A stretch of DNA of 64,000 bases from Tabrizicola sp. (GTDB taxonomy: Bacteria > Pseudomonadota > Alphaproteobacteria > Rhodobacterales > Rhodobacteraceae): positions 1 to 64,000 of the forward strand of contig NZ_JALHQD010000009.1 in assembly GCF_022842145.1 (NCBI RefSeq), written 5' to 3'. Of the stretch, positions 1 through 64,000 are shown one piece after another (the stretch's first letter is position 1; each line of letters starts with the position of its first letter). The notes beneath the pieces are model-generated. The model did no database searches. It saw only the letters and a list, made by a program, of their open reading frames with translations, and had not been told where the DNA came from. The position numbers and the translations under genes are program-made.

Positions 1-44
1 CACCATCCGGACCGCACGCGCGCGGACCTCAGGAGAGTAGCGAT

Positions 45-794
45 TTGCCATTTTGCTCTTTGTCATACCCGTCATCCTTGCTTAAGTTGACGGTCTCCGA
101 CAGACCCGGGGCGATTCACACCATCGGGCGGCTTCTCTTCCGCTTCTATGAAGTGACCTCGGGCGCGGTGCGGATCGACGGCCAGGACCTGCGCGCCGTG
201 ACGCAATCCTCGCTTCACGCAAGTATCGGCGTGGTCCCGCAGGACACTGTCCTGTTCAACGACACCATCCGCTACAACATCGCCTATGGCAAAGCCAACG
301 CCACCGAAGCCGAAATCGTCGCCGCCGCCCGCGCCGCCCGCATCCACGACTTCGTGACGCGCCTGCCCGAAGGCTATGAGACCAAGGTCGGCGAACGCGG
401 CCTGAAGCTTTCGGGTGGCGAAAAGCAGCGCGTCGGCATCGCCCGGACGCTGCTGAAGAACCCGCCGATCCTGATCCTGGACGAAGCGACCAGCGCGCTC
501 GACACCCAGACCGAACGCTCGATCCAGGAAAGCCTGGCCGAGATGGGGCAGGGCCGCAGCGTCATCACCATCGCGCACCGTCTGTCCACCATCGCCGACG
601 CCGACCAGATCCTCGTGCTGGAGGAAGGCCGGGTGATCGAACGCGGCACTCACGACGCGCTTCTGGACCTCGGCGGCGTCTACCATGCCATGTGGCAGCG
701 CCAGGTGATGGAAGGCGAGATCGAGGTCGAGGACGCGGCTCTGGGCCTGCCTCAGGACGTGGCCCCGGCGGCACGGGTAGCCGCGGGGTCCTGA
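45..794 (+). pseudogene. 5'-truncated Atm1-like ABC exporter (ATPase C-terminal part)
   Basis: The protein from residue 26 on is the C-terminal part of an ABC exporter nucleotide-binding domain of the Atm1/ABCB7 type. It shows a Q-loop (VVPQDTVLFN), the signature LSGGEKQRVGIAR, Walker B (ILILDEATSALD) and the H-loop (TIAHRLSTI). Family members are about 600 residues with a six-helix membrane domain and a Walker A (GxxGxGKST). Here both are absent: recognisable homology begins at about position 120 with TIGRLLFRFYEVTSG, just where GKS-TIGRL would be expected. Positions 1-119 encode nothing I recognise. The frame is open from an ATG at 45, but a product without Walker A could not hydrolyse ATP. 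Either a rearrangement or insertion broke the gene, or this is an assembly junction near the window edge. Confidence 0.75.
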
Positions 795-811
795 CCGATC
801 TCGGACCCGTG

Positions 812-838
812 AAGCCTGCAAGATGACAGGCTTTTTCC
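812..838 (+). terminator. Rho-independent terminator
   Basis: Perfect 7-bp stem AAGCCTG (812-818) / CAGGCTT (827-833) with an 8-nt loop, followed by a short T run (834-836). It sits 17 nt after the stop of the truncated ABC gene and before the caspase gene. Confidence 0.75.
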
Positions 839-891
839 TTTGACCATCCGGTCAGGCTTCCCCATTCTGCCGCCACCCTTTGGGAGTGGCG

Positions 892-3800
892 ATGCTCATC
901 CGGCGTCTCGGTCTTGTTCTGGTCCTTTGGCTTTGCGGCCTCTCCGCCGCGCTGGCCGAAAAGCGCGTCGCCCTCCTGATCGCCGCCGACGACTACCGGA
1001 ACATCCGCCCGCTGGAGAACCCTTCCAACGACGCCCGCGCGCTGGAAGCGGTGCTGGAACAGCTGGATTTCCAGGTCTACGTCGAGACCAACCGCGACCT
1101 GAAACGCACCCGCCGCGCGCTTGAGGACTTCCAGGAAGACGCCGCCGGGGCCGACGTCGCCCTTCTGTTCTTCGCTGGCCACGGGGTCGCCATCGACGGG
1201 GTGAACTACCTTCTGCCCACCGACGCCGACGCCTCCTCGGCGGCCCGGCTTGCCGAAACCTCGCTCCCCCTGTCCGAGGCGCAAGAGGCGATCCAGTCGG
1301 TCGCCAGGATTGCCATCATCCTCCTCGACGCATGCCGCGACGACCCCTTTGCCGGTGGTGGGACCGAGGGACGTGGTGCCGCGGCCCTGGAAGACGACCC
1401 GCCCACCGCGCCCAAGCCGAAGCCCGGCCTCGGCCGCATCGGTCGCGCCGACGGTGTCCTTTTCGCCTTCGCCGCCGCCCCCGGTGAAACCGCCTCGGAC
1501 GGCGACGGCCAGAACTCGCCCTTCACCTCGGCCCTCGTGCGCCACTTCGCCACCGCCGGCGTCGAACTGCGCACCGCCCTCACCCTCGTCCAGCAGGACG
1601 TCTACGACCGCAGCCGCGGCAAGCAGCTGCCCTACATCGAATCCGGCCTGCCCGAGCTTATCTTCATCTCCGGCCAGGGCGTGCTGCCAGAACGCGACCA
1701 GCTCCTCATTGCGATGGCCAACCTCACCCCCGACATCCGGGCCGAGGTTGAATACCTGGCGACAGCCCGCAACCTGCCACTGGCGCCCCTTTACGCGGCC
1801 CTTCTCTCTGCCGACCTCGACGCCCAGACCCCCGAAGAACGCGCCGCCATGCTGATCGAGGCCGCGCAATCCTATGAAAGCTTCCAGTCCGAACTACAAA
1901 AGTTCCAGTCCGACGACCCCCGCGTCGCCGCTTTGCGCGCCCAGGCCGAGGAACAGCTCACCCTCGGTGCCTTCGATGCCGCCCGCGGCCTGCTGACCGA
2001 TGCCGCCGAAATCGACGCCACCGCCCGCACCACGATCAAGGCGACCTACCTCTCCCGCACGCTCTCCGAAGCCGCGACGCACATGCTGAACGCCAACGCG
2101 GCCCGCACCGACCTGCGCTACGACCTGGCGATCTCCGACCTCCAGAAAGCCGCAACCCTTTACGCCGAGGTGGCCGGTGACATCGACCGCGAGGCGCAGT
2201 TCGCCTACGTCGCCACGCTGACCTCCCTGGGCGAGTTGCACCTCGTCGCCGGCAATACCGAAGCCGCCTGGTCGGCCTACAACACCCGCGCCACCTTCGC
2301 GCAGGCCCGGGTCGAGGCGGACGCCACCGACGTCGAATGGGTGCGCGAACTCGTGTGGTCGCTGAATGACCTTGGCGGCGTCCTGCAGCAGCAGGGCTAC
2401 CTGAAGGAAGCCGAAACCGCCTATTCCTCGGCGCTGGAATTCTCAGAGTGGCAGGCCGACCAGCGGCCCGACGACGTCGACCTGATGCGCGACCGGCAGG
2501 TGGCGGTGAACCGCGTCGGCTCGATCCGCCTGACCCGACGCAACGCCGCTGGCGCTCTGGATGCCCATGTCGAGGCGCTGGGGATCGCCCACACCCTTCT
2601 CGACAGCGATCCCACGAACATCACCTACCGGATGGACATCTCCTACACCCAGGAACGCATCGGCGACGCCAAGCTTGACCTTGGCGACAAAGAGGGTGCC
2701 AAAGCCGCCTTCCAGACCGCCCTGGCGATCGCCGAAGCCCTGGTGACGGAATACCCGACCGACACGGTGATCCGGCGCAACCTTTCGGTCAGCTACGAAC
2801 GGATCGGCGACATGCTGGTCGACGAAGGCGACTATCCCGCCGCGCTGGAAACCTACGGCAAGGCCCTGGCGATCCGCGAGGAACTGGCCGCACTCGATCC
2901 CGGCAACAAGCCGCGCCAGCGTGACCTTGCGATCAACTTCGACCGGATCGGCGATGCGCAGCGGTTCATCGGCGACACCGACTCGGCGCTTCTCGCCCAT
3001 CAGGCAGCCCTCTCGATCCGCCAGAACTTGGCTGCGCTCGATCCGACCAACATGGTCTGGCAACAGGACCTGCTCGTCAGCCTCGACCGGATGGGCGATC
3101 TGCACTTCGACGGCAACGACTTCGTCGCCGCACTCGAGGCGCAGGAAACCGCCCGCAGCATCGCCGAGGGCATCGTCGCCCTAAACCCCGACGAGCCGAT
3201 CCGGCAGGCGGACCTCGGCCTTGCGCTGCAGAAGATCGCCGACATCAAGACCGCGATGGGCGACACCACCGGCGCGCGTGAGGTCCTGCAGTCCGCGCTT
3301 ACCCTCCGCCTTGCCCTTGCCGATGCCGATCCGGCCCCCCGCTTCCAGCGCGATGCCGCGCTCACTCTCACCGCGATGGCCGAGATGGACCTTGCCGCAG
3401 GCGACCCCGCCGCGGCCGAGCCGCTGATCGCCGACGCCGTGGCCCGTCAGACCCTGATGGCGGGCGCGGCCCCGGCCGACAGCCTTGTCCTGCGCGACCT
3501 CTCGATCGCGCAGAACATCCACGCCTCGACGCTGATGCAGCTTGGCCGCAACTCCGAGGCGGTGACGGTGGCGATGGCCTCGCTGGAAACCGCCGACCGG
3601 CTGTTGCAGCTTGGGCCGGATGTGCCCGACCACATGCATGACCGCCTTGTCACCCTGAACCGGCTGGGCGACGCGCAGGTTGCACTGGGCGACAACCGGG
3701 CAGCGGTCGAAAGTTTTCTGGCGATGGTCGACCAGGGCAACCAGCTTCTGGACATAGACCCCTACAGCACGGGCTGGGCCAATGATCTGGCCCTTGCATT

Positions 3801-4245
3801 GGAACGTCTTGGCACTGCGCAAAGCACCACCGGCGATGTGGCCGCCGCGCTGAAAAGCCACCAGGATTCGCTGGCCCTGCGCGATTGGCTGGTCAGCCAG
3901 GACCCGTCGAACGCGCTCTGGTACCGCAATCTCGCGCTAAGCCGGGCCAGCGTGGCCACGGCACTCTCCGACCGTGAGGACTTTGACACCGCGCTCACCC
4001 ACCAGGAGGAATCGCTGCGGATCATGCGCGACCTCGCCGCCGCCTATCCGGACGATCCCTGGTACCGCATCGACCTCGTGCGCGCGCTGGACCAGACCGC
4101 CGTTCTCTTGCAGGACCCCACGGCCGAGAACCAGGAAGCACTGGCGATCCTCGAAGAGATGCAGGCCGCAGGCACGCTGCCGCAGGGTTACGAGGACTGG
4201 ATAGCGGGTTTCCGCAAGGCGCTGGGCCTGCCAACAGAGTTCTGA
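892..4245 (+). CDS. Exported caspase-domain (C14) protein with long TPR array
   Basis: A 1117-residue protein. The ATG at 892 is preferred over the in-frame TTG at 880 because GGGAG lies at 882-886 and the signal peptide then starts cleanly (hydrophobic stretch about residues 6-20, cleavage near ALA-EK). Residues about 24-260 form a caspase-like p20 fold with the catalytic dyad visible: His97 in FFAGHG and Cys148 in LLDACRD. From about residue 270 to the end the chain is helical repeats of TPR type. Many have an enlarged period near 50 residues, with recurring RDL-x-RIGD and ALAIREELAALDP themes. Such exported bacterial caspase-TPR proteins are known, but their substrates are mostly undefined. 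It is monocistronic, with its own upstream terminator and an 81-nt gap to the next gene. A secreted or periplasmic peptidase or scaffold is inferred. Confidence 0.85.
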   Translation: MLIRRLGLVLVLWLCGLSAALAEKRVALLIAADDYRNIRPLENPSNDARALEAVLEQLDFQVYVETNRDLKRTRRALEDFQEDAAGADVALLFFAGHGVAIDGVNYLLPTDADASSAARLAETSLPLSEAQEAIQSVARIAIILLDACRDDPFAGGGTEGRGAAALEDDPPTAPKPKPGLGRIGRADGVLFAFAAAPGETASDGDGQNSPFTSALVRHFATAGVELRTALTLVQQDVYDRSRGKQLPYIESGLPELIFISGQGVLPERDQLLIAMANLTPDIRAEVEYLATARNLPLAPLYAALLSADLDAQTPEERAAMLIEAAQSYESFQSELQKFQSDDPRVAALRAQAEEQLTLGAFDAARGLLTDAAEIDATARTTIKATYLSRTLSEAATHMLNANAARTDLRYDLAISDLQKAATLYAEVAGDIDREAQFAYVATLTSLGELHLVAGNTEAAWSAYNTRATFAQARVEADATDVEWVRELVWSLNDLGGVLQQQGYLKEAETAYSSALEFSEWQADQRPDDVDLMRDRQVAVNRVGSIRLTRRNAAGALDAHVEALGIAHTLLDSDPTNITYRMDISYTQERIGDAKLDLGDKEGAKAAFQTALAIAEALVTEYPTDTVIRRNLSVSYERIGDMLVDEGDYPAALETYGKALAIREELAALDPGNKPRQRDLAINFDRIGDAQRFIGDTDSALLAHQAALSIRQNLAALDPTNMVWQQDLLVSLDRMGDLHFDGNDFVAALEAQETARSIAEGIVALNPDEPIRQADLGLALQKIADIKTAMGDTTGAREVLQSALTLRLALADADPAPRFQRDAALTLTAMAEMDLAAGDPAAAEPLIADAVARQTLMAGAAPADSLVLRDLSIAQNIHASTLMQLGRNSEAVTVAMASLETADRLLQLGPDVPDHMHDRLVTLNRLGDAQVALGDNRAAVESFLAMVDQGNQLLDIDPYSTGWANDLALALERLGTAQSTTGDVAAALKSHQDSLALRDWLVSQDPSNALWYRNLALSRASVATALSDREDFDTALTHQEESLRIMRDLAAAYPDDPWYRIDLVRALDQTAVLLQDPTAENQEALAILEEMQAAGTLPQGYEDWIAGFRKALGLPTEF

Positions 4246-4326
4246 CCGCCACCGGGGCGGGGCAGGGCTTGGCAATGTGCGGCCTTTGCCTGTAAGACGG
4301 GGAAAACGACAGCAGAGGCAACGGCG

Positions 4327-4983
4327 TTGAGCAATCCCGACAGCTTCATCGAAGAAGTCACCGAAGAGGTGCGCCGTGACCGGCTGTTCCGCCTGTTCCG
4401 CACCTATGGCTGGATCGGTGTCCTCATCATCCTCGGCCTCGTCGGTGGCACGGCCTGGACCGAATGGTCCAAGTCGCGCGACGCGGCCCGGGCCGAAGCC
4501 TTCGGCGACGCGCTGATCGACGCTCTGGATCAAGGCACGCCCGCGGAACGCCGCGAGGCGCTGGCCGGGGTGCCGTCGGACGCCGAACAGACCGCCATCC
4601 AGCAGCTGATCCTTGCGTCAGACCCCGACGAGGACAAGGCCACCACGCTGGCCGCTCTCGACAAGGTCGCCGCGGACGCCGCGCTGTCGGTTGCCTACCG
4701 CGACCTTGCAGTCCTGCGCCGGGTGCTGGTCGCCGGGGCCGAACAGCCGCTGGCCGACCGTCGGACCGCGCTGCAGGGCATCGCCGCACCCGGTCGCCCC
4801 TATCGCGCCCTTGCCGAAGAGCAGCTGGCCTACCTGCTGATCGAGGAAGGCAAGACCGACGAGGCGATCGCTGCGCTCACGGCGCTGATGCAGGATCAAG
4901 AGGCATCCGCCTCGCTCCGCGCACGTCTGGCCCAGGTCGTGACCGCACTTGGCGGAACATTGCCCGAAACCGCAAACGGCTGA
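4327..4983 (+). CDS. YfgM-like TPR membrane protein
   Basis: 218 residues, TTG start (TTG-AGC-AAT). One transmembrane helix near residues 28-45 (WIGVLIILGLVGGTAW) anchors a C-terminal tetratricopeptide-like domain facing the periplasm. Order and topology match the YfgM/DUF2133 family, which in Escherichia coli lies just upstream of bamB and der, as here. Known family roles are association with the Sec translocon and periplasmic chaperone traffic. The start of bamB follows 44 nt after the stop, so the genes are probably co-transcribed. Confidence 0.8.
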   Translation: MSNPDSFIEEVTEEVRRDRLFRLFRTYGWIGVLIILGLVGGTAWTEWSKSRDAARAEAFGDALIDALDQGTPAERREALAGVPSDAEQTAIQQLILASDPDEDKATTLAALDKVAADAALSVAYRDLAVLRRVLVAGAEQPLADRRTALQGIAAPGRPYRALAEEQLAYLLIEEGKTDEAIAALTALMQDQEASASLRARLAQVVTALGGTLPETANG

Positions 4984-5027
4984 GGCGGGTGATGGGAAGA
5001 TCGGAAAGGTCCTTTCAGGTGGCACGC

Positions 5028-6383
5028 ATGAAGTTCGGACAAATGGGCGGCAAGCTGATCACCGGCATGGGGCTCCTGGCGCTTCTGGCGGCCTGCGGCG
5101 AACGCGAGGTCATCCTTCCCGGTGAACGCTTCCCCATCCGCGCCGATCTTGAGGCCAGCCTTCCCGTCGAAGGCCAGCCCGCGCCGACCGCCCCTGCCGC
5201 TGCTGAAAACCAAAGCGTGGCCATCTCGCTGGGTCCGCAGACCGGCGGCGACTGGACCCACCGCGCCGGGAACGCCCGCCACCTGATGCCGCACGCCGCC
5301 CTGTCGGCCACGCCGCAGCGCGTCTGGTCGGCCAACATCGGCTCCGGCTCCAGCCGCAAGAACCGCATTTCCGCCGCCCCCGTGGTGGCCGATGGCCGCA
5401 TCTTCACCATCGACTCCGGCACCTCCGTCACCGCCACCTCGACCGCGGGCGGCGCCCTGTGGTCCACCGACCTCACCGCCAGCTTCGACAAGGGCGGCGG
5501 GCTCACGGCCGGCGGCTTGGCCACCGCAGGCGGCCGGGTCTTCGCCACCACCGGCTACGGCGAGCTTGTCGCCCTCGACGCCGCATCCGGCGCCGTGGTC
5601 TGGCGCCAGCGCGTCGACGCGCCGATCAGTGGCGCCCCCGCCACCGACGGAGAAGCCGTCTACGTCTCTGGCCGTGATGGCTCGGCCTGGGCGGTCAACG
5701 CCGCCGATGGCAAGGTCGTCTGGCAGGTCATCGGAACCCCCGGCAAGACCTCCTACATCGGTACCGCCGCCCCGACAGTCGGCGACCGCGCTGTGATCTT
5801 CCCCTCTGCCGCGGGCGACCTGATGGCCGTCCTCAAGATCGGCGGCGGCACCAAGGTCTGGCAGTCCTCGCTGGCCGGCAAGCGCCTCGGCCGCGCCTAT
5901 GCCCTGACCTCCGACGTCACCGGAGACGCCGTGATCGCCGGCAAGACCCTCTTCGCCGGTTCCGGCGCCGGCCGCACCGTCGCCATGTCCGCCGCCTCGG
6001 GTGAACGCATCTGGTCCGCCGGCGAAGGCGCGCTCGGCCCCGTCGCCGTCGCGGGCGGCTCGCTCTTCCTCGTCAACGACGAAGCCCGCCTCGTCCGCCT
6101 CGACGCCGCCACCGGCGCGGTGATCTGGTCCGTCGAGATGCCCTACTTCACCAACGACAAGGTCAAGCGCCGCAAGGGCATCTTCGCCCATTACGGGCCC
6201 GTCCTCGCCGGGGGCCGCATCATGGTCGTCTCCTCCGACGGCCTTCTGCGGGCCTTCGACCCCACGGATGGCACGCTGGCCTACACCGCCGAAATCCCCG
6301 GTGGGGCCGCAGCACAACCCGCCATCGCGGGCGGCACGCTCTATGTCGTCGGCGGCAACGGGCAACTTCACGCTTTCCGCTAA
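5028..6383 (+). CDS. bamB: Outer membrane assembly factor BamB (PQQ-repeat lipoprotein)
   Basis: 451 residues from the ATG at 5028. An ATG at 4992 is also in frame, but 5028 gives a compact lipoprotein signal with lipobox LLAAC and lipidated Cys23. The mature part is an eight-bladed propeller built of PQQ-like beta-strand repeats; motifs such as YVVGGNGQLHAF, ALDAASGAVVW and AVNAADGKVVW recur. BamB is the scaffold lipoprotein of the BAM complex that inserts outer-membrane beta-barrels. The flanking yfgM-like and der genes support the call. Confidence 0.88.
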   Translation: MKFGQMGGKLITGMGLLALLAACGEREVILPGERFPIRADLEASLPVEGQPAPTAPAAAENQSVAISLGPQTGGDWTHRAGNARHLMPHAALSATPQRVWSANIGSGSSRKNRISAAPVVADGRIFTIDSGTSVTATSTAGGALWSTDLTASFDKGGGLTAGGLATAGGRVFATTGYGELVALDAASGAVVWRQRVDAPISGAPATDGEAVYVSGRDGSAWAVNAADGKVVWQVIGTPGKTSYIGTAAPTVGDRAVIFPSAAGDLMAVLKIGGGTKVWQSSLAGKRLGRAYALTSDVTGDAVIAGKTLFAGSGAGRTVAMSAASGERIWSAGEGALGPVAVAGGSLFLVNDEARLVRLDAATGAVIWSVEMPYFTNDKVKRRKGIFAHYGPVLAGGRIMVVSSDGLLRAFDPTDGTLAYTAEIPGGAAAQPAIAGGTLYVVGGNGQLHAFR

Positions 6384-6431
6384 GGCCCATCCCGTGTATG
6401 GCAACCGCTTCGCCATTGCCGGACCAAGACC

Positions 6432-7901
6432 ATGACCTTTACCCTCGCCATCGTGGGACGCCCCAATGTGGGCAAGTCGACGCTCTTCAACCGCCTCGTG
6501 GGCCGCAAGCTTGCGCTGGTCGACGACCAGCCCGGCGTGACCCGCGACCTGCGTGAAGGCGACGCGCGGCTCTTCGACATGCGTTTCACTGTGATCGACA
6601 CCGCGGGGCTGGAGGAAGTCACCGACGACAGCCTGCAAGGCCGGATGCGCCGCCTGACCGAGCGCGCGGTCGAGATGGCCGACGCCTGCCTCTTCGTCAT
6701 CGACGGCCGCGTGGGCGTCACCCCCACGGATGAAGTCTTCGCCGACATCCTGCGCAAGAAGAACGCCCGCGTGTTCCTGGCCGTCAACAAGGCCGAAGGC
6801 AAGGCCGGCGACGCCGGCGCGCTCGAGGCCTATTCCCTTGGCCTTGGCGAACCGATCCGCATCTCCGCCGAACATGGCGAGGGGATGGACGACCTTTACC
6901 GCGAGTTGAAACCCCTCGAAGGCGAATTCGCCGAGCGTGAGGCCGAGAACGCGCCCGAGGTCGACATCGACCTATCGGAGGCCGACGCCGAACTTGAAGC
7001 GGATGAGACCGCCCACTATCCGACGGCGAAAAAGCCCTTGCAGATCGCCGTCATCGGCCGCCCGAATGCCGGAAAATCGACCCTGATCAACAAGATCCTC
7101 GGCTACGACCGCCTTCTGACCGGGCCGGAACCGGGGATCACCCGCGACTCGATCTCGGTTCGCGCCGAATGGCAGGGCACCCCGATCCGTATCTTCGACA
7201 CCGCTGGCATGCGCAAGAAGGCCCGGATCACCGAGAAGCTTGAAAAGCTTTCCGTCTCCGACGGCATCCGCGCCGTCCGCTTCGCCGAAGTGGTCGTGGT
7301 CCTTCTCGACGTCGAAATCCCGTTCGAGGTGCAAGACCTCCGCATCGCCGACTTTGCCGAGACCGAAGGCCGCGCCGTCGTCGTTGCCGTCAACAAGTGG
7401 GACCTCGAGGACGAAAAGCAGGAAAAGCTGGCCGAGCTGAAAGAGATGTTCGACCGCCTTCTGCCGCAGCTGCGTGGCGCGCCGCTGATCACCGTCAGCG
7501 CCAAGACGGGCAGGGGCCTCGACCGGCTCCACGACGCGATCCGCAAGGCGCATGACGTCTGGAACCGCCGGATCGCGACCGCCAAGCTGAACACCTGGCT
7601 CGGTGCGATGTCCGAAGCGCACCCCCCGCCGGCCCCCGGCGGGCACCGGATCAAGCTGCGCTACATGACGCAAGCCAAGACCCGGCCGCCGGGCTTCATG
7701 ATCAAGTGCTCGCGCCCCGACGAGCTGCCGGAAAGCTACAAGCGCTATCTGGTCAACGGGTTGCGCGACCACTTCGACATGCCCGGCACGCCGATCCGGC
7801 TTTTCCTGCGCTCACAGGGCAACGAGAACCCGTGGAAGGACCGCAAGTTCCACACGCCCTCGCGGCTTCGGAAGCACAAGGAAAAGAACACCGGGCAGTA
7901 G
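6432..7901 (+). CDS. der: Ribosome-associated GTPase Der (EngA)
   Basis: 489 residues. There are two tandem GTPase domains: the first with GRPNVGKST near residue 8 and DTAGLEEV, the second with GRPNAGKST near residue 205, [11 protein letters not shown] and NKWD. A C-terminal KH-like domain ends in a basic tail ([16 protein letters not shown]). Der matures the 50S ribosomal subunit and is essential in most bacteria. Length and motif order are normal. The gene ends at a strong hairpin element that separates it from the convergent TspO-like gene. Confidence 0.95.
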
Positions 7902-7905
7902 TGCT

Positions 7906-7964
7906 GGGGCCAAGAATTTTAAGCAAAATTCTTGTCAAATTCCTTACTCAAGGAATTTGGCCCC
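7906..7964. repeat. Three-way-junction hairpin element between convergent genes
   Basis: Fully self-complementary 59-nt element. The outer stem GGGGC (7906-7910) / GCCCC (7960-7964) closes two perfect 10-bp hairpins: CAAGAATTTT-aagc-AAAATTCTTG (7911-7934) and CAAATTCCTT-actc-AAGGAATTTG (7936-7959), with one base between them. It sits between the stops of der (plus) and the TspO-like gene (minus) and could act as a bidirectional terminator. A degenerate relative lies at 55483-55579. Confidence 0.85.
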
Positions 7965-7968
7965 CGCA

Positions 7969-8676
7969 TCACCCTCGGCGCCAGAGCCAGCCAGCCGCCG
8001 CCAGCACCACCGCGCCGATGCCAAGCGCGGCCCAGGCCACGTAGGTCCCCGTGCCCCAGTTCGCCACCGCGACGCCTGCCAGCGCCCAGGCCACCGTCAA
8101 CGTATAGATCGGCATCCGTGGCCGCCGCGACTGAATCAGCGGCGTCAGGATCAGCACGACCGCCAGCATGTCATAGGCCGCTTCCTCATTGCCGGTGTAG
8201 CCATACCCGGCCAAGAGGATGCCCGTGGACACCAGCGAGGCCGCTGTCAGCCACCCCGCGAAGATCGCCAAGGGCGCGGACAGAAGCCAGCGGTCCGGCG
8301 CGGTCGGGGCCTGCAGGAAGGCCAGGATCGCCGCCGCCGCCATCACCAGGATCACCGCCGTCGCCCAGATCGGACTTGCCCCGGCAATCCCGAGCCAGAC
8401 CGTGCCCAGCACCAGCGCGACCGTCAACGCCGGCCGCACCCGCGCCCAGGCCGGATCGTCCGACCGCTTCCACAGCCCGTAGCCCGCGTGCAGGATCAGC
8501 CACAGATAGATCACCGACCAGATCGCAAACGCATAGCCTGCCGGCTGGATCGCCGGGCGGACGATCTCGACCGGGAACTGGCCGGGTCGATAGCCGGTGA
8601 AGGGCGGCGTGATGAAGGGGGCCACCGCAAAGGCGATGGTGGCAAGGAACAGGATCAGCGCAAGCGGTCGGGACAT
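7969..8676 (-). CDS. TspO/tryptophan-rich sensory-like membrane protein
   Basis: 235 residues. The start at 8676 (MSRPLAL) is chosen because GGAGG stands 5 nt upstream; the frame extends 7 codons further without a ribosome site. About seven hydrophobic helices fill the chain, with several Trp residues and a motif GYAFAIWSVIYLWL resembling the P-W-x-x-I-Y region of TspO/MBR proteins. Classical TspO is only about 160 residues with five helices, so this is at best a longer relative, and the functional call is tentative. It lies 62 nt downstream of serS on the same strand. Confidence 0.5.
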   Translation of the reverse strand: MSRPLALILFLATIAFAVAPFITPPFTGYRPGQFPVEIVRPAIQPAGYAFAIWSVIYLWLILHAGYGLWKRSDDPAWARVRPALTVALVLGTVWLGIAGASPIWATAVILVMAAAAILAFLQAPTAPDRWLLSAPLAIFAGWLTAASLVSTGILLAGYGYTGNEEAAYDMLAVVLILTPLIQSRRPRMPIYTLTVAWALAGVAVANWGTGTYVAWAALGIGAVVLAAAGWLWRRG

Positions 8677-8738
8677 TCCGGCCTCCAAGAAAAACAACAG
8701 GGTAGAGGGAACCCGCCACCCTAAGGCCGGTTCCTTGG

Positions 8739-10160
8739 TCAGATCAGCACACCCTCGGCCGTGATCCGCGTCTTGCCGCCAAGATAGGGCAACAGCGCCG
8801 CCGGCAAGGTGACCGAGCCGTCGGCTTCCTGCCCGTTCTCCAGGACCGCAATCAGGCAGCGTCCCACCGCCAGGCCCGAGCCGTTCAGCGTTGCCACGAA
8901 CTCGGGCTTGCCACCTGCAGGCCGGTAGCGCGCATTCATCCGCCGCGCCTGGAACTGGCCGCAGGTCGAGACGGAAGAGATCTCGCGGAACGTGTTCTGC
9001 CCCGGCAGCCAGACCTCCAGGTCATGCGTCTTCTGCGCGCCGAATCCCATGTCGCCGGTGCAAAGGACGATGGTGCGGTAGGGCAGGCCCAGCCGCTCCA
9101 GCACCGCTTCGGCGCATTTCGTCATCCGCTCATGCTCGGCCAGCGCAGTTTCCGGCGCGCAGATCGTCACCATCTCGACCTTCTCGAACTGGTGTTGCCG
9201 CAGCATGCCTGCAGTGTCTTTTCCTGCAGAACCGGCTTCGGAGCGAAAGCATTGGGAATGAGCGGTAAGTCGAATAGGCAGCGCGGATTCGTCAAGAATG
9301 TCGCCTGCGACAGTGTTTGTCAGGGTGACCTCAGAGGTTGGGATAAGCCAAAGGGCCTCAGAGAACGGCGCTCGGTCGAGAATCCGGTCCACCACGTCCT
9401 CAAGGGGTTCCCCCTGAGAGATGCTCTGCACATCGGCGGGCATCTTGTAGCCAAGGGCCTTTCTGAGGCGATCGGCGCGACCGGAGTACCAATCACCCAA
9501 GAAGGAATCGTCGGCGAATTTCGGTAGCTGATTTGTTCCGAACATCGCCTCGTCCTTGACCAGCACCGGAGTCCAAGTCTCAGAAAGACCATGCTCGTCG
9601 GTGTGCAGGTCCAGCATGAACTGCGCCAAGGCCCGGTGTACCCGCGCCACAGCACCGCGCAGCACGACAAAGCGGCTGCCCGAAAGCTTGGCCGCCGTCT
9701 GGAAGTCCAGACCACCCTTCGCCGCGGGAATATCGAAATGCTCCAACGGCTTGAAGTCCATCACGCGGGGCGAACCCCAGCGCCGGATCTCCACGTTCCC
9801 GCTTTCGTCCGGCCCGTCCGGCACTTCGTCCAGGGGCAGGTTGGCGATTTCCATAAGTCTCTTACGCAGCAAAGCATCAAGCTTGTTTGCATTGTCAGTC
9901 AGCAGGATCGCGTCATTCTTCCGCAGCGCAACAAGGTCACGCAAGCGATTGAACTCCGTTTCGTCACCTTTCGCTTTTGCAATCCCAGCAGCCTTCGACG
10001 CCGCATTCTGCTCAGCGGCGGCAGACTCCGCGGCGCGAATTTCCATCCGCCGCCCTTCATCAAGCGCCAGAAGCTCCGCCGACATCGGCGCCAATCCCCG
10101 ACGCGACAGGGCCGCATCGAACGCGGCCGGGTTTTCGCGGATGAAGCGGATATCGTGCAT
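8739..10160 (-). CDS. serS: Seryl-tRNA synthetase with internal insertion
   Basis: 473 residues from [10 protein letters not shown] (ATG at 10160). An N-terminal coiled-coil tRNA-binding arm (about residues 30-105) is followed by the class II catalytic core: [33 protein letters not shown] (motif 2) and the C-terminal NGSGLAVGR (motif 3). Bacterial SerRS is usually about 425-430 residues. The extra length sits between LPKFADDSF and WLIPTSEV (residues about 221-268, DNA about 9355-9500), where the usual linker is only a few residues. The insertion is rich in basic and acidic residues and keeps the frame. The enzyme charges tRNA-Ser and should still work because all catalytic motifs are intact. 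Confidence 0.92.
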
Positions 10161-10344
10161 GGCAGACCTCAGTGGATTGGTACGCCGGCGCTTATGCCCG
10201 ATATCGCGGCAGGGGGGAAGCCGTCGCCCCATACGGTAACCGCGCGCGCCCTCTGGCAAAGTGCCGCGAAAGGCCTTACATCACCCGACAATCGCAACGG
10301 GGGCGGCAAGACCGACCACCCGGCCCTGCCCAGAGAGGATGCCC

Positions 10345-10677
10345 ATGTTCGTCACTCCCGCTTTCGCCCAGGACGCCGCAGCCGCGCCCGGCGGCGCCGC
10401 CGTCTTCGCGCAGTTCCTGCCGATCATCCTGATCTTCGTGATCTTCTACTTCCTGCTGATCCGTCCGCAGCAGAAGAAGATGAAGGAACACCGCGCCATG
10501 GTCGACGCGCTCCGCCGTGGGGATCAGGTCGTGACCTCGGGCGGCATCGTCGCCAAGGTCTCCAAGGTCCAGGACGACGGCATGGTCGAAGTCGAGATTG
10601 CCGAAGGCGTCCGGGTCAAGGTCCTCAAGCACACCATCACGACCGTCCTGAACAAGACCGAACCAGCGGCGAACTAG
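10345..10677 (+). CDS. yajC: Sec translocase auxiliary subunit YajC
   Basis: 110 residues. The ATG at 10345 is preferred over 10339 because AGAGAGG (10332-10338) abuts the earlier codon but is well spaced for the later one. A single N-terminal transmembrane helix (FLPIILIFVIFYFLLIRP) is followed by the conserved QQKKMKEH and a small cytosolic domain (GDQVVTSGGIVAKV). YajC associates with SecDF in the inner membrane. The gene is 10 nt ahead of secD, forming the usual yajC-secD-secF operon. Confidence 0.93.
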   Translation: MFVTPAFAQDAAAAPGGAAVFAQFLPIILIFVIFYFLLIRPQQKKMKEHRAMVDALRRGDQVVTSGGIVAKVSKVQDDGMVEVEIAEGVRVKVLKHTITTVLNKTEPAAN

Positions 10678-10687
10678 GTCTCAGATC

Positions 10688-12355
10688 ATGGAATCGATGG
10701 CGCTCTGGAAGCGCGTTCTCATCCTGTTGGTCTGCGGCTGGGGTGTCCTGGCGGCGGTCCCGAACCTCTTCTACGCGCAGGTCGAACGCCATAACGACGC
10801 CGTCATCGCCATCGAGGCAGCCGGGGGCACCGCGACCCCCGAACAGACCACCGCCGCGGCCGAATGGCCTGGTTTCCTGCCCTCGGCCCTGATGAACCTC
10901 GGCCTGGACCTTCGGGGCGGGGCGCATCTTCTCGCCGAAGTCCAGGTCGAGGACGTCTACAAGACCCGCATGGACGGTCTCTGGCCCGAAGTCCGCGACG
11001 CCCTCCGCGATCTGCGCGACCAGGTCGGCGCCGTCCGCCGCGCGCCTTCGCCCGATGACGTCCTCCGCGTCACCCTGTCCAACCCCGAGGGCATGCCCGC
11101 CGCGCTTGAAGCCGTCCGCGCGCTTGGCTCCAGCGTCGTCACCCTGACCGGGGTCGGCGAAAGCACCATCGACGTCACCTCGGAAGGCAATGACATCGTC
11201 GTCCGGCTGTCCGAGGCCGAACAGCAGGCCACCGACCAGCGCACGATCCAGCAGTCGCTGGAAATCATCCGCCGCCGGGTGGATGAGGCCGGGACCCGTG
11301 AACCCACGATCCAGCGCCAGGGCACCGACCGGATCCTGATCCAGGTCCCCGGCATCGGCTCGGCGCAGGAACTCAAGGCCCTGATCGGACAGACCGCACA
11401 ACTGACCTTCAACGCCGTGATCAGCCGCACCACCGACGCAGGCGCGAGCCCCGGTCCGCGCAACGTCCTCCTGCCCTCGATGGACGAAGAGGGTGTCTAC
11501 TACATCGTCGAGCAGACCCCCGTCGTCTCGGGCGAGGATCTGGTGGATGCCCAGCCCTCCTTCGACCAGAACGGCCAGCCCGCGGTCAGCTTCCGCTTCG
11601 ACACGACCGGCGCGCGCGCCTTCGGCGACTACACCGCCGCCAACATCGGTGCGCCCTTCGCCATCGTGCTGGACGACGAGGTGATCTCGGCCCCGGTGAT
11701 CCAAAGCCACATTCCGGGCGGCTCCGGCATCATCACCGGCAACTTCGACGTCGAGGAATCGACCCGCCTTGCCGTCCTTCTGCGCGCGGGTGCCCTTCCG
11801 GCCGAGATGACCTTCCTCGAAGAACGCACCATCGGCCCGGAACTAGGCCAGGATTCGATCGACGCCGGTCGCACCGCCGCGCTGATCGGCATGGTCGCCG
11901 TCGCCGTCTACATGATCGCCTGCTACGGCATGTTCGGTCTCTTCGCCAACATCGCTCTTGCGGTCAACATCGCCCTCCTCATGGCAATCCTGTCGGCCAT
12001 CGGGGCAACCCTGACGCTGCCCGGCATTGCCGGCATCGTCCTGACGATGGGGATGGCCGTCGACGCCAACGTTCTCATCTTCGAGCGCATGCGCGAGGAA
12101 TTGCGGGCCGGGGCCAATGCCCGCCGCGCGATGGAGCAGGGCTTCGACCGCGCCTTCTCGGCGATCATGGACTCGAACGTGACCGGGCTTCTGACCGCCG
12201 TGATCATGTTCTGGCTCGGCTCCGGCCCGGTGCGCGGCTTTGCAGTGACGCTGGGTCTGGGGATCATCACCTCGATGTTCACCGCCGTCTACGTCACCCG
12301 CCTGATCGTCGAGACATACATCGACTGGAAACGTCCCAAGACGCTTGTGGTCTGA
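10688..12355 (+). CDS. secD: Protein translocase subunit SecD
   Basis: 555 residues. One N-terminal transmembrane helix precedes a large periplasmic domain (D1 motif LGLDLRGGAHLL, plus VDEAGTREPTIQRQG), then five C-terminal helices with GMAVDANVLIFERMREE and FWLGSGPVRGFAVTLGLGI. SecD with SecF uses proton motive force to pull exported proteins across the inner membrane. Starts MESMALWKR; a second Met four codons later is also possible. secF follows after 15 nt. Confidence 0.95.
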   Translation: MESMALWKRVLILLVCGWGVLAAVPNLFYAQVERHNDAVIAIEAAGGTATPEQTTAAAEWPGFLPSALMNLGLDLRGGAHLLAEVQVEDVYKTRMDGLWPEVRDALRDLRDQVGAVRRAPSPDDVLRVTLSNPEGMPAALEAVRALGSSVVTLTGVGESTIDVTSEGNDIVVRLSEAEQQATDQRTIQQSLEIIRRRVDEAGTREPTIQRQGTDRILIQVPGIGSAQELKALIGQTAQLTFNAVISRTTDAGASPGPRNVLLPSMDEEGVYYIVEQTPVVSGEDLVDAQPSFDQNGQPAVSFRFDTTGARAFGDYTAANIGAPFAIVLDDEVISAPVIQSHIPGGSGIITGNFDVEESTRLAVLLRAGALPAEMTFLEERTIGPELGQDSIDAGRTAALIGMVAVAVYMIACYGMFGLFANIALAVNIALLMAILSAIGATLTLPGIAGIVLTMGMAVDANVLIFERMREELRAGANARRAMEQGFDRAFSAIMDSNVTGLLTAVIMFWLGSGPVRGFAVTLGLGIITSMFTAVYVTRLIVETYIDWKRPKTLVV

Positions 12356-12370
12356 CCGGAGGATATCGAT

Positions 12371-13342
12371 ATGGCCTGGCGTCTGCGTCTGGTTCCCGAA
12401 ACGACCAACATCAACTTCTTCGCCATCCAGTGGGTGACCTTCGGCTCGTCGATCTTCGCGATGGTCGCCTCGCTGGTGCTGATCTTCACGATGGGGCTGA
12501 ACTTCGGCATCGACTTCCGGGGGGGCACCACGATCCGCACGGAATCCACCGTTGCGGTCGACGTCGCCGACTACCGCGAGGCGCTCTCCGGCATCGACGC
12601 CGGAGACGTCTCTATCACCCAGGTCTTCGATCCCTCCTTCCGGGAGGACCAGCATGTCGCGATGATCCGCCTCTCAGCCCGCGAAGGCGAGGAATCGGTG
12701 ACCCCCGAAGTCATCGCCGAGGTCGAAGCCGCGCTTCAGACCATCGACCCGGCCATCACCTTCCCATCGGTCGAATCGGTCGGCCCGAAAGTCAGCCAGG
12801 AGCTGATCACTTCCGCCTTGCTGGCCGTGCTGGCCGGTGCGATCGGCATTCTGGCCTATGTCTGGGTCCGCTTCGAATGGCAGTTCGCCGTCGGCACCGT
12901 CGCGGCGCTGATCCACGACGTGCTGGTGACGGTGGGCATCTTCGCCCTCTTCCAGATCAAGTTCGACCTGACCATCGTCGCGGCGCTGCTCACCATCTTG
13001 GGCTATTCGGTCAACGATACCGTGGTCATCTTCGACCGGCTGCGTGAAAACCTGGCCAAATACAAGCAGATGCCCCTGCGAGAGATGATGAACCTCACCG
13101 CGAACGAAACACTCTCGCGGACGATCATGACCGCCTCGACAACCTTCATCTCGCTCTCCGTCCTCTTCATCTTCGGCGGTGACGTGATCCGCGGCTTCGT
13201 CTTCGCGATGCTCCTGGGCGTTGTGCTTGGCACCTACTCCACGCTCTACATGGCCAAGAACATCGTACTGATGCTGGGCGTGGACCGCAGCGACAAGACG
13301 AAGAAGCCCGGCTCGGGCGAATTCGCCAACGTGGATGCGTAA
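12371..13342 (+). CDS. secF: Protein translocase subunit SecF
   Basis: 323 residues. A first helix is followed by the periplasmic FGIDFRGGTTI motif and five C-terminal helices including ILGYSVNDTVVIFDRLREN, the SecF signature. It is the partner of the preceding secD. An upstream GGAGG (12358-12362) supports the ATG at 12371. The gene ends 9 nt before the Mth938-like gene, which probably shares the transcript. Confidence 0.95.
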   Translation: MAWRLRLVPETTNINFFAIQWVTFGSSIFAMVASLVLIFTMGLNFGIDFRGGTTIRTESTVAVDVADYREALSGIDAGDVSITQVFDPSFREDQHVAMIRLSAREGEESVTPEVIAEVEAALQTIDPAITFPSVESVGPKVSQELITSALLAVLAGAIGILAYVWVRFEWQFAVGTVAALIHDVLVTVGIFALFQIKFDLTIVAALLTILGYSVNDTVVIFDRLRENLAKYKQMPLREMMNLTANETLSRTIMTASTTFISLSVLFIFGGDVIRGFVFAMLLGVVLGTYSTLYMAKNIVLMLGVDRSDKTKKPGSGEFANVDA

Positions 13343-13351
13343 GGGGGCCTG

Positions 13352-13708
13352 ATGCGCCTGACCGAAGTCACCTACGGCTCCGCCAAGGCGATCGAGGGCT
13401 ACGGCCCCGGTTTCTTCCGCGTGGCCGGTCACATCTTCCGCGGACCTTGCCTGATCACGCCCTGGGACGCCGGCCCCTGGGGCGGCTACGAGGATACCGC
13501 GGCACCGCTTAGCCTGGTGGACAAGATCGACGTTCTCTTCGTCGGCACCGGTGCCAGCATCGCCCATGTGCCGCAAGCCTTCCGTGCGGCGCTGGAAGGG
13601 CAGGGCATCGGGGTCGAGGTCATGGCCTCCCCTACCGCCGCCCGCACCTACAACGTCCTCCTAGGCGAAGGCCGCCGCGTCGCGGTGGTGCTGCTCCCGG
13701 TCGAATAG
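13352..13708 (+). CDS. Mth938-like (DUF498/NDUFAF3-type) domain protein
   Basis: 118 residues filling a single Mth938-like domain. The G-Y-G-P-G-F-F motif near residue 14 and VLFVGTGA...GIGVEVMASPTAARTYNVL are typical of the DUF498/DUF598 family related to mitochondrial NDUFAF3, a complex I assembly factor. The bacterial function is unproven. It commonly follows secF in alphaproteobacteria and is probably the last gene of the yajC-secDF transcript. Confidence 0.8.
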   Translation: MRLTEVTYGSAKAIEGYGPGFFRVAGHIFRGPCLITPWDAGPWGGYEDTAAPLSLVDKIDVLFVGTGASIAHVPQAFRAALEGQGIGVEVMASPTAARTYNVLLGEGRRVAVVLLPVE

Positions 13709-13743
13709 CTGCGGCCGGCCCGAAGCCCTCACCCACCGGCCCG

Positions 13744-13769
13744 CTTTCATCTTTGCCCAAATATCCCCG
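13744..13769 (+). repeat. Dispersed CTTTCATCTTTG repeat, copy 1
   Basis: A 26-nt sequence beginning CTTTCATCTTTGCCCAAA. It matches 24 of 26 positions at 30961-30986. It lies 36 nt after the stop of the Mth938-like gene, in the roughly 320-nt gap 13709-14028. That gap holds no convincing gene, only this repeat and the 73-nt element at 13953. Confidence 0.6.
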
Positions 13770-13952
13770 CCGGAGGCATCCGCCGCCGATGCAGCCGACC
13801 GGACCACCTGGGCTGTAGCGCCTCCCTCATTCCGGTCGTACGGAGGGGATGGGCAATTGGGGGCACCGTGCCACCCCCGGCCAGCGCCTGAACCTAGGTC
13901 AGGGGCATGCAATCAGGCCGAGGGATCGCTCCCCCGGCCCATGCTGTGCCGG

Positions 13953-14025
13953 GTTAACCGACGGTAAACGCCCGCAGCCAACCTCTTGATATCCTTGCCG
14001 GCGCAAAACGCACCACGCGTGGGCA
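13953..14025 (+). repeat. 73-nt structured intergenic element, copy A
   Basis: Blocks GTTAAC, CGCCCGCAG, CTTGA, CACGCG and GGGCA occur at offsets 1, 17, 33, 62 and 69, the same offsets as in copies B (39402) and C (57165). GCCCGC (offset 18-23) can pair with GTGGGC (offset 67-72) through one G-U. A perfect palindrome CCACGCGTGG lies at 14013-14022. The element ends 3 nt before the stop codon of mcl, which reads on the other strand. Function is unknown. Confidence 0.75.
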
Positions 14026-14028
14026 GGC

Positions 14029-15006
14029 CTACCCCGCCGCGATCTGCCGGGCTTTCTGGACCAGCACCTCCGCCTGCCGGATCGACGCATAATCGATCAG
14101 CCGCCCGTCCAGCGACACCGCGCCCTTGCCCTCGGCCGCCGCCTTCTCCATCGCCTCCAGAATCCGCTGCGCCCGCGTGACCTCAGCCTCCGACGGGCTC
14201 ATCACCTCGTTGGCCAGCGCGATCTGGCTGGGATGGATCGCCCACTTCCCCTCGCAGCCCAGAACCGCCGCCCGCTTCGCCGCGGCCCGGTACCCGTCGG
14301 GGTCCGAGAAGTCCCCGAACGGCCCATCGACCGGCCGCAGCCCGTTTGCCCGCGCCGCCACCACCATCCGGGCCAGCGCATAGTGCCACATATCGCCCCA
14401 GTGGACCGCGCGGCTGCCATCCTCCAGCGTGTCGGTCAGCACCGAATAATCCGGGTTCACCCCGCCGATGATCGTCGTCCGCGCCCGGGTCGAGGCCGCA
14501 TAGTCCGCCACCCCGAAGTGCAGGCTTTCATTCCGCTTCGACGCCCCGGCGATCTCGGTGACGTTCTGCATCCCCAACGCCGTCTCGATGATATGCTCGA
14601 ACCCGATCCGCTTCTTGTAGCCCTTCGCGTCCTCGATCTGCGTGACCATCATGTCGACCGCATAGACATCCGCCGCCGTCCCGACCTTCGGGATCATGAT
14701 CAGGTCCAGCCGCTCCCCGGCCTGCTCGACCACATCCACCACGTCGCGGTACATGAAATGGGTATCAAGCCCGTTGATCCGCACCGACATGGTCTTCTTG
14801 CCCCAGTCGAGCTCGTTCAGCGCCTTGATGATGTTCTTGCGCGCCTGCGCCTTGTCGTCCGGGGCGACGGCGTCTTCCAGGTCCAAGAAGATCACGTCTG
14901 CATCCGACGCGGCGGCCTTCTCGAACATCTGGGGGGCGCTGCCCGGAACGGCCAGCTCGCTGCGGTTCAGGCGCGCGGGGGCCTGCGTGATGACGTGGAA
15001 AGACAT
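14029..15006 (-). CDS. mcl: L-malyl-CoA / beta-methylmalyl-CoA lyase
   Basis: 325 residues of the HpcH/HpaI-CitE fold. Motifs include the N-terminal RSELAVPGSAP, the metal-binding VIFLDLEDAVAPDDK, and GGVNPDYSVL and GKWAIHPSQIALANEV near the C-terminus. The enzyme cleaves malyl-CoA to acetyl-CoA and glyoxylate, the last step of the serine cycle; in Rhodobacter relatives the same enzyme also handles beta-methylmalyl-CoA in the ethylmalonyl-CoA pathway. It lies divergently from sga-mtkAB-hprA-ppc-glyA, downstream of the NarL-type regulator. Its Shine-Dalgarno AGGAG is buried in a perfect 6-bp hairpin (15012-15028). The symbol could also be mclA or mcl1. Confidence 0.9.
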   Translation of the reverse strand: MSFHVITQAPARLNRSELAVPGSAPQMFEKAAASDADVIFLDLEDAVAPDDKAQARKNIIKALNELDWGKKTMSVRINGLDTHFMYRDVVDVVEQAGERLDLIMIPKVGTAADVYAVDMMVTQIEDAKGYKKRIGFEHIIETALGMQNVTEIAGASKRNESLHFGVADYAASTRARTTIIGGVNPDYSVLTDTLEDGSRAVHWGDMWHYALARMVVAARANGLRPVDGPFGDFSDPDGYRAAAKRAAVLGCEGKWAIHPSQIALANEVMSPSEAEVTRAQRILEAMEKAAAEGKGAVSLDGRLIDYASIRQAEVLVQKARQIAAG

Positions 15007-15011
15007 GTTGG

Positions 15012-15028
15012 GCTCCTAAGTCAGGAGC
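15012..15028 (-). promoter_or_regulatory. Hairpin sequestering the mcl ribosome-binding site
   Basis: On the minus strand GCTCCT-gactt-AGGAGC forms a perfect 6-bp stem with a 5-nt loop. The 3' arm contains AGGAG, 6 nt from the mcl start codon. The 5' arm is thus an exact anti-Shine-Dalgarno, which could limit translation. The structure is seen in sequence; regulation is inferred. Confidence 0.5.
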
Positions 15029-15087
15029 TGCACCCGCCTTACGCATCGGCGAAGCGAGCCCACTTCGTCAAGCCGGAAAATGCACGC

Positions 15088-15735
15088 CTACATCTCGCCG
15101 CGTGACGCGCGGTTGGAATAGTAGAACGCAATCGCCTGCGCGCGGTTCTTCACCGCCAGCTTCTCGAACAGGTTCGACAGGTGAAATTTCACCGTATTCG
15201 CGCTGATCTCCAGATCCCGCGCGAGTTCCCGGTTGGTCAGTCCCTTGGACAAAGCTTCCAGCAGGGTGCGTTCCCGTGGCGACAGCGCCTCGATCGGGTC
15301 CTGCTTCAGCCCGCGTATGTCCAGAAAGGGGAACACCATCTGCCCCTTCGCCACCGCCGCGCAGGTCTCCAGCAGCCGTTCCACCGATTCGGAGCGGGAG
15401 ACGAACCCCGCCGCCCCCGCCGCCATCGCCTTCCTAGGGATGTCACCGGTGTCCTCGGCATAGACCACCATCCGCGGTGCGTTCGCCTGCGTGCGCAGCA
15501 CATCGATCAGCCGCGCGCCGCCCAGGGCGGGCAGGTTCCAGTCGATCACGCCCACCTGCACCGGCATGCGCATCGCCATGCCCAGGAACCCCTCGGCGGT
15601 GGCAGCCGTCGCCACCAGAGAGAATCGGCGGTCCTTCTCGAAGATTTCGGACATCGCGGCCAGCATCAGCGGGTTCGCGTCCGCCAGCATCAGCGTTACC
15701 GCTACCACCTTCTGATCGTCATCCCAAAGTGCCAT
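15088..15735 (-). CDS. NarL/FixJ-type response regulator with atypical receiver
   Basis: 215 residues. An N-terminal receiver-like domain (about 12-130) is followed by a LuxR-type HTH (LSPRERTLLEALSKGLTNRELARDL, then ISANTVKFHLSNLFEKL). Asp65 (VGVIDWNLP) sits at the phosphorylation site, but the acidic pocket has only one Asp (LADAN), the Thr/Ser switch position is Ala (VVYAED), and the conserved Lys is not evident (GAAGFVSRS). It may therefore act without classical phosphorylation. It lies between mcl and the divergent serine-cycle operon, with an intergenic region full of inverted repeats, so it is the likely local regulator. No sensor kinase is adjacent. Confidence 0.8.
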   Translation of the reverse strand: MALWDDDQKVVAVTLMLADANPLMLAAMSEIFEKDRRFSLVATAATAEGFLGMAMRMPVQVGVIDWNLPALGGARLIDVLRTQANAPRMVVYAEDTGDIPRKAMAAGAAGFVSRSESVERLLETCAAVAKGQMVFPFLDIRGLKQDPIEALSPRERTLLEALSKGLTNRELARDLEISANTVKFHLSNLFEKLAVKNRAQAIAFYYSNRASRGEM

Positions 15736-16002
15736 TAGCCGCCCCTGACCCTACCCGTTCGGGCAGGTAACTTCGGTATACCGCTGCATATCCACCGTAT
15801 TGGGTAGGTTGAACCCCACCCAAATAGATATCCATTGGCAGGATATACGACTGTTGCGGGATTTGTCGACTGCCGCTTTCCTAAGCGTCAAGGACCAACG
15901 TCCAGGCAGACCCCGTGACACTTTCTTCCGCTGCACCCGGAAGCGTCGCAGGTCCCGCCCAGACGACGGTCCAAACGCCACAGGCCTTGGGAGGGGCGCC
16001 GC
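15736..16002. promoter_or_regulatory. Divergent control region of the serine-cycle island
   Basis: 267 nt between the regulator and sga. It contains the palindrome GGTATACC (15775-15782), a 24-nt imperfect inverted repeat with arms TTGGGTAGGTT and ACCCCACCCAA (15800-15823), and a perfect inverted repeat ATATCC-N7-GGATAT (15828-15846), with a further ATATCC at 15788-15793. CCCGTTCGGGC (15754-15764) recurs ahead of glcB. The sga ribosome site is GGGAGGGG before 16003. These are candidate operators for the NarL-type regulator; no promoter is assigned with confidence. Confidence 0.6.
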
Positions 16003-17250
16003 ATGACCGATACCGAACTTTTCCCCCAACTTGTCATTCCCGAGACTTTGGCCGCTGGCCCCGGTCCTGGCAACACCGACGCGAGGGTTCTGGCAAGCTT
16101 CGCCAACGCGGGCCTCGCCGACCACATGCAGGCCGACGTCCTGCGCGGCATGGTCGAATGCAAGCACATGCTGCGGCAGGTCTGGGGCACGAAGAACACC
16201 TACACCTTCGGCGTCGCCGGTACCGGTTGGAGCGGGCTTGACGCCCTCTTCTCCGCCATCCTGCCGGGCGACACGGTGGTCTGCTTCGTCAACGGCACCT
16301 TCTCCGGCATCGACGCTCTTACGGTCCGTACCCGGGCCGCGACGCGCGAGGATCTGAAGGCCAACGCGCTCGACCCCAAGCCCGCCAGCGTCACCGTCAT
16401 CCAGGTCCCGCACGGCCAGTCGGTCACGGCTGAAATCATCGAAAAAGCCCTGGCCCAGCACAAGCCGACCTGGGCCACGATGGCGCATTGGGAAACCGGT
16501 TCGGGCCGGATCAACGACATCCAGGGCTTCTCGGAGGCCTGCCTGAAGCACAACGTGATGGGCCTTGTCGACGCCGTCTCCTCGCTTGGGATCGAAGACT
16601 TCGCCATCGACGACTTCCCCGGCGTCGTCGGCTGGGCCTCCTGCCCGCAAAAGGGCGTCCTTTGCCTGCCCTTGACCTACGCCCCGGTCAGCTTCACCGA
16701 CCGCTACATCGCCCACCTGCGGGAAAACGGCTGCTACTCCTACGTCCACAACCCGATCTTCGAGGCCCGCCACTGGGGCATCGTCGACGGCAAGGACGTC
16801 GCAGCGGGCAGCTACCACCGCACCCATTCCGGCTACGCCGTCGCCGCCTTCCACGAGGCGCTGCGCATCAACCTCCAGCACGGCCGGGCCCAAAAGGCTG
16901 CCGACTACGCCCACCACGAGGCCGCCTTGCGTGCCGCCGTGCAGGCGCTTGGTTGCGAGGTCACGTCCAATATGACCAGCCTCGTCGTCCTGAACCTGCC
17001 CGGCGCGCTTGCTGGCCGCGAAAAGGAACTTGTGGCTGCAGCCCGTGCCAAGGGCTTTGGCATCTGGCCGACCCTGTCGGAGCCCGTGCAGGTCCGCATC
17101 GGCATCCTGAACCAACTCAGCGAAGCCGCGATCACCGAGATCGTGACACGCTTCGCCGCCGAGATGAACGCGATGGGCGCAAACGTCGACGTGGGCCAGG
17201 CGCTTGCCGCGCTGGAAACCCACTATGCCGCCGCCCTGGCCGCCGAATAA
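16003..17250 (+). CDS. sga: Serine-glyoxylate aminotransferase
   Basis: 415 residues, class V PLP aminotransferase. The PLP-binding lysine is Lys217 in SCPQKGVLCL. Other family features are GPGNTDARVLASFANAGLADHM near the N-terminus, the GTGWSGLDA loop, HWETGSGRIND and VDAVSSLG. It transfers the amino group of serine to glyoxylate, giving hydroxypyruvate and glycine. First gene of the plus-strand serine-cycle operon; mtkA starts 12 nt after its stop with a GGAGG ribosome site. Confidence 0.93.
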   Translation: MTDTELFPQLVIPETLAAGPGPGNTDARVLASFANAGLADHMQADVLRGMVECKHMLRQVWGTKNTYTFGVAGTGWSGLDALFSAILPGDTVVCFVNGTFSGIDALTVRTRAATREDLKANALDPKPASVTVIQVPHGQSVTAEIIEKALAQHKPTWATMAHWETGSGRINDIQGFSEACLKHNVMGLVDAVSSLGIEDFAIDDFPGVVGWASCPQKGVLCLPLTYAPVSFTDRYIAHLRENGCYSYVHNPIFEARHWGIVDGKDVAAGSYHRTHSGYAVAAFHEALRINLQHGRAQKAADYAHHEAALRAAVQALGCEVTSNMTSLVVLNLPGALAGREKELVAAARAKGFGIWPTLSEPVQVRIGILNQLSEAAITEIVTRFAAEMNAMGANVDVGQALAALETHYAAALAAE

Positions 17251-17262
17251 CGGGAGGAACCA

Positions 17263-18453
17263 ATGGACATCCACGAATATCAGGCCAAGGAAATCCTTGC
17301 CAAATTCGGCGTCGCCGTGCCCGCGGGCGCGCTGGCCTACAGCCCCGAACAAGCCGCCTACCGGGCGCGGGAACTGGGGGGCGACCGCTGGATCGTCAAG
17401 GCCCAGGTCCATGCCGGGGGCCGCGGCAAGGCGGGTGGCGTCAAGCTCTGCAACTCCGAACACGACATCCACGAAGCGACCGAAGGCATGTTCGGCCGCA
17501 AGATCGTGACGCATCAGACCGGCGCCGAAGGCAAGGGCATCTACCGCGTCTACGTCGAGGCCGCCGTCGCCTTCAACCGCGAGATCTACCTGGGCTTCGT
17601 CCTCGACCGTTCCTCGCAGCGTGTGATGATCGTCGCCTCCTCGGAAGGCGGGATGGAGATCGAGGAAATCTCGGCCTCGCGCCCCGACTCCATCGTCCGC
17701 TCCACGGTAGAACCCGCCGTGGGCCTGCAGGAATTCCAGGCCCGCGAGATCGCCTACAAGCTGGGCATCCCGGCTGCACTGACCCAGCAGATGGTCCGCA
17801 CCCTGCAGGGCTGCTACCGCGCCTTCCGCGACCTTGACGCGACGATGGTGGAAATCAACCCGCTGGTCATCACCGCAGACAATCGCATCCTCGCCTTGGA
17901 CGCGAAGATGACCTTCGACACCAACGCCCTCTTCCGCCACCCGCAGATCGCCGAGCTGCGCGACAAATCCCAGGAAGACCCGCGCGAAAGCCGGGCCGCC
18001 GACCGGGGTTTGGCCTACATCGGCCTGTCGGGCAACATCGGCTGCATCGTGAACGGCGCAGGGTTGGCGATGGCGACGATGGACACGATCAAGCTCGCCG
18101 GTGGTGAGCCCGCCAACTTCCTCGACATCGGCGGCGGCGCGACGCCGGAACGCGTAGCCAAGGCCTTCCGCCTGGTGATGTCGGACAAGAACGTGCAGGC
18201 GGTGTTGGTCAACATCTTCGCCGGCATCAACCGCTGCGACTGGGTGGCCGAAGGCGTCGTCCAGGCCCTGCGCGCCGAACCCGTGGACGTCCCCGTCATC
18301 GTCCGCCTCTCGGGCACCAACGTCGAGGAAGGCCAGAAGATCCTTGCGCAATCCGGCCTGCCGATCATCCGCGCCAACACGCTGATGGAGGCCGCCGAGC
18401 GGGCCGTGATCGCCTGGAAGAACGACCGCAAGCAACTGATGAGGGCCGTCTGA
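17263..18453 (+). CDS. mtkA: Malate-CoA ligase (malate thiokinase) beta subunit
   Basis: 396 residues, homologous to succinyl-CoA synthetase beta. It has an ATP-grasp domain ([16 protein letters not shown] start, [14 protein letters not shown] loop, EINPLVIT) and a C-terminal ligase domain ([31 protein letters not shown]). In serine-cycle islands this paralogue acts with MtkB to make malyl-CoA from malate, CoA and ATP. Position between sga and hprA and the presence of mcl favour MtkA over SucC. Its stop overlaps the mtkB start (TGATG). Confidence 0.92.
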
Positions 18454-19346
18454 TGAGCATCTTTCTCGACCGTACCAGCCGCGTTGTCGTCCAAGGCATC
18501 ACCGGCCGCATGGCGCAGTTCCACACCAAGGAAATGCTCGACTACGGCACCCAGGTCGTCGCGGGCGTGGTCCCGGGCAAAGGCGGCGAAACCGTCATGG
18601 GCATCCCGGTCTTCAACACGATGAAAGAAGCGGTGGAGGCGACCAGCTGCGACACCTCCCTCGTCTTCGTGCCGCCGCCCTTCGCTGCCGACAGCATCAT
18701 GGAAGCCGCCGACGGGGGCATCCGCTACTGCGTCTGCATCACCGATGGCATCCCGGCGCAGGACATGATCCGGGTGAAGCGCTACATGATGCGCTACCCC
18801 CGCGAACGCCGCATGGTCCTGACAGGCCCGAACTGCGCGGGCACCATCAGCCCCGGCAAAGCCCTGCTTGGCATCATGCCGGGCCACATCTACCTGCAAG
18901 GCAACGTCGGCATCGTCAGCCGCTCCGGTACCCTCGGCTATGAGGCCGCCCAGCAGCTGAAGGACCGGGGCATCGGCATCTCGACCTCGGTCGGCATCGG
19001 CGGCGACCCGATCAACGGCTCGTCGTTCCGCGACATCCTGGAACGGTTCGAGACCGACCCCGACACCCATATCGTCTGCATGATCGGCGAAATCGGCGGG
19101 CCGCAGGAAGCCGAAGCCGCCGAATACATCCAGAACCACATGTCGAAGCCCGTCATCGCCTATATCGCGGGCCTGACCGCACCCAAGGGCCGCACGATGG
19201 GCCACGCAGGCGCGATCATCTCTGCTTTCGGCGAAAGCGCCTCCGAGAAGGTGGAAATCCTGACCGCCGCCGGAGTGACCGTTGCCGAGAACCCCTCGGT
19301 CATCGGCGAAACGGTCGCCAAGGTCATGGCCAAGCGCGCCGCTTGA
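18453..19346 (+). CDS. mtkB: Malate-CoA ligase alpha subunit
   Basis: 297 residues, succinyl-CoA synthetase alpha-like. It has an N-terminal CoA-binding Rossmann domain ([20 protein letters not shown]), the ligase domain with [13 protein letters not shown] and [14 protein letters not shown], and the phosphohistidine loop GHAGAI near residue 250. Forms a heteromer with MtkA. Translationally coupled to mtkA through TGATG; hprA begins 20 nt after the stop. Confidence 0.92.
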
Positions 19347-19366
19347 AGCAAGGGAAGGGGAGGATG

Positions 19367-20335
19367 ATGTCGAAGCCCAAGGTCCTGGTCACGCGGCGCT
19401 GGCCGCAGGCTGTCGAAGCGCAGATGGCCGCGAACTTCGACGTCGACCTGAACAGCGCGGACAAGCCCATGACCGAGGCTGACTTCCGTCAGGCAATGAC
19501 CCGCTACGACGCCATCCTCCCCACCGTCACCGACAAGCTTCCGGCGGCTGTCTTCGATGCCAGCCCCCGGACCAAGATCCTTGCCAACTACGGCGTCGGC
19601 TTCGCACATATCGACACCCAGGCCGCCAAGGACCGGGGCATTGCCGTGACCAACACGCCCGACGTCCTGTCGGAATGCACCGCCGATATCGCGATGACGC
19701 TTCTCCTCATGGTCGCCCGCAGGGCAGGCGAGGGGGAACGCGAGCTTCGCGAAGGCCGCTGGACCGGCTGGCGTCCGACTCACCTGATCGGCACCAAGGT
19801 CTCTGGCGCCACCCTCGGAATCATCGGCTTCGGCCGCATCGGCCAGGCGATGGCCCAACGTGCGCATTTCGGCTTCGGGATGAAGATCATCGTCCAGAAC
19901 CGCTCACCGGTCCCGACCGACGTCCTCGCCCGCTACAACGCGACCCAGGTCGCCAGTATCGAGGACCTTCTTCCCGACTGCGACTTCGTCTCGCTCCATT
20001 GTCCCGGTGGCACCGCGAACCGTCACTTGATCAACGCCCGCCGTCTTGACCTGATGAAGCCCTCGGCCTTCCTCATCAACACCGCCCGGGGCGAGGTCAT
20101 CGACGAACACGCCCTCGCGCAGTCCCTCTGGTTCGGCACCATCGCTGGCGCCGGTCTCGACGTCTTCGAACGCGAACCCTCCGTCCCCGACGCCCTGCTC
20201 AATGCCGACAACCTTGTCCTCCTGCCGCACCTCGGCTCGGCCACCCGCGAAACGCGTGAGGCGATGGGCTTCCGCGTCCTGGAAAACCTGGCCGCCTTCT
20301 TCGATGGCCGTACCCCTCGCGACCGGGTGGCGTGA
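19367..20335 (+). CDS. hprA: Hydroxypyruvate/glyoxylate reductase
   Basis: 322 residues from the ATG at 19367; an ATG at 19364 is immediately adjacent, with the GGGGAGG site at 19357-19363. D-isomer-specific 2-hydroxyacid dehydrogenase fold. The nucleotide loop is GFGRIGQAMA, followed by QNRS, whose Arg suggests some NADPH acceptance. Catalytic Arg in NTARGEVIDE, Glu in DVFEREP and His in LPHLGSATRE are all visible. It reduces hydroxypyruvate from Sga to D-glycerate. ppc starts one base after its stop, so the two are tightly coupled. Confidence 0.9.
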   Translation: MSKPKVLVTRRWPQAVEAQMAANFDVDLNSADKPMTEADFRQAMTRYDAILPTVTDKLPAAVFDASPRTKILANYGVGFAHIDTQAAKDRGIAVTNTPDVLSECTADIAMTLLLMVARRAGEGERELREGRWTGWRPTHLIGTKVSGATLGIIGFGRIGQAMAQRAHFGFGMKIIVQNRSPVPTDVLARYNATQVASIEDLLPDCDFVSLHCPGGTANRHLINARRLDLMKPSAFLINTARGEVIDEHALAQSLWFGTIAGAGLDVFEREPSVPDALLNADNLVLLPHLGSATRETREAMGFRVLENLAAFFDGRTPRDRVA

Positions 20336-20336
20336 C

Positions 20337-22991
<2,655 letters not shown>

Positions 22992-23009
22992 CCCATAGGA
23001 GTTTCCCCC

Positions 23010-24305
23010 ATGAATGCCCCGCACCGCGACACCGGTTTCTTCACCGAACCCCTGTCCTCGCGCGACCCCGAGCTGTTCGGGGCCGTCACCCAGGAACTGG
23101 GCCGCCAGCGCCACGAGATCGAGCTGATCGCGTCCGAAAACATCGTCTCCCGCGCCGTGATGGAAGCGCAGGGCTCGGTGATGACCAACAAATACGCCGA
23201 GGGCTATCCCGGCAAGCGCTACTACGGCGGCTGCCAATACGTTGATATCGCCGAGAACCTCGCCATCGACCGCGCCTGCCAGCTGTTTGGCTGCAGCTTC
23301 GCCAACGTCCAGCCGAACTCCGGCAGCCAAGCCAACCAGGGCGTGTTCCAGGCGCTTCTGAAGCCCGGCGACACCATCCTCGGCATGTCGCTGGACGCCG
23401 GCGGCCACCTCACCCACGGGGCCGCACCGAACCAGTCGGGCAAGTGGTTCCATGCCGTCCAGTATGGCGTGAGGAAGCAGGACCTGACCCTCGACTACGA
23501 CCAGGTCCAGGCCCTCGCCACCGAACACCAGCCGAAGATGATCATCGCCGGCGGCTCCGCCATCCCCCGCATCATCGACTTCGCGAAAATGCGCGAGATC
23601 GCCGACAGCGTCGGCGCCTACCTCCTCGTCGACATGGCCCACTTCGCGGGCCTCGTCGCCGCGGGCCTCTACCCCAGCCCGTTCCCGCACGCCCATGTCG
23701 CCACCACCACCACCCACAAGACCCTGCGCGGCCCGCGTGGCGGCATGATCCTCACCAACGACGAGGCGCTGGCCAAGAAGTTCAACTCGGCGATCTTCCC
23801 GGGCATCCAGGGTGGCCCCCTGATGCACGTTATCGCCGCGAAAGCCGTCGCCTTCGGCGAGGCCCTGCGCCCCGGCTTCAGGACCTACCAGGCCCAGGTC
23901 ATCAAGAACGCCCAAGCCCTTGCCGACGAGCTGATGAAGGGCGGCCTCGACATCGTCACCGGCGGCACCGACACCCACCTGATGCTGGTTGACCTGCGCC
24001 CCAAGGGCGTGAAGGGCAACGCGACCGAGAAAGCCCTGGGCCGCGCCCACATCACCTGCAACAAGAACGGCATCCCCTTCGACACCGAAAAGCCGACGAT
24101 CACCTCCGGCGTCCGCCTCGGCACCCCCGCGGGCACCACGCGTGGCTTCGGTGAGCCCGAGTTCCGCCAGATCGGCCGCTGGATCATCGAAGTGACCGAG
24201 GGCCTCGCAGCCAATGGCGAAGACGGCAACGGTGCAGTGGAAGCCAAAATCAAGGCCGAGGTCGAAGCACTGTGCCAGACCTTCCCGATCTATCCGGGGC
24301 TTTGA
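23010..24305 (+). CDS. glyA: Serine hydroxymethyltransferase
   Basis: 431 residues, fold-type I PLP enzyme. The PLP lysine lies in [15 protein letters not shown] near residue 240. [33 protein letters not shown] and the C-terminal [15 protein letters not shown] region are typical. It makes serine from glycine and methylene-tetrahydrofolate, the entry of C1 carbon into the serine cycle. An AGGAG site lies upstream of the ATG. Last gene of the island operon; a tRNA gene on the other strand follows 4 nt after its stop. Confidence 0.95.
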
Positions 24306-24309
24306 AAGC

Positions 24310-24386
24310 TGGTAGGCCCGGAGGGACTCGAACCCCCAACCAAGGCGTTATGAGCGCCCTGCTCTAACCAATTGAGCTACAGGCCC
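24310..24386 (-). tRNA. tRNA-Ile2 (CAU anticodon)
   Basis: 77-nt cloverleaf on the minus strand with encoded CCA. The acceptor is GGGCCTG / CGGGCCT with G-U pairs at the first and sixth positions. The anticodon loop CTCATAA gives CAU, and the T loop is GGTTCGAGTCC. The stem GGGCG/CGCCT and the CTTGGT variable region resemble E. coli ileX rather than elongator or initiator tRNA-Met. Its C34 would be modified to lysidine by TilS to read AUA. Confidence 0.85.
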
Positions 24387-24501
24387 GTAGCGGCTCCTTG
24401 CCTACCAGAACCGGGCGAGGGGTCAAGCGGGCCTCGTTGCACCCTTGCGGGCAATCGTCTATGCGGGCCGCAAGATCGATTCCGCGCGAAAGGGCAGTCA
24501 G

Positions 24502-25548
24502 ATGACCAAGGGCCACAACGGGCTGACCTATGCCGATGCGGGCGTGGATATCGACGCCGGGAATGCCCTCGTCGACCGGATCAAGCCCGCCGCCAAGTCG
24601 ACCACCCGCTCCGGCGTGATGGGCGGCCTTGGCGGGTTTGGTGCGCTTTTCGACCTCAAGGCCGCAGGCTATCAGGACCCGATCCTCGTCGCGGCAACCG
24701 ACGGGGTTGGCACCAAGCTCCGGATCGCCATCGACACCGGCCACGTCGACACCATCGGCATCGACCTTGTCGCCATGTGCGTCAACGACCTTGTGTGCCA
24801 AGGGGCTGAACCTCTGTTCTTCCTCGACTACTTCGCCACCGGCAAGCTGGAGGTTGAAGAGGCCACCCGCATCATCACCGGCATCGCCAAGGGCTGCGCC
24901 GACAGTGGTTGCGCGCTGATCGGCGGCGAGACGGCCGAGATGCCGGGCATGTACCACAAGGGCGACTTCGACCTTGCCGGTTTCGCCGTCGGCGCGATGG
25001 AACGTGGTCAGGACCTGCCGCGCGATGTCCAGCAGGGCGACGTGCTTCTGGGCCTCGCCTCCAGCGGCGTTCATTCCAACGGCTACAGCTTCGTCCGCAA
25101 GGTGGTGGAGCTATCCGGCCTTGGCTGGGACGCGCCCTCGCCGTTCAGCGCGGGATCACTGGGCGAGGCGCTTCTGACCCCGACCCGCCTTTACGTCAAA
25201 CAAGCCCTCGCCGCCGTCCGCGCGGGGGGCGTGCACGGCCTGGCCCACATCACCGGCGGCGGACTGACAGAGAACCCGCCACGCGTGTTGCCTGAAGGGC
25301 TGGCCTGCGAGATCGATCTTGGCGCATGGCAACTGCCGCCCGTTTTCCGCTGGCTGGCCCAGACCGCCAACATGTCGGAGCCCGAGCTTCTCAAGACCTT
25401 CAACTGTGGCATCGGCATGATCCTTGTCGTCGCCGATGACCGCGCCGAGGCGCTGACCGAGCTTCTGCAAGCCGAGGGCGAGACCGTCGTCCAACTGGGC
25501 CGGATCGTTGAAGGGCAGGGGGTCGTCTACCAGGGCCGCCTGCTGTGA
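24502..25548 (+). CDS. purM: Phosphoribosylformylglycinamidine cyclo-ligase
   Basis: 348 residues from [19 protein letters not shown] synthetase fold: [24 protein letters not shown] and [14 protein letters not shown] are conserved. It catalyses ATP-dependent ring closure of FGAM to AIR in purine synthesis. The upstream extension to 24445 overlaps the tRNA flank and is not family-like. Its stop overlaps the GTG start of purN by 4 bases. Confidence 0.95.
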
Positions 25549-26135
25549 AACGCGTCGCCATCCTGATTTCCGGGGGTGGCTCGAACATGCTGGCATTGGT
25601 GCGCGACATGGCGGGCGACCATCCCGCGCGTCCCGTGCTTGTCGCCTCGAACGACCCCGCCGCGACGGGATTGGAGAAGGCCGCGGCCCTTGGCATCCCG
25701 GTTGCCGCCATCGATCACCGCGCCTTTGGCCGCGACCGCGAGGCTTTCGAAGCCGCGCTCGCCGAAAAGATCGATGCCGCCAGCCCCGACATCCTTTGCC
25801 TTGCCGGTTTCATGCGCATCCTGACCCCCGGCTTCATCCGCCGCTACGAGGGGAGGATGCTGAACATCCACCCCTCCCTCCTCCCGAAATACCCCGGCCT
25901 GCACACCCACGCCCGTGCCCTTGCCGCGGGGGACACCGAGGCGGGCTGCGCCGTCCACGAAGTCACTGCCGAACTGGACGCCGGCCCCATCCTTGGCCAG
26001 GCGCGCCTCCCCGTCCTGCCGGGGGATACCGAGGCTGCGCTGGCGGCCCGCGTCCTCACTCTCGAGCACCGGCTTTATCCAAAGGTCCTGCGCCGCTTTG
26101 CGACCGGCGACCGCACCCCGGTCCTCTTAGACTGA
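25545..26135 (+). CDS. purN: Phosphoribosylglycinamide formyltransferase
   Basis: 196 residues with a GTG start inside the purM stop (GTGA). GAR transformylase motifs: [32 protein letters not shown] with catalytic Asn/His, and the Asp in [10 protein letters not shown]. Uses 10-formyl-tetrahydrofolate, so it draws on the same C1 pool as the nearby glyA. It overlaps the convergent DUF454 gene by 9 bases. Confidence 0.95.
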
Positions 26136-26489
26136 CGGGCCGTCCGGCCGCGACAGGACGAACCAGCAACCCACCGCGATCAGCAGCGACTGCGCCAGCA
26201 GCACCTTCCAGCCCAGACCCAGCACCAGCGACACCAGCAGCACCGCCGCCATGCTTCCCACGGCCAACCGCTTGGCCCGACGCGAAATCGCCCCGTTCTC
26301 CTCCCAGTTCCGGATCGGCGGCCCGAAGACGGGATGGCCCAGCAGCCAGCGGTGCAGCCGGGGCGAGGACCGGGCAAAGCATGCCGCCGCCAACAGCAGG
26401 AACGGCGTCGTCGGCAGGACCGGCAACACCACGCCCAGAAGCCCCAGCCCCAGGAAAAGCCCGCCGCCCGCCAGCCACAGCCCCCGCAT
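26127..26489 (-). CDS. DUF454 (YbaN-like) inner-membrane protein
   Basis: 120 residues from MRGLWLAGGG, supported by GGAGG 5 nt upstream of the ATG at 26489. The N-terminal helix contains GLLGVVLPVLPTTPFLLLAAACFARSS, the DUF454 signature. Two further helices near residues 76-110 are followed by a short polar tail. YbaN-family proteins are small inner-membrane proteins of uncertain function. Convergent with purN, overlapping it by 9 bases. Confidence 0.85.
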   Translation of the reverse strand: MRGLWLAGGGLFLGLGLLGVVLPVLPTTPFLLLAAACFARSSPRLHRWLLGHPVFGPPIRNWEENGAISRRAKRLAVGSMAAVLLVSLVLGLGWKVLLAQSLLIAVGCWFVLSRPDGPSV

Positions 26490-26621
26490 CGCGCGCCCTC
26501 CGCAAAACGCCACCAAAGGCATGCCCGCCCGACCGCCACAAGGCCGCTCTTCCCTTTTCCCCCGGTTCCGCCTATGACCACCTGAATAATGGGCGGGATG
26601 ACCCCGCGGGCGAGAGGCAAC

Positions 26622-27776
26622 ATGCGCACGATCACGACGACCGAAGACCTCGCCGACTACTGCGCCCTCGCCAAATCCCAGCCGTTCGTCACCATCGACA
26701 CCGAATTCCTGCGTGAACGCACCTACTGGTCCAAGCTTTGCCTGATCCAGATGGCACTGCCCGGCGCCGGTGAGGCCGTCCTGATCGACCCGATCGCGGG
26801 CGACAAGATGTCGATGGAGCCGCTCTACGACCTCTTCCGGCATGAGGCGACCGTCAAGGTCTTCCACGCCGCCCGGCAGGATCTGGAAATCTTTTTCGTC
26901 GAAGGCGGCGTCTTCCCGAACCCTCTTTTCGACACCCAGGTCGCCGCGATGGTCTGCGGCTTCGGCGAACAGGTGGGCTATGAGACGCTGGTCAAGCGCA
27001 TCGCCAAGGCGAACCTCGACAAGACCTCGCGCTTCACCGACTGGTCGCGCCGGCCCCTCTCGGACGCCCAAAAGGACTATGCCATTGCCGACGTCACCCA
27101 TCTGCGGGTGATCTACGAATTCCTGGCGGCTCAGTTGAAGAAGAACGGTCGCGCCGACTGGGTGGCCGAGGAACTGTCGCTGCTCACCGATCCCGCCACC
27201 TATACCGTCAACCCTGACGAGGCGTGGCAGCGCATCAAGACCCGCACCACCTCTGGCCGCTTCCTGGCCGTGGTGAAGGCGCTGGCCAAGTTCCGCGAAT
27301 CCTATGCGCAGGGACAGAACGTGCCCCGCAGCCGGGTGATGAAGGACGACGCGCTTCTGGAACTTGCCTCGACCCGGCCCACCTCGGTCGAGGAACTGGG
27401 CCGCTCGCGCCTCCTTCTGCGCGAAGGGCGCAAGCCCGAGATCGCCGACGGCATCCTCGCCGCGGTGAAGGAGGGCCAGGAGATGAAGCCCGAGGACATG
27501 CCGAAGATCGACGCCTCGCGCGAACAGATGCAGGTCAACCCGGCCCTGGCCGATCTTCTCCGCGTGCTGCTGAAGGCCAAGTCCGAATCCCTTGGCGTCG
27601 CCCCCCGCCTGATCGCCTCATCGGCCGAGCTTGACCAGATCGCCGCCGGCGACCGCGAGGTTCCGGCCCTGGCCGGTTGGCGGCGCGAAGCGTTCGGCGA
27701 CGACGCGATCCGGCTCTGCAAGGGCGAGATTGCGCTTTCGGCCAAGGGCAACGAGGTCCGCGTCGTCCACCTCTGA
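26622..27776 (+). CDS. rnd: Ribonuclease D
   Basis: 384 residues from MRTITTTEDLADYC; the open frame starts at 26589 but lacks family homology there. DEDDy 3'-5' exonuclease motifs: FVTIDTEFLRE (D, E), VFHAARQDLEIFF (D) and a Y-x3-D in KDYAIADVTHL. HRDC-type helical domains occupy the C-terminal half. It trims 3' ends of tRNA and other stable RNAs. Confidence 0.92.
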   Translation: MRTITTTEDLADYCALAKSQPFVTIDTEFLRERTYWSKLCLIQMALPGAGEAVLIDPIAGDKMSMEPLYDLFRHEATVKVFHAARQDLEIFFVEGGVFPNPLFDTQVAAMVCGFGEQVGYETLVKRIAKANLDKTSRFTDWSRRPLSDAQKDYAIADVTHLRVIYEFLAAQLKKNGRADWVAEELSLLTDPATYTVNPDEAWQRIKTRTTSGRFLAVVKALAKFRESYAQGQNVPRSRVMKDDALLELASTRPTSVEELGRSRLLLREGRKPEIADGILAAVKEGQEMKPEDMPKIDASREQMQVNPALADLLRVLLKAKSESLGVAPRLIASSAELDQIAAGDREVPALAGWRREAFGDDAIRLCKGEIALSAKGNEVRVVHL

Positions 27777-27825
27777 TCGCGCGTCGTGAACCTCTTCACT
27801 CCGCGTCGTGACGAGAAGCCTTCCG

Positions 27826-28284
27826 CTAGCGCTGTGCCGAACGGGCGTTGCTGGCACCCTGCACGACAATCTCGCGCACGCTTTGCAGCTTGATGTCCGA
27901 AATGTAGATCGCCACGTCGATCTCGCGCGATCTTTGGGTATTCACGTCGGTCCGGCCCTTGGGCGGCAACAGGCGGAACTCGTAGACCAGAACCCCGTCA
28001 TCCCCGACGTCACGGGCCACAAGTTCAGCCTCCCACCAGCCCTGGGTCGGCGTCACGCCGCGCGCCCGCACCACGGCCCCGCCGGGGATCGGCTCGACCG
28101 CCATCGACAGCACCGTATCCACCAAGGGCCGGGTATCGGCCTCCTCCCCCGGCAACACGATCGTCTCGCGCGGCTCGGAGCGGCGGAACCAGTTGAACGG
28201 GTTCAACCGGCTGTCCCTCAGACCCCCGCACCCCGCTAGGGCAAGGCCAAGGCCAAGAACGACAAGACGGCGGGAAACGGGCAT
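27826..28284 (-). CDS. Small lipoprotein of unknown function
   Basis: 152 residues from MPVSRRLVVLGLG. A short signal peptide ends in a lipobox (LALAGCG). The mature part has RLNPFNWFRRSEP, then a mixed alpha/beta region with WWEAELVARDVG and DVAIYISDIKL. I do not assign a named family; similar short lipoproteins are common in Rhodobacteraceae. Divergent from sufE, convergent with rnd. Confidence 0.75.
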   Translation of the reverse strand: MPVSRRLVVLGLGLALAGCGGLRDSRLNPFNWFRRSEPRETIVLPGEEADTRPLVDTVLSMAVEPIPGGAVVRARGVTPTQGWWEAELVARDVGDDGVLVYEFRLLPPKGRTDVNTQRSREIDVAIYISDIKLQSVREIVVQGASNARSAQR

Positions 28285-28402
28285 GGCATCTTCCTGAACG
28301 ATTGCCTCTTGGGTAGCCGATGGCACCGCGTTTGAAAAGCGGTTCTCTGGTCTGGACCTTTGCGCTCGGCGGGCTTACCTCATCCCCATCAAGGAGCTGC
28401 GC

Positions 28403-28813
28403 ATGGCCACCGAAGCCTTCGAAGAGATCGCTGAAACCTTTGACTTCCTGGACGACTGGGAAGACCGCTACCGCCATGTCATCGAACTGGGCAAAGCGAT
28501 GCCGCCGCTCGATGACAGCTTCAAGGTCCCGGCGCTGAAGGTTCAGGGCTGTGCCAGCCAGGTCTGGCTGCGACCGCTCACCGACGGCGGCACCTTCGAC
28601 TTCCAGGGCGACAGCGATGCGATGATCGTCCGCGGCCTGATCGCCGTCCTGCATGCGCTTTATTCCGGCGTCCCCCTGGCCGAGGTCGGCAAGATCGACG
28701 CCTCTGCCGAACTTGGGCGGCTTGGGTTGAACGAACATCTTTCCAGCCAGCGATCCAACGGCGTCCGCGCGATGGTCCAGCGCATCCGCGAGGAAGCCGC
28801 TAGCCGCGCGTGA
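28403..28813 (+). CDS. sufE: SufE family Fe-S cluster assembly sulfur acceptor
   Basis: 136 residues filling a SufE/CsdE domain. The persulfide-accepting Cys is in VQGCASQVWL near residue 49. SufE takes sulfur from the desulfurase SufS and passes it to the scaffold complex. No other suf gene is in the window. Its 3' end overlaps the convergent DUF427 gene by 14 bases. Confidence 0.92.
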   Translation: MATEAFEEIAETFDFLDDWEDRYRHVIELGKAMPPLDDSFKVPALKVQGCASQVWLRPLTDGGTFDFQGDSDAMIVRGLIAVLHALYSGVPLAEVGKIDASAELGRLGLNEHLSSQRSNGVRAMVQRIREEAASRA

Positions 28814-29147
28814 CTTTCACGCGGTCGGGATAGAAGGCCAGGTGCCCGGCAATCGCGGCCACGTCGTCCTTCGGTGTCTCATAGGACCAGACCGCGTTGG
28901 CCAGCACACCGAAATCTCCCTTGACCGAAAAGTAGCTGGCCTTGCCCTTCCAGGGGCAGGAGGTCGCGTGACTGGTCGGGACCAGACGGTCCATGTCGAT
29001 GTCCTCACGCGGGACATAGGTGACAGCGGGATAACTGCCCTCCTTCAGCTCCAGCGCCCGGCTGCTGCGGCCGATCACCGTGGACCCCGCCGTTACCGTG
29101 ACGGGCCCATCGATGGGACTGATCGTGATGTCGTTGGCCAAGGGCAC
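28800..29147 (-). CDS. DUF427 domain protein
   Basis: 115 residues. The conserved DUF427 core is visible: YVPREDIDMDRLVPTSHATSCPWKGKASYFSV, then NAVWSYETP and the C-terminal HLAFYPDRVKV. Function is not established; the Cys-Pro-Trp-Lys-Gly motif suggests a small-molecule or redox site. It starts 4 nt after the pepP stop and so is probably co-transcribed with it. Confidence 0.88.
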   Translation of the reverse strand: MPLANDITISPIDGPVTVTAGSTVIGRSSRALELKEGSYPAVTYVPREDIDMDRLVPTSHATSCPWKGKASYFSVKGDFGVLANAVWSYETPKDDVAAIAGHLAFYPDRVKVTRG

Positions 29148-29151
29148 CCTC

Positions 29152-30951
29152 CTACAAAGGGGCGCAGGCGTCCCTCAACCAGGCAAGCGTAGCACCGGAA
29201 ACCCGGTTGCCAAGCTTTTCCAGCACTTCGGCGTGGTAGCCATCCAGCCAACGACGCTCTGCAGGAGAAAGTTCTTCGGTCAGGATCAATCTGCGGTCGA
29301 ACGGGACAAAGGTCAGCGTCTCGAAAGCCATCTGCGCGCGGTTGTCACCCAGGGCAGGGGCCTCCCCGACCACGATCAGGTTTTCCAGCCGGATGCCGAA
29401 CGCCCCTTCACGGTAGTATCCCGGCTCGTTCGACAGGATCATGCCCACTTCCAGCGGCACTTCCGAGATACGGCTGATCCGCTGCGGCCCCTCGTGGACG
29501 CTGAGGAACGCCCCCACGCCATGCCCGGTGCCGTGGTCGTAGTCCTGACCCGCGACCCACAGGTTGAACCGCGCCAGCGCGTCGATATCCCGCCCCGGCA
29601 GACCCTTCGGAAACCGCACTCTGCTGATCGCGATCAACCCTTGCAAAACCCGCGTATAACACTCCCGCGCCTCCCCGCCGGGATCGCCGACGGCCACCGT
29701 GCGGGTGATGTCCGTGGTCCCGTCCAGATACTGGGCCCCCGAATCGACCAGCAGAAGCTCGTTCTGCTGCACCGGTTGGTTCGTCTCCTCGGTCACCCGG
29801 TAGTGCATGATCGCGCCGTTCGGACCCGCGCCGCAGATGGTGTCAAAGCTGATGTCGTGAAGCGCGTTGGTCGCACGTCGAAAGCCTTCCAGCGCCTGCA
29901 CCACCGAGATCTCCGTCAGCCCGCCAGAGGGCGAGGCTTCGTCCAGCCAGCGCAGGAATTCGACCATCGCCGCACCGTCCCGCAGATGCGCCTCGCGCGT
30001 CGCGGCGATCTCGGCGGGGTTCTTGCAGGCCTTGGGCAGTCGGCAGGGATCGTCGCCCCATGAGACCTCGACCCCGGCGCCCTTCAGGATGCCCGACACC
30101 GCCAAAGGCGCCGTCCCCTTGTCCACCCGTACCGGTCCCGTCAGCCGCTTCAGCGCCTCGGCGAAACCCTCCACCGGATGCAGCGCCACCTCCGGGCCCA
30201 GATGCGCCCGGACGGCATCGTCCAGCTTTGCCGGATCGACAAACAGGTCGACACGCCCGTCGTCGTGCAGCACCGCAAAGCCGTGCAGGACCGGATTCTT
30301 GGGCACATCGGCACCGCGGATGTTCAAAAGCCAGCACAGCGAATCGGGCAGTGTCACCACCGCGGCCCGCTGCCCCGCTTTCCGCAAGCCCTCGGCCAGC
30401 CGGGCCCGCTTTGCCGCATGGCTTTCCCCAGCCAACTCCACCGCGTGCACAAAGGCCTTGCCACAAGGCGCGCCCGGCTGATAGGACCAAGTCGCATCAA
30501 CCGGATTTTCCTTTACCGACGAAAGTCTTGCGCCCGTTCCCTCAAGTGCCTTCTCAAGTTTCTCGACTTCGTCGGCGGTATGCAGCCAAGGGTCGAAACC
30601 AACGACTCCCGCCGCCAGATTTTCCCTGATCCAGTCGCCCGGTTTCACCTCTGGCCAGTGCACCGGAGTAAAGGCCGCAAGATCGACCTGAGCCTTCACC
30701 TGCGTCCGGTAGCGCCCGTCGATGAACACCCCCGCCAGGTCCGGCAGCACGATGCAGAACCCTGCGGACCCGGTAAAGCCGGTCAGCCATTGCAGCCGCT
30801 CATCCCGGGCCGCGACATACTCGCCCTGATGCACATCCGACCGCGGCACGATGAAACCGGCCAGCCCCATCGCCGCCAGCTTCGCTCGCAAAGCCGTCAT
30901 TCGCGGCGGGCCTTGATCGGGCGATGCATGGCTCTCGAAGCTCTGGAACAT
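29152..30951 (-). CDS. pepP: Xaa-Pro aminopeptidase (M24B)
   Basis: 599 residues, the long M24B form with two creatinase-like N-terminal domains and a C-terminal pita-bread domain. Metal ligands are visible: Asp residues in LLVDSGAQYLDGTTDITRT, His in GTGHGVGAFLSVHEGP, and Glu in LSNEPGYY and RLENLIVV. It removes N-terminal residues preceding proline in the cytoplasm. DUF427 follows 4 nt downstream; upstream lies a hairpin element that probably ends the cobT transcript. Confidence 0.9.
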   Translation of the reverse strand: MFQSFESHASPDQGPPRMTALRAKLAAMGLAGFIVPRSDVHQGEYVAARDERLQWLTGFTGSAGFCIVLPDLAGVFIDGRYRTQVKAQVDLAAFTPVHWPEVKPGDWIRENLAAGVVGFDPWLHTADEVEKLEKALEGTGARLSSVKENPVDATWSYQPGAPCGKAFVHAVELAGESHAAKRARLAEGLRKAGQRAAVVTLPDSLCWLLNIRGADVPKNPVLHGFAVLHDDGRVDLFVDPAKLDDAVRAHLGPEVALHPVEGFAEALKRLTGPVRVDKGTAPLAVSGILKGAGVEVSWGDDPCRLPKACKNPAEIAATREAHLRDGAAMVEFLRWLDEASPSGGLTEISVVQALEGFRRATNALHDISFDTICGAGPNGAIMHYRVTEETNQPVQQNELLLVDSGAQYLDGTTDITRTVAVGDPGGEARECYTRVLQGLIAISRVRFPKGLPGRDIDALARFNLWVAGQDYDHGTGHGVGAFLSVHEGPQRISRISEVPLEVGMILSNEPGYYREGAFGIRLENLIVVGEAPALGDNRAQMAFETLTFVPFDRRLILTEELSPAERRWLDGYHAEVLEKLGNRVSGATLAWLRDACAPL

Positions 30952-30960
30952 CCCGCAGGC

Positions 30961-31026
30961 CTTTCATCTTTGTCCAAATATCCTCGGGGGTGAGGAGCGA
31001 AAGCTCCGAGGGGGCGGACAGCCCCC
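30961..31026. terminator. Repeat copy 2 with paired hairpins after cobT
   Basis: Positions 30961-30986 match the repeat at 13744 (24 of 26). Next come a perfect hairpin GGAGC-gaaa-GCTCC (30994-31007) and GGGGGC-ggaca-GCCCCC (31010-31026), which abuts the cobT stop. On the minus strand these read as two GC-rich stems right after cobT and are a plausible terminator ahead of pepP, although no long T run follows. Confidence 0.6.
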
Positions 31027-32895
31027 TTACCCCGCCCGCCGCGACCCCAGCGCGCGGGCGCGCTTCTTGGGGTCCACCTCGAACAGCCCCGCCAGCTGTT
31101 CGGTCATCGCGCCCGCCAACTGCTCCACGTCGGTGATCGTCACCGCCCGCTGATAGTAGCGCGTCACGTCATGCCCGATGCCGATCGCGATCAGCTCCAC
31201 CGCCCGCCGCCGCTCCACCATCGCGATGACGTCGCGCAGGTGTTTCTCAAGATAATTCGCGGGGTTGACGGACAGAGTTGAGTCGTCGACCGGGGCGCCG
31301 TCGCTGATCACCATCATGATCTTGCGCGCCTCGGGTCGCGCCAGCATCCGCCGATGCGCCCATTCCAGCGCCTCGCCGTCGATGTTTTCTTTCAGCAGAC
31401 CCTCTTTCATCATCAGGCCCAGATTCGGCCGCACCCGCCGCCAGGGCGCATCCGCCGACTTGTAGATGATGTGCCGCAGGTCGTTCAGCCGCCCCGGCAT
31501 CTGCGGCCGCCCCTGCGCCAGCCACCGCTCGCGCGATTGCCCGCCCTTCCAGGCCCGCGTGGTGAAACCCAGGATCTCCACCTTCACCGAACAGCGTTCC
31601 AGCGTCCGCGCCAGCACGTCCGCACAGATCGCCGCGATCGAGATCGGCCGCCCCCGCATGGAACCGGAGTTGTCCAGAAGAAGCGTCACGCAGGTATCGC
31701 GGAACTCGGTGTCCTTCTCCTGCTTGAAGCTCAGCGGAGTCGTCGGGTTTGCCACCACCCGCGCCAACCGGCCCGCGTCCAGCGTGCCTTCCTCCAGATC
31801 GAACAGCCAGGACCGGTTCTGCTGCGCCTGCAAGCGGCGCTGCAGCTTGTTCGCCAGCCGCGACACCGCGCCCTTCAACGGCTCCAGCTGTTGGTCCAGA
31901 TAGGCGCGCAACCGCTCCAGCTCGGCGGGCTCGGCCAGTTCTTCGGCCTTGATTTCTTCATCGAAATCCGTGGTGTACACCGAATAGTTCGGGTCCGCGT
32001 CCGAATAGGGCGCCGGCGGCGGCGGCTCCAGCGGAGCTTCGCCTTCGGGCAGCTCAGCCTCGTCGCCCTGTTCCATGTCGGCGCTGTCTTCCATCGTGAC
32101 TTGCGCCTGGGACTGGTCCTGCTGTTCTTCCTGGCTCCGCTCGGGCGATGCCTCGGACTCGTCGGACTCCTCCTGCTCCTCGCCTGCCGAATCGGGCGAA
32201 TCCTGGTCCTCTTCGGCCTGGTCGTCGCCCGCATCCTCGGGCGCGTCGGGGTCGTCGCCCAGCTGGTCACCGTAGCCAAGGTCGGCGATGACCTTCCGGG
32301 CCAGTCGCGCAAAGGCAGCCTGGTCGGCCAGCACGTGGTCCAGATTCGACAGCGTCTCGCCCGCCTGATCCTCGACGAACCCGCGCCAGAGATCGGCCGC
32401 GTGTTCCGCCGACTTCGGCAAGGCCCGCCCGGTTGCCATCTGTCGCACCAGATAGCCCGCCGCGACCGGCAGCGGGATCTCACTGGCCTGCGTCACCTGG
32501 CCATACCCCTTGCGGTCCGCTTCATTGGCGATCTTCGCGTCGATGTTGCCCGCGGTGCCCGGCATGTCGCGCGCACCCACCGCCTCGCAGCGGGCGTTCT
32601 CCATCGCGTCGTAGATGTCCCGCGCCAAGGGCCCCGTCGGTGCATAGCGCGCGGCCACCCCGTCGTCGTGATACTTGCGCCGCAAGGCGAAGGCGTCCGC
32701 CGTTCCGCGCGCAAGCAGCACCTCGTCCCGCGTCATCCGGCGCGAAACCTGCGGCAGGCGCACGCCTTCCTTGTTCATCCCGGCCGGATCGACGGAATAG
32801 GTCACCGTCATCTCCGGGTCATCCGCCATCGTGCGGGTGGCCTCGGCGAGGGCCTTCTTGAAGGGATCGGCGGGATTGTCGGTGGGCTTGTTCAT
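31027..32895 (-). CDS. cobT: Aerobic cobaltochelatase subunit CobT
   Basis: 622 residues from [20 protein letters not shown]; the open frame reaches 33015 without family homology. An N-terminal helical domain is followed by a long acidic, Glu/Asp/Gln/Ser-rich linker (about 225-330) and a C-terminal VWA domain with the MIDAS motif [12 protein letters not shown]. CobT forms the AAA+ chaperone-like ring partner with CobS, and together they help CobN insert cobalt in aerobic B12 synthesis. cobS lies 1.7 kb upstream on the same strand, separated by other genes. Ends at GC-rich hairpins. Confidence 0.93.
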
Positions 32896-33069
32896 ATCGA
32901 AGATAAAGCACCCCGCCCCGGCGTCGGCAAGCCCGACCGCAAGGCTATGGGCAGGAAAAGCCGACCGGGCCAAAGCCCCGGGGCTGCACAGGCCCCGCCC
33001 GTCACCGAAAGGCAATCCCGGATGCGCCTCACGTGCGTCACTGCACAGACCCGGCGCGGCCCTGAGGAG

Positions 33070-33098
33070 TTGGCACCACGGGGAACAACCACAGATAA
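33070..33098 (+). promoter_or_regulatory. Putative sigma-70 promoter of the FMN reductase gene
   Basis: TTGGCA (33070-33075), a 17-nt spacer, then AGATAA (33093-33098), about 38 nt before the start at 33137. It lies in the 241-nt divergent gap between cobT and this gene. Matches are moderate and no other feature in the gap is assigned. Confidence 0.35.
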
Positions 33099-33136
33099 GA
33101 GCGCATAGAATTCAAACCCCGCAAGGAACCTGACAC

Positions 33137-33718
33137 ATGGCCAACCCGAAGATCGCGATCATCGTTTCGTCGACCCGCCCGACCCGCTTTGCCGACATCC
33201 CGACCGCCTGGATCAAGGCTCAGGCCGAAGCCCGCGGCGACATCGACGTCGAAGTGGTTGACCTGCGCGACCACAAGCTGCCCTTCTTCGCCGAGGTTGC
33301 CTCGAACGCCTGGGCGCCCAGCCAGGACCCGGCTGCCGTCGCATGGCAGAAGAAGATCGGTGAGTTCGACGGCTACATTTTCGTCGTCGCCGAATACAAC
33401 CGCTCGGTCACGGGCGAGCTGAAGAACGCGCTGGACCAGGCCTACGTAGAATGGGCCAAAAAGCCCTTCGGTGCCGTGGCTTACGGCTCGATGGGCGGCG
33501 CGAACGCTCTGGGTCACCTGCAGAACATCGGCGTGGAACTGCAGATGGTTCCGACCCGCAACAACATCCGCATCGGCGGCGGCGACTTCTTCAAGGTCCA
33601 CCCCGGTTTCGGTGGCTCGGGCAACCTCGGCGACATCGAAGGCTCGATCGCGCCGTCGGCCAAGGCCATGCTGGATGACGTCATCTGGTGGGCGAACGCG
33701 ACCAAAGCCGCGCGCTAA
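33137..33718 (+). CDS. NADPH-dependent FMN reductase / quinone reductase family protein
   Basis: 193 residues with a flavodoxin-like fold. The phosphate-binding loop is IIVSSTRPTRFADIP at the N-terminus, and the flavin contacts include VAEYNRSVTGELKNALDQ and YGSMGGANALGHL. Members reduce FMN, quinones or azo compounds with NAD(P)H; the substrate is not predictable here. An AAGGA site lies upstream of the ATG. It splits the cobS-cobT neighbourhood and overlaps the convergent unknown gene by 4 bases. Confidence 0.85.
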   Translation: MANPKIAIIVSSTRPTRFADIPTAWIKAQAEARGDIDVEVVDLRDHKLPFFAEVASNAWAPSQDPAAVAWQKKIGEFDGYIFVVAEYNRSVTGELKNALDQAYVEWAKKPFGAVAYGSMGGANALGHLQNIGVELQMVPTRNNIRIGGGDFFKVHPGFGGSGNLGDIEGSIAPSAKAMLDDVIWWANATKAAR

Positions 33719-34101
33719 CTTCCTGCACCGAACAGCAGGTCACGACAACCGGCGGCCAGAGCTTCGGCTCTGGCCGCTGCCGTTCTGGCCAGACGCGGCT
33801 CGCGCGCAAACCGCCCCTGATGCAAAAGCCCCCGCTGCGCCACCTTGGCGTCGATCCGCCAGGCCATGACCTTCCTGCCGTCGCCAGCAGGCATCGACGC
33901 GTCGATCAGTGAAACAACGGCGGCAAGCTCCTCTGCAGTCCGCTCGGACCCCGGCCCGTCGAACATCCACTGGTCTTCCATCACCGCCGACAACCGCCCG
34001 GCGCAGACCGCGAATTCGCGCAATAGGGGATCGGCCGCTCCGGGGGCAGTCGCAGCCCCGAGCATGAAGACGGCCAGAAAAGTTTCCAAACCGCGCGCCA
34101 T
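33715..34101 (-). CDS. Small exported protein of unknown function
   Basis: 128 residues from MARGLETFLAVFMLGAA, which gives a clear signal peptide (cleavage near APGAA). An upstream GTG at 34128 is in frame but adds polar residues ahead of the signal. The mature part is helical with two Cys (AVCAGRL, AAGCRDLL) that could form a disulfide. No family recognised. It lies between cobS and cobT on their strand. Confidence 0.65.
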   Translation of the reverse strand: MARGLETFLAVFMLGAATAPGAADPLLREFAVCAGRLSAVMEDQWMFDGPGSERTAEELAAVVSLIDASMPAGDGRKVMAWRIDAKVAQRGLLHQGRFAREPRLARTAAARAEALAAGCRDLLFGAGS

Positions 34102-34158
34102 TTGGGCATTGGGCACGTAGAAACGCACTTTTTCAAGGCAGAAAGAAAACTAAGGTGC

Positions 34159-34631
34159 CTACTTCTGTTCGCGGATCGCGCGCAGCAGATCCCCACAGGA
34201 CGCGCAGGTCTGGTCTGCTTCGCAGGCTGGCGGCAGAGCGTTCATCGCTCCTGTCACGAGAAAAAGGTTTGTCACGCGCTTCCGCGCGCCAAGCACCGCT
34301 TCTTCGAGATTGAACGGTGTAGTGGGCAAAGGACCGCGAATGACCGGCGACCGCCGACGATCTTCGGATGAATCGGGCTTTCGCAAAGAGCTGAAAGTGC
34401 GAGTTCGATACAGGTCCTGCAGGAGAAGTGAGGCATTCAGCTCTTGCATCGCCTCAGTCTCGTCGCCGCCGAAATTGATCACAATCCGCCGCGCACCTGA
34501 AACAGCGCGGCGCAAAGCACGACATTCTGCCTGAGTCCAACACTGTTCCAGTCAAGCTGGTCCGCCGAAACTGCCGACGGCAATGCGGCGCACAACCCAA
34601 GGGCGAACCTGATGGCTCGCCCTTTCTGCAT
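34159..34631 (-). pseudogene. Frameshifted exported-protein gene coupled to cobS
   Basis: An ATG at 34631 overlaps the cobS stop (TGATG) and starts a good signal peptide ([23 protein letters not shown]), but this frame stops at 34479 after 50 codons. In the minus-one frame an open stretch continues to 34159, reading LEQCWTQAECRALRRA onward and ending CASCGDLLRAIREQK. Joined near position 34555, the two make one exported protein of about 150 residues. The region looks less GC-rich than its neighbours. A recent frameshift or sequencing error is the simplest reading. No family is recognised. Confidence 0.6.
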
Positions 34632-35605
34632 CACTTCATCGCCATGCTGGCCGCCGACTCCGGCAGCTCTTCGGCAAAGCAGCGCTGGTAGAACTCGGCC
34701 ACGGTCTGGCGTTCCAGCTCGTCGCACTTGTTCAGGAAGGTCAGCCGGAAGGCATAGCCCACGTTGCGGAAGATCTCGGCGTTCTGCGCCCAGTTCAGCA
34801 CCGTTCGCGGCGACATCACCGTCGACAGATCGCCGTTCATGAAGGCCGTCCGGGTCAGATCCGCGACGGTGACCATCTGGCTGATGACCTTGCGGCCCTT
34901 GTCGGTGTTGTAATGCGCGTTCTTCGCCAGCACGATCGCGGTTTCCGCGTCGTGGCTCAGATAGTTCAGCGTCGCGACCAGGGACCACCGGTCCATCTGC
35001 GCCTGGTTGATCTGCTGGACGCCGTGGTAAAGCCCCGTGGTGTCGCCCAGACCCACCGTGTTCGACGTCGCGAACAGCCGGAAATAGGGGTTCGGCGTGA
35101 TGATCTCGTTCTGGTCCAGAAGCGTCAGCTTGCCGTCATGCTCCAGCACGCGCTGGATCACGAACATCACGTCCGCGCGGCCCGCGTCGTATTCGTCGAA
35201 CACGATGGCCACCGCATTGCGCAGCGCCCAGGGCAGGATGCCCTCGTGGAACTCGGTCACCTGCTTGCCGTCGCGCAGCTTGATCGCATCCTTGCCGATC
35301 AGGTCGATCCGGCTGATGTGGCTGTCAAGGTTGACCCGCACGCAAGGCCAGTTCAGCCGCGCCGCGACCTGCTCGATATGGGTGGACTTCCCCGTACCGT
35401 GATAGCCCTGGATCATCACCCGACGGTTATAGGCAAAGCCCGCCAGAATCGCCAAAGTGGTGTCCGGGTCGAACTTGTAGGTCGGGTCGATCGCCGGCAC
35501 GCGGTCGGTGCGCTCGGCGAAGCCCTTCACACGCATGTCGGTATCAATCCCGAACACATCGCGGACCGAGATTTCCTCGGTCGGTTTCATCGCCTGATCC
35601 AGCAT
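34631..35605 (-). CDS. cobS: Aerobic cobaltochelatase subunit CobS
   Basis: 324 residues from [21 protein letters not shown]; starts at 35656 or 35590 are alternatives. AAA+ ATPase: Walker [11 protein letters not shown] near residue 70, Walker [11 protein letters not shown] and sensor 1 LFATSNTVG. CobS hexamers with CobT drive cobalt insertion into hydrogenobyrinic acid diamide by CobN. The bolA / J-domain / cobS / cobT order is a common alphaproteobacterial neighbourhood, here interrupted by msrB and others. Confidence 0.94.
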
Positions 35606-35781
35606 CCTGTAGGTCCATCTTTCGCCGGCGACGCCCCATTGCACCGCACCGGTCATCCTTGGAACATAACGCCGGGGGGTTCAAGGGGAAGGGCAAGCTT
35701 CCCGTTTGCGTGATCCTGAAACTTGCGACTTCGTGCCGGCGTATCCCTGTCATACCCTGCCACAAACCAGGAGCCGCCCCG

Positions 35782-36222
35782 ATGCACCGCCGCCTTTTTC
35801 TTGCAACGATCCTCGCCGCCCCGATGGCCCGCGCCGAAACCTTCGCGCTCAGCGACGCCGAATGGCGCGCGCGCCTTTCGGACCTTTCCTACCGCGTCCT
35901 GCGCGAGGAAGAGACGGAACGTCCCCACACCAGCCCGCTCAACATGGAAAATCGCCAAGGCACCTATCACTGCGCCGGCTGCGATCTCGCGGCGTTCAGC
36001 TCGGACACCAAATACGACAGCGGCACCGGCTGGCCCTCGTTCTGGAAGCCGCTGCCCGATGCCATCGCGACGCGCGAGGACGGCGGCATTTTCGGTGCCA
36101 GGACGGAAGTCCACTGCCGCCGCTGCGAAGGCCACTTCGGCCATGTGTTCGAGGACGGCCCCGCACCCACCGGCCTGCGCTACTGCATGAACGGTGCGGC
36201 GCTGACGTTCAGACTCGCCTAG
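35782..36222 (+). CDS. msrB: Exported peptide-methionine (R)-S-oxide reductase
   Basis: 146 residues from MHRRLFLATILAAPMARAE, a signal peptide with AGGAG 8 nt upstream of the ATG at 35782. MsrB core: zinc pairs CAGC and CRRC, GTGWPSFW, and catalytic Cys in RYCMNGAALTF. Reduces methionine-R-sulfoxide, here probably in the periplasm. It has the catalytic Cys, so it is not the seleno form. Its stop lies in a short tandem repeat shared with the convergent J-domain gene. Confidence 0.9.
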   Translation: MHRRLFLATILAAPMARAETFALSDAEWRARLSDLSYRVLREEETERPHTSPLNMENRQGTYHCAGCDLAAFSSDTKYDSGTGWPSFWKPLPDAIATREDGGIFGARTEVHCRRCEGHFGHVFEDGPAPTGLRYCMNGAALTFRLA

Positions 36223-36273
36223 TCTGGCCCGTCTAGTCTGGCCCGCCAAGTCCTGGACCGCCTAGTCCCGGAA
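36217..36273. repeat. Degenerate 14-bp tandem repeat across convergent stops
   Basis: About four units of a 14-15-bp sequence with core CTAGTCTGGCCC start at 36217, 36231, 36245 (CCAAGTCCTGGACC) and 36260 (CCTAGTCCCGG). The msrB stop (TAG) lies in unit 1 and the J-domain gene stop (TAG on minus) in unit 4. Confidence 0.6.
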
Positions 36274-36894
36274 ATACCGGCTGTCCTTCAGCTGCTCCCA
36301 GGCCCAGACGACCTCCTGCAGCTGCTCCTCGTGGCTGCGGTCGCCGCCGTTCATGTCGGGGTGCAGCACCTTGATCAAGCCCTTGTAGACCTTGCGGATC
36401 TCGGTCTTCGACATCGTGTCGCGCGCGTCCAGGATCTCGACCGCCTTCCGCTCGGTCGCCGGCAGCTTCCGCGTCGCGGCCGAGCTGGGCCGCCCCGGAT
36501 TCTGCGTCGCCTTCTCGCCCAGAAGCGCCATCGGATCGTTCACCCCCAGCCGCGCCCAGGCATTGCCGTCGCCGATCCGGCTGAAGGGCTTCGTCTCCCG
36601 CTCCCAGACCCGGTCCTTGTCCAGGAACTTCTGGAACTCATCGTCCGTGGTGCCCTGGAAGAAGTTCCATTTCAGATTGTACTCGCGGATGTGGTCCTTG
36701 CAGAACCAGAAGAACTCATCCAGCAGGTCCGGCGATTTCGGCGCGCGGAACGCCGCCTTCTCCTTGCAGCCGGGGTAATCGCAGGCCTTGTCCGCGGTGT
36801 CGAACGCCCCCGACATCCCGCGCCGCCCGGTTTTCTTGCGCTTCTTGTCAGCTGCGGCGCTGATGTTGAACTCGAATGGTGGGCGACTGGACAT
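36262..36894 (-). CDS. J-domain (DnaJ-like) protein with N-terminal Cys/His motif
   Basis: 210 residues from MSSRPPFEFNISAAADKKRK. A Cys/His cluster CDYPGCKEKAAF ... FWFCKDH (about 42-75) could bind zinc. A C-terminal J-domain (about 150-210) has the HPD tripeptide in IKVLHPDMNGGDR. The inverted order, with the J-domain last, is typical of the alphaproteobacterial protein found beside bolA and cobS. Likely a DnaK co-chaperone of unknown client. Confidence 0.85.
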   Translation of the reverse strand: MSSRPPFEFNISAAADKKRKKTGRRGMSGAFDTADKACDYPGCKEKAAFRAPKSPDLLDEFFWFCKDHIREYNLKWNFFQGTTDDEFQKFLDKDRVWERETKPFSRIGDGNAWARLGVNDPMALLGEKATQNPGRPSSAATRKLPATERKAVEILDARDTMSKTEIRKVYKGLIKVLHPDMNGGDRSHEEQLQEVVWAWEQLKDSRYFRD

Positions 36895-36968
36895 GCGAAC
36901 TGGGCCTTTCCGACTCGGGGGCATGAGTTTAGGGCTTTTCCCAGAAGTTAGAAGGGGGCTGGCCTGAC

Positions 36969-37220
36969 ATGACGGTGAAAGACGAAATCGAGGACCGCCT
37001 GACCGCCGCCTTCCACCCCTCGGTGCTAAGGGTAGAAAACGAAAGCCACAAGCACGCAGGCCACGCGGGCGACGACGGTTCGGGCGCCAGCCACTTCCAC
37101 ATCACCATCCGGGCCGAGGCCTTCGCGCCGATGTCCCGCCTCGCCCGCCACCGCGCGGTGCAGGCCGCGCTGGGCGACCTCAACCAGCGCATCCACGCGA
37201 TTGCGCTGGACATCGGGTAA
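36969..37220 (+). CDS. bolA: BolA family protein
   Basis: 83 residues filling a BolA fold: ESHKHAGHAG, then SHFHITI and a conserved RHRAVQAAL near the C-terminus. BolA proteins pair with monothiol glutaredoxins in iron-sulfur handling and regulation. The gene is divergent from the J-domain gene with a 74-nt gap. Confidence 0.92.
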   Translation: MTVKDEIEDRLTAAFHPSVLRVENESHKHAGHAGDDGSGASHFHITIRAEAFAPMSRLARHRAVQAALGDLNQRIHAIALDIG

Positions 37221-37288
37221 CGCCCGGCAGGGAACCGCACCCGTTCCGGGTCGTTGATCCAGCGATCTCCCATGAAAGGAGTCGCGCC

Positions 37289-37519
37289 ATGTTCCCCCAT
37301 CTTCGCATCTGGCTGGTCGTGATCTGGGTCTCGTCTGTCGCCGGTGCTGTCGTGATCGCGGGCCTCGCCTTCGGGCGGTATGAGCTTTCCACTTTCCTCT
37401 GGGCCGGCGTCGCCGGTGTCGTCATCGGCATCCCCGCGGCACTGCTGAACTGGGCTTACCTGCGTCCCAAGCGGTCGCGCGAGGTCGGGCTGATGGGCCA
37501 GGCACCGCCAAAGGGGTAG
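37289..37519 (+). CDS. Small two-helix membrane protein, unknown
   Basis: 76 residues. Two hydrophobic helices (about 6-26 and 33-56: VWSSVAGAVVIAGLAF-like and FLWAGVAGVVIGIPAALLNW) are followed by a basic C-terminal tail (RPKRSREVG). GAAAGGAG upstream of the ATG supports translation. No family recognised. It abuts the convergent DUF1963 gene (5 nt between stops). Confidence 0.7.
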   Translation: MFPHLRIWLVVIWVSSVAGAVVIAGLAFGRYELSTFLWAGVAGVVIGIPAALLNWAYLRPKRSREVGLMGQAPPKG

Positions 37520-37524
37520 ACGCG

Positions 37525-39264
37525 TCAGTTCCCCTCGAAGGTCATGTAGGCCCGGTCCCAGCGCCCGGCCTCCAGGTCCTTGGGACGGATCCAGAACTGC
37601 AGCACGCCCGCGTCCCCCCAGTAAAAGCCCGCGATATCGTCGCATTGCAGCTGCAACAGCAGCCGCGCGTCTTCGTTGTCTTCTGCGGCGACCTGAACGC
37701 TGTCCGGGCAACCGAACATCTGGTGGTTTCCCCGGTCATAGGGTTGCCGCCAGGGGCCATTGATCGCCTCGCGAACGGCGTCCGGCAGTGTCGTGAACAG
37801 ATCGTCCCCAGCCACCGCCATCACCAGAAGGGTTTCGTCGACACCGTCCTTCAAATATCGATGGATCTGATGGGTGCGCTCAAGATGTGCGCTGCCAAGG
37901 CCTTGTGAGGCGGTCCAGGGCGCCAGCAACGGCGCGAGCATCGCCTGTTCGGCCTCGGTCAGGGGTGCCCACCGGTTCCCACCTTGCGCCCAGGCGTCCA
38001 TCGTCTCCAGTTCCTCGACCAGCTGCCGGGTCGCGGCCGGAAAATCGGCAAGGATGCTGTCCAGCCGCTTCAGCGCCGCTTTTGTGTTGTCCAGCCGCGC
38101 TTGCAAGACCTCACGCTCCGTGGTCTCGCCCGCAAGTTTTTCGGTCAAGCTCTTGATGCGGTTTGGATAACTGGCCTGCACCTTGCGCAACTCCTTCTCC
38201 GCTGCCCCGCCCGAACCAAGCGCGATCCGCGCTCCCCGCAGAAAGCGCAGCAAGCTATCCCGGTTCCACGGGCGCTTCGGGTCTGGCATTGCCTCTTCGA
38301 ACAGGCTTGCGCTCAGGTTGTACTGGCGGCCTGGGCCAAGCGCAGCTTCGACCTCGGCCTTGAACGCCTTCGGGTCTGTCCGGCCCGAGGCGCTGATCGG
38401 AACAAGCTGCATGGCCATCCGGGGATAAAGGCGCTGATCATCGCCGGGCTCACCGCGCCGAATAGGGCCACCGAAGCTATGGTTCATCACCTGGGGCAGC
38501 GGGCCAGGAGGTTGGGTCGGCAGGCCGGGCTTCGCCACGCGGACCACCCGACCGATCCAGTCCCCCCTTTCGGGAAGTGCGGCAAAGAACGCCAGGCTGC
38601 CATCCTGTGGCAGGCCCGGAACCTTTACCGCTTCCGCTAGCCCCGTCAGGGCGATCTGGGCCAGGGGCGTCATGGGCTGGCCATCCTGGTCCAGCGGCCA
38701 GACCGCATCGCCCAAGGCAGGTAGTCCGCCGAACCAGCTTTCGCCGTCGCGCGTCACGTCGAAGCCCGGTCTGCGAGCGGCCCGCGCAAGCACGATTGCT
38801 GACCCATCATGCAGCGACGGTTGGCCTGAGGCCGGACCCCTCGACAACGACGAAGCCTCGGGCAGCGCAGATACCGGGGCGGATGGGGGAGACTTTGCCG
38901 TCGTGCGGCGCTCCTTCACCGCAAGGCGCAGGGATGGATAAAGCTGTTTGGCCGTGTGGTTCTTGCCGTACCGCCGGTAAAGGGCTTCCAGCCACGCGGC
39001 ATCTTCCGCAGGCAGCGGGCGCTTTGCCTCGGTCTCCGCCACGCAGCGCCGGGCACGCAAGAGCTCGTCATCCGTCATCTTGCTGAAGATGTTGGGCGTC
39101 AACTGGGACGCCACAACCGCACCCACAACGGCAAGGACGATCCAGGCCACCAGCCCCACTGCCGTCGCGAGAAACGACCAATTGCCGACGAGCCATGCCA
39201 GAATAAGAGCCGGACCAACAAGAAGATAGGAAATCGTCAGAACCCGAGAAATGCTTTGGCCCAT
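37525..39264 (-). CDS. DUF1963 (YwqG-like) protein with N-terminal membrane anchor
   Basis: 579 residues from MGQSISRVLTISYLL, with GGAGAGG 3 nt before the ATG. Two transmembrane helices at the N-terminus (about 8-62) are followed by a low-complexity linker. A large DUF1963-type domain has SWFGGLPALGDAVWPLDQDG near residue 195 and the C-terminal HQMFGCPDSVQ ... LLLQLQCD ... GDAGVLQFWI. A coiled-coil region (KVQASYPNRIKSLTEKL onward) interrupts the two halves. DUF1963 has no settled function. Confidence 0.75.
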   Translation of the reverse strand: MGQSISRVLTISYLLVGPALILAWLVGNWSFLATAVGLVAWIVLAVVGAVVASQLTPNIFSKMTDDELLRARRCVAETEAKRPLPAEDAAWLEALYRRYGKNHTAKQLYPSLRLAVKERRTTAKSPPSAPVSALPEASSLSRGPASGQPSLHDGSAIVLARAARRPGFDVTRDGESWFGGLPALGDAVWPLDQDGQPMTPLAQIALTGLAEAVKVPGLPQDGSLAFFAALPERGDWIGRVVRVAKPGLPTQPPGPLPQVMNHSFGGPIRRGEPGDDQRLYPRMAMQLVPISASGRTDPKAFKAEVEAALGPGRQYNLSASLFEEAMPDPKRPWNRDSLLRFLRGARIALGSGGAAEKELRKVQASYPNRIKSLTEKLAGETTEREVLQARLDNTKAALKRLDSILADFPAATRQLVEELETMDAWAQGGNRWAPLTEAEQAMLAPLLAPWTASQGLGSAHLERTHQIHRYLKDGVDETLLVMAVAGDDLFTTLPDAVREAINGPWRQPYDRGNHQMFGCPDSVQVAAEDNEDARLLLQLQCDDIAGFYWGDAGVLQFWIRPKDLEAGRWDRAYMTFEGN

Positions 39265-39401
39265 TAACCTCTCCAACAAACGCAGATGACTGGCGATAGG
39301 GATGCGCCTTGACGCACCATGCGCCAATTTCTTACGTCTTCCTGCTTCTTGGGCAATGGCAAACCTGTCGCCAGCTTGAAATCGATTACTGAAGAGGTCG
39401 C

Positions 39402-39474
39402 GTTAACAAACTCCTAACGCCCGCAGACAACCCCTTGAAATCAAACGCCCCGCGAAGCTGCCCACGCGCGGGCA
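39402..39474 (+). repeat. 73-nt structured intergenic element, copy B
   Basis: Same five blocks at the same offsets as copy A, about 70% identical ungapped by hand count. GCCCGC (offset 18-23) pairs perfectly with GCGGGC (offset 67-72). It ends one base before the glcB stop codon (glcB reads on minus). The rest of the 211-nt gap 39265-39475 holds only the presumed promoter of the DUF1963 gene. Confidence 0.75.
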
Positions 39475-39475
39475 C

Positions 39476-41620
39476 TCACCCCGCCTTCACCCGCAGCCGC
39501 CAGGCATGGAGGAGGGGTTCGGTGTACCCCGAAGGCTGCTCTCGCCCCTTGAAAACCAGATCGCAGGCCGCCTGGAAGGCCGCCCCCTGGAAGGCCGGGG
39601 CCAGCGGTCGATACAGGGGATCGCCCGCATTCTGCCGGTCCACCACGGCAGCCATCTTCTTCATCGCCTCCATCACCTCGGCCTCGCTGACCACCCCGTG
39701 ATGGAGCCAGTTCGCCACATGCTGGGCCGAGATCCGGCAGGTCGCCCGGTCCTCCATCAGCCCGACATCGTTCACGTCCGGCACCTTCGAACAACCGACC
39801 CCCTGGTCGATCCAGCGGACCACGTAGCCCAGAATTCCCTGCGCGTTGTTCTCCACCTCCCGCAGCACCTGCGCCCGGTTCCATGCCTGGAAGCTCGCCA
39901 GCGGGATGTCCAGGATCCCGTCCACATGCGCCCGCCGCCCCCCCTTGGCCAGCCGCGCCTGCACCGCGAAGACGTCGACCTTGTGGTAGTGAAGCGCATG
40001 GAGGGTCGCGGCGGTGGGCGAGGGCACCCAGGCCGTATTCGCCCCCGCGCGGGGATGGGCGATCTTCTCGTCCAGCATCGCCGCCATCAGGTCCGGCATC
40101 GCCCACATCCCCTTGCCGATCTGCGCGCGACCCGACAGCCCGCACTCCAGCCCGATATCGACGTTCAGGTTCTCATAGGCCGTGATCCAGGACTTTCGCT
40201 TGATGAAATCCTTCCGGCTGAAGGCTCCGGCTTCCATCGAGGTATGAATCTCATCCCCGGTCCGGTCCAGGAAACCGGTGTTGATGAAGGCAACCCGCCC
40301 CTTCGCCGCCCGGATGCATTCCTTGAGGTTGACCGAGGTCCGCCGCTCCTCGTCCATGATCCCCAGCTTGACCGTGGCGACGGGCAGCCCCAACACCTCC
40401 TCCACCCGCGCCATCACGGCGTCGGAGAAAGCCACTTCCTCCGGCCCATGCATCTTCGGCTTCACCACGTAGACCGACCCGAGGACGGAGTTCCGCATGC
40501 CCTCGGACTTCTTCAGGTCATGCAGCGCGATCGCCACCGTCACCATCGCGTCCATCAGCCCTTCGGGCACCTCCGACCCATCCGGCAACAGGATCGCTGG
40601 GTTGGTCATCAGGTGGCCCACGTTCCGGATCCACATCAGCGCGCGGCCCTTCAGGGTGAAGGGGCTGCCCGCAGGGTCCAGGTATTCCCGGTCCGCCGCC
40701 AGCCGACGCTCTACCGTGCGACCTCCCTTCTCGAAGGCCTCCGACAGCGTGCCCTTCATCAGGCCCAGCCAGTTCCGGTAGGCACCCACCTTGTCTTGGG
40801 CATCGACGCAAGCGACCGAATCCTCGCAGTCCATGATCGCCGTCAGCGCGCTTTCCAGCTGGACGTCGGCCAGCAGCGCCTGATCCCGCGAGCCGATGAA
40901 ATGCGCCCGGTCGAAGACCAGCTCCACATGCAAGCCGTTGTTCCGAAGCAGCACCGCGTCGGGGGCCTTCGGGTTTCCCCGGTAGCCTGCGAACTTCGAC
41001 GGGTCCACCAGCGGCAGGTCATCGACCAGAAGCGCGCCGTCCTTCACCACATAACGCCGCACGTCGGCATGGCTGGCCCCTCCAATCGGAAACGCCTCAT
41101 CCAGAAAGACCCGCGAGCGCGCGACGACGCGGGCGCCGCGGCCCCGCTCATACCCACCGGACGGGGGCAGGGAGCCCATTGCATCCGTTCCGTAAAGGCA
41201 GTCGTAGAGGCTCCCCCAACGGGCGTTGGCGGCGTTCAGGGCGTAGCGGGCGTTCGTCACCGGCACGACCAGCTGCGGACCGGGAATCTTCGCGACTTCC
41301 GGGTCGACGTTGGTCGTCTCGATGCTGAAGGTCGGACCCTCGGGCAAGAGGTAGCCAATCTCGGCCAGGAACGCCTTGTAGGCAGCGTGGTCATGCGGCT
41401 GACCGCGACGCGCAACGTGCCACGCATCGATCTTGGCCTGCAGCGCGTCCCGCTTTGCCAGAAGCGCCCGGTTCTGCGGTGCGAAGTCGGCCAGCAGCCC
41501 GGCAAAGCCCGACCAGAACGTCTCGGCCTTGATCCCCGAACCCGGAAGCGCCTCGTCCTCCAGAAAGTGCGCAAGCACTGCGTCCACCTGAAGCCCCGCC
41601 CGGTCGATCCGCTTGGTCAT
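39476..41620 (-). CDS. glcB: Malate synthase G
   Basis: 714 residues from [17 protein letters not shown] (GGGGGA 7 nt upstream). The long G isoform: catalytic region [60 protein letters not shown] with active-site Asp/Glu, and a C-terminal plug domain. It condenses glyoxylate with acetyl-CoA to malate, an Mcl-independent use of glyoxylate. No glcDEF or regulator gene is adjacent, but an inverted repeat lies upstream (41650-41669). Confidence 0.95.
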
Positions 41621-41649
41621 CGCACGTCCCCCACTGCCCGTTCGGGCGC

Positions 41650-41669
41650 TTGTATGCTGTGGCACACAA
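41650..41669. promoter_or_regulatory. Inverted-repeat operator candidate upstream of glcB
   Basis: Arms TTGTATGC and GCACACAA around TGTG, complementary at 7 of 8 positions, 30 nt upstream of the glcB start. CCCGTTCGGGC (41637-41647) lies between it and the gene and also occurs 19 nt ahead of the NarL-type regulator. The size suits a dimeric GntR- or LacI-type repressor; none is encoded here. Confidence 0.4.
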
Positions 41670-41823
41670 TAGGCGACCGGACGGGGTTTCAGCAAGGAAA
41701 GCAGGGTCCGAATCTTCAAGGAGGCCCGCAAATCACTTGTCGCGAATTCCAGAAGATGCGAAACTTTGCCGATTGGCTAAGTTTTGCCTTTCGGGGCGCA
41801 GCAAAGGGTGTATAGTTAGCGAC

Positions 41824-42165
41824 ATGGCTAAGCATGATCCCCACCTCGACCTCCTGTTCCACGCGCTTTCGGATCCGACCCGGCGCATGATGCTGAACCG
41901 TCTGGCCAAGGGTCCGGCGCCGGTGACGGAACTGGCCGGACCATCGGGATTTAAGCTTCCGACAATCCTTCGGCACCTGTCGGTGCTGGAGGAGGCGGGG
42001 CTTGTCTCGACCCAGAAGGACGGGCGGGTCCGGTCTTGCGCCTTCCAGCCAAAGGCTTTGCAGCCGATGACCGACTGGATGGACGATCAGCGCAAGCTTT
42101 GGGAGGGGCGGCTGGATCGGCTGGACGACTATGTGACGAAACTCATGAAGGAACGCGAAAAATGA
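41824..42165 (+). CDS. ArsR-family transcriptional regulator
   Basis: 113 residues from MAKHDPHLDLLFHALSDPTRR. Winged helix with recognition region FKLPTILRHLSVLEEAGLVSTQKDGRVRSC. It lacks the metal-binding ELCVCDL motif. Fits the ArsR subgroup paired with AHSA1/SRPBCC genes, here overlapping the next gene by ATGA. Likely autoregulates the three-gene operon; the inducer is unknown. Confidence 0.88.
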   Translation: MAKHDPHLDLLFHALSDPTRRMMLNRLAKGPAPVTELAGPSGFKLPTILRHLSVLEEAGLVSTQKDGRVRSCAFQPKALQPMTDWMDDQRKLWEGRLDRLDDYVTKLMKEREK

Positions 42166-42662
42166 CCCCGGAAATGACGCCTGATATCGTCCCGAACCTC
42201 AACCCCGAGCTGGACCTTGTGCTGACCCGCGAAGTCAACGCCCCGCGCGAGATCCTGTACATGTGCTGGACCACGCCCGAGCATCTGGTGCACTGGTTCG
42301 TGCCAAAACCGCACAAGGTGACCTCTTGCGAGCTGGACGTGCGGGTCGGTGGCAAGTGCAACACGACATTCAACGTCGAGGGCAACGAGATGCAGAACAA
42401 TGGCGTCTATCTTGAAGTCGTGCCCAACGAAAAGCTCGTGTTTACCGACGCTTATACCGAAGGCTGGAAGCCCGCACCCGAGCCTTTCATGACCGCGATC
42501 CTGACCTTCGAAGACATCGGCGGCGGCCGCACCAAGTACACCGCCATCGCCCGGCATCGCAACGCGGACACGGCGAAGGCGCACAAGGACATGGGCTTCT
42601 ACGACGGCTGGGGCACGGTGGTCACCCAGCTTGAGGAATACGCCCAGGGCCTGAAATCATGA
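42162..42662 (+). CDS. SRPBCC (AHSA1-like) domain protein
   Basis: 166 residues from MTPEMTPDIVPN. A single START-like domain: REVNAPREILYMCWTTPEHLVHWF, the central FNVEGNEMQNNGVYLEVVPNEKLVFTDAY, and a C-terminal helix DGWGTVVTQLEEYA. Such domains bind small hydrophobic ligands. ATGA overlaps with both neighbours indicate tight coupling to the ArsR gene and the tandem-domain gene. Confidence 0.85.
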   Translation: MTPEMTPDIVPNLNPELDLVLTREVNAPREILYMCWTTPEHLVHWFVPKPHKVTSCELDVRVGGKCNTTFNVEGNEMQNNGVYLEVVPNEKLVFTDAYTEGWKPAPEPFMTAILTFEDIGGGRTKYTAIARHRNADTAKAHKDMGFYDGWGTVVTQLEEYAQGLKS

Positions 42663-43549
42663 GCCGCGATGAGGTGGGCGACCGCTTCGCCACCCTGACG
42701 TTCCAGCGCACGGTCGCGGCCCCCTTGGCGACGCTGTATGCGGCCTGGACCTCTCCCGCCGCCCGTGCGGTCTGGGCTTCCCCGGCGCCGTCAGTGACGG
42801 TGGAGTTCCTCGAAGCCGACAGCAGGGTCGGGGGCCGCGAGGTCTCGCTGTGCAAGGTGGCGGGAGAGCCGGACATCCGGGTCGAGGCCGGTTGGCTGGA
42901 CCTAGTGCCCGAAGCCCGGACCGTGGGCTACGAGGTCGTCTCACGCGAGGGCGAGAACCTGTCGGCCGCCTTGTCCACGGCCGAGTTCGCGGGCGACGGG
43001 GACGGAAGCAGGATTACTGTGACCGTACAGCTTGCCTCGCTGGCAGCCGACATGGCGGCGGGCTACCGGCAAGGCTTTGACGCTGGCATCGCGAACCTGA
43101 GCGCTGTGGCTGAACGGACGATGCTGCTGCAACGGGTGATCAAGGCCCCGGTCCCGGTGGTCTGGGGCGCCTGGATGAACGCGGAGTCCCTGCCGAAGTG
43201 GTGGGGGCCGGACGGGTTTTCGTGCAAGACCTCACGCATCGATCTGCGGGCCGGGGGAGAATGGGTCTTCGACATGATCGCGCCGGACGGGACGGTCTTT
43301 CCAAACCACCACAAGTACGGCGCGGTGATCCCAGGGTCGCGGCTGGACTACACGCTCCACTGGGGCGAGAACGGGCCGAAGCATGCCGACGCCTGGGCCA
43401 GTTTCGAGGACGTGGACGGTGCCACGAAGGTGACGCTGGGCATGGTGATGGCAACCGCCAGGGAGTATCAGGACGCCAAGGGCTTCGGCGCGGTGGAGCT
43501 TGGCTTGCAAACCTTGGGCAAGCTGGCGCGGGCGGTCGGGGCCGAGTGA
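42659..43549 (+). CDS. Tandem SRPBCC (two AHSA1-like domains) protein
   Basis: 296 residues with two START-like domains in series. The first (about 10-145) is divergent (TLFQRTVAAPLATLYAAW-like start, WLDLVPEARTVGYEVV). The second (about 153-290) is canonical: RVIKAPVPVVWGAWMNAES, LPKWWGPDGFSCKT and the C-terminal GLQTLGKLARAV. Third gene of the ArsR operon, overlapping its predecessor by ATGA. Its stop abuts the convergent TetR gene. Specific ligands are not predictable. Confidence 0.8.
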   Translation: MSRDEVGDRFATLTFQRTVAAPLATLYAAWTSPAARAVWASPAPSVTVEFLEADSRVGGREVSLCKVAGEPDIRVEAGWLDLVPEARTVGYEVVSREGENLSAALSTAEFAGDGDGSRITVTVQLASLAADMAAGYRQGFDAGIANLSAVAERTMLLQRVIKAPVPVVWGAWMNAESLPKWWGPDGFSCKTSRIDLRAGGEWVFDMIAPDGTVFPNHHKYGAVIPGSRLDYTLHWGENGPKHADAWASFEDVDGATKVTLGMVMATAREYQDAKGFGAVELGLQTLGKLARAVGAE

Positions 43550-44128
43550 TCAGCCCAGATGCGGCTCGAGGAAGGTCCGACAGGCCTCCTTCGCGTCGGC
43601 GGGCGGCATCGCGTCCGGATCAAGGCAGTGCTGCAGGCACAGCCCGTCGATCAGGCAGATCAGGGACCTGGCAAGGTGGCGGGCATCAACGGTCCGCCCC
43701 CTTGCTTGTGCAACTGCGGCTATCGCCTCGGTGACCTGCGCCAGATAGGCCTCGTACTGCCGCCGGTGCTCGTCGCGCAGGGCAGGGGTGTTGGCAATCT
43801 GACCCCAAAGCGCCACCCAGGCATTCAGCGTATCGCGGTTGAAGGCCTTGGGGGCAAAGCTGCTGTCGATCAGGACGTCGATCCGGGTTTCGGCGGGAAG
43901 GGGGGATAGGTCCGGCGTCGTCTCGCGGTAAAGCCGGGCATAGACCGCCGCCAAGAGCCCGGCCATCGAGCCGAAGTGGTGCAGGATCAACCCGCGGGAC
44001 ACCCCGGCCGCGGCGCAGATCTTGTCCACGGTGAATTCCTGGATGCCCCCCTTCGCCAGCCCGGCCAGAGCCACATCCATCAGCTGAGCGCGGCGGTCCC
44101 CGCTGGAAAGCCTGGTGAACCGCGCCAT
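43550..44128 (-). CDS. BetI-like TetR regulator
   Basis: 192 residues. N-terminal HTH ALAGLAKGGIQEFTVDKICA plus AAGVSRGLILHHFGSMAGLL resembles BetI. The C-terminal ligand domain ends SLICLIDGLCLQHCLDPDAM, as in BetI-type proteins. The start overlaps the mttB-like stop (TGATG), so it is the last gene of the demethylation operon. It probably represses that operon at the operator near 47679 until a methylated amine is present. Confidence 0.85.
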   Translation of the reverse strand: MARFTRLSSGDRRAQLMDVALAGLAKGGIQEFTVDKICAAAGVSRGLILHHFGSMAGLLAAVYARLYRETTPDLSPLPAETRIDVLIDSSFAPKAFNRDTLNAWVALWGQIANTPALRDEHRRQYEAYLAQVTEAIAAVAQARGRTVDARHLARSLICLIDGLCLQHCLDPDAMPPADAKEACRTFLEPHLG

Positions 44129-45636
44129 CAGTTCGTCGGGGCCCCGCCCTCGGCCTTGCGGCGGGCGACGAAATCCTCCAGCGCCGCGCGAATGCCCTCG
44201 TCCAGCGGGGGTTCCTCGTAATGGGTCAAAAGGTCCTTCCAGATCCGGTTTGCCCGCTGCGGCGCCTCCTCTGACCCCCGCGCCTGCCAGGTCGGGTAGT
44301 TGTCCCAGTTCGATAGCATCGGCGCATGAAAGGCGGTTTCGTACTGCGCCATCGTCTGGGCGGTGCCGAAGAAGTGGCCGCCCACGCCAGCCTCGGCGAT
44401 GGCCTCCAGTGACAGCGCCTCGTCGTTGACCGCGATGGGCCGGAAGTAGGACTGCATCATCCCCAGAAGCTCGGCGTCGAGGATCAGCTTCTCGAAGCTT
44501 GCGGTCAGGCCGCCGTGCATCCAGCCCGCCCCGTGGTTCACCAGATGCGCGCCGCCCATCAGGCAGCCCCAGAGCGACATCATCGATTCGTAGGCCGCCT
44601 GAGCATCCAAGGCATTGGCCGCGGTGGTGTTCGACGACCGGAAGGGCACCCCGATCCTGCGGGCAAGTTGCCCCGACGCCTGCGCGGCCTTGGCATATTC
44701 CGGCGTGCCGAAGGCAGGCGCGCCGGTCTTCATGTCCACGTTCGAGGTGAACCCGCCATACATCACCGGCACGCCTGGCCGGACGATCTGGGTCAGAACA
44801 ACACCAAACATCGCCTCGGCGTGCTGCAACACCAGCGCCCCCGCCAGACTGACGGGTGCCATTGCGCCGGCCAAGGTGAAGGGTGTCACGATCGCCACCT
44901 GCCCGTGTTCGGCCAGCGCGATCAGTCCCTGGCTCATCGGGTCGTCCAGCTGCCGGGGCGAGTTGGTGTTGATCACGCCCATCATCATCGGTTGCCGCGC
45001 GAGGTCGTCCAGCGACCAGCCCATCGCCAGCGCCGCCATATTGATGCCGTCCATCGTCCGCTCGCGCCCCAGCGCGTTCAGCTGCCAACTTTTGTCCAGA
45101 AGCGTGATCTGGCTGAGGTAAAGGTCCAGGTGGCGCGTCGCGGCAGGCAGGTCCATCGGCTCCAGCGGCCCGCCGGATTCCTGCTGGACGATGTTGAGGC
45201 TGTGGCACAGGCGCAGGAAATCCTGCATGTCCTGCAAGGTCCCGTCGCGCCGCCCACGGTCGATGTCCATCACATAGGCCGGTCCGCCAACGGATGCGAA
45301 GACCATGTCGTTGCCGCCGAAGCGCAGGTCCTTGGCGCGGTTCCGGGCTGCAATCCGAAACCTGGGCGGCACGGTCGCCAGCCGCTCTTCGATCAACCCG
45401 GCGTCGGGAAAGACCATGTTTCCCTCGACCCGCGCCCCGGACTGGCGGAACAGGTCCAGCGCCCGCCCGTTCAGCACCCGCATGCCTTGCGTTTCCAGCA
45501 AGGTCAGTGCCGCCTGGTGGATCGCCTCTACCTGGTCGTCGGACAGGACCCGGATCGGCTCATAGCCCCGCGGGACCTGACCGAAGGGGGGCTGCGGGAT
45601 GGCGTTCGGGGTCCGGGCGGGACGGCGCTGGCGCAT
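44128..45636 (-). CDS. MttB-superfamily (COG5598) methylamine methyltransferase
   Basis: 502 residues from MRQRRPARTPNAI. TIM-barrel MttB/MtgB family: DDQVEAIHQAALTLLETQGMRVL near the N-terminus, QESGGPLEPMDLPAATRHLDLY, MYGGFTSNVDMKTGAPAFGTPEY, and VNHGAGWMHGGLTASFEKLI near the end. There is no in-frame amber codon, so it is a non-pyrrolysine member; those characterised act on quaternary amines such as glycine betaine or proline betaine, passing methyl to a corrinoid protein. No corrinoid protein or activator is nearby. TGATG overlaps join it to both neighbours. Confidence 0.85.
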   Translation of the reverse strand: MRQRRPARTPNAIPQPPFGQVPRGYEPIRVLSDDQVEAIHQAALTLLETQGMRVLNGRALDLFRQSGARVEGNMVFPDAGLIEERLATVPPRFRIAARNRAKDLRFGGNDMVFASVGGPAYVMDIDRGRRDGTLQDMQDFLRLCHSLNIVQQESGGPLEPMDLPAATRHLDLYLSQITLLDKSWQLNALGRERTMDGINMAALAMGWSLDDLARQPMMMGVINTNSPRQLDDPMSQGLIALAEHGQVAIVTPFTLAGAMAPVSLAGALVLQHAEAMFGVVLTQIVRPGVPVMYGGFTSNVDMKTGAPAFGTPEYAKAAQASGQLARRIGVPFRSSNTTAANALDAQAAYESMMSLWGCLMGGAHLVNHGAGWMHGGLTASFEKLILDAELLGMMQSYFRPIAVNDEALSLEAIAEAGVGGHFFGTAQTMAQYETAFHAPMLSNWDNYPTWQARGSEEAPQRANRIWKDLLTHYEEPPLDEGIRAALEDFVARRKAEGGAPTN

Positions 45637-47660
45637 CAGGTGGTCCTTTCCGGCGCACGTTCCCGGCGCGGTGGCAGGTCGGGTTCGACCAAGAGCCGCG
45701 CATGGCGGTGGGCGGAATGGACTGCATCGGCGATGGAGGACGGCGTCAGGCAATCACCCACACGGGCGGCGGTGATGCCCTGGCTAATCAACGCGTCGTA
45801 GAGCGAAGCGTCAGGCACGCGCCCGGTGCAGAGGATCAGCGTCCCGCAGGGCAGGGGCTCTTCCCGGCCGGTATAGACGCAGGCCAGAGTGATCTCCCCA
45901 CCATTCAGCCCTTTCAATGACTTGAGCGGATGCAGCTGCACCCCCGCCTCGATCAGCCGGGCCTGCAGGAAATCCTGCTCGTTGGTCATCACCGTCCAGG
46001 AAGACGCGACCGAAGCCGTGGTCACGTAGTGGACCTCATGCCCCGCGGCGGCCAGCTTTTCGGCCAGCGCGCCGGCCATGACGTAGTGTTCATCGTCGTA
46101 GATCACGACCGGACCAAAGACCGCCGCCCCCGCGAACACGTCGTCCGGCGTCAGCGCCTTGGGAAAAGCGCCATGTCGCATGGCGTAAACGCCAACTCCA
46201 TCGCGCCGCCAGTGCGAGCCAGTTGCCAGCACCACATGGTCCGCCCCGAACTCCGCCACATCCGCCGCAGACATCCGGCTCGCCGGGAACAGCTCGACGT
46301 TCGGCAGTTTTCCCATCATGTGCAGCCGCCAGTCCCGGACCCGCATCCAGGTCTGCAACCCCGGCAGCGTCGCTTCACGCAGAAGTCGCCCGCCGAACTG
46401 ATCCGACGCCTCGGCCAGCGTCACCTCCAGCCCGCGCCGTCCCAGCGTCAAGGCAGCCTCGAGTCCCGCCGGACCGCCGCCGATCACCAGCGCCTTCTCG
46501 CGCTTCGGATGCACCGCGATCCGCTCCGGATGCCAGCCGCGCCGCCATTCCTCGCCCATCGTCGGGTTCTGCGTGCAGCGCAAGGGAACGCCTTCGTTGT
46601 TGGCCGCCCGGCAAATGTTGCAGCCGATGCACTCACGGATCTCGTCTTCTCGGCCCTCCCTGATCTTTGCAGGCAGAAATGGATCGGCGATGGAGGGCCG
46701 TGCCGCGCCGATGAAATCCTGAACCCCGCGCCGGATCTGGCTGACCATCCGGTCTGGCGTGGTGAAGCGTCCCACCGACACCACCGGCTTGGTCGTCAGG
46801 CTTTTGACGAAGGCGACGTTCTCCTCCTGAAACCCCTCGGCCGAAAACCGGGCCGACCGCGAGTCATTCCCCAAAGCCCCCGCCACGTTCACATCCCAAA
46901 GGTCGGGGAGTTCTGCCAGTATTTCAATGACTTCCCGGCCCTCGCCTTCCGAGGTGATCCCCTCCGGACCGTGCAACTCGTCCACCGCAAGCCGAACGGC
47001 CACGGCGCAGGTGTCGCCGACGGCGTCCTTGGTGTCTTCGATCATCTCGCGCAGAAGGCGCACCCGGTTTTCCAGCGACCCGCCATAGGCGTCCCCCCGG
47101 TGATTGGAGCGGCGCGAGAGGAACTGGAAGGGCAGGTAGTCGTGTCCGGCATAGACATAGACGATGTCGAACCCCGCGCGCTTCGCCCGCTTGGCTGCAT
47201 CCCGCTGCCAGCCCCGGAAGGCGCGGATGTCCGAAAGGTCCATCGCCCGCGCCGTCGCGGGCAGGTGGTAAAGCGCGGGCTGCACGTCCGGCGCGATCCC
47301 CGGCACCCGCGTCATCCGGTTCGAGGCATGGGCACCGCCATGCCAAAGCTCGATCCCGGCCAATGACCCATGCGCATGGATAGCATCCGCCGTCAGGGCC
47401 AGCGGTGCGATGTCGTCGTCGTCCCAAAGCGTCAGGAAGGCATAGGGGCTGTCATCCGAACTTGGATGGATCGAGCAGTATTCCGTGCAAACGACCCCCC
47501 AACCGCCCTCGGCCTTCACGCCCCGCAAGGCCGCTCCGGATTGCGGGCGCTGCCAGCCAAAGCCGGTGGCATGCGGGGTCTGGTAGAAGCGGTTCGGGGC
47601 GGTGACGGGGCCGATGCGGACGGCATCGAATAGGATGTCATAGCGCGGGTCGCGGGGCAT
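45636..47660 (-). CDS. Trimethylamine-dehydrogenase-like Fe-S flavoprotein
   Basis: 674 residues. An N-terminal FMN-binding TIM barrel closely follows trimethylamine dehydrogenase (VKAEGGWGVVCTEYCSI, ELWHGGAHASNR, DIVYVYAGHDYLPFQFL, ARPSIADPFLP). The 4Fe-4S site CIGCNICRAANNEGVPLRC and C-terminal dinucleotide domains (ALVIGGGPAGLEAA) follow. Against the known enzyme, the Cys that binds FMN covalently (Cys30) is Ala31 here (TPHATGFG). Tyr60 is kept, but Trp355 is replaced by Asn and the Trp264 region differs. A non-covalent FMN and a substrate other than trimethylamine, perhaps an N-methylated amino acid, are inferred. First gene of the operon, coupled to mttB by TGATG. Confidence 0.88.
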   Translation of the reverse strand: MPRDPRYDILFDAVRIGPVTAPNRFYQTPHATGFGWQRPQSGAALRGVKAEGGWGVVCTEYCSIHPSSDDSPYAFLTLWDDDDIAPLALTADAIHAHGSLAGIELWHGGAHASNRMTRVPGIAPDVQPALYHLPATARAMDLSDIRAFRGWQRDAAKRAKRAGFDIVYVYAGHDYLPFQFLSRRSNHRGDAYGGSLENRVRLLREMIEDTKDAVGDTCAVAVRLAVDELHGPEGITSEGEGREVIEILAELPDLWDVNVAGALGNDSRSARFSAEGFQEENVAFVKSLTTKPVVSVGRFTTPDRMVSQIRRGVQDFIGAARPSIADPFLPAKIREGREDEIRECIGCNICRAANNEGVPLRCTQNPTMGEEWRRGWHPERIAVHPKREKALVIGGGPAGLEAALTLGRRGLEVTLAEASDQFGGRLLREATLPGLQTWMRVRDWRLHMMGKLPNVELFPASRMSAADVAEFGADHVVLATGSHWRRDGVGVYAMRHGAFPKALTPDDVFAGAAVFGPVVIYDDEHYVMAGALAEKLAAAGHEVHYVTTASVASSWTVMTNEQDFLQARLIEAGVQLHPLKSLKGLNGGEITLACVYTGREEPLPCGTLILCTGRVPDASLYDALISQGITAARVGDCLTPSSIADAVHSAHRHARLLVEPDLPPRRERAPERTT

Positions 47661-47678
47661 CGGGTCACCCTTGTTGAA

Positions 47679-47713
47679 TGACCGTACAGTAAGTGGGGCG
47701 CGCCTTGAGTCAA
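47679..47713 (-). promoter_or_regulatory. Promoter and overlapping operator of the demethylation operon
   Basis: On the minus strand TTGACT (47708-47713), a 16-nt spacer and TACTGT (47686-47691) form a promoter about 25 nt before the start at 47660. An imperfect palindrome TGACCGTACAGTAA (47679-47692) centred on GTAC covers the -10 and suits a TetR dimer, probably the BetI-like protein of this operon. Confidence 0.5.
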
Positions 47714-47717
47714 GCGT

Positions 47718-49214
47718 TCAGAAAGGCAGGGACAGCTGGGCCTGCGGGGGTTTCTTCACCGGTCGCCGCCCCTCGCGGTTGCCGGATCGGCTGGCATGGC
47801 GCTGGACGATCTGACCGGCCACTTCGGCAAACCCTGCCGACTTGCGGGCAGACCAGATCAGGTCCCGCGCCTCACGTGCGGCAGAGGCCACGTCGATAAT
47901 CGGCTCTGGGTAGCGGTGACCCAGCAGCCGCCGCGCCTCGGGCCAGAGCCAGGGTTCCTGCAGGAAAGCGTCCGGCACCGCGGCCAGTTCGGGTAGCCAG
48001 CGCCGGGTGAATGCGCCCGTTGGGTCCTGGTCCAGCCCCTGTTTCACCGGGTTGTAGATCCGGGGGATGTTGATCCCCGTCGTCCCAGACTGCATCTGCA
48101 CCTGCGGCCAGTGGATGCCGGGCTCGTAATCGGTGAACATCCGCGCCAGATGCGCGCCGGTCGCCCGCCAATCCAGCCACAGGTGATAGGAGGCGACCGA
48201 AATCACCATCGCCCGCATCCGGAAGTTCAGCCACCCCGTCGCCCGTACATAGCGCAGGCAGGCATCCAAGAACGGCAACCCGGTTTCGCCATTCTCCCAA
48301 GCCGCAAGACGCGCCGCATCCGTCTCGCGCGGTCGTGTCACCGCCACGGGATGCAGGTCACGCAGTTCGATGGAGGGCTGGTCCTCCAGCTTTTGCATGA
48401 AGTGGTCCCGCCAGGCCAGCCGCGACTGAAAGCTGGACAGCGATCCGCCCCACCTGCTACCCGGCTTTTCCGCCTGCCGCGCCGCCGTAGCCTGCACCAC
48501 CTCGCGGATGGAGAGCGACCCCAAAGCGAAATGCGGGGACAGCCGCGAACAGGCCCGCTCGGCCGACAGGGGGGAGGACATGGCCACCCGGTAAGGCTCG
48601 CCCCGGCGGCTGAGGAAGGTCTCCACCAACTCCAGCCCGCGAGCGCGCCCGCCAAGCTGGCGGTGCGGGCAGGGGTCGGGTGCCAGCTTCAACGCGCGGG
48701 CCGTCGGGATCAGCCCCGGTTCCACCCCCGCCAACGCGCGAAGGGCAGGGACGGGCAGCACCGGCCGAGCCATGAACCCGTCCCGGCTGGCCGCCCAGAT
48801 GTCCCGCGTCGGCAAGCGGCGCACCACGCCCGACTGCGGGACTTCCACCCACTCCACCCCAGCGCCTTTGGCCCAAGCGGCAACCCGCCGGTCGCGGCCG
48901 TAGGTCCAGAGGTTCCCGGTCTCTTCATGGCTGACGATGCGGGTGATCCCGTGCCGCTGGCACAGACCTGCCAGCACCTGAACCGCATCGCCCACCCGCA
49001 CAACCAGCGGCGCGCCGATGCCGCCCAAAGCTTCCCGCAGGTCCACCAGGGATTCCGCCACCAGATCCCACTGGCGGGCCGAGGCGTCCGGCTGCAACCA
49101 CAGGTCAGGCTCGACCACATAGACTGGCAGCACCGACCCCAGCTCTGCGGCCAGCGTCAGCGCCGGATGGTCGTGGATGCGCAGGTCGCGCTTGAGCCAG
49201 ACGAGAACATTCAT
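47718..49214 (-). CDS. phr: Deoxyribodipyrimidine photolyase / cryptochrome family protein
   Basis: 498 residues. An N-terminal alpha/beta photolyase domain (VLVWLKRDLRIHDHPAL) is followed by a C-terminal FAD-binding domain (WGGSLSSFQSRLAWRDHFMQKL, GETGLPFLDACLRYVRATGWLNFRMRAMV, ARMFTDYEPGIHWPQVQMQSG). It repairs UV pyrimidine dimers with light or acts as a cryptochrome; sequence alone does not separate these. No Fe-S Cys cluster typical of the CryB/PhrB group is obvious. It ends just upstream of the demethylation promoter. Confidence 0.88.
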   Translation of the reverse strand: MNVLVWLKRDLRIHDHPALTLAAELGSVLPVYVVEPDLWLQPDASARQWDLVAESLVDLREALGGIGAPLVVRVGDAVQVLAGLCQRHGITRIVSHEETGNLWTYGRDRRVAAWAKGAGVEWVEVPQSGVVRRLPTRDIWAASRDGFMARPVLPVPALRALAGVEPGLIPTARALKLAPDPCPHRQLGGRARGLELVETFLSRRGEPYRVAMSSPLSAERACSRLSPHFALGSLSIREVVQATAARQAEKPGSRWGGSLSSFQSRLAWRDHFMQKLEDQPSIELRDLHPVAVTRPRETDAARLAAWENGETGLPFLDACLRYVRATGWLNFRMRAMVISVASYHLWLDWRATGAHLARMFTDYEPGIHWPQVQMQSGTTGINIPRIYNPVKQGLDQDPTGAFTRRWLPELAAVPDAFLQEPWLWPEARRLLGHRYPEPIIDVASAAREARDLIWSARKSAGFAEVAGQIVQRHASRSGNREGRRPVKKPPQAQLSLPF

Positions 49215-49328
49215 GGAACATAGATGTAGTCAGCCGCGGGGATTCGTAAAGCGGCAAACGACTGTTACCGGCCTCCCCCTTGCGCCGCGCGCCATTCCCC
49301 GTAGCTTCTGTAACAAATGGAGCGCCCA

Positions 49329-51890
49329 ATGACCGAGCAGAAGACCGTCCATCTTTCCGACTACCAACCCTTCACCCACCTGCTCGAAAGCGTGGACCTG
49401 ACCTTCCGGCTTGCTCCTTCGGCGACGCGTGTGTCGACCCGGCTTCAGCTTCGCCCGAACCCGCAGCGCCCCGGACGCCATGACCTGCGCCTGGATGGCG
49501 AGGGGCTGACGCTGATCTCCTGCACGGTCAACGGCGCACCAGTGACGCCCACGGTGGACGACCAGTCCCTGACCCTCGCCGCCAAGGACCTGCCCGACGC
49601 CCCGTTCACGCTGGAAACCGAAGTCGAAATCGCACCCGAGGCGAACACCGCCCTTGAAGGCCTTTACATGTCCAAGGGCATGTACTGCACCCAGTGCGAG
49701 GCCGAGGGCTTTCGCAAGATCACCTACTACCCCGATCGCCCCGACGTCATGTCCCGCTTCAAGGTGCGGATCGAATCCGACCTGCCGATCCTCTTGTCCA
49801 ACGGCAATCCCACCGGGCAGGGCAAAGGCTGGGCCGAGTGGGACGATCCCTGGCCGAAGCCCGCCTACCTCTTCGCCCTCGTGGCAGGCGACCTGCGTGC
49901 CCATTCCGCCAAGTTCACCACGGCCTCGGGTCGCCCGGTCGACCTGAACATCTGGGTCCGACCGGGCGATGAGGACCGCTGCGCCTATGCGATGGACAGC
50001 CTGATCCGCTCGATGCGCTGGGATGAACAGGTTTACGGCCGGGAGTACGATCTGGACGTCTTCAACATCGTCGCCGTCGATGACTTCAACATGGGAGCGA
50101 TGGAGAACAAGGGGCTGAACATCTTCAACTCCCGCTACGTCCTCGCCTCGCCCGAAACCGCCACCGACGACGACTATTATCGGATCGAGGCGATCATCGC
50201 CCATGAATACTTCCACAACTGGACCGGCAACCGCATCACCTGCCGCGACTGGTTCCAGCTGTGCCTCAAGGAAGGCCTGACCGTCTTCCGCGACCACCAG
50301 TTTTCCGGCGACATGCGGTCGGCGGCAGTCCGTCGGATCGAGGATGTCGTCACCCTGCGCAGCCGCCAGTTCCGCGAGGATGACGGTCCGCTGGCCCACC
50401 CAGTGCGTCCCGAAAGCTTCATCGAGATCAACAACTTCTACACCGCCACCGTCTACGAGAAGGGGGCCGAGGTCATCGGGATGCTCAAGTCGCTGGTCGG
50501 CGACGGCGCCTACAAGCGCGCGCTCGACCTTTACTTCGACCGCCACGATGGGGATGCGGCCACCATCGAGGACTGGCTCAGGGTCTTCGAGGATGTGACC
50601 GACCGCGACCTGTCCCAGTTCAAGCTCTGGTATTCCGAAGCCGGCACCCCCCGCCTGAAAGTCGAGGAGGGCTGGGACGAAGGCGTCTATACGCTGACGT
50701 TCACCCAGAAAAACCCGCCGACGCCGGGCCAGCCGGAAAAGCAGCCCAAGGTCATTCCGATCAAGGTGGGCCTTCTGAACCCCAATGGCGATGAAGTCGT
50801 GCCGACGATCATGCTGGAGATGACCCGCGCCAGGCAGTCCTTCCGCTTTGACGGGCTGGCGGCCAAGCCCGTGCCCTCCATCCTCCGCGGGTTCTCGGCA
50901 CCGGTGGTGCTGGACCGCAAGCCTGTGCCCGGGGAACGCGCCTTTCTTCTGGCCCACGACACCGACCCGTTCAACAAGTGGGAAGCAGGCCGGGCGCTGG
51001 CCAAGGAAGTCATGGCCGAAATGGCGCTGAAAGGCACGCCGGTGCGGCCCGACTGGCTGGATGCACTTGCCGCCGTCACCTTCGACGCCACCCTTGATCC
51101 CGCCTTCCGCGCGCTTTGCCTGCGATTGCCGGGCGAAGATGACATTGCCCAGACCATCCACGCGATGGGCCGTATTCCGGACCCCGCCAAGATCCACGCC
51201 GCCCGGCGCGAGATGGCAGGGGCGCTGTCGATCCGGCTTGGGGACGGAGTATCCAGGCTTTACAAAGAGCTGGATGACAACGCGCCCTTCTCGCCCTCGG
51301 CCGCCCAGGCCGGCCGCCGGGCTTTGAAGATTGCAGCCCTCCAGCTTCTGACGCGCCGTGACGGTGGCAAGCTCGCCGCCTCGGCCTTTGCCCGCGCTCG
51401 CAGCATGACCGAAGAGATCGGTGCTCTGGCGGCCCTGCTTGATGTCCATCAGGGCCAGCCGGAACTGACCAGCTTTGCCGCGCGCTGGGCCCGGGATCCG
51501 AACGTGATGGACAAGTGGTACGCGCTTCAGATCGTCACGGCCGAACCCGGCGACGCCGCCGCCGTTGCTGCCCGACTGATCCAGACGCCCGGCTTCGACT
51601 GGAAGAACCCCAACCGCTTCCGCACGATCATCGGGGCGCTGGCTGCCAACCACGCCGCCTTCCACCACCGCTCGGGCTCAGGATACCAGTTCGTTGCCGA
51701 CTGGCTATTGAAGCTTGATCCCCTGAACCCGCAGACCTCGGCCCGCGTCTCCACCGCGTTCGAGACCTGGCCCCGCTATGATGCGGTGCGGCGCAAGCGC
51801 GCAAGGAAGGAACTGGAACGGATGCTGGCGGTCCCCGATCTATCGGGCGACCTTCGTGAGATGGTGGAGCGAATGCTGTCGGCAGGCTGA
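49329..51890 (+). CDS. pepN: Aminopeptidase N (M1 family)
   Basis: 853 residues from MTEQKTVHLSDYQPF. The ATG at 49329 is chosen over 49317 because GGAG precedes it with 6-nt spacing. Motifs: exopeptidase GAMENKG, zinc HEYFHNWTGNR with the third ligand Glu in LKEGLTVFRDHQF, and the four-domain length of E. coli PepN. A broad cytoplasmic aminopeptidase. Convergent with the transglycosylase-like gene; the 107-nt gap shows nothing clear. Confidence 0.94.
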   Translation: MTEQKTVHLSDYQPFTHLLESVDLTFRLAPSATRVSTRLQLRPNPQRPGRHDLRLDGEGLTLISCTVNGAPVTPTVDDQSLTLAAKDLPDAPFTLETEVEIAPEANTALEGLYMSKGMYCTQCEAEGFRKITYYPDRPDVMSRFKVRIESDLPILLSNGNPTGQGKGWAEWDDPWPKPAYLFALVAGDLRAHSAKFTTASGRPVDLNIWVRPGDEDRCAYAMDSLIRSMRWDEQVYGREYDLDVFNIVAVDDFNMGAMENKGLNIFNSRYVLASPETATDDDYYRIEAIIAHEYFHNWTGNRITCRDWFQLCLKEGLTVFRDHQFSGDMRSAAVRRIEDVVTLRSRQFREDDGPLAHPVRPESFIEINNFYTATVYEKGAEVIGMLKSLVGDGAYKRALDLYFDRHDGDAATIEDWLRVFEDVTDRDLSQFKLWYSEAGTPRLKVEEGWDEGVYTLTFTQKNPPTPGQPEKQPKVIPIKVGLLNPNGDEVVPTIMLEMTRARQSFRFDGLAAKPVPSILRGFSAPVVLDRKPVPGERAFLLAHDTDPFNKWEAGRALAKEVMAEMALKGTPVRPDWLDALAAVTFDATLDPAFRALCLRLPGEDDIAQTIHAMGRIPDPAKIHAARREMAGALSIRLGDGVSRLYKELDDNAPFSPSAAQAGRRALKIAALQLLTRRDGGKLAASAFARARSMTEEIGALAALLDVHQGQPELTSFAARWARDPNVMDKWYALQIVTAEPGDAAAVAARLIQTPGFDWKNPNRFRTIIGALAANHAAFHHRSGSGYQFVADWLLKLDPLNPQTSARVSTAFETWPRYDAVRRKRARKELERMLAVPDLSGDLREMVERMLSAG

Positions 51891-51997
51891 CTTGGCAGCA
51901 CGGCACGGAAGCTGCGCGCCGCTGATGTCCAAGGGGCCAGCAGTGAGGATGCGCATCGACTCGCCGGATCGCCCGGCGTTCAAGGATCAGTCAGGCG

Positions 51998-52591
51998 TTA
52001 CGAGGCCTTGCAATAGGGCTGCTGACGGGTCCACTCGGCCATTGCCGACCGCTTCTCGCTGGACCGCAGGGGTGCCCAGTCGCGACCGATGCCGCGGTTG
52101 CCGCCACCAGCCACCAGCCCGTCCTTGGCCACTTGCGTCGACATGATCTCGACCGCGCATTCCAGGTTCTGCTCGCCGTCCTTCAGCGCGTTCACCGAAG
52201 TGGCCTCGCAGCCGTAGTTCGCTGCCGAACGCGGGTCGATCTGCATCAGTCCGATCCAGCGCCCACCGCCGCCCGAGGCGCGTTCGTTCCATGTGCTTTC
52301 GTACTTGGCCACGGCCGACAGAAGGCCCGCCCAGAATGCGCGGCGCTCTTCGACCGAGGCTTCGGCATAGCCGGGGCACCAGGTTTCGATGTCGGCAGGC
52401 ACGCGTTCGGACAGAACCTGATCCTTGCTTGACAGCGCCGTCAGCGTTGATTCGGTCCATTCATTGGCCTCGGGGTGGTGGTCCCACTGCATCGGAGGCG
52501 CGATGAAGGACATCGCCTCATCGGGTTTGGTCTGGACACATCCGACCAGCGAAGCAGTTGCCAGTACACCGAAAATCACACGCAGAAGCAT
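51998..52591 (-). CDS. Lytic transglycosylase-like lipoprotein
   Basis: 197 residues. Signal with lipobox SLVGC (Cys18). An SLT-like domain is suggested by AKYESTWNERASGGGGRWIGLMQIDPRSA, with Glu as the presumed acid catalyst, then NLECAVEIMSTQV and C-terminal WAPLRS. Four Cys in the mature part could form two disulfides. Probably attacks peptidoglycan at the outer membrane; family call by motif only. Divergent from the unknown gene at 52692. Confidence 0.75.
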   Translation of the reverse strand: MLLRVIFGVLATASLVGCVQTKPDEAMSFIAPPMQWDHHPEANEWTESTLTALSSKDQVLSERVPADIETWCPGYAEASVEERRAFWAGLLSAVAKYESTWNERASGGGGRWIGLMQIDPRSAANYGCEATSVNALKDGEQNLECAVEIMSTQVAKDGLVAGGGNRGIGRDWAPLRSSEKRSAMAEWTRQQPYCKAS

Positions 52592-52691
52592 TACGAGGTC
52601 ACCTGAAGATCACTGCATTTCCATTTTTCCGCCCTGATCATTGGTCACTTTTAACCTTGAACGGGCGAAACCAGCCCGGAGGGGCGAGTCG

Positions 52692-53897
52692 ATGCTAGTT
52701 ACACCGTCGTTGTTGCACGTGAAAACCCGCACAGGCCGCAGTCAGCAAGAAGACGCCGTCCTCTTGCGGCTTCAGGCTGGCTCGACCCTGGACATGCTGG
52801 ACGGATTGACCGCCGATCAGGTGCTTTCGCGGATCGATGTGCCGGTGATGCGCGCGGGACCGGAAAAGACCGAATGGCAATGCGTCCGCGACGATCACGC
52901 CGCGATGGCCGCCGCGGGGGAATGGACGGACCTTCTGGAAGCCCTGCGCTACACCGACCAGGAGCGGGTGATGGCCTCGGGCGGGCGGCGCGTGGCACCC
53001 CTGATCAGCGACGGGATGCGGGCGGGCCTTTCCAGCGCGATCTCGCATGGCGACTGGGTGGCCGCACGGGCCGAACTGGCGGTGCTGGAAGACGTCTACG
53101 ACCGCAATTCCGAGGACTACTGTGCCGCACAGGTATTGGCACAGGCCCATGTCGATCTGGCCAACGCCAAACGCAACCCGACGGCGGCCTCGCTGTCGCG
53201 TGACGCCTGGGCCGAGGCCGCGGCGCATTTTGTGGCGGCTGAGGACCTGGTGACCCTCTTCGACCCCATCGAGGAGATGTCGCCGCTTCTGGCCGCGACC
53301 CGCTATGCTCTGGTCCCGGGGATCGAGGATGGCGGCGCTGTCTGCCGCGAATGGTACGAAGACTGGGTCGATCTTGACCCCGAGGATGCAGCCGTCCACG
53401 CCGCGCATGCGGTGAACATGCTGCCGGGCTGGTACGGCTCGCTGTCGGCTTTCGAACGCGAGGCCCGCCGCGCGGTCCGGTTGACCGAAGGCCTGACCGG
53501 CAAGTCCGCCTACGCCATCTACCACATCGCCGCGATCGAGACGTTCGGTGACCTGTCACCGACCCTTGACCATGAGTACTTCTTCGAAGCTTTGGCCGAC
53601 TATCAGTCCGCGACGGGCTGCCAGGTTCGGGCCAATGTCGCGGCGCATCTTCTGTCCGGCATGGCGATGGGCTTCCGCAAGGCAGGACCCACCGCCGCCT
53701 GGCACCTGACAAAGACCCGCGCCGCGCTGTCCGATGTGTTGTGGAACCGTCTGCGCGAAATCCAGCTGGACTGCTGGGACACCGGCAACCAGGCCCTCGC
53801 TTTCGCGATGGCCGAAGTCTTCGGGCCCGCCCTGAAACGCGGTGCGCGGATCGTGCGGCGCGGTGACGGCCTCGGCACTCTCGTCCGCAGAACCTGA
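52692..53897 (+). CDS. Conserved unknown helical protein
   Basis: 401 residues from [15 protein letters not shown], supported by GGAGGGG upstream of the ATG at 52692; the frame is open from 52641. No signal peptide or membrane helix. Mostly helical, Ala-rich, with Trp-containing motifs ([33 protein letters not shown]) that look TPR-like or DUF4034-like, but I make no family call. Stands alone between a divergent lipoprotein gene and gatB. Confidence 0.7.
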
Positions 53898-53964
53898 CGA
53901 CCCGACCCCTTGCCCTGTCGGTCCTTGCGGCCTAAACCGCCTCAAGACCACTCGGAGGCACTCC

Positions 53965-55476
<1,512 letters not shown>

Positions 55477-55482
55477 CTCCGG

Positions 55483-55579
55483 GGGGCCAAGACTTTTCGA
55501 GAAGTCCTGCAAGATCTTTCGAAGGATTTTGACCCGACCTGTTTTTCAACTGGCGCGCTTTTGCCGGCAAAAGTCTTGG
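55483..55579. repeat. Degenerate hairpin repeat after gatB
   Basis: Begins GGGGCCAAGACTTTT, matching the start of the 7906 element except for one base in 15. It has an imperfect hairpin CAAGACTT/AAGTCCTG and a 10-bp hairpin CAAGATCTTT/AAGGATTTTG that needs G-U pairs. A perfect 11-bp inverted repeat, CCAAGACTTTT (55487-55497) / AAAAGTCTTGG (55569-55579), encloses the whole. Probably a terminator-like relative of the 7906 element. Confidence 0.65.
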
Positions 55580-55641
55580 TGATTTGCGCTATGCGTCGGA
55601 ATCTCCTATCACTTCCGCAATTCGTGCCTGGGAGCAACCCG

Positions 55642-56022
55642 ATGCAGCGTTTCGAGTTCAAAGTCATTCCGGCCCCCAAGCGGGGCGAAAAGGCGCGGGG
55701 GGTCAAGACCACCGAAGACCGCTTTGCCTATGCGCTGACCACGCTGATGAATCAGCTCGGGGACGAGGGCTGGGACTATGTCCGCGCCGACTCGCTGCCC
55801 TGCGAAGAGCGGTCCGGGTTCACCGGGACCAAGACCACCTTCCAGAATGTTCTCGTCTTCCGTCGGGCCGTTGAGGTGAGTGCAATGGAAGCTCTGCAGG
55901 CGTCGCGCCTTCTCTTGCAACAGCCAGTGCCGACCACTCCGCGCCTTGGCCCGGCCGAGGCACCCACACCGGGCAATGCCCCTGCGGTCGGTCCGGCGAA
56001 ATCCGACCTCGCGGCCGAGTGA
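55642..56022 (+). CDS. DUF4177 domain protein
   Basis: 126 residues from MQRFEFKVIPAPKRG, with GGGAG upstream of the ATG at 55642. The N-terminal 75 residues match DUF4177 (FEFKVIPAP, LGDEGWDYVRADSLPCEER, NVLVFRR). The C-terminal tail is Ala/Pro-rich and probably disordered. Function unknown. Its stop abuts the hisC stop on the other strand. Confidence 0.8.
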   Translation: MQRFEFKVIPAPKRGEKARGVKTTEDRFAYALTTLMNQLGDEGWDYVRADSLPCEERSGFTGTKTTFQNVLVFRRAVEVSAMEALQASRLLLQQPVPTTPRLGPAEAPTPGNAPAVGPAKSDLAAE

Positions 56023-57123
56023 TCAGCCGGCCGCAACCAGAGCCTGTGGCAAGGTTTCTTCAAGGATATCCATCGTCTGGTCATCCCCCAGGCTGATGCG
56101 GATGCAACGATCAAGCGGGGCCACCCCCGGCATGCGGATGAACACGCCGCGGCTGCCCAGTTCGGTCAGAACCTTCCGCGCATGGTCAACGTCCCGCCCG
56201 CACTCGATGGTGACGAAATTGGTGGCCGAGGGCAGGGGGCGCAAGCCGTTCGCCCGGGCGATGGCCGAAAGCCGGTCCCGCGCTTTGACCGTCCGGTCCT
56301 GCACAGTTTTCAGCCAACCCTGATCCCTCAGCGCCGCCAGCGCCCCCGCCTGGCTGATCCGGCTCATCCCGAAATGATCGCGCACCTTGTCGAAAGCCAG
56401 TGCCAGATCGGGGTTGGTGATCGCGTAGCCGACCCGGGCCCCGGCCAGCCCGTAGCCTTTGGAAAACGTGCGCATGCGGATCACCTGCGGATGGTCGGCC
56501 GGGATGGTCGGGACCGTGCCTGCGGGCGCGAGGTCGGCGTAAGCCTCGTCCAGGATCAGGAGCGTGTGGTCGGGCAGGTTCGCCACCATGTCCTCGACGA
56601 CCGAGGCGGGGTGGTGGCTGCCCATCGGGTTGTCGGGGTTGGCCAGGTAGATCAGTTTCGCGCCGGTGGATCGGGCGGCTGCAAGCAGGGCGTCGGGGTC
56701 CTCGTGGTCGCCCTTGTAGGGGACGCGGGTCAGCAGGCCGCCGTAGCCTGCGACGTGGAAATTGAAGGTCGGGTAGGCTCCGAGGGAGGTCACGACCGGG
56801 GTGCCCGGCTCCAGCGTCAGGCGGCAGATCAGGCCGAGGAGGCCGTCGATGCCGGGACCGACCGCGATATGGGCCGGGGGCACGCCGTGGTGGGCGGCGA
56901 GGGCCTGCTTGAGGTCGTGGTTCTCCGGGTCGCCGTACATCCAGGCCTCGCTTGCAGCCGCCTTCATCGCGGCGACGGCGCGGGGGGAGGGGCCGAAGAG
57001 GCTTTCGTTCGCGCCGAGGCGGCCACGGAAGGGGGTGCCGGAGCGGCGCTCCAGCGTCTCGGGGCCGGTGAAGGGGACGGTAGAGGGGAGCTGGGCGGCG
57101 TGGGGGGTCAGGAAGCGGGTCAT
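56023..57123 (-). CDS. hisC: Histidinol-phosphate aminotransferase family protein
   Basis: 366 residues from MTRFLTPHAAQLPST; the upstream extension to 57204 crosses a repeat element. Fold-type I PLP aminotransferase: GANESLFGPSP, YLANPDNPMGSHH, LDEAYADL, and PLP Lys in MRTFSKGYGLAGARVGYA. HisC converts histidinol phosphate and 2-oxoglutarate; HisC-like paralogues can also act on aromatic amino acids, so the exact substrate is uncertain. It lies downstream of valS on the same strand. Confidence 0.85.
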   Translation of the reverse strand: MTRFLTPHAAQLPSTVPFTGPETLERRSGTPFRGRLGANESLFGPSPRAVAAMKAAASEAWMYGDPENHDLKQALAAHHGVPPAHIAVGPGIDGLLGLICRLTLEPGTPVVTSLGAYPTFNFHVAGYGGLLTRVPYKGDHEDPDALLAAARSTGAKLIYLANPDNPMGSHHPASVVEDMVANLPDHTLLILDEAYADLAPAGTVPTIPADHPQVIRMRTFSKGYGLAGARVGYAITNPDLALAFDKVRDHFGMSRISQAGALAALRDQGWLKTVQDRTVKARDRLSAIARANGLRPLPSATNFVTIECGRDVDHARKVLTELGSRGVFIRMPGVAPLDRCIRISLGDDQTMDILEETLPQALVAAG

Positions 57124-57164
57124 GGCGGCAGGCTGGCACGGGTCAGGGCGGCAGGCAAGGGGGC

Positions 57165-57237
57165 TGCCCGCGCGTGGACACTTGCTGAGCCCAAGCCTTT
57201 TCAAGGGCTTGGCTGCGGGCGTTCAGGAATCGTTAAC
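57165..57237 (-). repeat. 73-nt structured intergenic element, copy C
   Basis: Minus-strand copy with the five blocks at offsets 1, 17, 33, 62 and 69 exactly as in copies A and B. GCCCGC/GCGGGC pair perfectly, and an inner 7-bp hairpin CCAAGCC-N8-GGCTTGG is present. It lies between the valS stop and the hisC start, in the direction of both genes, 42 nt before hisC. Confidence 0.75.
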
Positions 57238-57257
57238 CGGTGGATGCAACGGGCCGG

Positions 57258-60200
57258 TCAGCCAAGGTCGGCCAACCGGACCAGTGCGGCGCGAATCTTC
57301 GCCGCTTCATCCTCGCGCGCTTCCAGGTTCGAGGTCGCTTCCATCACCACATCCTCGGGCGCGGACTTGACGAAGTTCGGGTTGTCGAGCCGCCCTTTCA
57401 GCCCGCCGATCTCTTTGCCCAGCTTGTCCAGCGCCTTTTGCAGGCGGGATTTCTCCTCGGCAATGTCGATCAGGCCTTGCAGCGGGATCGCGAAGGCAGC
57501 GCCCTCGGCCGCCACGGCGATGGAGCCCTTGGGGGCCGGGCCTTCGGTGACCTGGTCGATCCGCGCCAGCCGCTTGATCAGCGTCTCGTTCCTCTGGAAA
57601 GCTTGCCGCGCGGCGTCGGTCAGGCTGGTCGCCACGAGGTCGGCTTTCAGGCCCACCGGCACATGCACCTGTGCGCGGGCCGAGCGGATGTCGTCGATGA
57701 GGGTGGTCGCGAAGGACATTTCCTGCGCGGCCTCGGCGTCGATCAGGCTTTGCGGTAGGTCCGGCCAGTCGGTATGGACCAGCAGCTTTTCGCGTTTGCC
57801 GGTCGTGCCCCACAGCTCTTCGGTGATGAAGGGCATGAAGGGGTGGAGGAGGATCATCGACTGGTCGAGGACCCAGGCCATGGTCTGGCGCGTCTCGGCG
57901 GCATCGGGGCCGTCGAACAGGGGTTTGGCAAACTCGACATACCAGTCGCAGACCTTGCCCCAGACGAACTTGTAAAGCGCGTCGGCGGCGGTGTCGAAGC
58001 GGAAGGCCTCCAAGGCCTCGTTGACCTCGGCAAGGGTGCGGGCGGTTTCGCCGATGATCCACTTGTTGGCGGTGGCCTTGGGCTGGGGCGCGGGGCCGGT
58101 CGCGTGACCCTCCCAGACCCCGTTCATCTCGGCAAAGCGGCAGGCGTTCCAGAGCTTGGTGCCGAAGTTCCGGTAGCCCGCGATGCGCTGGGTATCCAGC
58201 TTCAGCACGCCGCCGAGGGAGGCCATCGCCGCATTGGCAAACCGCAGCGCGTCGGCACCGTATTCGTCGATGATCTCCAACGGGTCGATGACGTTGCCGA
58301 GGGATTTCGACATCTTCTTGCCCTTGGCGTCGCGGACGAGGCCGTGCAGGTAGACGGTGTGGAACGGAATGTCGTTCACCACGGCCAGCTGCATCATCAT
58401 CATCCGGGCGACCCAGAAGAACAGGATATCCTGCCCGGTGACGAGGACCGAGGTGGGGAAGTATTTCTGCAGCTCCGGCGTGGGCTCCGGCCAGCCGAGC
58501 GTGCCGATCGGCCAGAGGCCGGAGGAGAACCAGGTGTCCAGGACATCCTCGTCGCGCCAGATCGGATAGACCAGTTTCGTCGGGTCCTGTTCCGTCCCGT
58601 AGGCTGCCAGCGCGGCCGCCAAGGCCTCCACCGCCGCTTCCCGGTCGGCGACTTCCACCACCCGGGCGTGGTTGAGAGGATGGGGCAGGGCGGCCAGCGT
58701 ATCGCGGAAGCTTTCGCTCACCGTCGCAAAGTCAGCCGCACAATGGTAGGTCGCATCGCGCGACACATAGCCGCCGTCGCCCAGGACGCGGAGGATTTCC
58801 ACCTCGTCGAGCGCCTCGTCGCCCTCATCATCTCGGAAGCCTGGGGCCGACAGGTCCAGTCCGTACCAGACCGGAATCTGATGCCCCCACCAAAGCTGGC
58901 GGCTGATGCACCAGGGTTCGATGTTTTCCAGCCAGTGGTAATAGGTCTTCTCGCCCGACGGCGGGATGATCTTCGTCCGGCCCGTCCGCACCGCCTCCAG
59001 GGCCGGTTCCACGATCTTCGCGGTGTCGACGAACCACTGGTCGGTCAGCATCGGCTCGATCACCACTTTGGAGCGGTCGCCGAAGGGCTGCATGATCGGC
59101 TTGGACTCGACGTAAGGCACCAGTTCCAGGTGTTCGGCCCCGGTTTCCTTGTCGACGGATTTCTTCAGCGTGGTGACCGCCAGCCCCTCGGCCGTGATCG
59201 CCTCGACCACGCGCTTGCGGGCCTCATAGCGGTCAAGGCCGCGGAGGTCGTCGGGGACGAGGTTCAGGGCGTCGATCTCGGATTCCGAGAGGGTGAAGGG
59301 CTGCTCGGCGATGCCGGGCGTCGCATAGCCCTTGGCGACCAGCCAGGCGCGGGACATTTGACCGGCGATCTTGGCGGCTTCGGCATAAGGCACTCCATCC
59401 GCCCGCATCTGGGCCCGGGTGTCGAGCAGGCGGTAGCAGGGGATATCGCCGCGCTTGGCCACCGCGTAGTCGTTGAAGTCATGCGCGCCGGTGATCTTGA
59501 CGGCACCGGAGCCGAAACTGGGGTCCGGGTATTCGTCGGTGATGATCGGGATCAGGCGGCGGTGCTCTTTCGGCCCCACCGGAATTTCGCAGAGTTTCCC
59601 GACGATTGGCGCGTAGCGTTCATCCGATGGATGAACCGCGACCGCCCCGTCGCCCAGCATGGTTTCGGGGCGCGTTGTGGCGATGGAGATGTAATCCCGG
59701 GTCTCTCTCAGGGTCACGCGGCCCTCGGCGTCCTTCTCGACGTATTCGTAGGTCTGGCCGCCCGCGAGCGGGTATTTGAAGTGCCACATGTGGCCGGGGA
59801 CTTCGGTGTTCTCGACCTCAAGGTCCGAGATTGCGGTCTCAAAGTGCGGGTCCCAGTTCACGAGGCGCTTGCCGCGATAGATCAGGCCCTTGTCGTAGAG
59901 GTCGACGAAGACCTTGATGACGGCGTCATGGAAGTTGCCGTCCTCACCCTCTGGCGCGCCGGGAGCGCCGGACATGGTGAAGGCCTCACGGTCCCAGTCG
60001 CAGGAAGCGCCGAGGCGCTGGAGCTGACCGATGATCGTGCCGCGCGACTTCTGCTTCTGCTGCCAGACACGGGCGAGGAACTTATCGCGCCCCATCGTGC
60101 GGCGGTCGGGCTCCTGGCTCAAAGCCATCTCGCGTTCGGTCACCATCTGGGTCGCGATCCCGGCGTGGTCGGTGCCGGGCTGCCAGAGCGTGTCGTCGCC

Positions 60201-60419
60201 CATCATCCGGTGCCAGCGGGTCAGGATGTCCTGCAGCGTGTTGTTGAAGGCGTGGCCCATGTGCAGCGAGCCGGTGACGTTCGGCGGCGGGATCATCACG
60301 GAAAACGCCGGGTGGCCGGGCTTGGCATTGGCCCCGGCCGCGAAGGCCTTCTGGTCAAGCCAGAGCTTCGAGATCCGCGCCTCGGCCTCGGCGGCGTTGA
60401 AGGTCTTTTCCATCGGCAT
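57258..60419 (-). CDS. valS: Valyl-tRNA synthetase
   Basis: 1053 residues from [15 protein letters not shown] (ATG at 60419); the frame stays open far upstream but without homology. Class I motifs: [13 protein letters not shown] (HIGH) near residue 45 and [10 protein letters not shown] (KMSKS). The editing domain has [11 protein letters not shown], and a C-terminal coiled coil ([20 protein letters not shown]) binds tRNA. Slightly longer than E. coli ValRS (951). Charges tRNA-Val. Confidence 0.95.
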
Positions 60420-60481
60420 CTTGGGCGTCCCTTGTCTGTCGCGCGGTGTGTAGCGCGCGACAGGGGCGAGGAAAAGCCGGA

Positions 60482-61309
60482 TCAGCCGAGGAAGGGCAGG
60501 AAGGGCTGGCCTTGCAGCGCCTGGACGAAGGTGAAGATCACCAGCGCGGCGAAGGCGGCGGCGGCGAGCCAGACAAGGCGGGTGGCGCGGGCCGGGGCCA
60601 GCCAGACCGCCAGCAGGCCCGCGACGGGAACGAAGTGCAGCGCGTGGGTCGCAAGGAAGTGGGCGACGCGGAGGTCTCCGGCATCGCGGGACCAGCCCAT
60701 GATCCAGAGCGTGCGGGTCGAGGTGCCGACGAAGTGGGTGCCGCTGTTGGAGAGATAGCCCGCGACGGGGATGGTCAGGACGAAGGTCAGGATCAGGCCG
60801 AAGGCGATGGCGAGGTGGAGCGCGGGATGAAGGCTGGACGCCCGGTTGCGCAGGACCGAGATGCCCATGACCAGGCTGGCCGAGGTGAGAAGGACGGCGA
60901 AAAGGCCCATCAGCGGGTAGACTGCGGTGAAGGCCGGGATCGTGGTGTTGAAATGCGAGGCGGTGTTCAGCATCGCGGCGGAGGAGAGCCACACCACCTC
61001 GCCCAGGATCGCGACGACCACCGCAGCCGTGAACCAGCGCCAGGGGCGGCCCAGTCGGGTCTGGAGCGGCATGTAGCGGGCGAAGAAGGCGAGGGAGACC
61101 GAGTAGACGCCAAGCGCATAGTGGAACTTGATCGGCTTCATCCAGGGGCTTTCGTCCTGAAAGACCCGCAGGTCCAGCCACATGGCGGCGTAAAGCGGGA
61201 GAAGACCGAGGGCGAGCAGGATGGCAAGCAGCGTGTAGGCGGGGGCGTCGCTGGCGATGCGGTTGAGGTCGGGGAGCGTGGCGCGGGGGGTGGCAAGGGA
61301 CAGGGTCAT
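60482..61309 (-). CDS. Seven-helix membrane protein, unknown
   Basis: 275 residues with about seven transmembrane helices. Conserved-looking polar motifs between helices include [23 protein letters not shown] and [33 protein letters not shown] recognise no named family. Its start overlaps the ABA4-like stop (ATGA), so the two membrane proteins are made together, probably under the divergent TetR regulator. Confidence 0.75.
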
Positions 61310-61752
61310 GCGGGGACTTTCGTCATCTGAGCCCGGGCGGCGAAGGCGGCGCGCAGGGCGGTGAAGGCCAGGAACCCGGCAGGGCCGAAGAGAAAGGTCG
61401 GGACTAGGCAGGGCAGGACAAGAAGGTGGGGGATGCCTTCGGCCCGGGCGGTGCGGGTGATCCAGGCGCCGACGAAGAGGTCGAAGGCGAGGTAGTGGAC
61501 CCAGCCTGCCAGGGCGATGGAGGGGTCGGTGAACAGCGCCATCACATTGGCAAGCGAATCAAAGCCGCCGGGGGCCGTAGACCAGTGGACCAAAATCAGG
61601 GCGGTGTAGCCGACCGACAAAAGCGCCGGGATCACCAGCGCCGCGACGGCATCGGCAAGGCGCGGTGCGAGGGGGGCGAAGGCCAGAGACAGCCAGCCCA
61701 GAATGGCCAGGGGACCAGTCAGCTGAAACAGGGCATGGGGGTCGGGTGTCAT
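61306..61752 (-). CDS. ABA4-like (DUF4281) membrane protein
   Basis: 148 residues with four hydrophobic helices. The motif [31 protein letters not shown] is typical of the ABA4-like/DUF4281 family, related to the plant protein needed for neoxanthin synthesis. The bacterial role is unknown. Start 94 nt from the divergent TetR gene; coupled by ATGA to the seven-helix gene. Confidence 0.8.
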
Positions 61753-61765
61753 GGCGGCTCCTATC

Positions 61766-61846
61766 TTGACAGTGTAAGGATATGGGTCCGTCGCAACCTG
61801 TCAAGCAGAATTTGACAGTGACAAGATCGCGCTGTATTTGTAAGGA
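61766..61846. promoter_or_regulatory. Back-to-back promoters sharing a TTGACAG inverted repeat
   Basis: A perfect inverted repeat CTGTCAA (61798-61804), 7 nt, TTGACAG (61812-61818). Each arm holds a consensus -35: plus strand TTGACA (61812-61817), 17 nt, TATTTG (61835-61840) for tetR; minus strand TTGACA (61799-61804), 16 nt, TATCCT (61777-61782) for the ABA4-like pair. A third TTGACAG lies at 61766-61772. A TetR dimer here could shut both promoters. Confidence 0.6.
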
Positions 61847-62476
61847 ATGAGTGCAACGCCCCCTCGGCTCTGCGACGGCCCGACGTCGCAAACCACTGTG
61901 CCGCGACCGTATCACCACGGCGATCTGCGTGCGGCATTGCTGCAGGCCGCGGAAGAGGAGCTGGCCGAGCGCGGGATGGAAGCTTTTTCCCTGCGCTCGG
62001 TGGCAAAGCGGGCAGGGGTCAGCCATGCCGCTCCGGCCCACCACTTCGGCGATGCGCAGGGACTGCTGACCGCCTTGGCCGCCGATGCGTTCCGGCAGTT
62101 CCTGGCCGCGCAAGCCGCGCGGGAGGCGGCGGCAGAGACCGATCCCGCATCGCAACTGGTGGCGGCGGGCATGGGCTATGTGGACTTCGCGATAGCCCGC
62201 CCAACCCTGTTCCGGCTGATGTGGCAGTCAGACCGTCCGGATTTCGACGTGCCCGACCTTGGATTGGCGGCCCGGGCGGCGTTCCAGCACCTGGTGGATC
62301 AGGTCGCGGCGGCGGGCGGGCGAAGCACGGCGGACGAGGCGGCGGTCTGGGCCCTGGCGCACGGGCTGGCCGACCTTTTGGCGTCGAACCGGCTGCGCGG
62401 CGTCGGATCGCTTGATCCCCAGGCCCGCGACGTGATGGTGGCCAGCATCATCCGCCGCGCTTTGCCGGGCGCCTAG
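61847..62476 (+). CDS. TetR-family regulator (WHG-type C-terminal domain)
   Basis: 209 residues. HTH region PYHHGDLRAALLQAAEEELAERG then FSLRSVAKRAGVSHAAPAHHFGDAQGLL. C-terminal domain RPTLFRLMWQSDRPDF with DEAAVWALAHGLADLLASNRL fits the TetR C-terminal WHG group. The -10 ends 7 nt before the ATG, so the transcript may be nearly leaderless. Presumed repressor of the divergent ABA4-like/seven-helix operon and itself. Overlaps the convergent lrp gene by 4 bases. Confidence 0.88.
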   Translation: MSATPPRLCDGPTSQTTVPRPYHHGDLRAALLQAAEEELAERGMEAFSLRSVAKRAGVSHAAPAHHFGDAQGLLTALAADAFRQFLAAQAAREAAAETDPASQLVAAGMGYVDFAIARPTLFRLMWQSDRPDFDVPDLGLAARAAFQHLVDQVAAAGGRSTADEAAVWALAHGLADLLASNRLRGVGSLDPQARDVMVASIIRRALPGA

Positions 62477-62928
62477 ACCGGCAACCCCGCATCGGGCTTT
62501 GGCTGCGCCATCACGATCTGGCTTTGCACCCGCGCGACGGCGGGGTTCGGCAAAAGCCGGTGGTGTATCAGATCGTTCAGCGCCGGCAGATCGGCGCACC
62601 AGACCCGCAGAAGGTAATCCGCCTCTCCGGTCAGGGTCCAGCAGGCCACGACCTCGGGAAGGGTGGCGACCAGCCGCAGGAACTCGCGCGCCGTGTCGGG
62701 CGAATGGGCGGCCATCTGGACCTGGACGAAGGCCTGCACCGTCAGCCCCAGCTTCTGCGGCGACAGCCGGGCCCGGTAGCCGGTTATCAGCCCGTCTGCC
62801 TCCAGTTTCGCGCGGCGGCGGGCGGCCTGACTGGCGGAAAGGTGCAGAAGCTGGCCCAGCTCTTGCGCAGTGACCTGCGCATCGGCCTGCACGGCAGCCA
62901 GAAGACGTGAATCGGTTTCATCGATCAT
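62473..62928 (-). CDS. Lrp/AsnC-family transcriptional regulator
   Basis: 151 residues from MIDETDSRLLAAVQADAQ. HTH (TAQELGQLLHLSASQAARRRAKLEADGLI) is followed by a RAM/AsnC effector domain (LVATLPEVVACWTLTGEADYLLRVW). Divergent from hppD with a 138-nt gap, so it is the likely regulator of 4-hydroxyphenylpyruvate dioxygenase, an arrangement common in proteobacteria. Ligand probably an aromatic amino acid. Confidence 0.9.
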   Translation of the reverse strand: MIDETDSRLLAAVQADAQVTAQELGQLLHLSASQAARRRAKLEADGLITGYRARLSPQKLGLTVQAFVQVQMAAHSPDTAREFLRLVATLPEVVACWTLTGEADYLLRVWCADLPALNDLIHHRLLPNPAVARVQSQIVMAQPKPDAGLPV

Positions 62929-63066
62929 GCGCGGTTCTCGCGTGCTTTCACGGAATACCACAGGAATGACGCACCAATCCTAGAAAGCAAGCCGAAAGAT
63001 GCGCGCCATCTGCGGGACCAGCGTGGCATTCTATACCCAAGCCGCTTTCACCAAAGGAAACGTCAC

Positions 63067-64000
63067 ATGGGTCCCTTTCCGCACAACGCCCCGCGCGCCG
63101 TGATTTCGCCCGAAAACCCCGCCGGGACCGACGGTTTCGAGTTTGTCGAGTTCGCCCACCCGAACCCGGACGAGTTGCGCGCGCTTTTCGCGCGGATGGG
63201 CTACCAGCTTGCGGCCCGCCACAAGACCAAGGCGATCGAGCTTTGGCAGCAGGGCGACATCACCTACATCCTGAACGACGAACCCGGCAGCCACGCCCGC
63301 AACTTCGTGGACCAGCACGGCCCCTGTGCCCCATCGATGGGGTGGCGGGTGGCCGATGCGGCACATGCCTTCGCGCACGCTGTGAGGAATGGCGCGGAAC
63401 CTTTTGACGGGCCAGAGAAAACTCTGGACCTTCCCGCCATCAAGGGCATCGGCGGATCGTTGATCTACTTCACCGACCGCTATGGCGACGACACCCCTTA
63501 TGACGGGTTCGACTGGCTGACCGCCCCCAAGCCGAAAGGCGTGGGTTTTCACTACCTTGATCACCTGACCCACAACGTCCATCGCGGCAATATGGACACC
63601 TGGTTCGACTTTTACGGTCGGCTTTTCAACTTTCACCAGATCCGCTTCTTCGACATCGAGGGGAAGTTCACCGGCCTGCATTCCCGTGCGCTGACCTCGC
63701 CCTGCGGCCGCATCCGCATCCCGATCAACGAGGACAGGGGCGAGACCGGGCAGATCGTCGAGTACCTGAAACGCTACAAGGGCGAGGGCATCCAGCACAT
63801 CGCCGTCGGCACCGATGACATCTATGCGGCGACCGACGCCATTGCGGCGGCCGGGCTGAAGTTCATGCCGAAGCCGCCGATGGTCTATTACGAATTGTCG
63901 AAGACCCGGGTTGCGGGTCACCAGGAGCCGATCGAGAAGCTTGCAAAGCACGGCATCCTGATCGACGGCGAGGGCGTGGTCGACGGCGGCGAGACGAAGA
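63067..64000 (+). CDS. hppD: 4-hydroxyphenylpyruvate dioxygenase (3' end outside window)
   Basis: 311 codons are present and the frame is open at the window edge; the family is about 360-380 residues. N-terminal vicinal-oxygen-chelate domain begins GTDGFEFVEFAHPNPDEL. The catalytic domain shows the first iron ligand His in GVGFHYLDHLTHNV and the second in GIQHIAVGTDDIY; the third (Glu) lies beyond the window. Also typical are FYGRLFNFHQIRFFDIEGKFTGLHSRAL and EDRGETGQIVEYL. Converts 4-hydroxyphenylpyruvate to homogentisate in tyrosine breakdown. Divergent Lrp gene upstream. Confidence 0.95.
   Translation, partial: MGPFPHNAPRAVISPENPAGTDGFEFVEFAHPNPDELRALFARMGYQLAARHKTKAIELWQQGDITYILNDEPGSHARNFVDQHGPCAPSMGWRVADAAHAFAHAVRNGAEPFDGPEKTLDLPAIKGIGGSLIYFTDRYGDDTPYDGFDWLTAPKPKGVGFHYLDHLTHNVHRGNMDTWFDFYGRLFNFHQIRFFDIEGKFTGLHSRALTSPCGRIRIPINEDRGETGQIVEYLKRYKGEGIQHIAVGTDDIYAATDAIAAAGLKFMPKPPMVYYELSKTRVAGHQEPIEKLAKHGILIDGEGVVDGGETK

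What the first reader, a model, noticed from the sequence alone, without database searches (positions are those of the whole stretch)
13953..57237. Three-copy 73-nt intergenic element with fixed block spacing and a conserved long-range stem
Copies at 13953-14025 (+), 39402-39474 (+) and 57165-57237 (-) share GTTAAC-N10-CGCCCGCAG-N7-CTTGA-N24-CACGCG-N-GGGCA with no gaps. A and B are about 70% identical by hand count. GCCCGC at offset 18-23 pairs with GCGGGC at 67-72 in B and C, and with GTGGGC in A, a G-C to G-U change that keeps the stem. A TTAA-N7-NNAA pattern at the 5' end resembles a CtrA-type box. Copies A and B end within four bases of the stop codons of mcl and glcB; copy C precedes hisC. 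A small RNA, a regulatory RNA element or a mobile repeat are all possible. I do not recognise it as a named family.
Basis: partly seen in the sequence, partly recalled or inferred. Interest (0 to 1): 0.72.

Follow-up and report, generated by a model that had tools for sequence, protein, structure and literature searches.

The report
Evenly spaced gene-end palindrome–IHF repeat
A short DNA element, repeated about a hundred times in the genome of a Tabrizicola-like bacterium and usually placed right after a gene's stop codon, joins an inverted repeat whose spelling tends to be species-specific to what looks like a binding site for the DNA-bending protein IHF; many copies are inherited at the same gene ends across related species, and it may help organise the chromosome.

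Summary
The three copies are real and belong to a dispersed family: 111 sites at E<0.006 in the own genome, matches in 30 of 31 other congeners and 15 of 293 other-genus family genomes. Anatomy, read away from the gene: an inverted repeat, within 4 nt of a stop codon in 52 of the 73 own copies whose hairpin-side gene reads toward it; about 20 bp; a WATCAANNNNTTR (IHF-consensus) box; a TTMR-N7-TTAA direct repeat. Many sites are vertically inherited (22 of 40 G016 copies share gene and strand with an own copy), yet the palindrome's spelling differs: TGTCCACSGTGGACA in ten genomes, TGCCCRCGCGYGGGCA in others, mostly exclusive (the own genome has 13 even, 6 odd exact copies and many degenerate ones) and interspersed on a glcB tree. 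Copies are more evenly spaced (about 35 kb) than chance in two genomes. No REP-type transposase, no Rfam family. Best reading: a DNA-level, IHF-bent chromosomal element resembling E. coli RIB/BIME, with a dialect palindrome read by an unknown factor. IHF binding and function are inferred.

The parts
13953..14025 (+). Copy A, whole element (in this orientation direct-repeat box first, palindrome last); its palindrome end lies 3 nt from the stop codon of the convergent mcl-like gene
   Evidence: E 5.7e-20
13954..13968 (-). Copy A TTMR-N7-TTAA-type direct-repeat box (CtrA-like, inferred)
13979..13991 (-). Copy A IHF-consensus box TATCAAGAGGTTG (exact WATCAANNNNTTR)
   Evidence: consensus from a PMC10380432 passage
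14010..14025 (.). Copy A palindrome GCACCACGCGTGGGCA (imperfect)
39402..39474 (+). Copy B, whole element; palindrome 1 nt from the glcB stop codon; model R1 finds it after the stop in 21 of 30 glcB loci of the genus, own included
   Evidence: (E 5.4e-24)
39403..39417 (-). Copy B direct-repeat box
39428..39440 (-). Copy B IHF-like box TTTCAAGGGGTTG (1 mismatch)
39459..39474 (.). Copy B palindrome TGCCCACGCGCGGGCA
57165..57237 (-). Copy C, whole element, between valS and a PLP aminotransferase, palindrome 41 nt before the latter's start (the second placement class)
   Evidence: (E 4.5e-22)
57222..57236 (+). Copy C direct-repeat box
57199..57211 (+). Copy C IHF-like box TTTCAAGGGCTTG (1 mismatch)
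57165..57180 (.). Copy C palindrome TGTCCACGCGCGGGCA

Best explanation
The element is a DNA-level chromosomal site. IHF (or a close relative) binds the WATCAANNNNTTR box and bends the DNA, bringing together a gene-proximal inverted repeat and an 11-bp direct-repeat (response-regulator type, CtrA-like) box. The inverted repeat is recognised in a sequence-specific way by an unknown trans-acting factor whose specificity differs between lineages, so that many copies in a genome carry the same arms. The sites sit at transcription-unit boundaries and are spread more evenly than chance (about 35 kb apart on average), which fits a role in chromosome topology or nucleoid organisation, as proposed for the E. 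coli RIB/BIME elements. Shown here: the family, its anatomy, orthologous inheritance of many sites, palindrome dialects, underdispersed spacing. Inferred: IHF binding, the trans factor, the topological role.
For: Match to the IHF consensus, position by position in 110 own copies: W (A46/T48), then A51/T43 where the consensus has A, T84, C98, A99, A93, N4, T93, T99, R (G86/A11) (copies aligned on this block); 41 of 110 exact and 90 of 110 within one mismatch, against 3e-6 and 5e-5 of flanking positions. Near-fixed distance from palindrome to box: 39 of 40 in exact G016 copies; in the own genome the palindrome centre lies 27-28.5 nt past the CTTGA block in 42 of 54 copies, and 21 of the 29 copies with an inverted repeat of at least 6 bp have it centred at -26.5 to -28. 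Sites inherited: 21 of 30 glcB loci, 10 of 15 close mcl orthologs, own copies included, 22 of 40 G016 copies. Dialects mostly exclusive and not clustered on a glcB tree of 21 genomes (4 changes, at least 2 forced; G000 even beside G008 odd, 96/83). Other genera keep pairing arms with other letters: 19 of 26 loci with at least 6 effective Watson-Crick pairs against 1.3% in shuffles. Underdispersion: Fano factor 0.72 to 0.43 at 20-120 kb in G000 (0 of 400 nulls as low) and 0.73 to 0.41 in G016 (at most 0.002 of 500); it holds for 87 strong own hits with contig totals kept (at most 0.005). Copies lying 5' of the hairpin-side gene keep the inverted repeat about as well as those at its 3' end (61% of 33 and 67% of 73 with stems of at least 5 bp; null 30%). 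Divergent gaps hold 2 of 110.
Against: No binding or structure data exist; IHF binding rests on a consensus match, weaker in G016 (7 of 40 exact, 22 of 40 within one mismatch). Nearness to the stop codon is more easily explained by an RNA role. No trans factor was found. In G000 the inverted repeat is degenerate: 36% of 110 copies have stems under 5 bp, only 29 of 110 have 6 or more Watson-Crick pairs against 10 of 110 shuffled, and outer-pair covariation is weak (pairs 1-3, shuffle fractions 0.02-0.05) or absent (pairs 4-5). Divergent gaps are not wholly avoided in G016 (4 of 40). In G000 the gap CV alone is not significant (p 0.07) and the Fano factor at 240 kb is not (0.125). The two genomes are not independent tests of spacing, because many sites are orthologous, and the null is uniform positions, not gene ends. 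Two genomes mix dialects (G024 33 odd and 8 even; G000 6 odd and 13 even).
Confidence: 0.5

Rival explanations
1. An mRNA 3'-end element: the hairpin directly after the stop codon defines or protects the 3' end of the upstream mRNA, or helps end transcription together with an IHF roadblock.
For: Hairpin within 4 nt of the stop in 52 of 73 own copies whose hairpin-side gene reads toward it (position taken from the core block) and in 19 of 29 such G016 copies, where the palindrome itself was measured; arms pair across genera (19 of 26); in 11 of 20 non-exact G016 copies both arms are intact and only the 3-nt loop differs, the other 9 have arm changes; centre base G on the gene strand in 40 of 40 exact G016 copies, though C-centred copies on that strand occur in other genomes.
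Against: 33 of 110 own copies and 9 of 40 in G016 have a hairpin-side gene that reads away, and some of these lie at the same distance from a start codon in both genomes (69/66, 75/76, 58/59 nt). Few T after the hairpin (mean 2.64 of 8 in G000, 2.20 in G016), no terminator called at copy B, RNA fold z-scores near 0 for 4 sequences. A pure exonuclease block needs no shared arm sequence, IHF box or even spacing.
Confidence: 0.2
2. An old non-autonomous mobile repeat (REP/MITE-like, or an attL- or oriT-like site) that spread once and is now inherited in place; dialects reflect turnover by an unidentified enzyme.
For: High copy number, intergenic placement, palindrome plus IHF box as in Correia repeats and RIBs (PMC2229807, PMC2817692 passages); inverted repeat - IHF box - direct repeats resembles phage attachment sites (recalled). 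About half of the G016 copies tested (18 of 40) had no same-gene, same-strand partner in G000.
Against: No Y1/RAYT transposase over cut-off in 32 genus genomes (other transposases, relaxases and recombinases were not searched); no terminal inverted repeats seen; 22 of 40 sites shared at gene level between two species; palindrome switched while sites stayed; even spacing.
Confidence: 0.2
3. A regulatory site for a CtrA-type response regulator plus IHF, acting on the neighbouring promoter.
For: Conserved 11-bp direct repeat TTMR-N7-TTAA; in 33 of 110 copies the palindrome precedes a gene start, 23 of them at 37-81 nt.
Against: 45 of 110 copies lie between convergent genes and 2 of 110 between divergent genes; exact TTAA-N7-TTAA in 2 of 110.
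Confidence: 0.07

Closest known systems
RIB/RIP elements (BIME-1) of E. coli
   Same: Repeated palindrome plus IHF site at the 3' ends of transcription units, many copies (as described in passages of PMC2817692 and PMC7826290, the latter citing Boccard and Prentki 1993; the original was not read)
   Different: One inverted repeat instead of two REPs in opposite orientation; palindrome without a constant GTAG tag; extra 11-bp direct-repeat box; no RAYT found; species dialects at orthologous sites; even spacing (spacing of RIBs not checked)
REP/REPIN-RAYT systems
   Same: Many copies, extragenic, hairpin sequence specific to each genome (PMC2817692 passages)
   Different: No Y1_Tnp protein over cut-off in 32 genus genomes; long conserved non-palindromic part; many sites inherited vertically
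Correia repeats (NEMIS)
   Same: Short repeat, the 155-bp form with an IHF site and almost only intergenic (PMC2229807 passages)
   Different: Correia has 24-bp terminal inverted repeats and target duplications; no terminal inverted repeats seen here, target duplications not tested
CIR repeats of Caulobacter and other alphaproteobacteria
   Same: Alphaproteobacterial intergenic repeats conserved between species (PMC2229807 passages)
   Different: CIR carry conserved GANTC sites; here GANTC occurs in 23 of 110 (G000) and 11 of 40 (G016) elements at no fixed place
CGTC-tagged REPs of alphaproteobacteria
   Same: Palindromic repeats without a dedicated transposase (PMC3733652 passages)
   Different: There CGTC is an unpaired tag; here CGTC appears only inside the paired arm of some other-genus copies (e.g. 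G230, G095, G089). Read by eye, no dedicated search made
DNA uptake sequence dialects of Neisseriaceae (recalled)
   Same: Genome-wide spelling changes between species
   Different: Far more copies there (recalled); no evidence on uptake here

Membership tests
REP/RAYT | Y1 tyrosine transposase (RAYT) in the genome | tested here: not met
   PF01797 over the cut-off in 0 of 32 genus genomes; 2 weak matches below it; the control rings in 5 of 14 known genomes
REP/RAYT | GTAG or GGAG tag at the foot of the hairpin | tested here: not met
   Read by eye: no constant tag next to the palindrome in 54 G000 and 40 G016 copies
E. coli RIB/RIP (BIME-1) | IHF site | tested here: inconclusive
   Consensus match strong in G000, weaker in G016; binding not testable here
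E. coli RIB/RIP (BIME-1) | Two REPs in opposite orientation flanking the IHF site | tested here: not met
   One inverted repeat only; the other side is a direct repeat
E. coli RIB/RIP (BIME-1) | 3' end of transcription units | tested here: met
   104 of 110 lie beyond at least one gene end (45 convergent, 28 + 31 tandem), 2 divergent, 4 overlapping called genes (own gene caller); transcription units themselves not mapped
Correia/NEMIS | Terminal inverted repeats | tested here: not met
   By eye in alignments A1 and A4: conserved ends are a palindrome and TTAAC
CIR | Conserved GANTC site | tested here: not met
   G000 23 of 110 elements against 13 and 12 of 110 flank windows; G016 11 of 40 against 3 and 4 of 40; commonest place holds 8 of 110 and 4 of 40
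Rfam RNA families | Score at or above gathering over the element | tested here: not met
   Only a tRNA in the window; below-gathering matches around copy A; in 10 further loci one family passes gathering (PYLIS_3), away from the element
CtrA full site | TTAA-N7-TTAA | tested here: not met
   Exact in 2 of 110 (G000) and 1 of 40 (G016); TTNN-N7-TTAA in 55 of 110 and 22 of 40
Intrinsic terminator | Hairpin followed by a T-run | tested here: not met
   Mean 2.64 T of 8 in G000, 2.20 in G016; 5 or more T in 10 of 110 and 3 of 40; none called at copy B, the only copy scanned

The most novel reading that the evidence does not exclude
A new class of bacterial chromosome-organising sequence: roughly a hundred evenly spaced, vertically inherited sites per genome, each an IHF-bent complex whose gene-proximal palindrome is a species dialect read by a fast-changing DNA-binding protein, so that the recognition system is re-spelled across the chromosome in place as lineages diverge.
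Probability: 0.3. Interest if true: 0.92.

Novelty: new variant of a known kind. Interest (0 to 1): 0.8.

Why it matters
If right, an alphaproteobacterial family carries a chromosome-wide set of architectural sites comparable to E. coli RIB/BIMEs but evolving by concerted re-spelling of one palindrome at orthologous sites. That makes protein-DNA (or protein-hairpin) coevolution on a genome scale directly testable, and gives ready-made probes for how IHF, supercoiling domains and gene ends are linked in laboratory-tractable, non-pathogenic bacteria.

Tried and rejected
Long-range stem 18-23/67-72: rejected on 54 copies; two double-changed cells at columns 19/71 exist but the whole does not exceed shuffles. 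Small RNA: no Rfam match at gathering over the element, no RNA-fold signal in 4 sequences. REP/RAYT: not supported, no Y1_Tnp over cut-off. CIR: not met. Intrinsic terminator: not supported. CenR box TGA-N8-TGA (PMC9275681 passages): the direct repeat here has other letters. Viral carriage: one viral-contig scan gave 3 contigs; read, two (L396, L398) show no element after the palindrome, one (L397) does; whether L397 is host DNA was not tested. A C-centred pattern search was a mistake of orientation, replaced. Spacing as a strict period: not supported; gap CV is 0.81 and 0.66, so the sites are only more even than random.

Technical limits: gene calls are from a simple hexamer caller written here and trained on G000, so starts are approximate and G016 or other-genus calls less sure. 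First-look caps (150 candidates for one genome, 79 for 61 genomes, 16 for 295) make counts lower bounds. The 40 G016 loci used for context and orthology were picked by an exact palindrome (40 of 63 exact sites, from the 50 listed places). In the G000 set the palindrome start was set from the core block or model hit, not measured, so the value 35 in 96 of 110 printed is partly built in; measure it. The script stopped on an error after the G000 part; only that part is used. One own hit above 0.005 (L188), one at 0.013 (L189) and a second hit in L149 already in the set were dropped before the counts of 110. The glcB tree holds 21 genomes; G024 (mixed) was labelled odd, six had no label.
Full report
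OBSERVATION. They share 51, 45 and 50 of 73 bases pairwise, and the core pattern is far above chance in the window (3 against 0.27 expected).

A FAMILY, NOT A TRIO. In the own genome (G000, 4.33 Mb, 18 contigs) the core pattern has 54 matches at up to 3 mismatches and none for the reversed control. A covariance model of these (R1) finds 119 matches at E<=1, of which 111 have E<0.006. An exact 23-mer hits Tabrizicola thermarum, Rhodobacter calidifons and Rhodobacteraceae/Rhodobacterales MAGs; contig lengths tie G021 and G001 to the first two. A broader sequence-only model (R2) finds 105 sites in G016. In a family-wide draw of 295 genomes it matches 17: G000, G001 and 15 of 293 other-genus genomes, with only 16 candidates scored per genome. 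Of those 15, G083 and G286 (one match each) do not look convincing when read. Some hairpin-side genes are shared between genera: glcB in G123 (5 nt), a citramalate-synthase-like gene in G328, a response-regulator gene in G077 (7 nt), and an aminotransferase gene in G301, there 63 nt away (gene names judged from the sequences, recalled).

ANATOMY. Read away from the gene: a palindrome, TGTCCA-N3-TGGACA ('odd') or TGCCCA-CGCG-TGGGCA ('even'); a spacer of about 20 bp; WWTCAANNNNTTR; a G-rich stretch; TTMR-N7-TTAA-S. Distance from palindrome to box: 39 of 40 alike in exact G016 copies. In G000 the palindrome centre lies 27-28.5 nt past the CTTGA block in 42 of 54 copies, and of the 29 of 110 copies with an inverted repeat of at least 6 Watson-Crick pairs, 21 have it centred at -26.5 to -28 (10 of 110 shuffled segments reach 6 pairs). 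The box fits the IHF consensus WATCAAnnnnTTR quoted in PMC10380432 (one passage seen); the second position is A51/T43 instead of A. In G000 41 of 110 copies match exactly and 90 within one mismatch; in G016 7 and 22 of 40. The direct repeat resembles the CtrA site TTAA(N7)TTAA (PMC6180460 passages), but only 2 of 110 match exactly.

STRUCTURE. The local inverted repeat does better: 69.7% of cells paired against 65.1% shuffled, 25 double-changed cells against 16.3, but pair types and pairs with double changes do not exceed shuffles (with even and odd forms misaligned). Within G000 alone, covariation of the outer pairs is weak or absent, and 64% of copies have stems of at least 5 bp against 30% in shuffles. 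In 20 G016 copies that lack the exact palindrome, 95% have such stems against 21%; 11 of the 20 keep both arms exactly and differ only in the loop. In other genera 19 of 26 loci keep at least 6 effective Watson-Crick pairs (one pair subtracted for loops under 3), against 1.3% in shuffles, with different letters. Of the 11 other-genus genomes read twice, 6 carry the same spelling in both copies (G230 up to its centre base) and 5 do not.

PLACEMENT. Among 110 own copies: 45 between convergent genes, 28 and 31 in tandem gaps, 2 between divergent genes, 4 overlapping called genes. When the hairpin-side gene reads toward the element (73), its stop codon is at most 4 nt away in 52 and at most 10 in 62. 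When it reads away (33), the palindrome is 37-81 nt before its start in 23. In G016 (40 copies chosen by exact palindrome): 19 convergent, 10 and 5 tandem, 4 divergent, 2 overlapping; of 29 hairpin-side genes reading toward it, 19 end within 4 nt. In other genera the hairpin-side gene reads toward the element and ends within 10 nt in 13 of 26 loci.

INHERITANCE. R1 finds the element after the stop in 21 of 30 glcB loci (29 genomes, own included) and 10 of 15 close mcl orthologs (read). Of 40 G016 copies, 22 have the same hairpin-side gene on the same strand as a G000 copy, some at nearly the same distance, while the gene on the other side may differ; 18 have no such partner among the 110.

DIALECTS. 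Exact odd palindromes number 46-96 in ten genomes (G005, G008, G009, G011, G016, G018, G022, G023, G025, G026), where exact even ones number 0, except 1 in G018. Even ones number 32 (G010), 22 (G012), 13 (G000, with 6 odd), 12 (G021), 6 (G030) and 3 (G001). G020 has 25 odd and no even, G024 both (33 odd, 8 even), G015 2 even and 1 odd, G029 17 odd and 2 even, G017 21 and G031 12 odd and no even; the remaining genomes have 0-7 odd and no even. In the own genome exact even copies are 13 of about 111, so its dialect is loose. On a glcB DNA tree of 21 genomes the two kinds are interspersed: 4 changes, at least 2 forced by well-supported branches, shuffled labels as low in 278 of 500, with G000 (even) next to G008 (odd) at 96/83. 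A palindrome whose arms are shared by many scattered copies while spacers diverge points to sequence-specific recognition. That is inference.

SPACING. Density per contig in G000 is more uniform than Poisson (chi-square 1.15, 12 df, lower tail 3e-5). Fano factors are 0.72, 0.65, 0.55 and 0.43 at 20, 40, 80 and 120 kb, with 0 of 400 nulls as low; at 160 kb 0.42 (0.005) and at 240 kb 0.51 (0.125, not significant). The gap CV alone is 0.81 against 0.92 (p 0.07). G016: 0.73, 0.62, 0.43, 0.41 and 0.41 at 20-160 kb (at most 0.002 of 500 nulls), gap CV 0.66, mean gap 33.8 kb (some contig lengths there were set from the last hit). The result holds for the 87 strongest own hits with contig totals kept (fractions 0, 0, 0.005, 0). 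The two genomes share many sites, so they are not independent, and gene-end positions were not available as a null.

MECHANISM. The RNA reading explains the stop-codon adjacency but not the copies placed 5' of genes, the IHF box, or the spacing; RNA folds of 4 elements have z from -0.54 to 0.22, and T-runs are weak. The mobile reading lacks an enzyme (only Y1_Tnp was searched) and sits badly with in-place inheritance. I therefore favour a DNA-level nucleoprotein site at transcription-unit ends. [quoted passage not shown] PMC6379681 passages report gyrase at BIME-2, but also a negative association between gyrase and IHF sites.

NOVELTY. Ten full-text searches of the open PMC library listed no paper that, by its title or the abstract start shown, describes this element; several listings were cut (for example 10 of 14, 12 of 39, 6 of 1,019, 10 of 17, 6 of 36 and 12 of 29 papers shown). 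I read passages only, from PMC2267715, PMC3733652, PMC12306157, PMC9275681, PMC11150451, PMC7826290, PMC6180460, PMC10380432, PMC2229807, PMC2817692 and PMC6379681. Subscription journals are mostly not covered, so prior description cannot be excluded.

Noticed in passing
window 24313-24386 (-): A tRNA gene (RF00005, 67.5 bits), the only Rfam match at gathering score in the window.
   Followed up: no
L021 62-161 (+), own genome contig C4: PYLIS_3 (pyrrolysine insertion, mttB) match of 45 bits, above its gathering score of 38; odd for a Rhodobacteraceae genome, perhaps only sequence homology of an MttB gene.
   Followed up: no
L279, L287, L294, L299, L306, L308 (G016 copies): In a subset of copies the GCCCGC block is replaced by an A/T-richer block such as GGAAAC, GAAATC or GGATTTC at the same place.
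   Followed up: no
G024: One genome carries both palindrome dialects (33 odd, 8 even exact copies), a possible intermediate.
   Followed up: no
L123 (G007), L247 (G007): A third spelling within the genus, TGTCCC...GGGACA.
   Followed up: partly
   Followed up: yes
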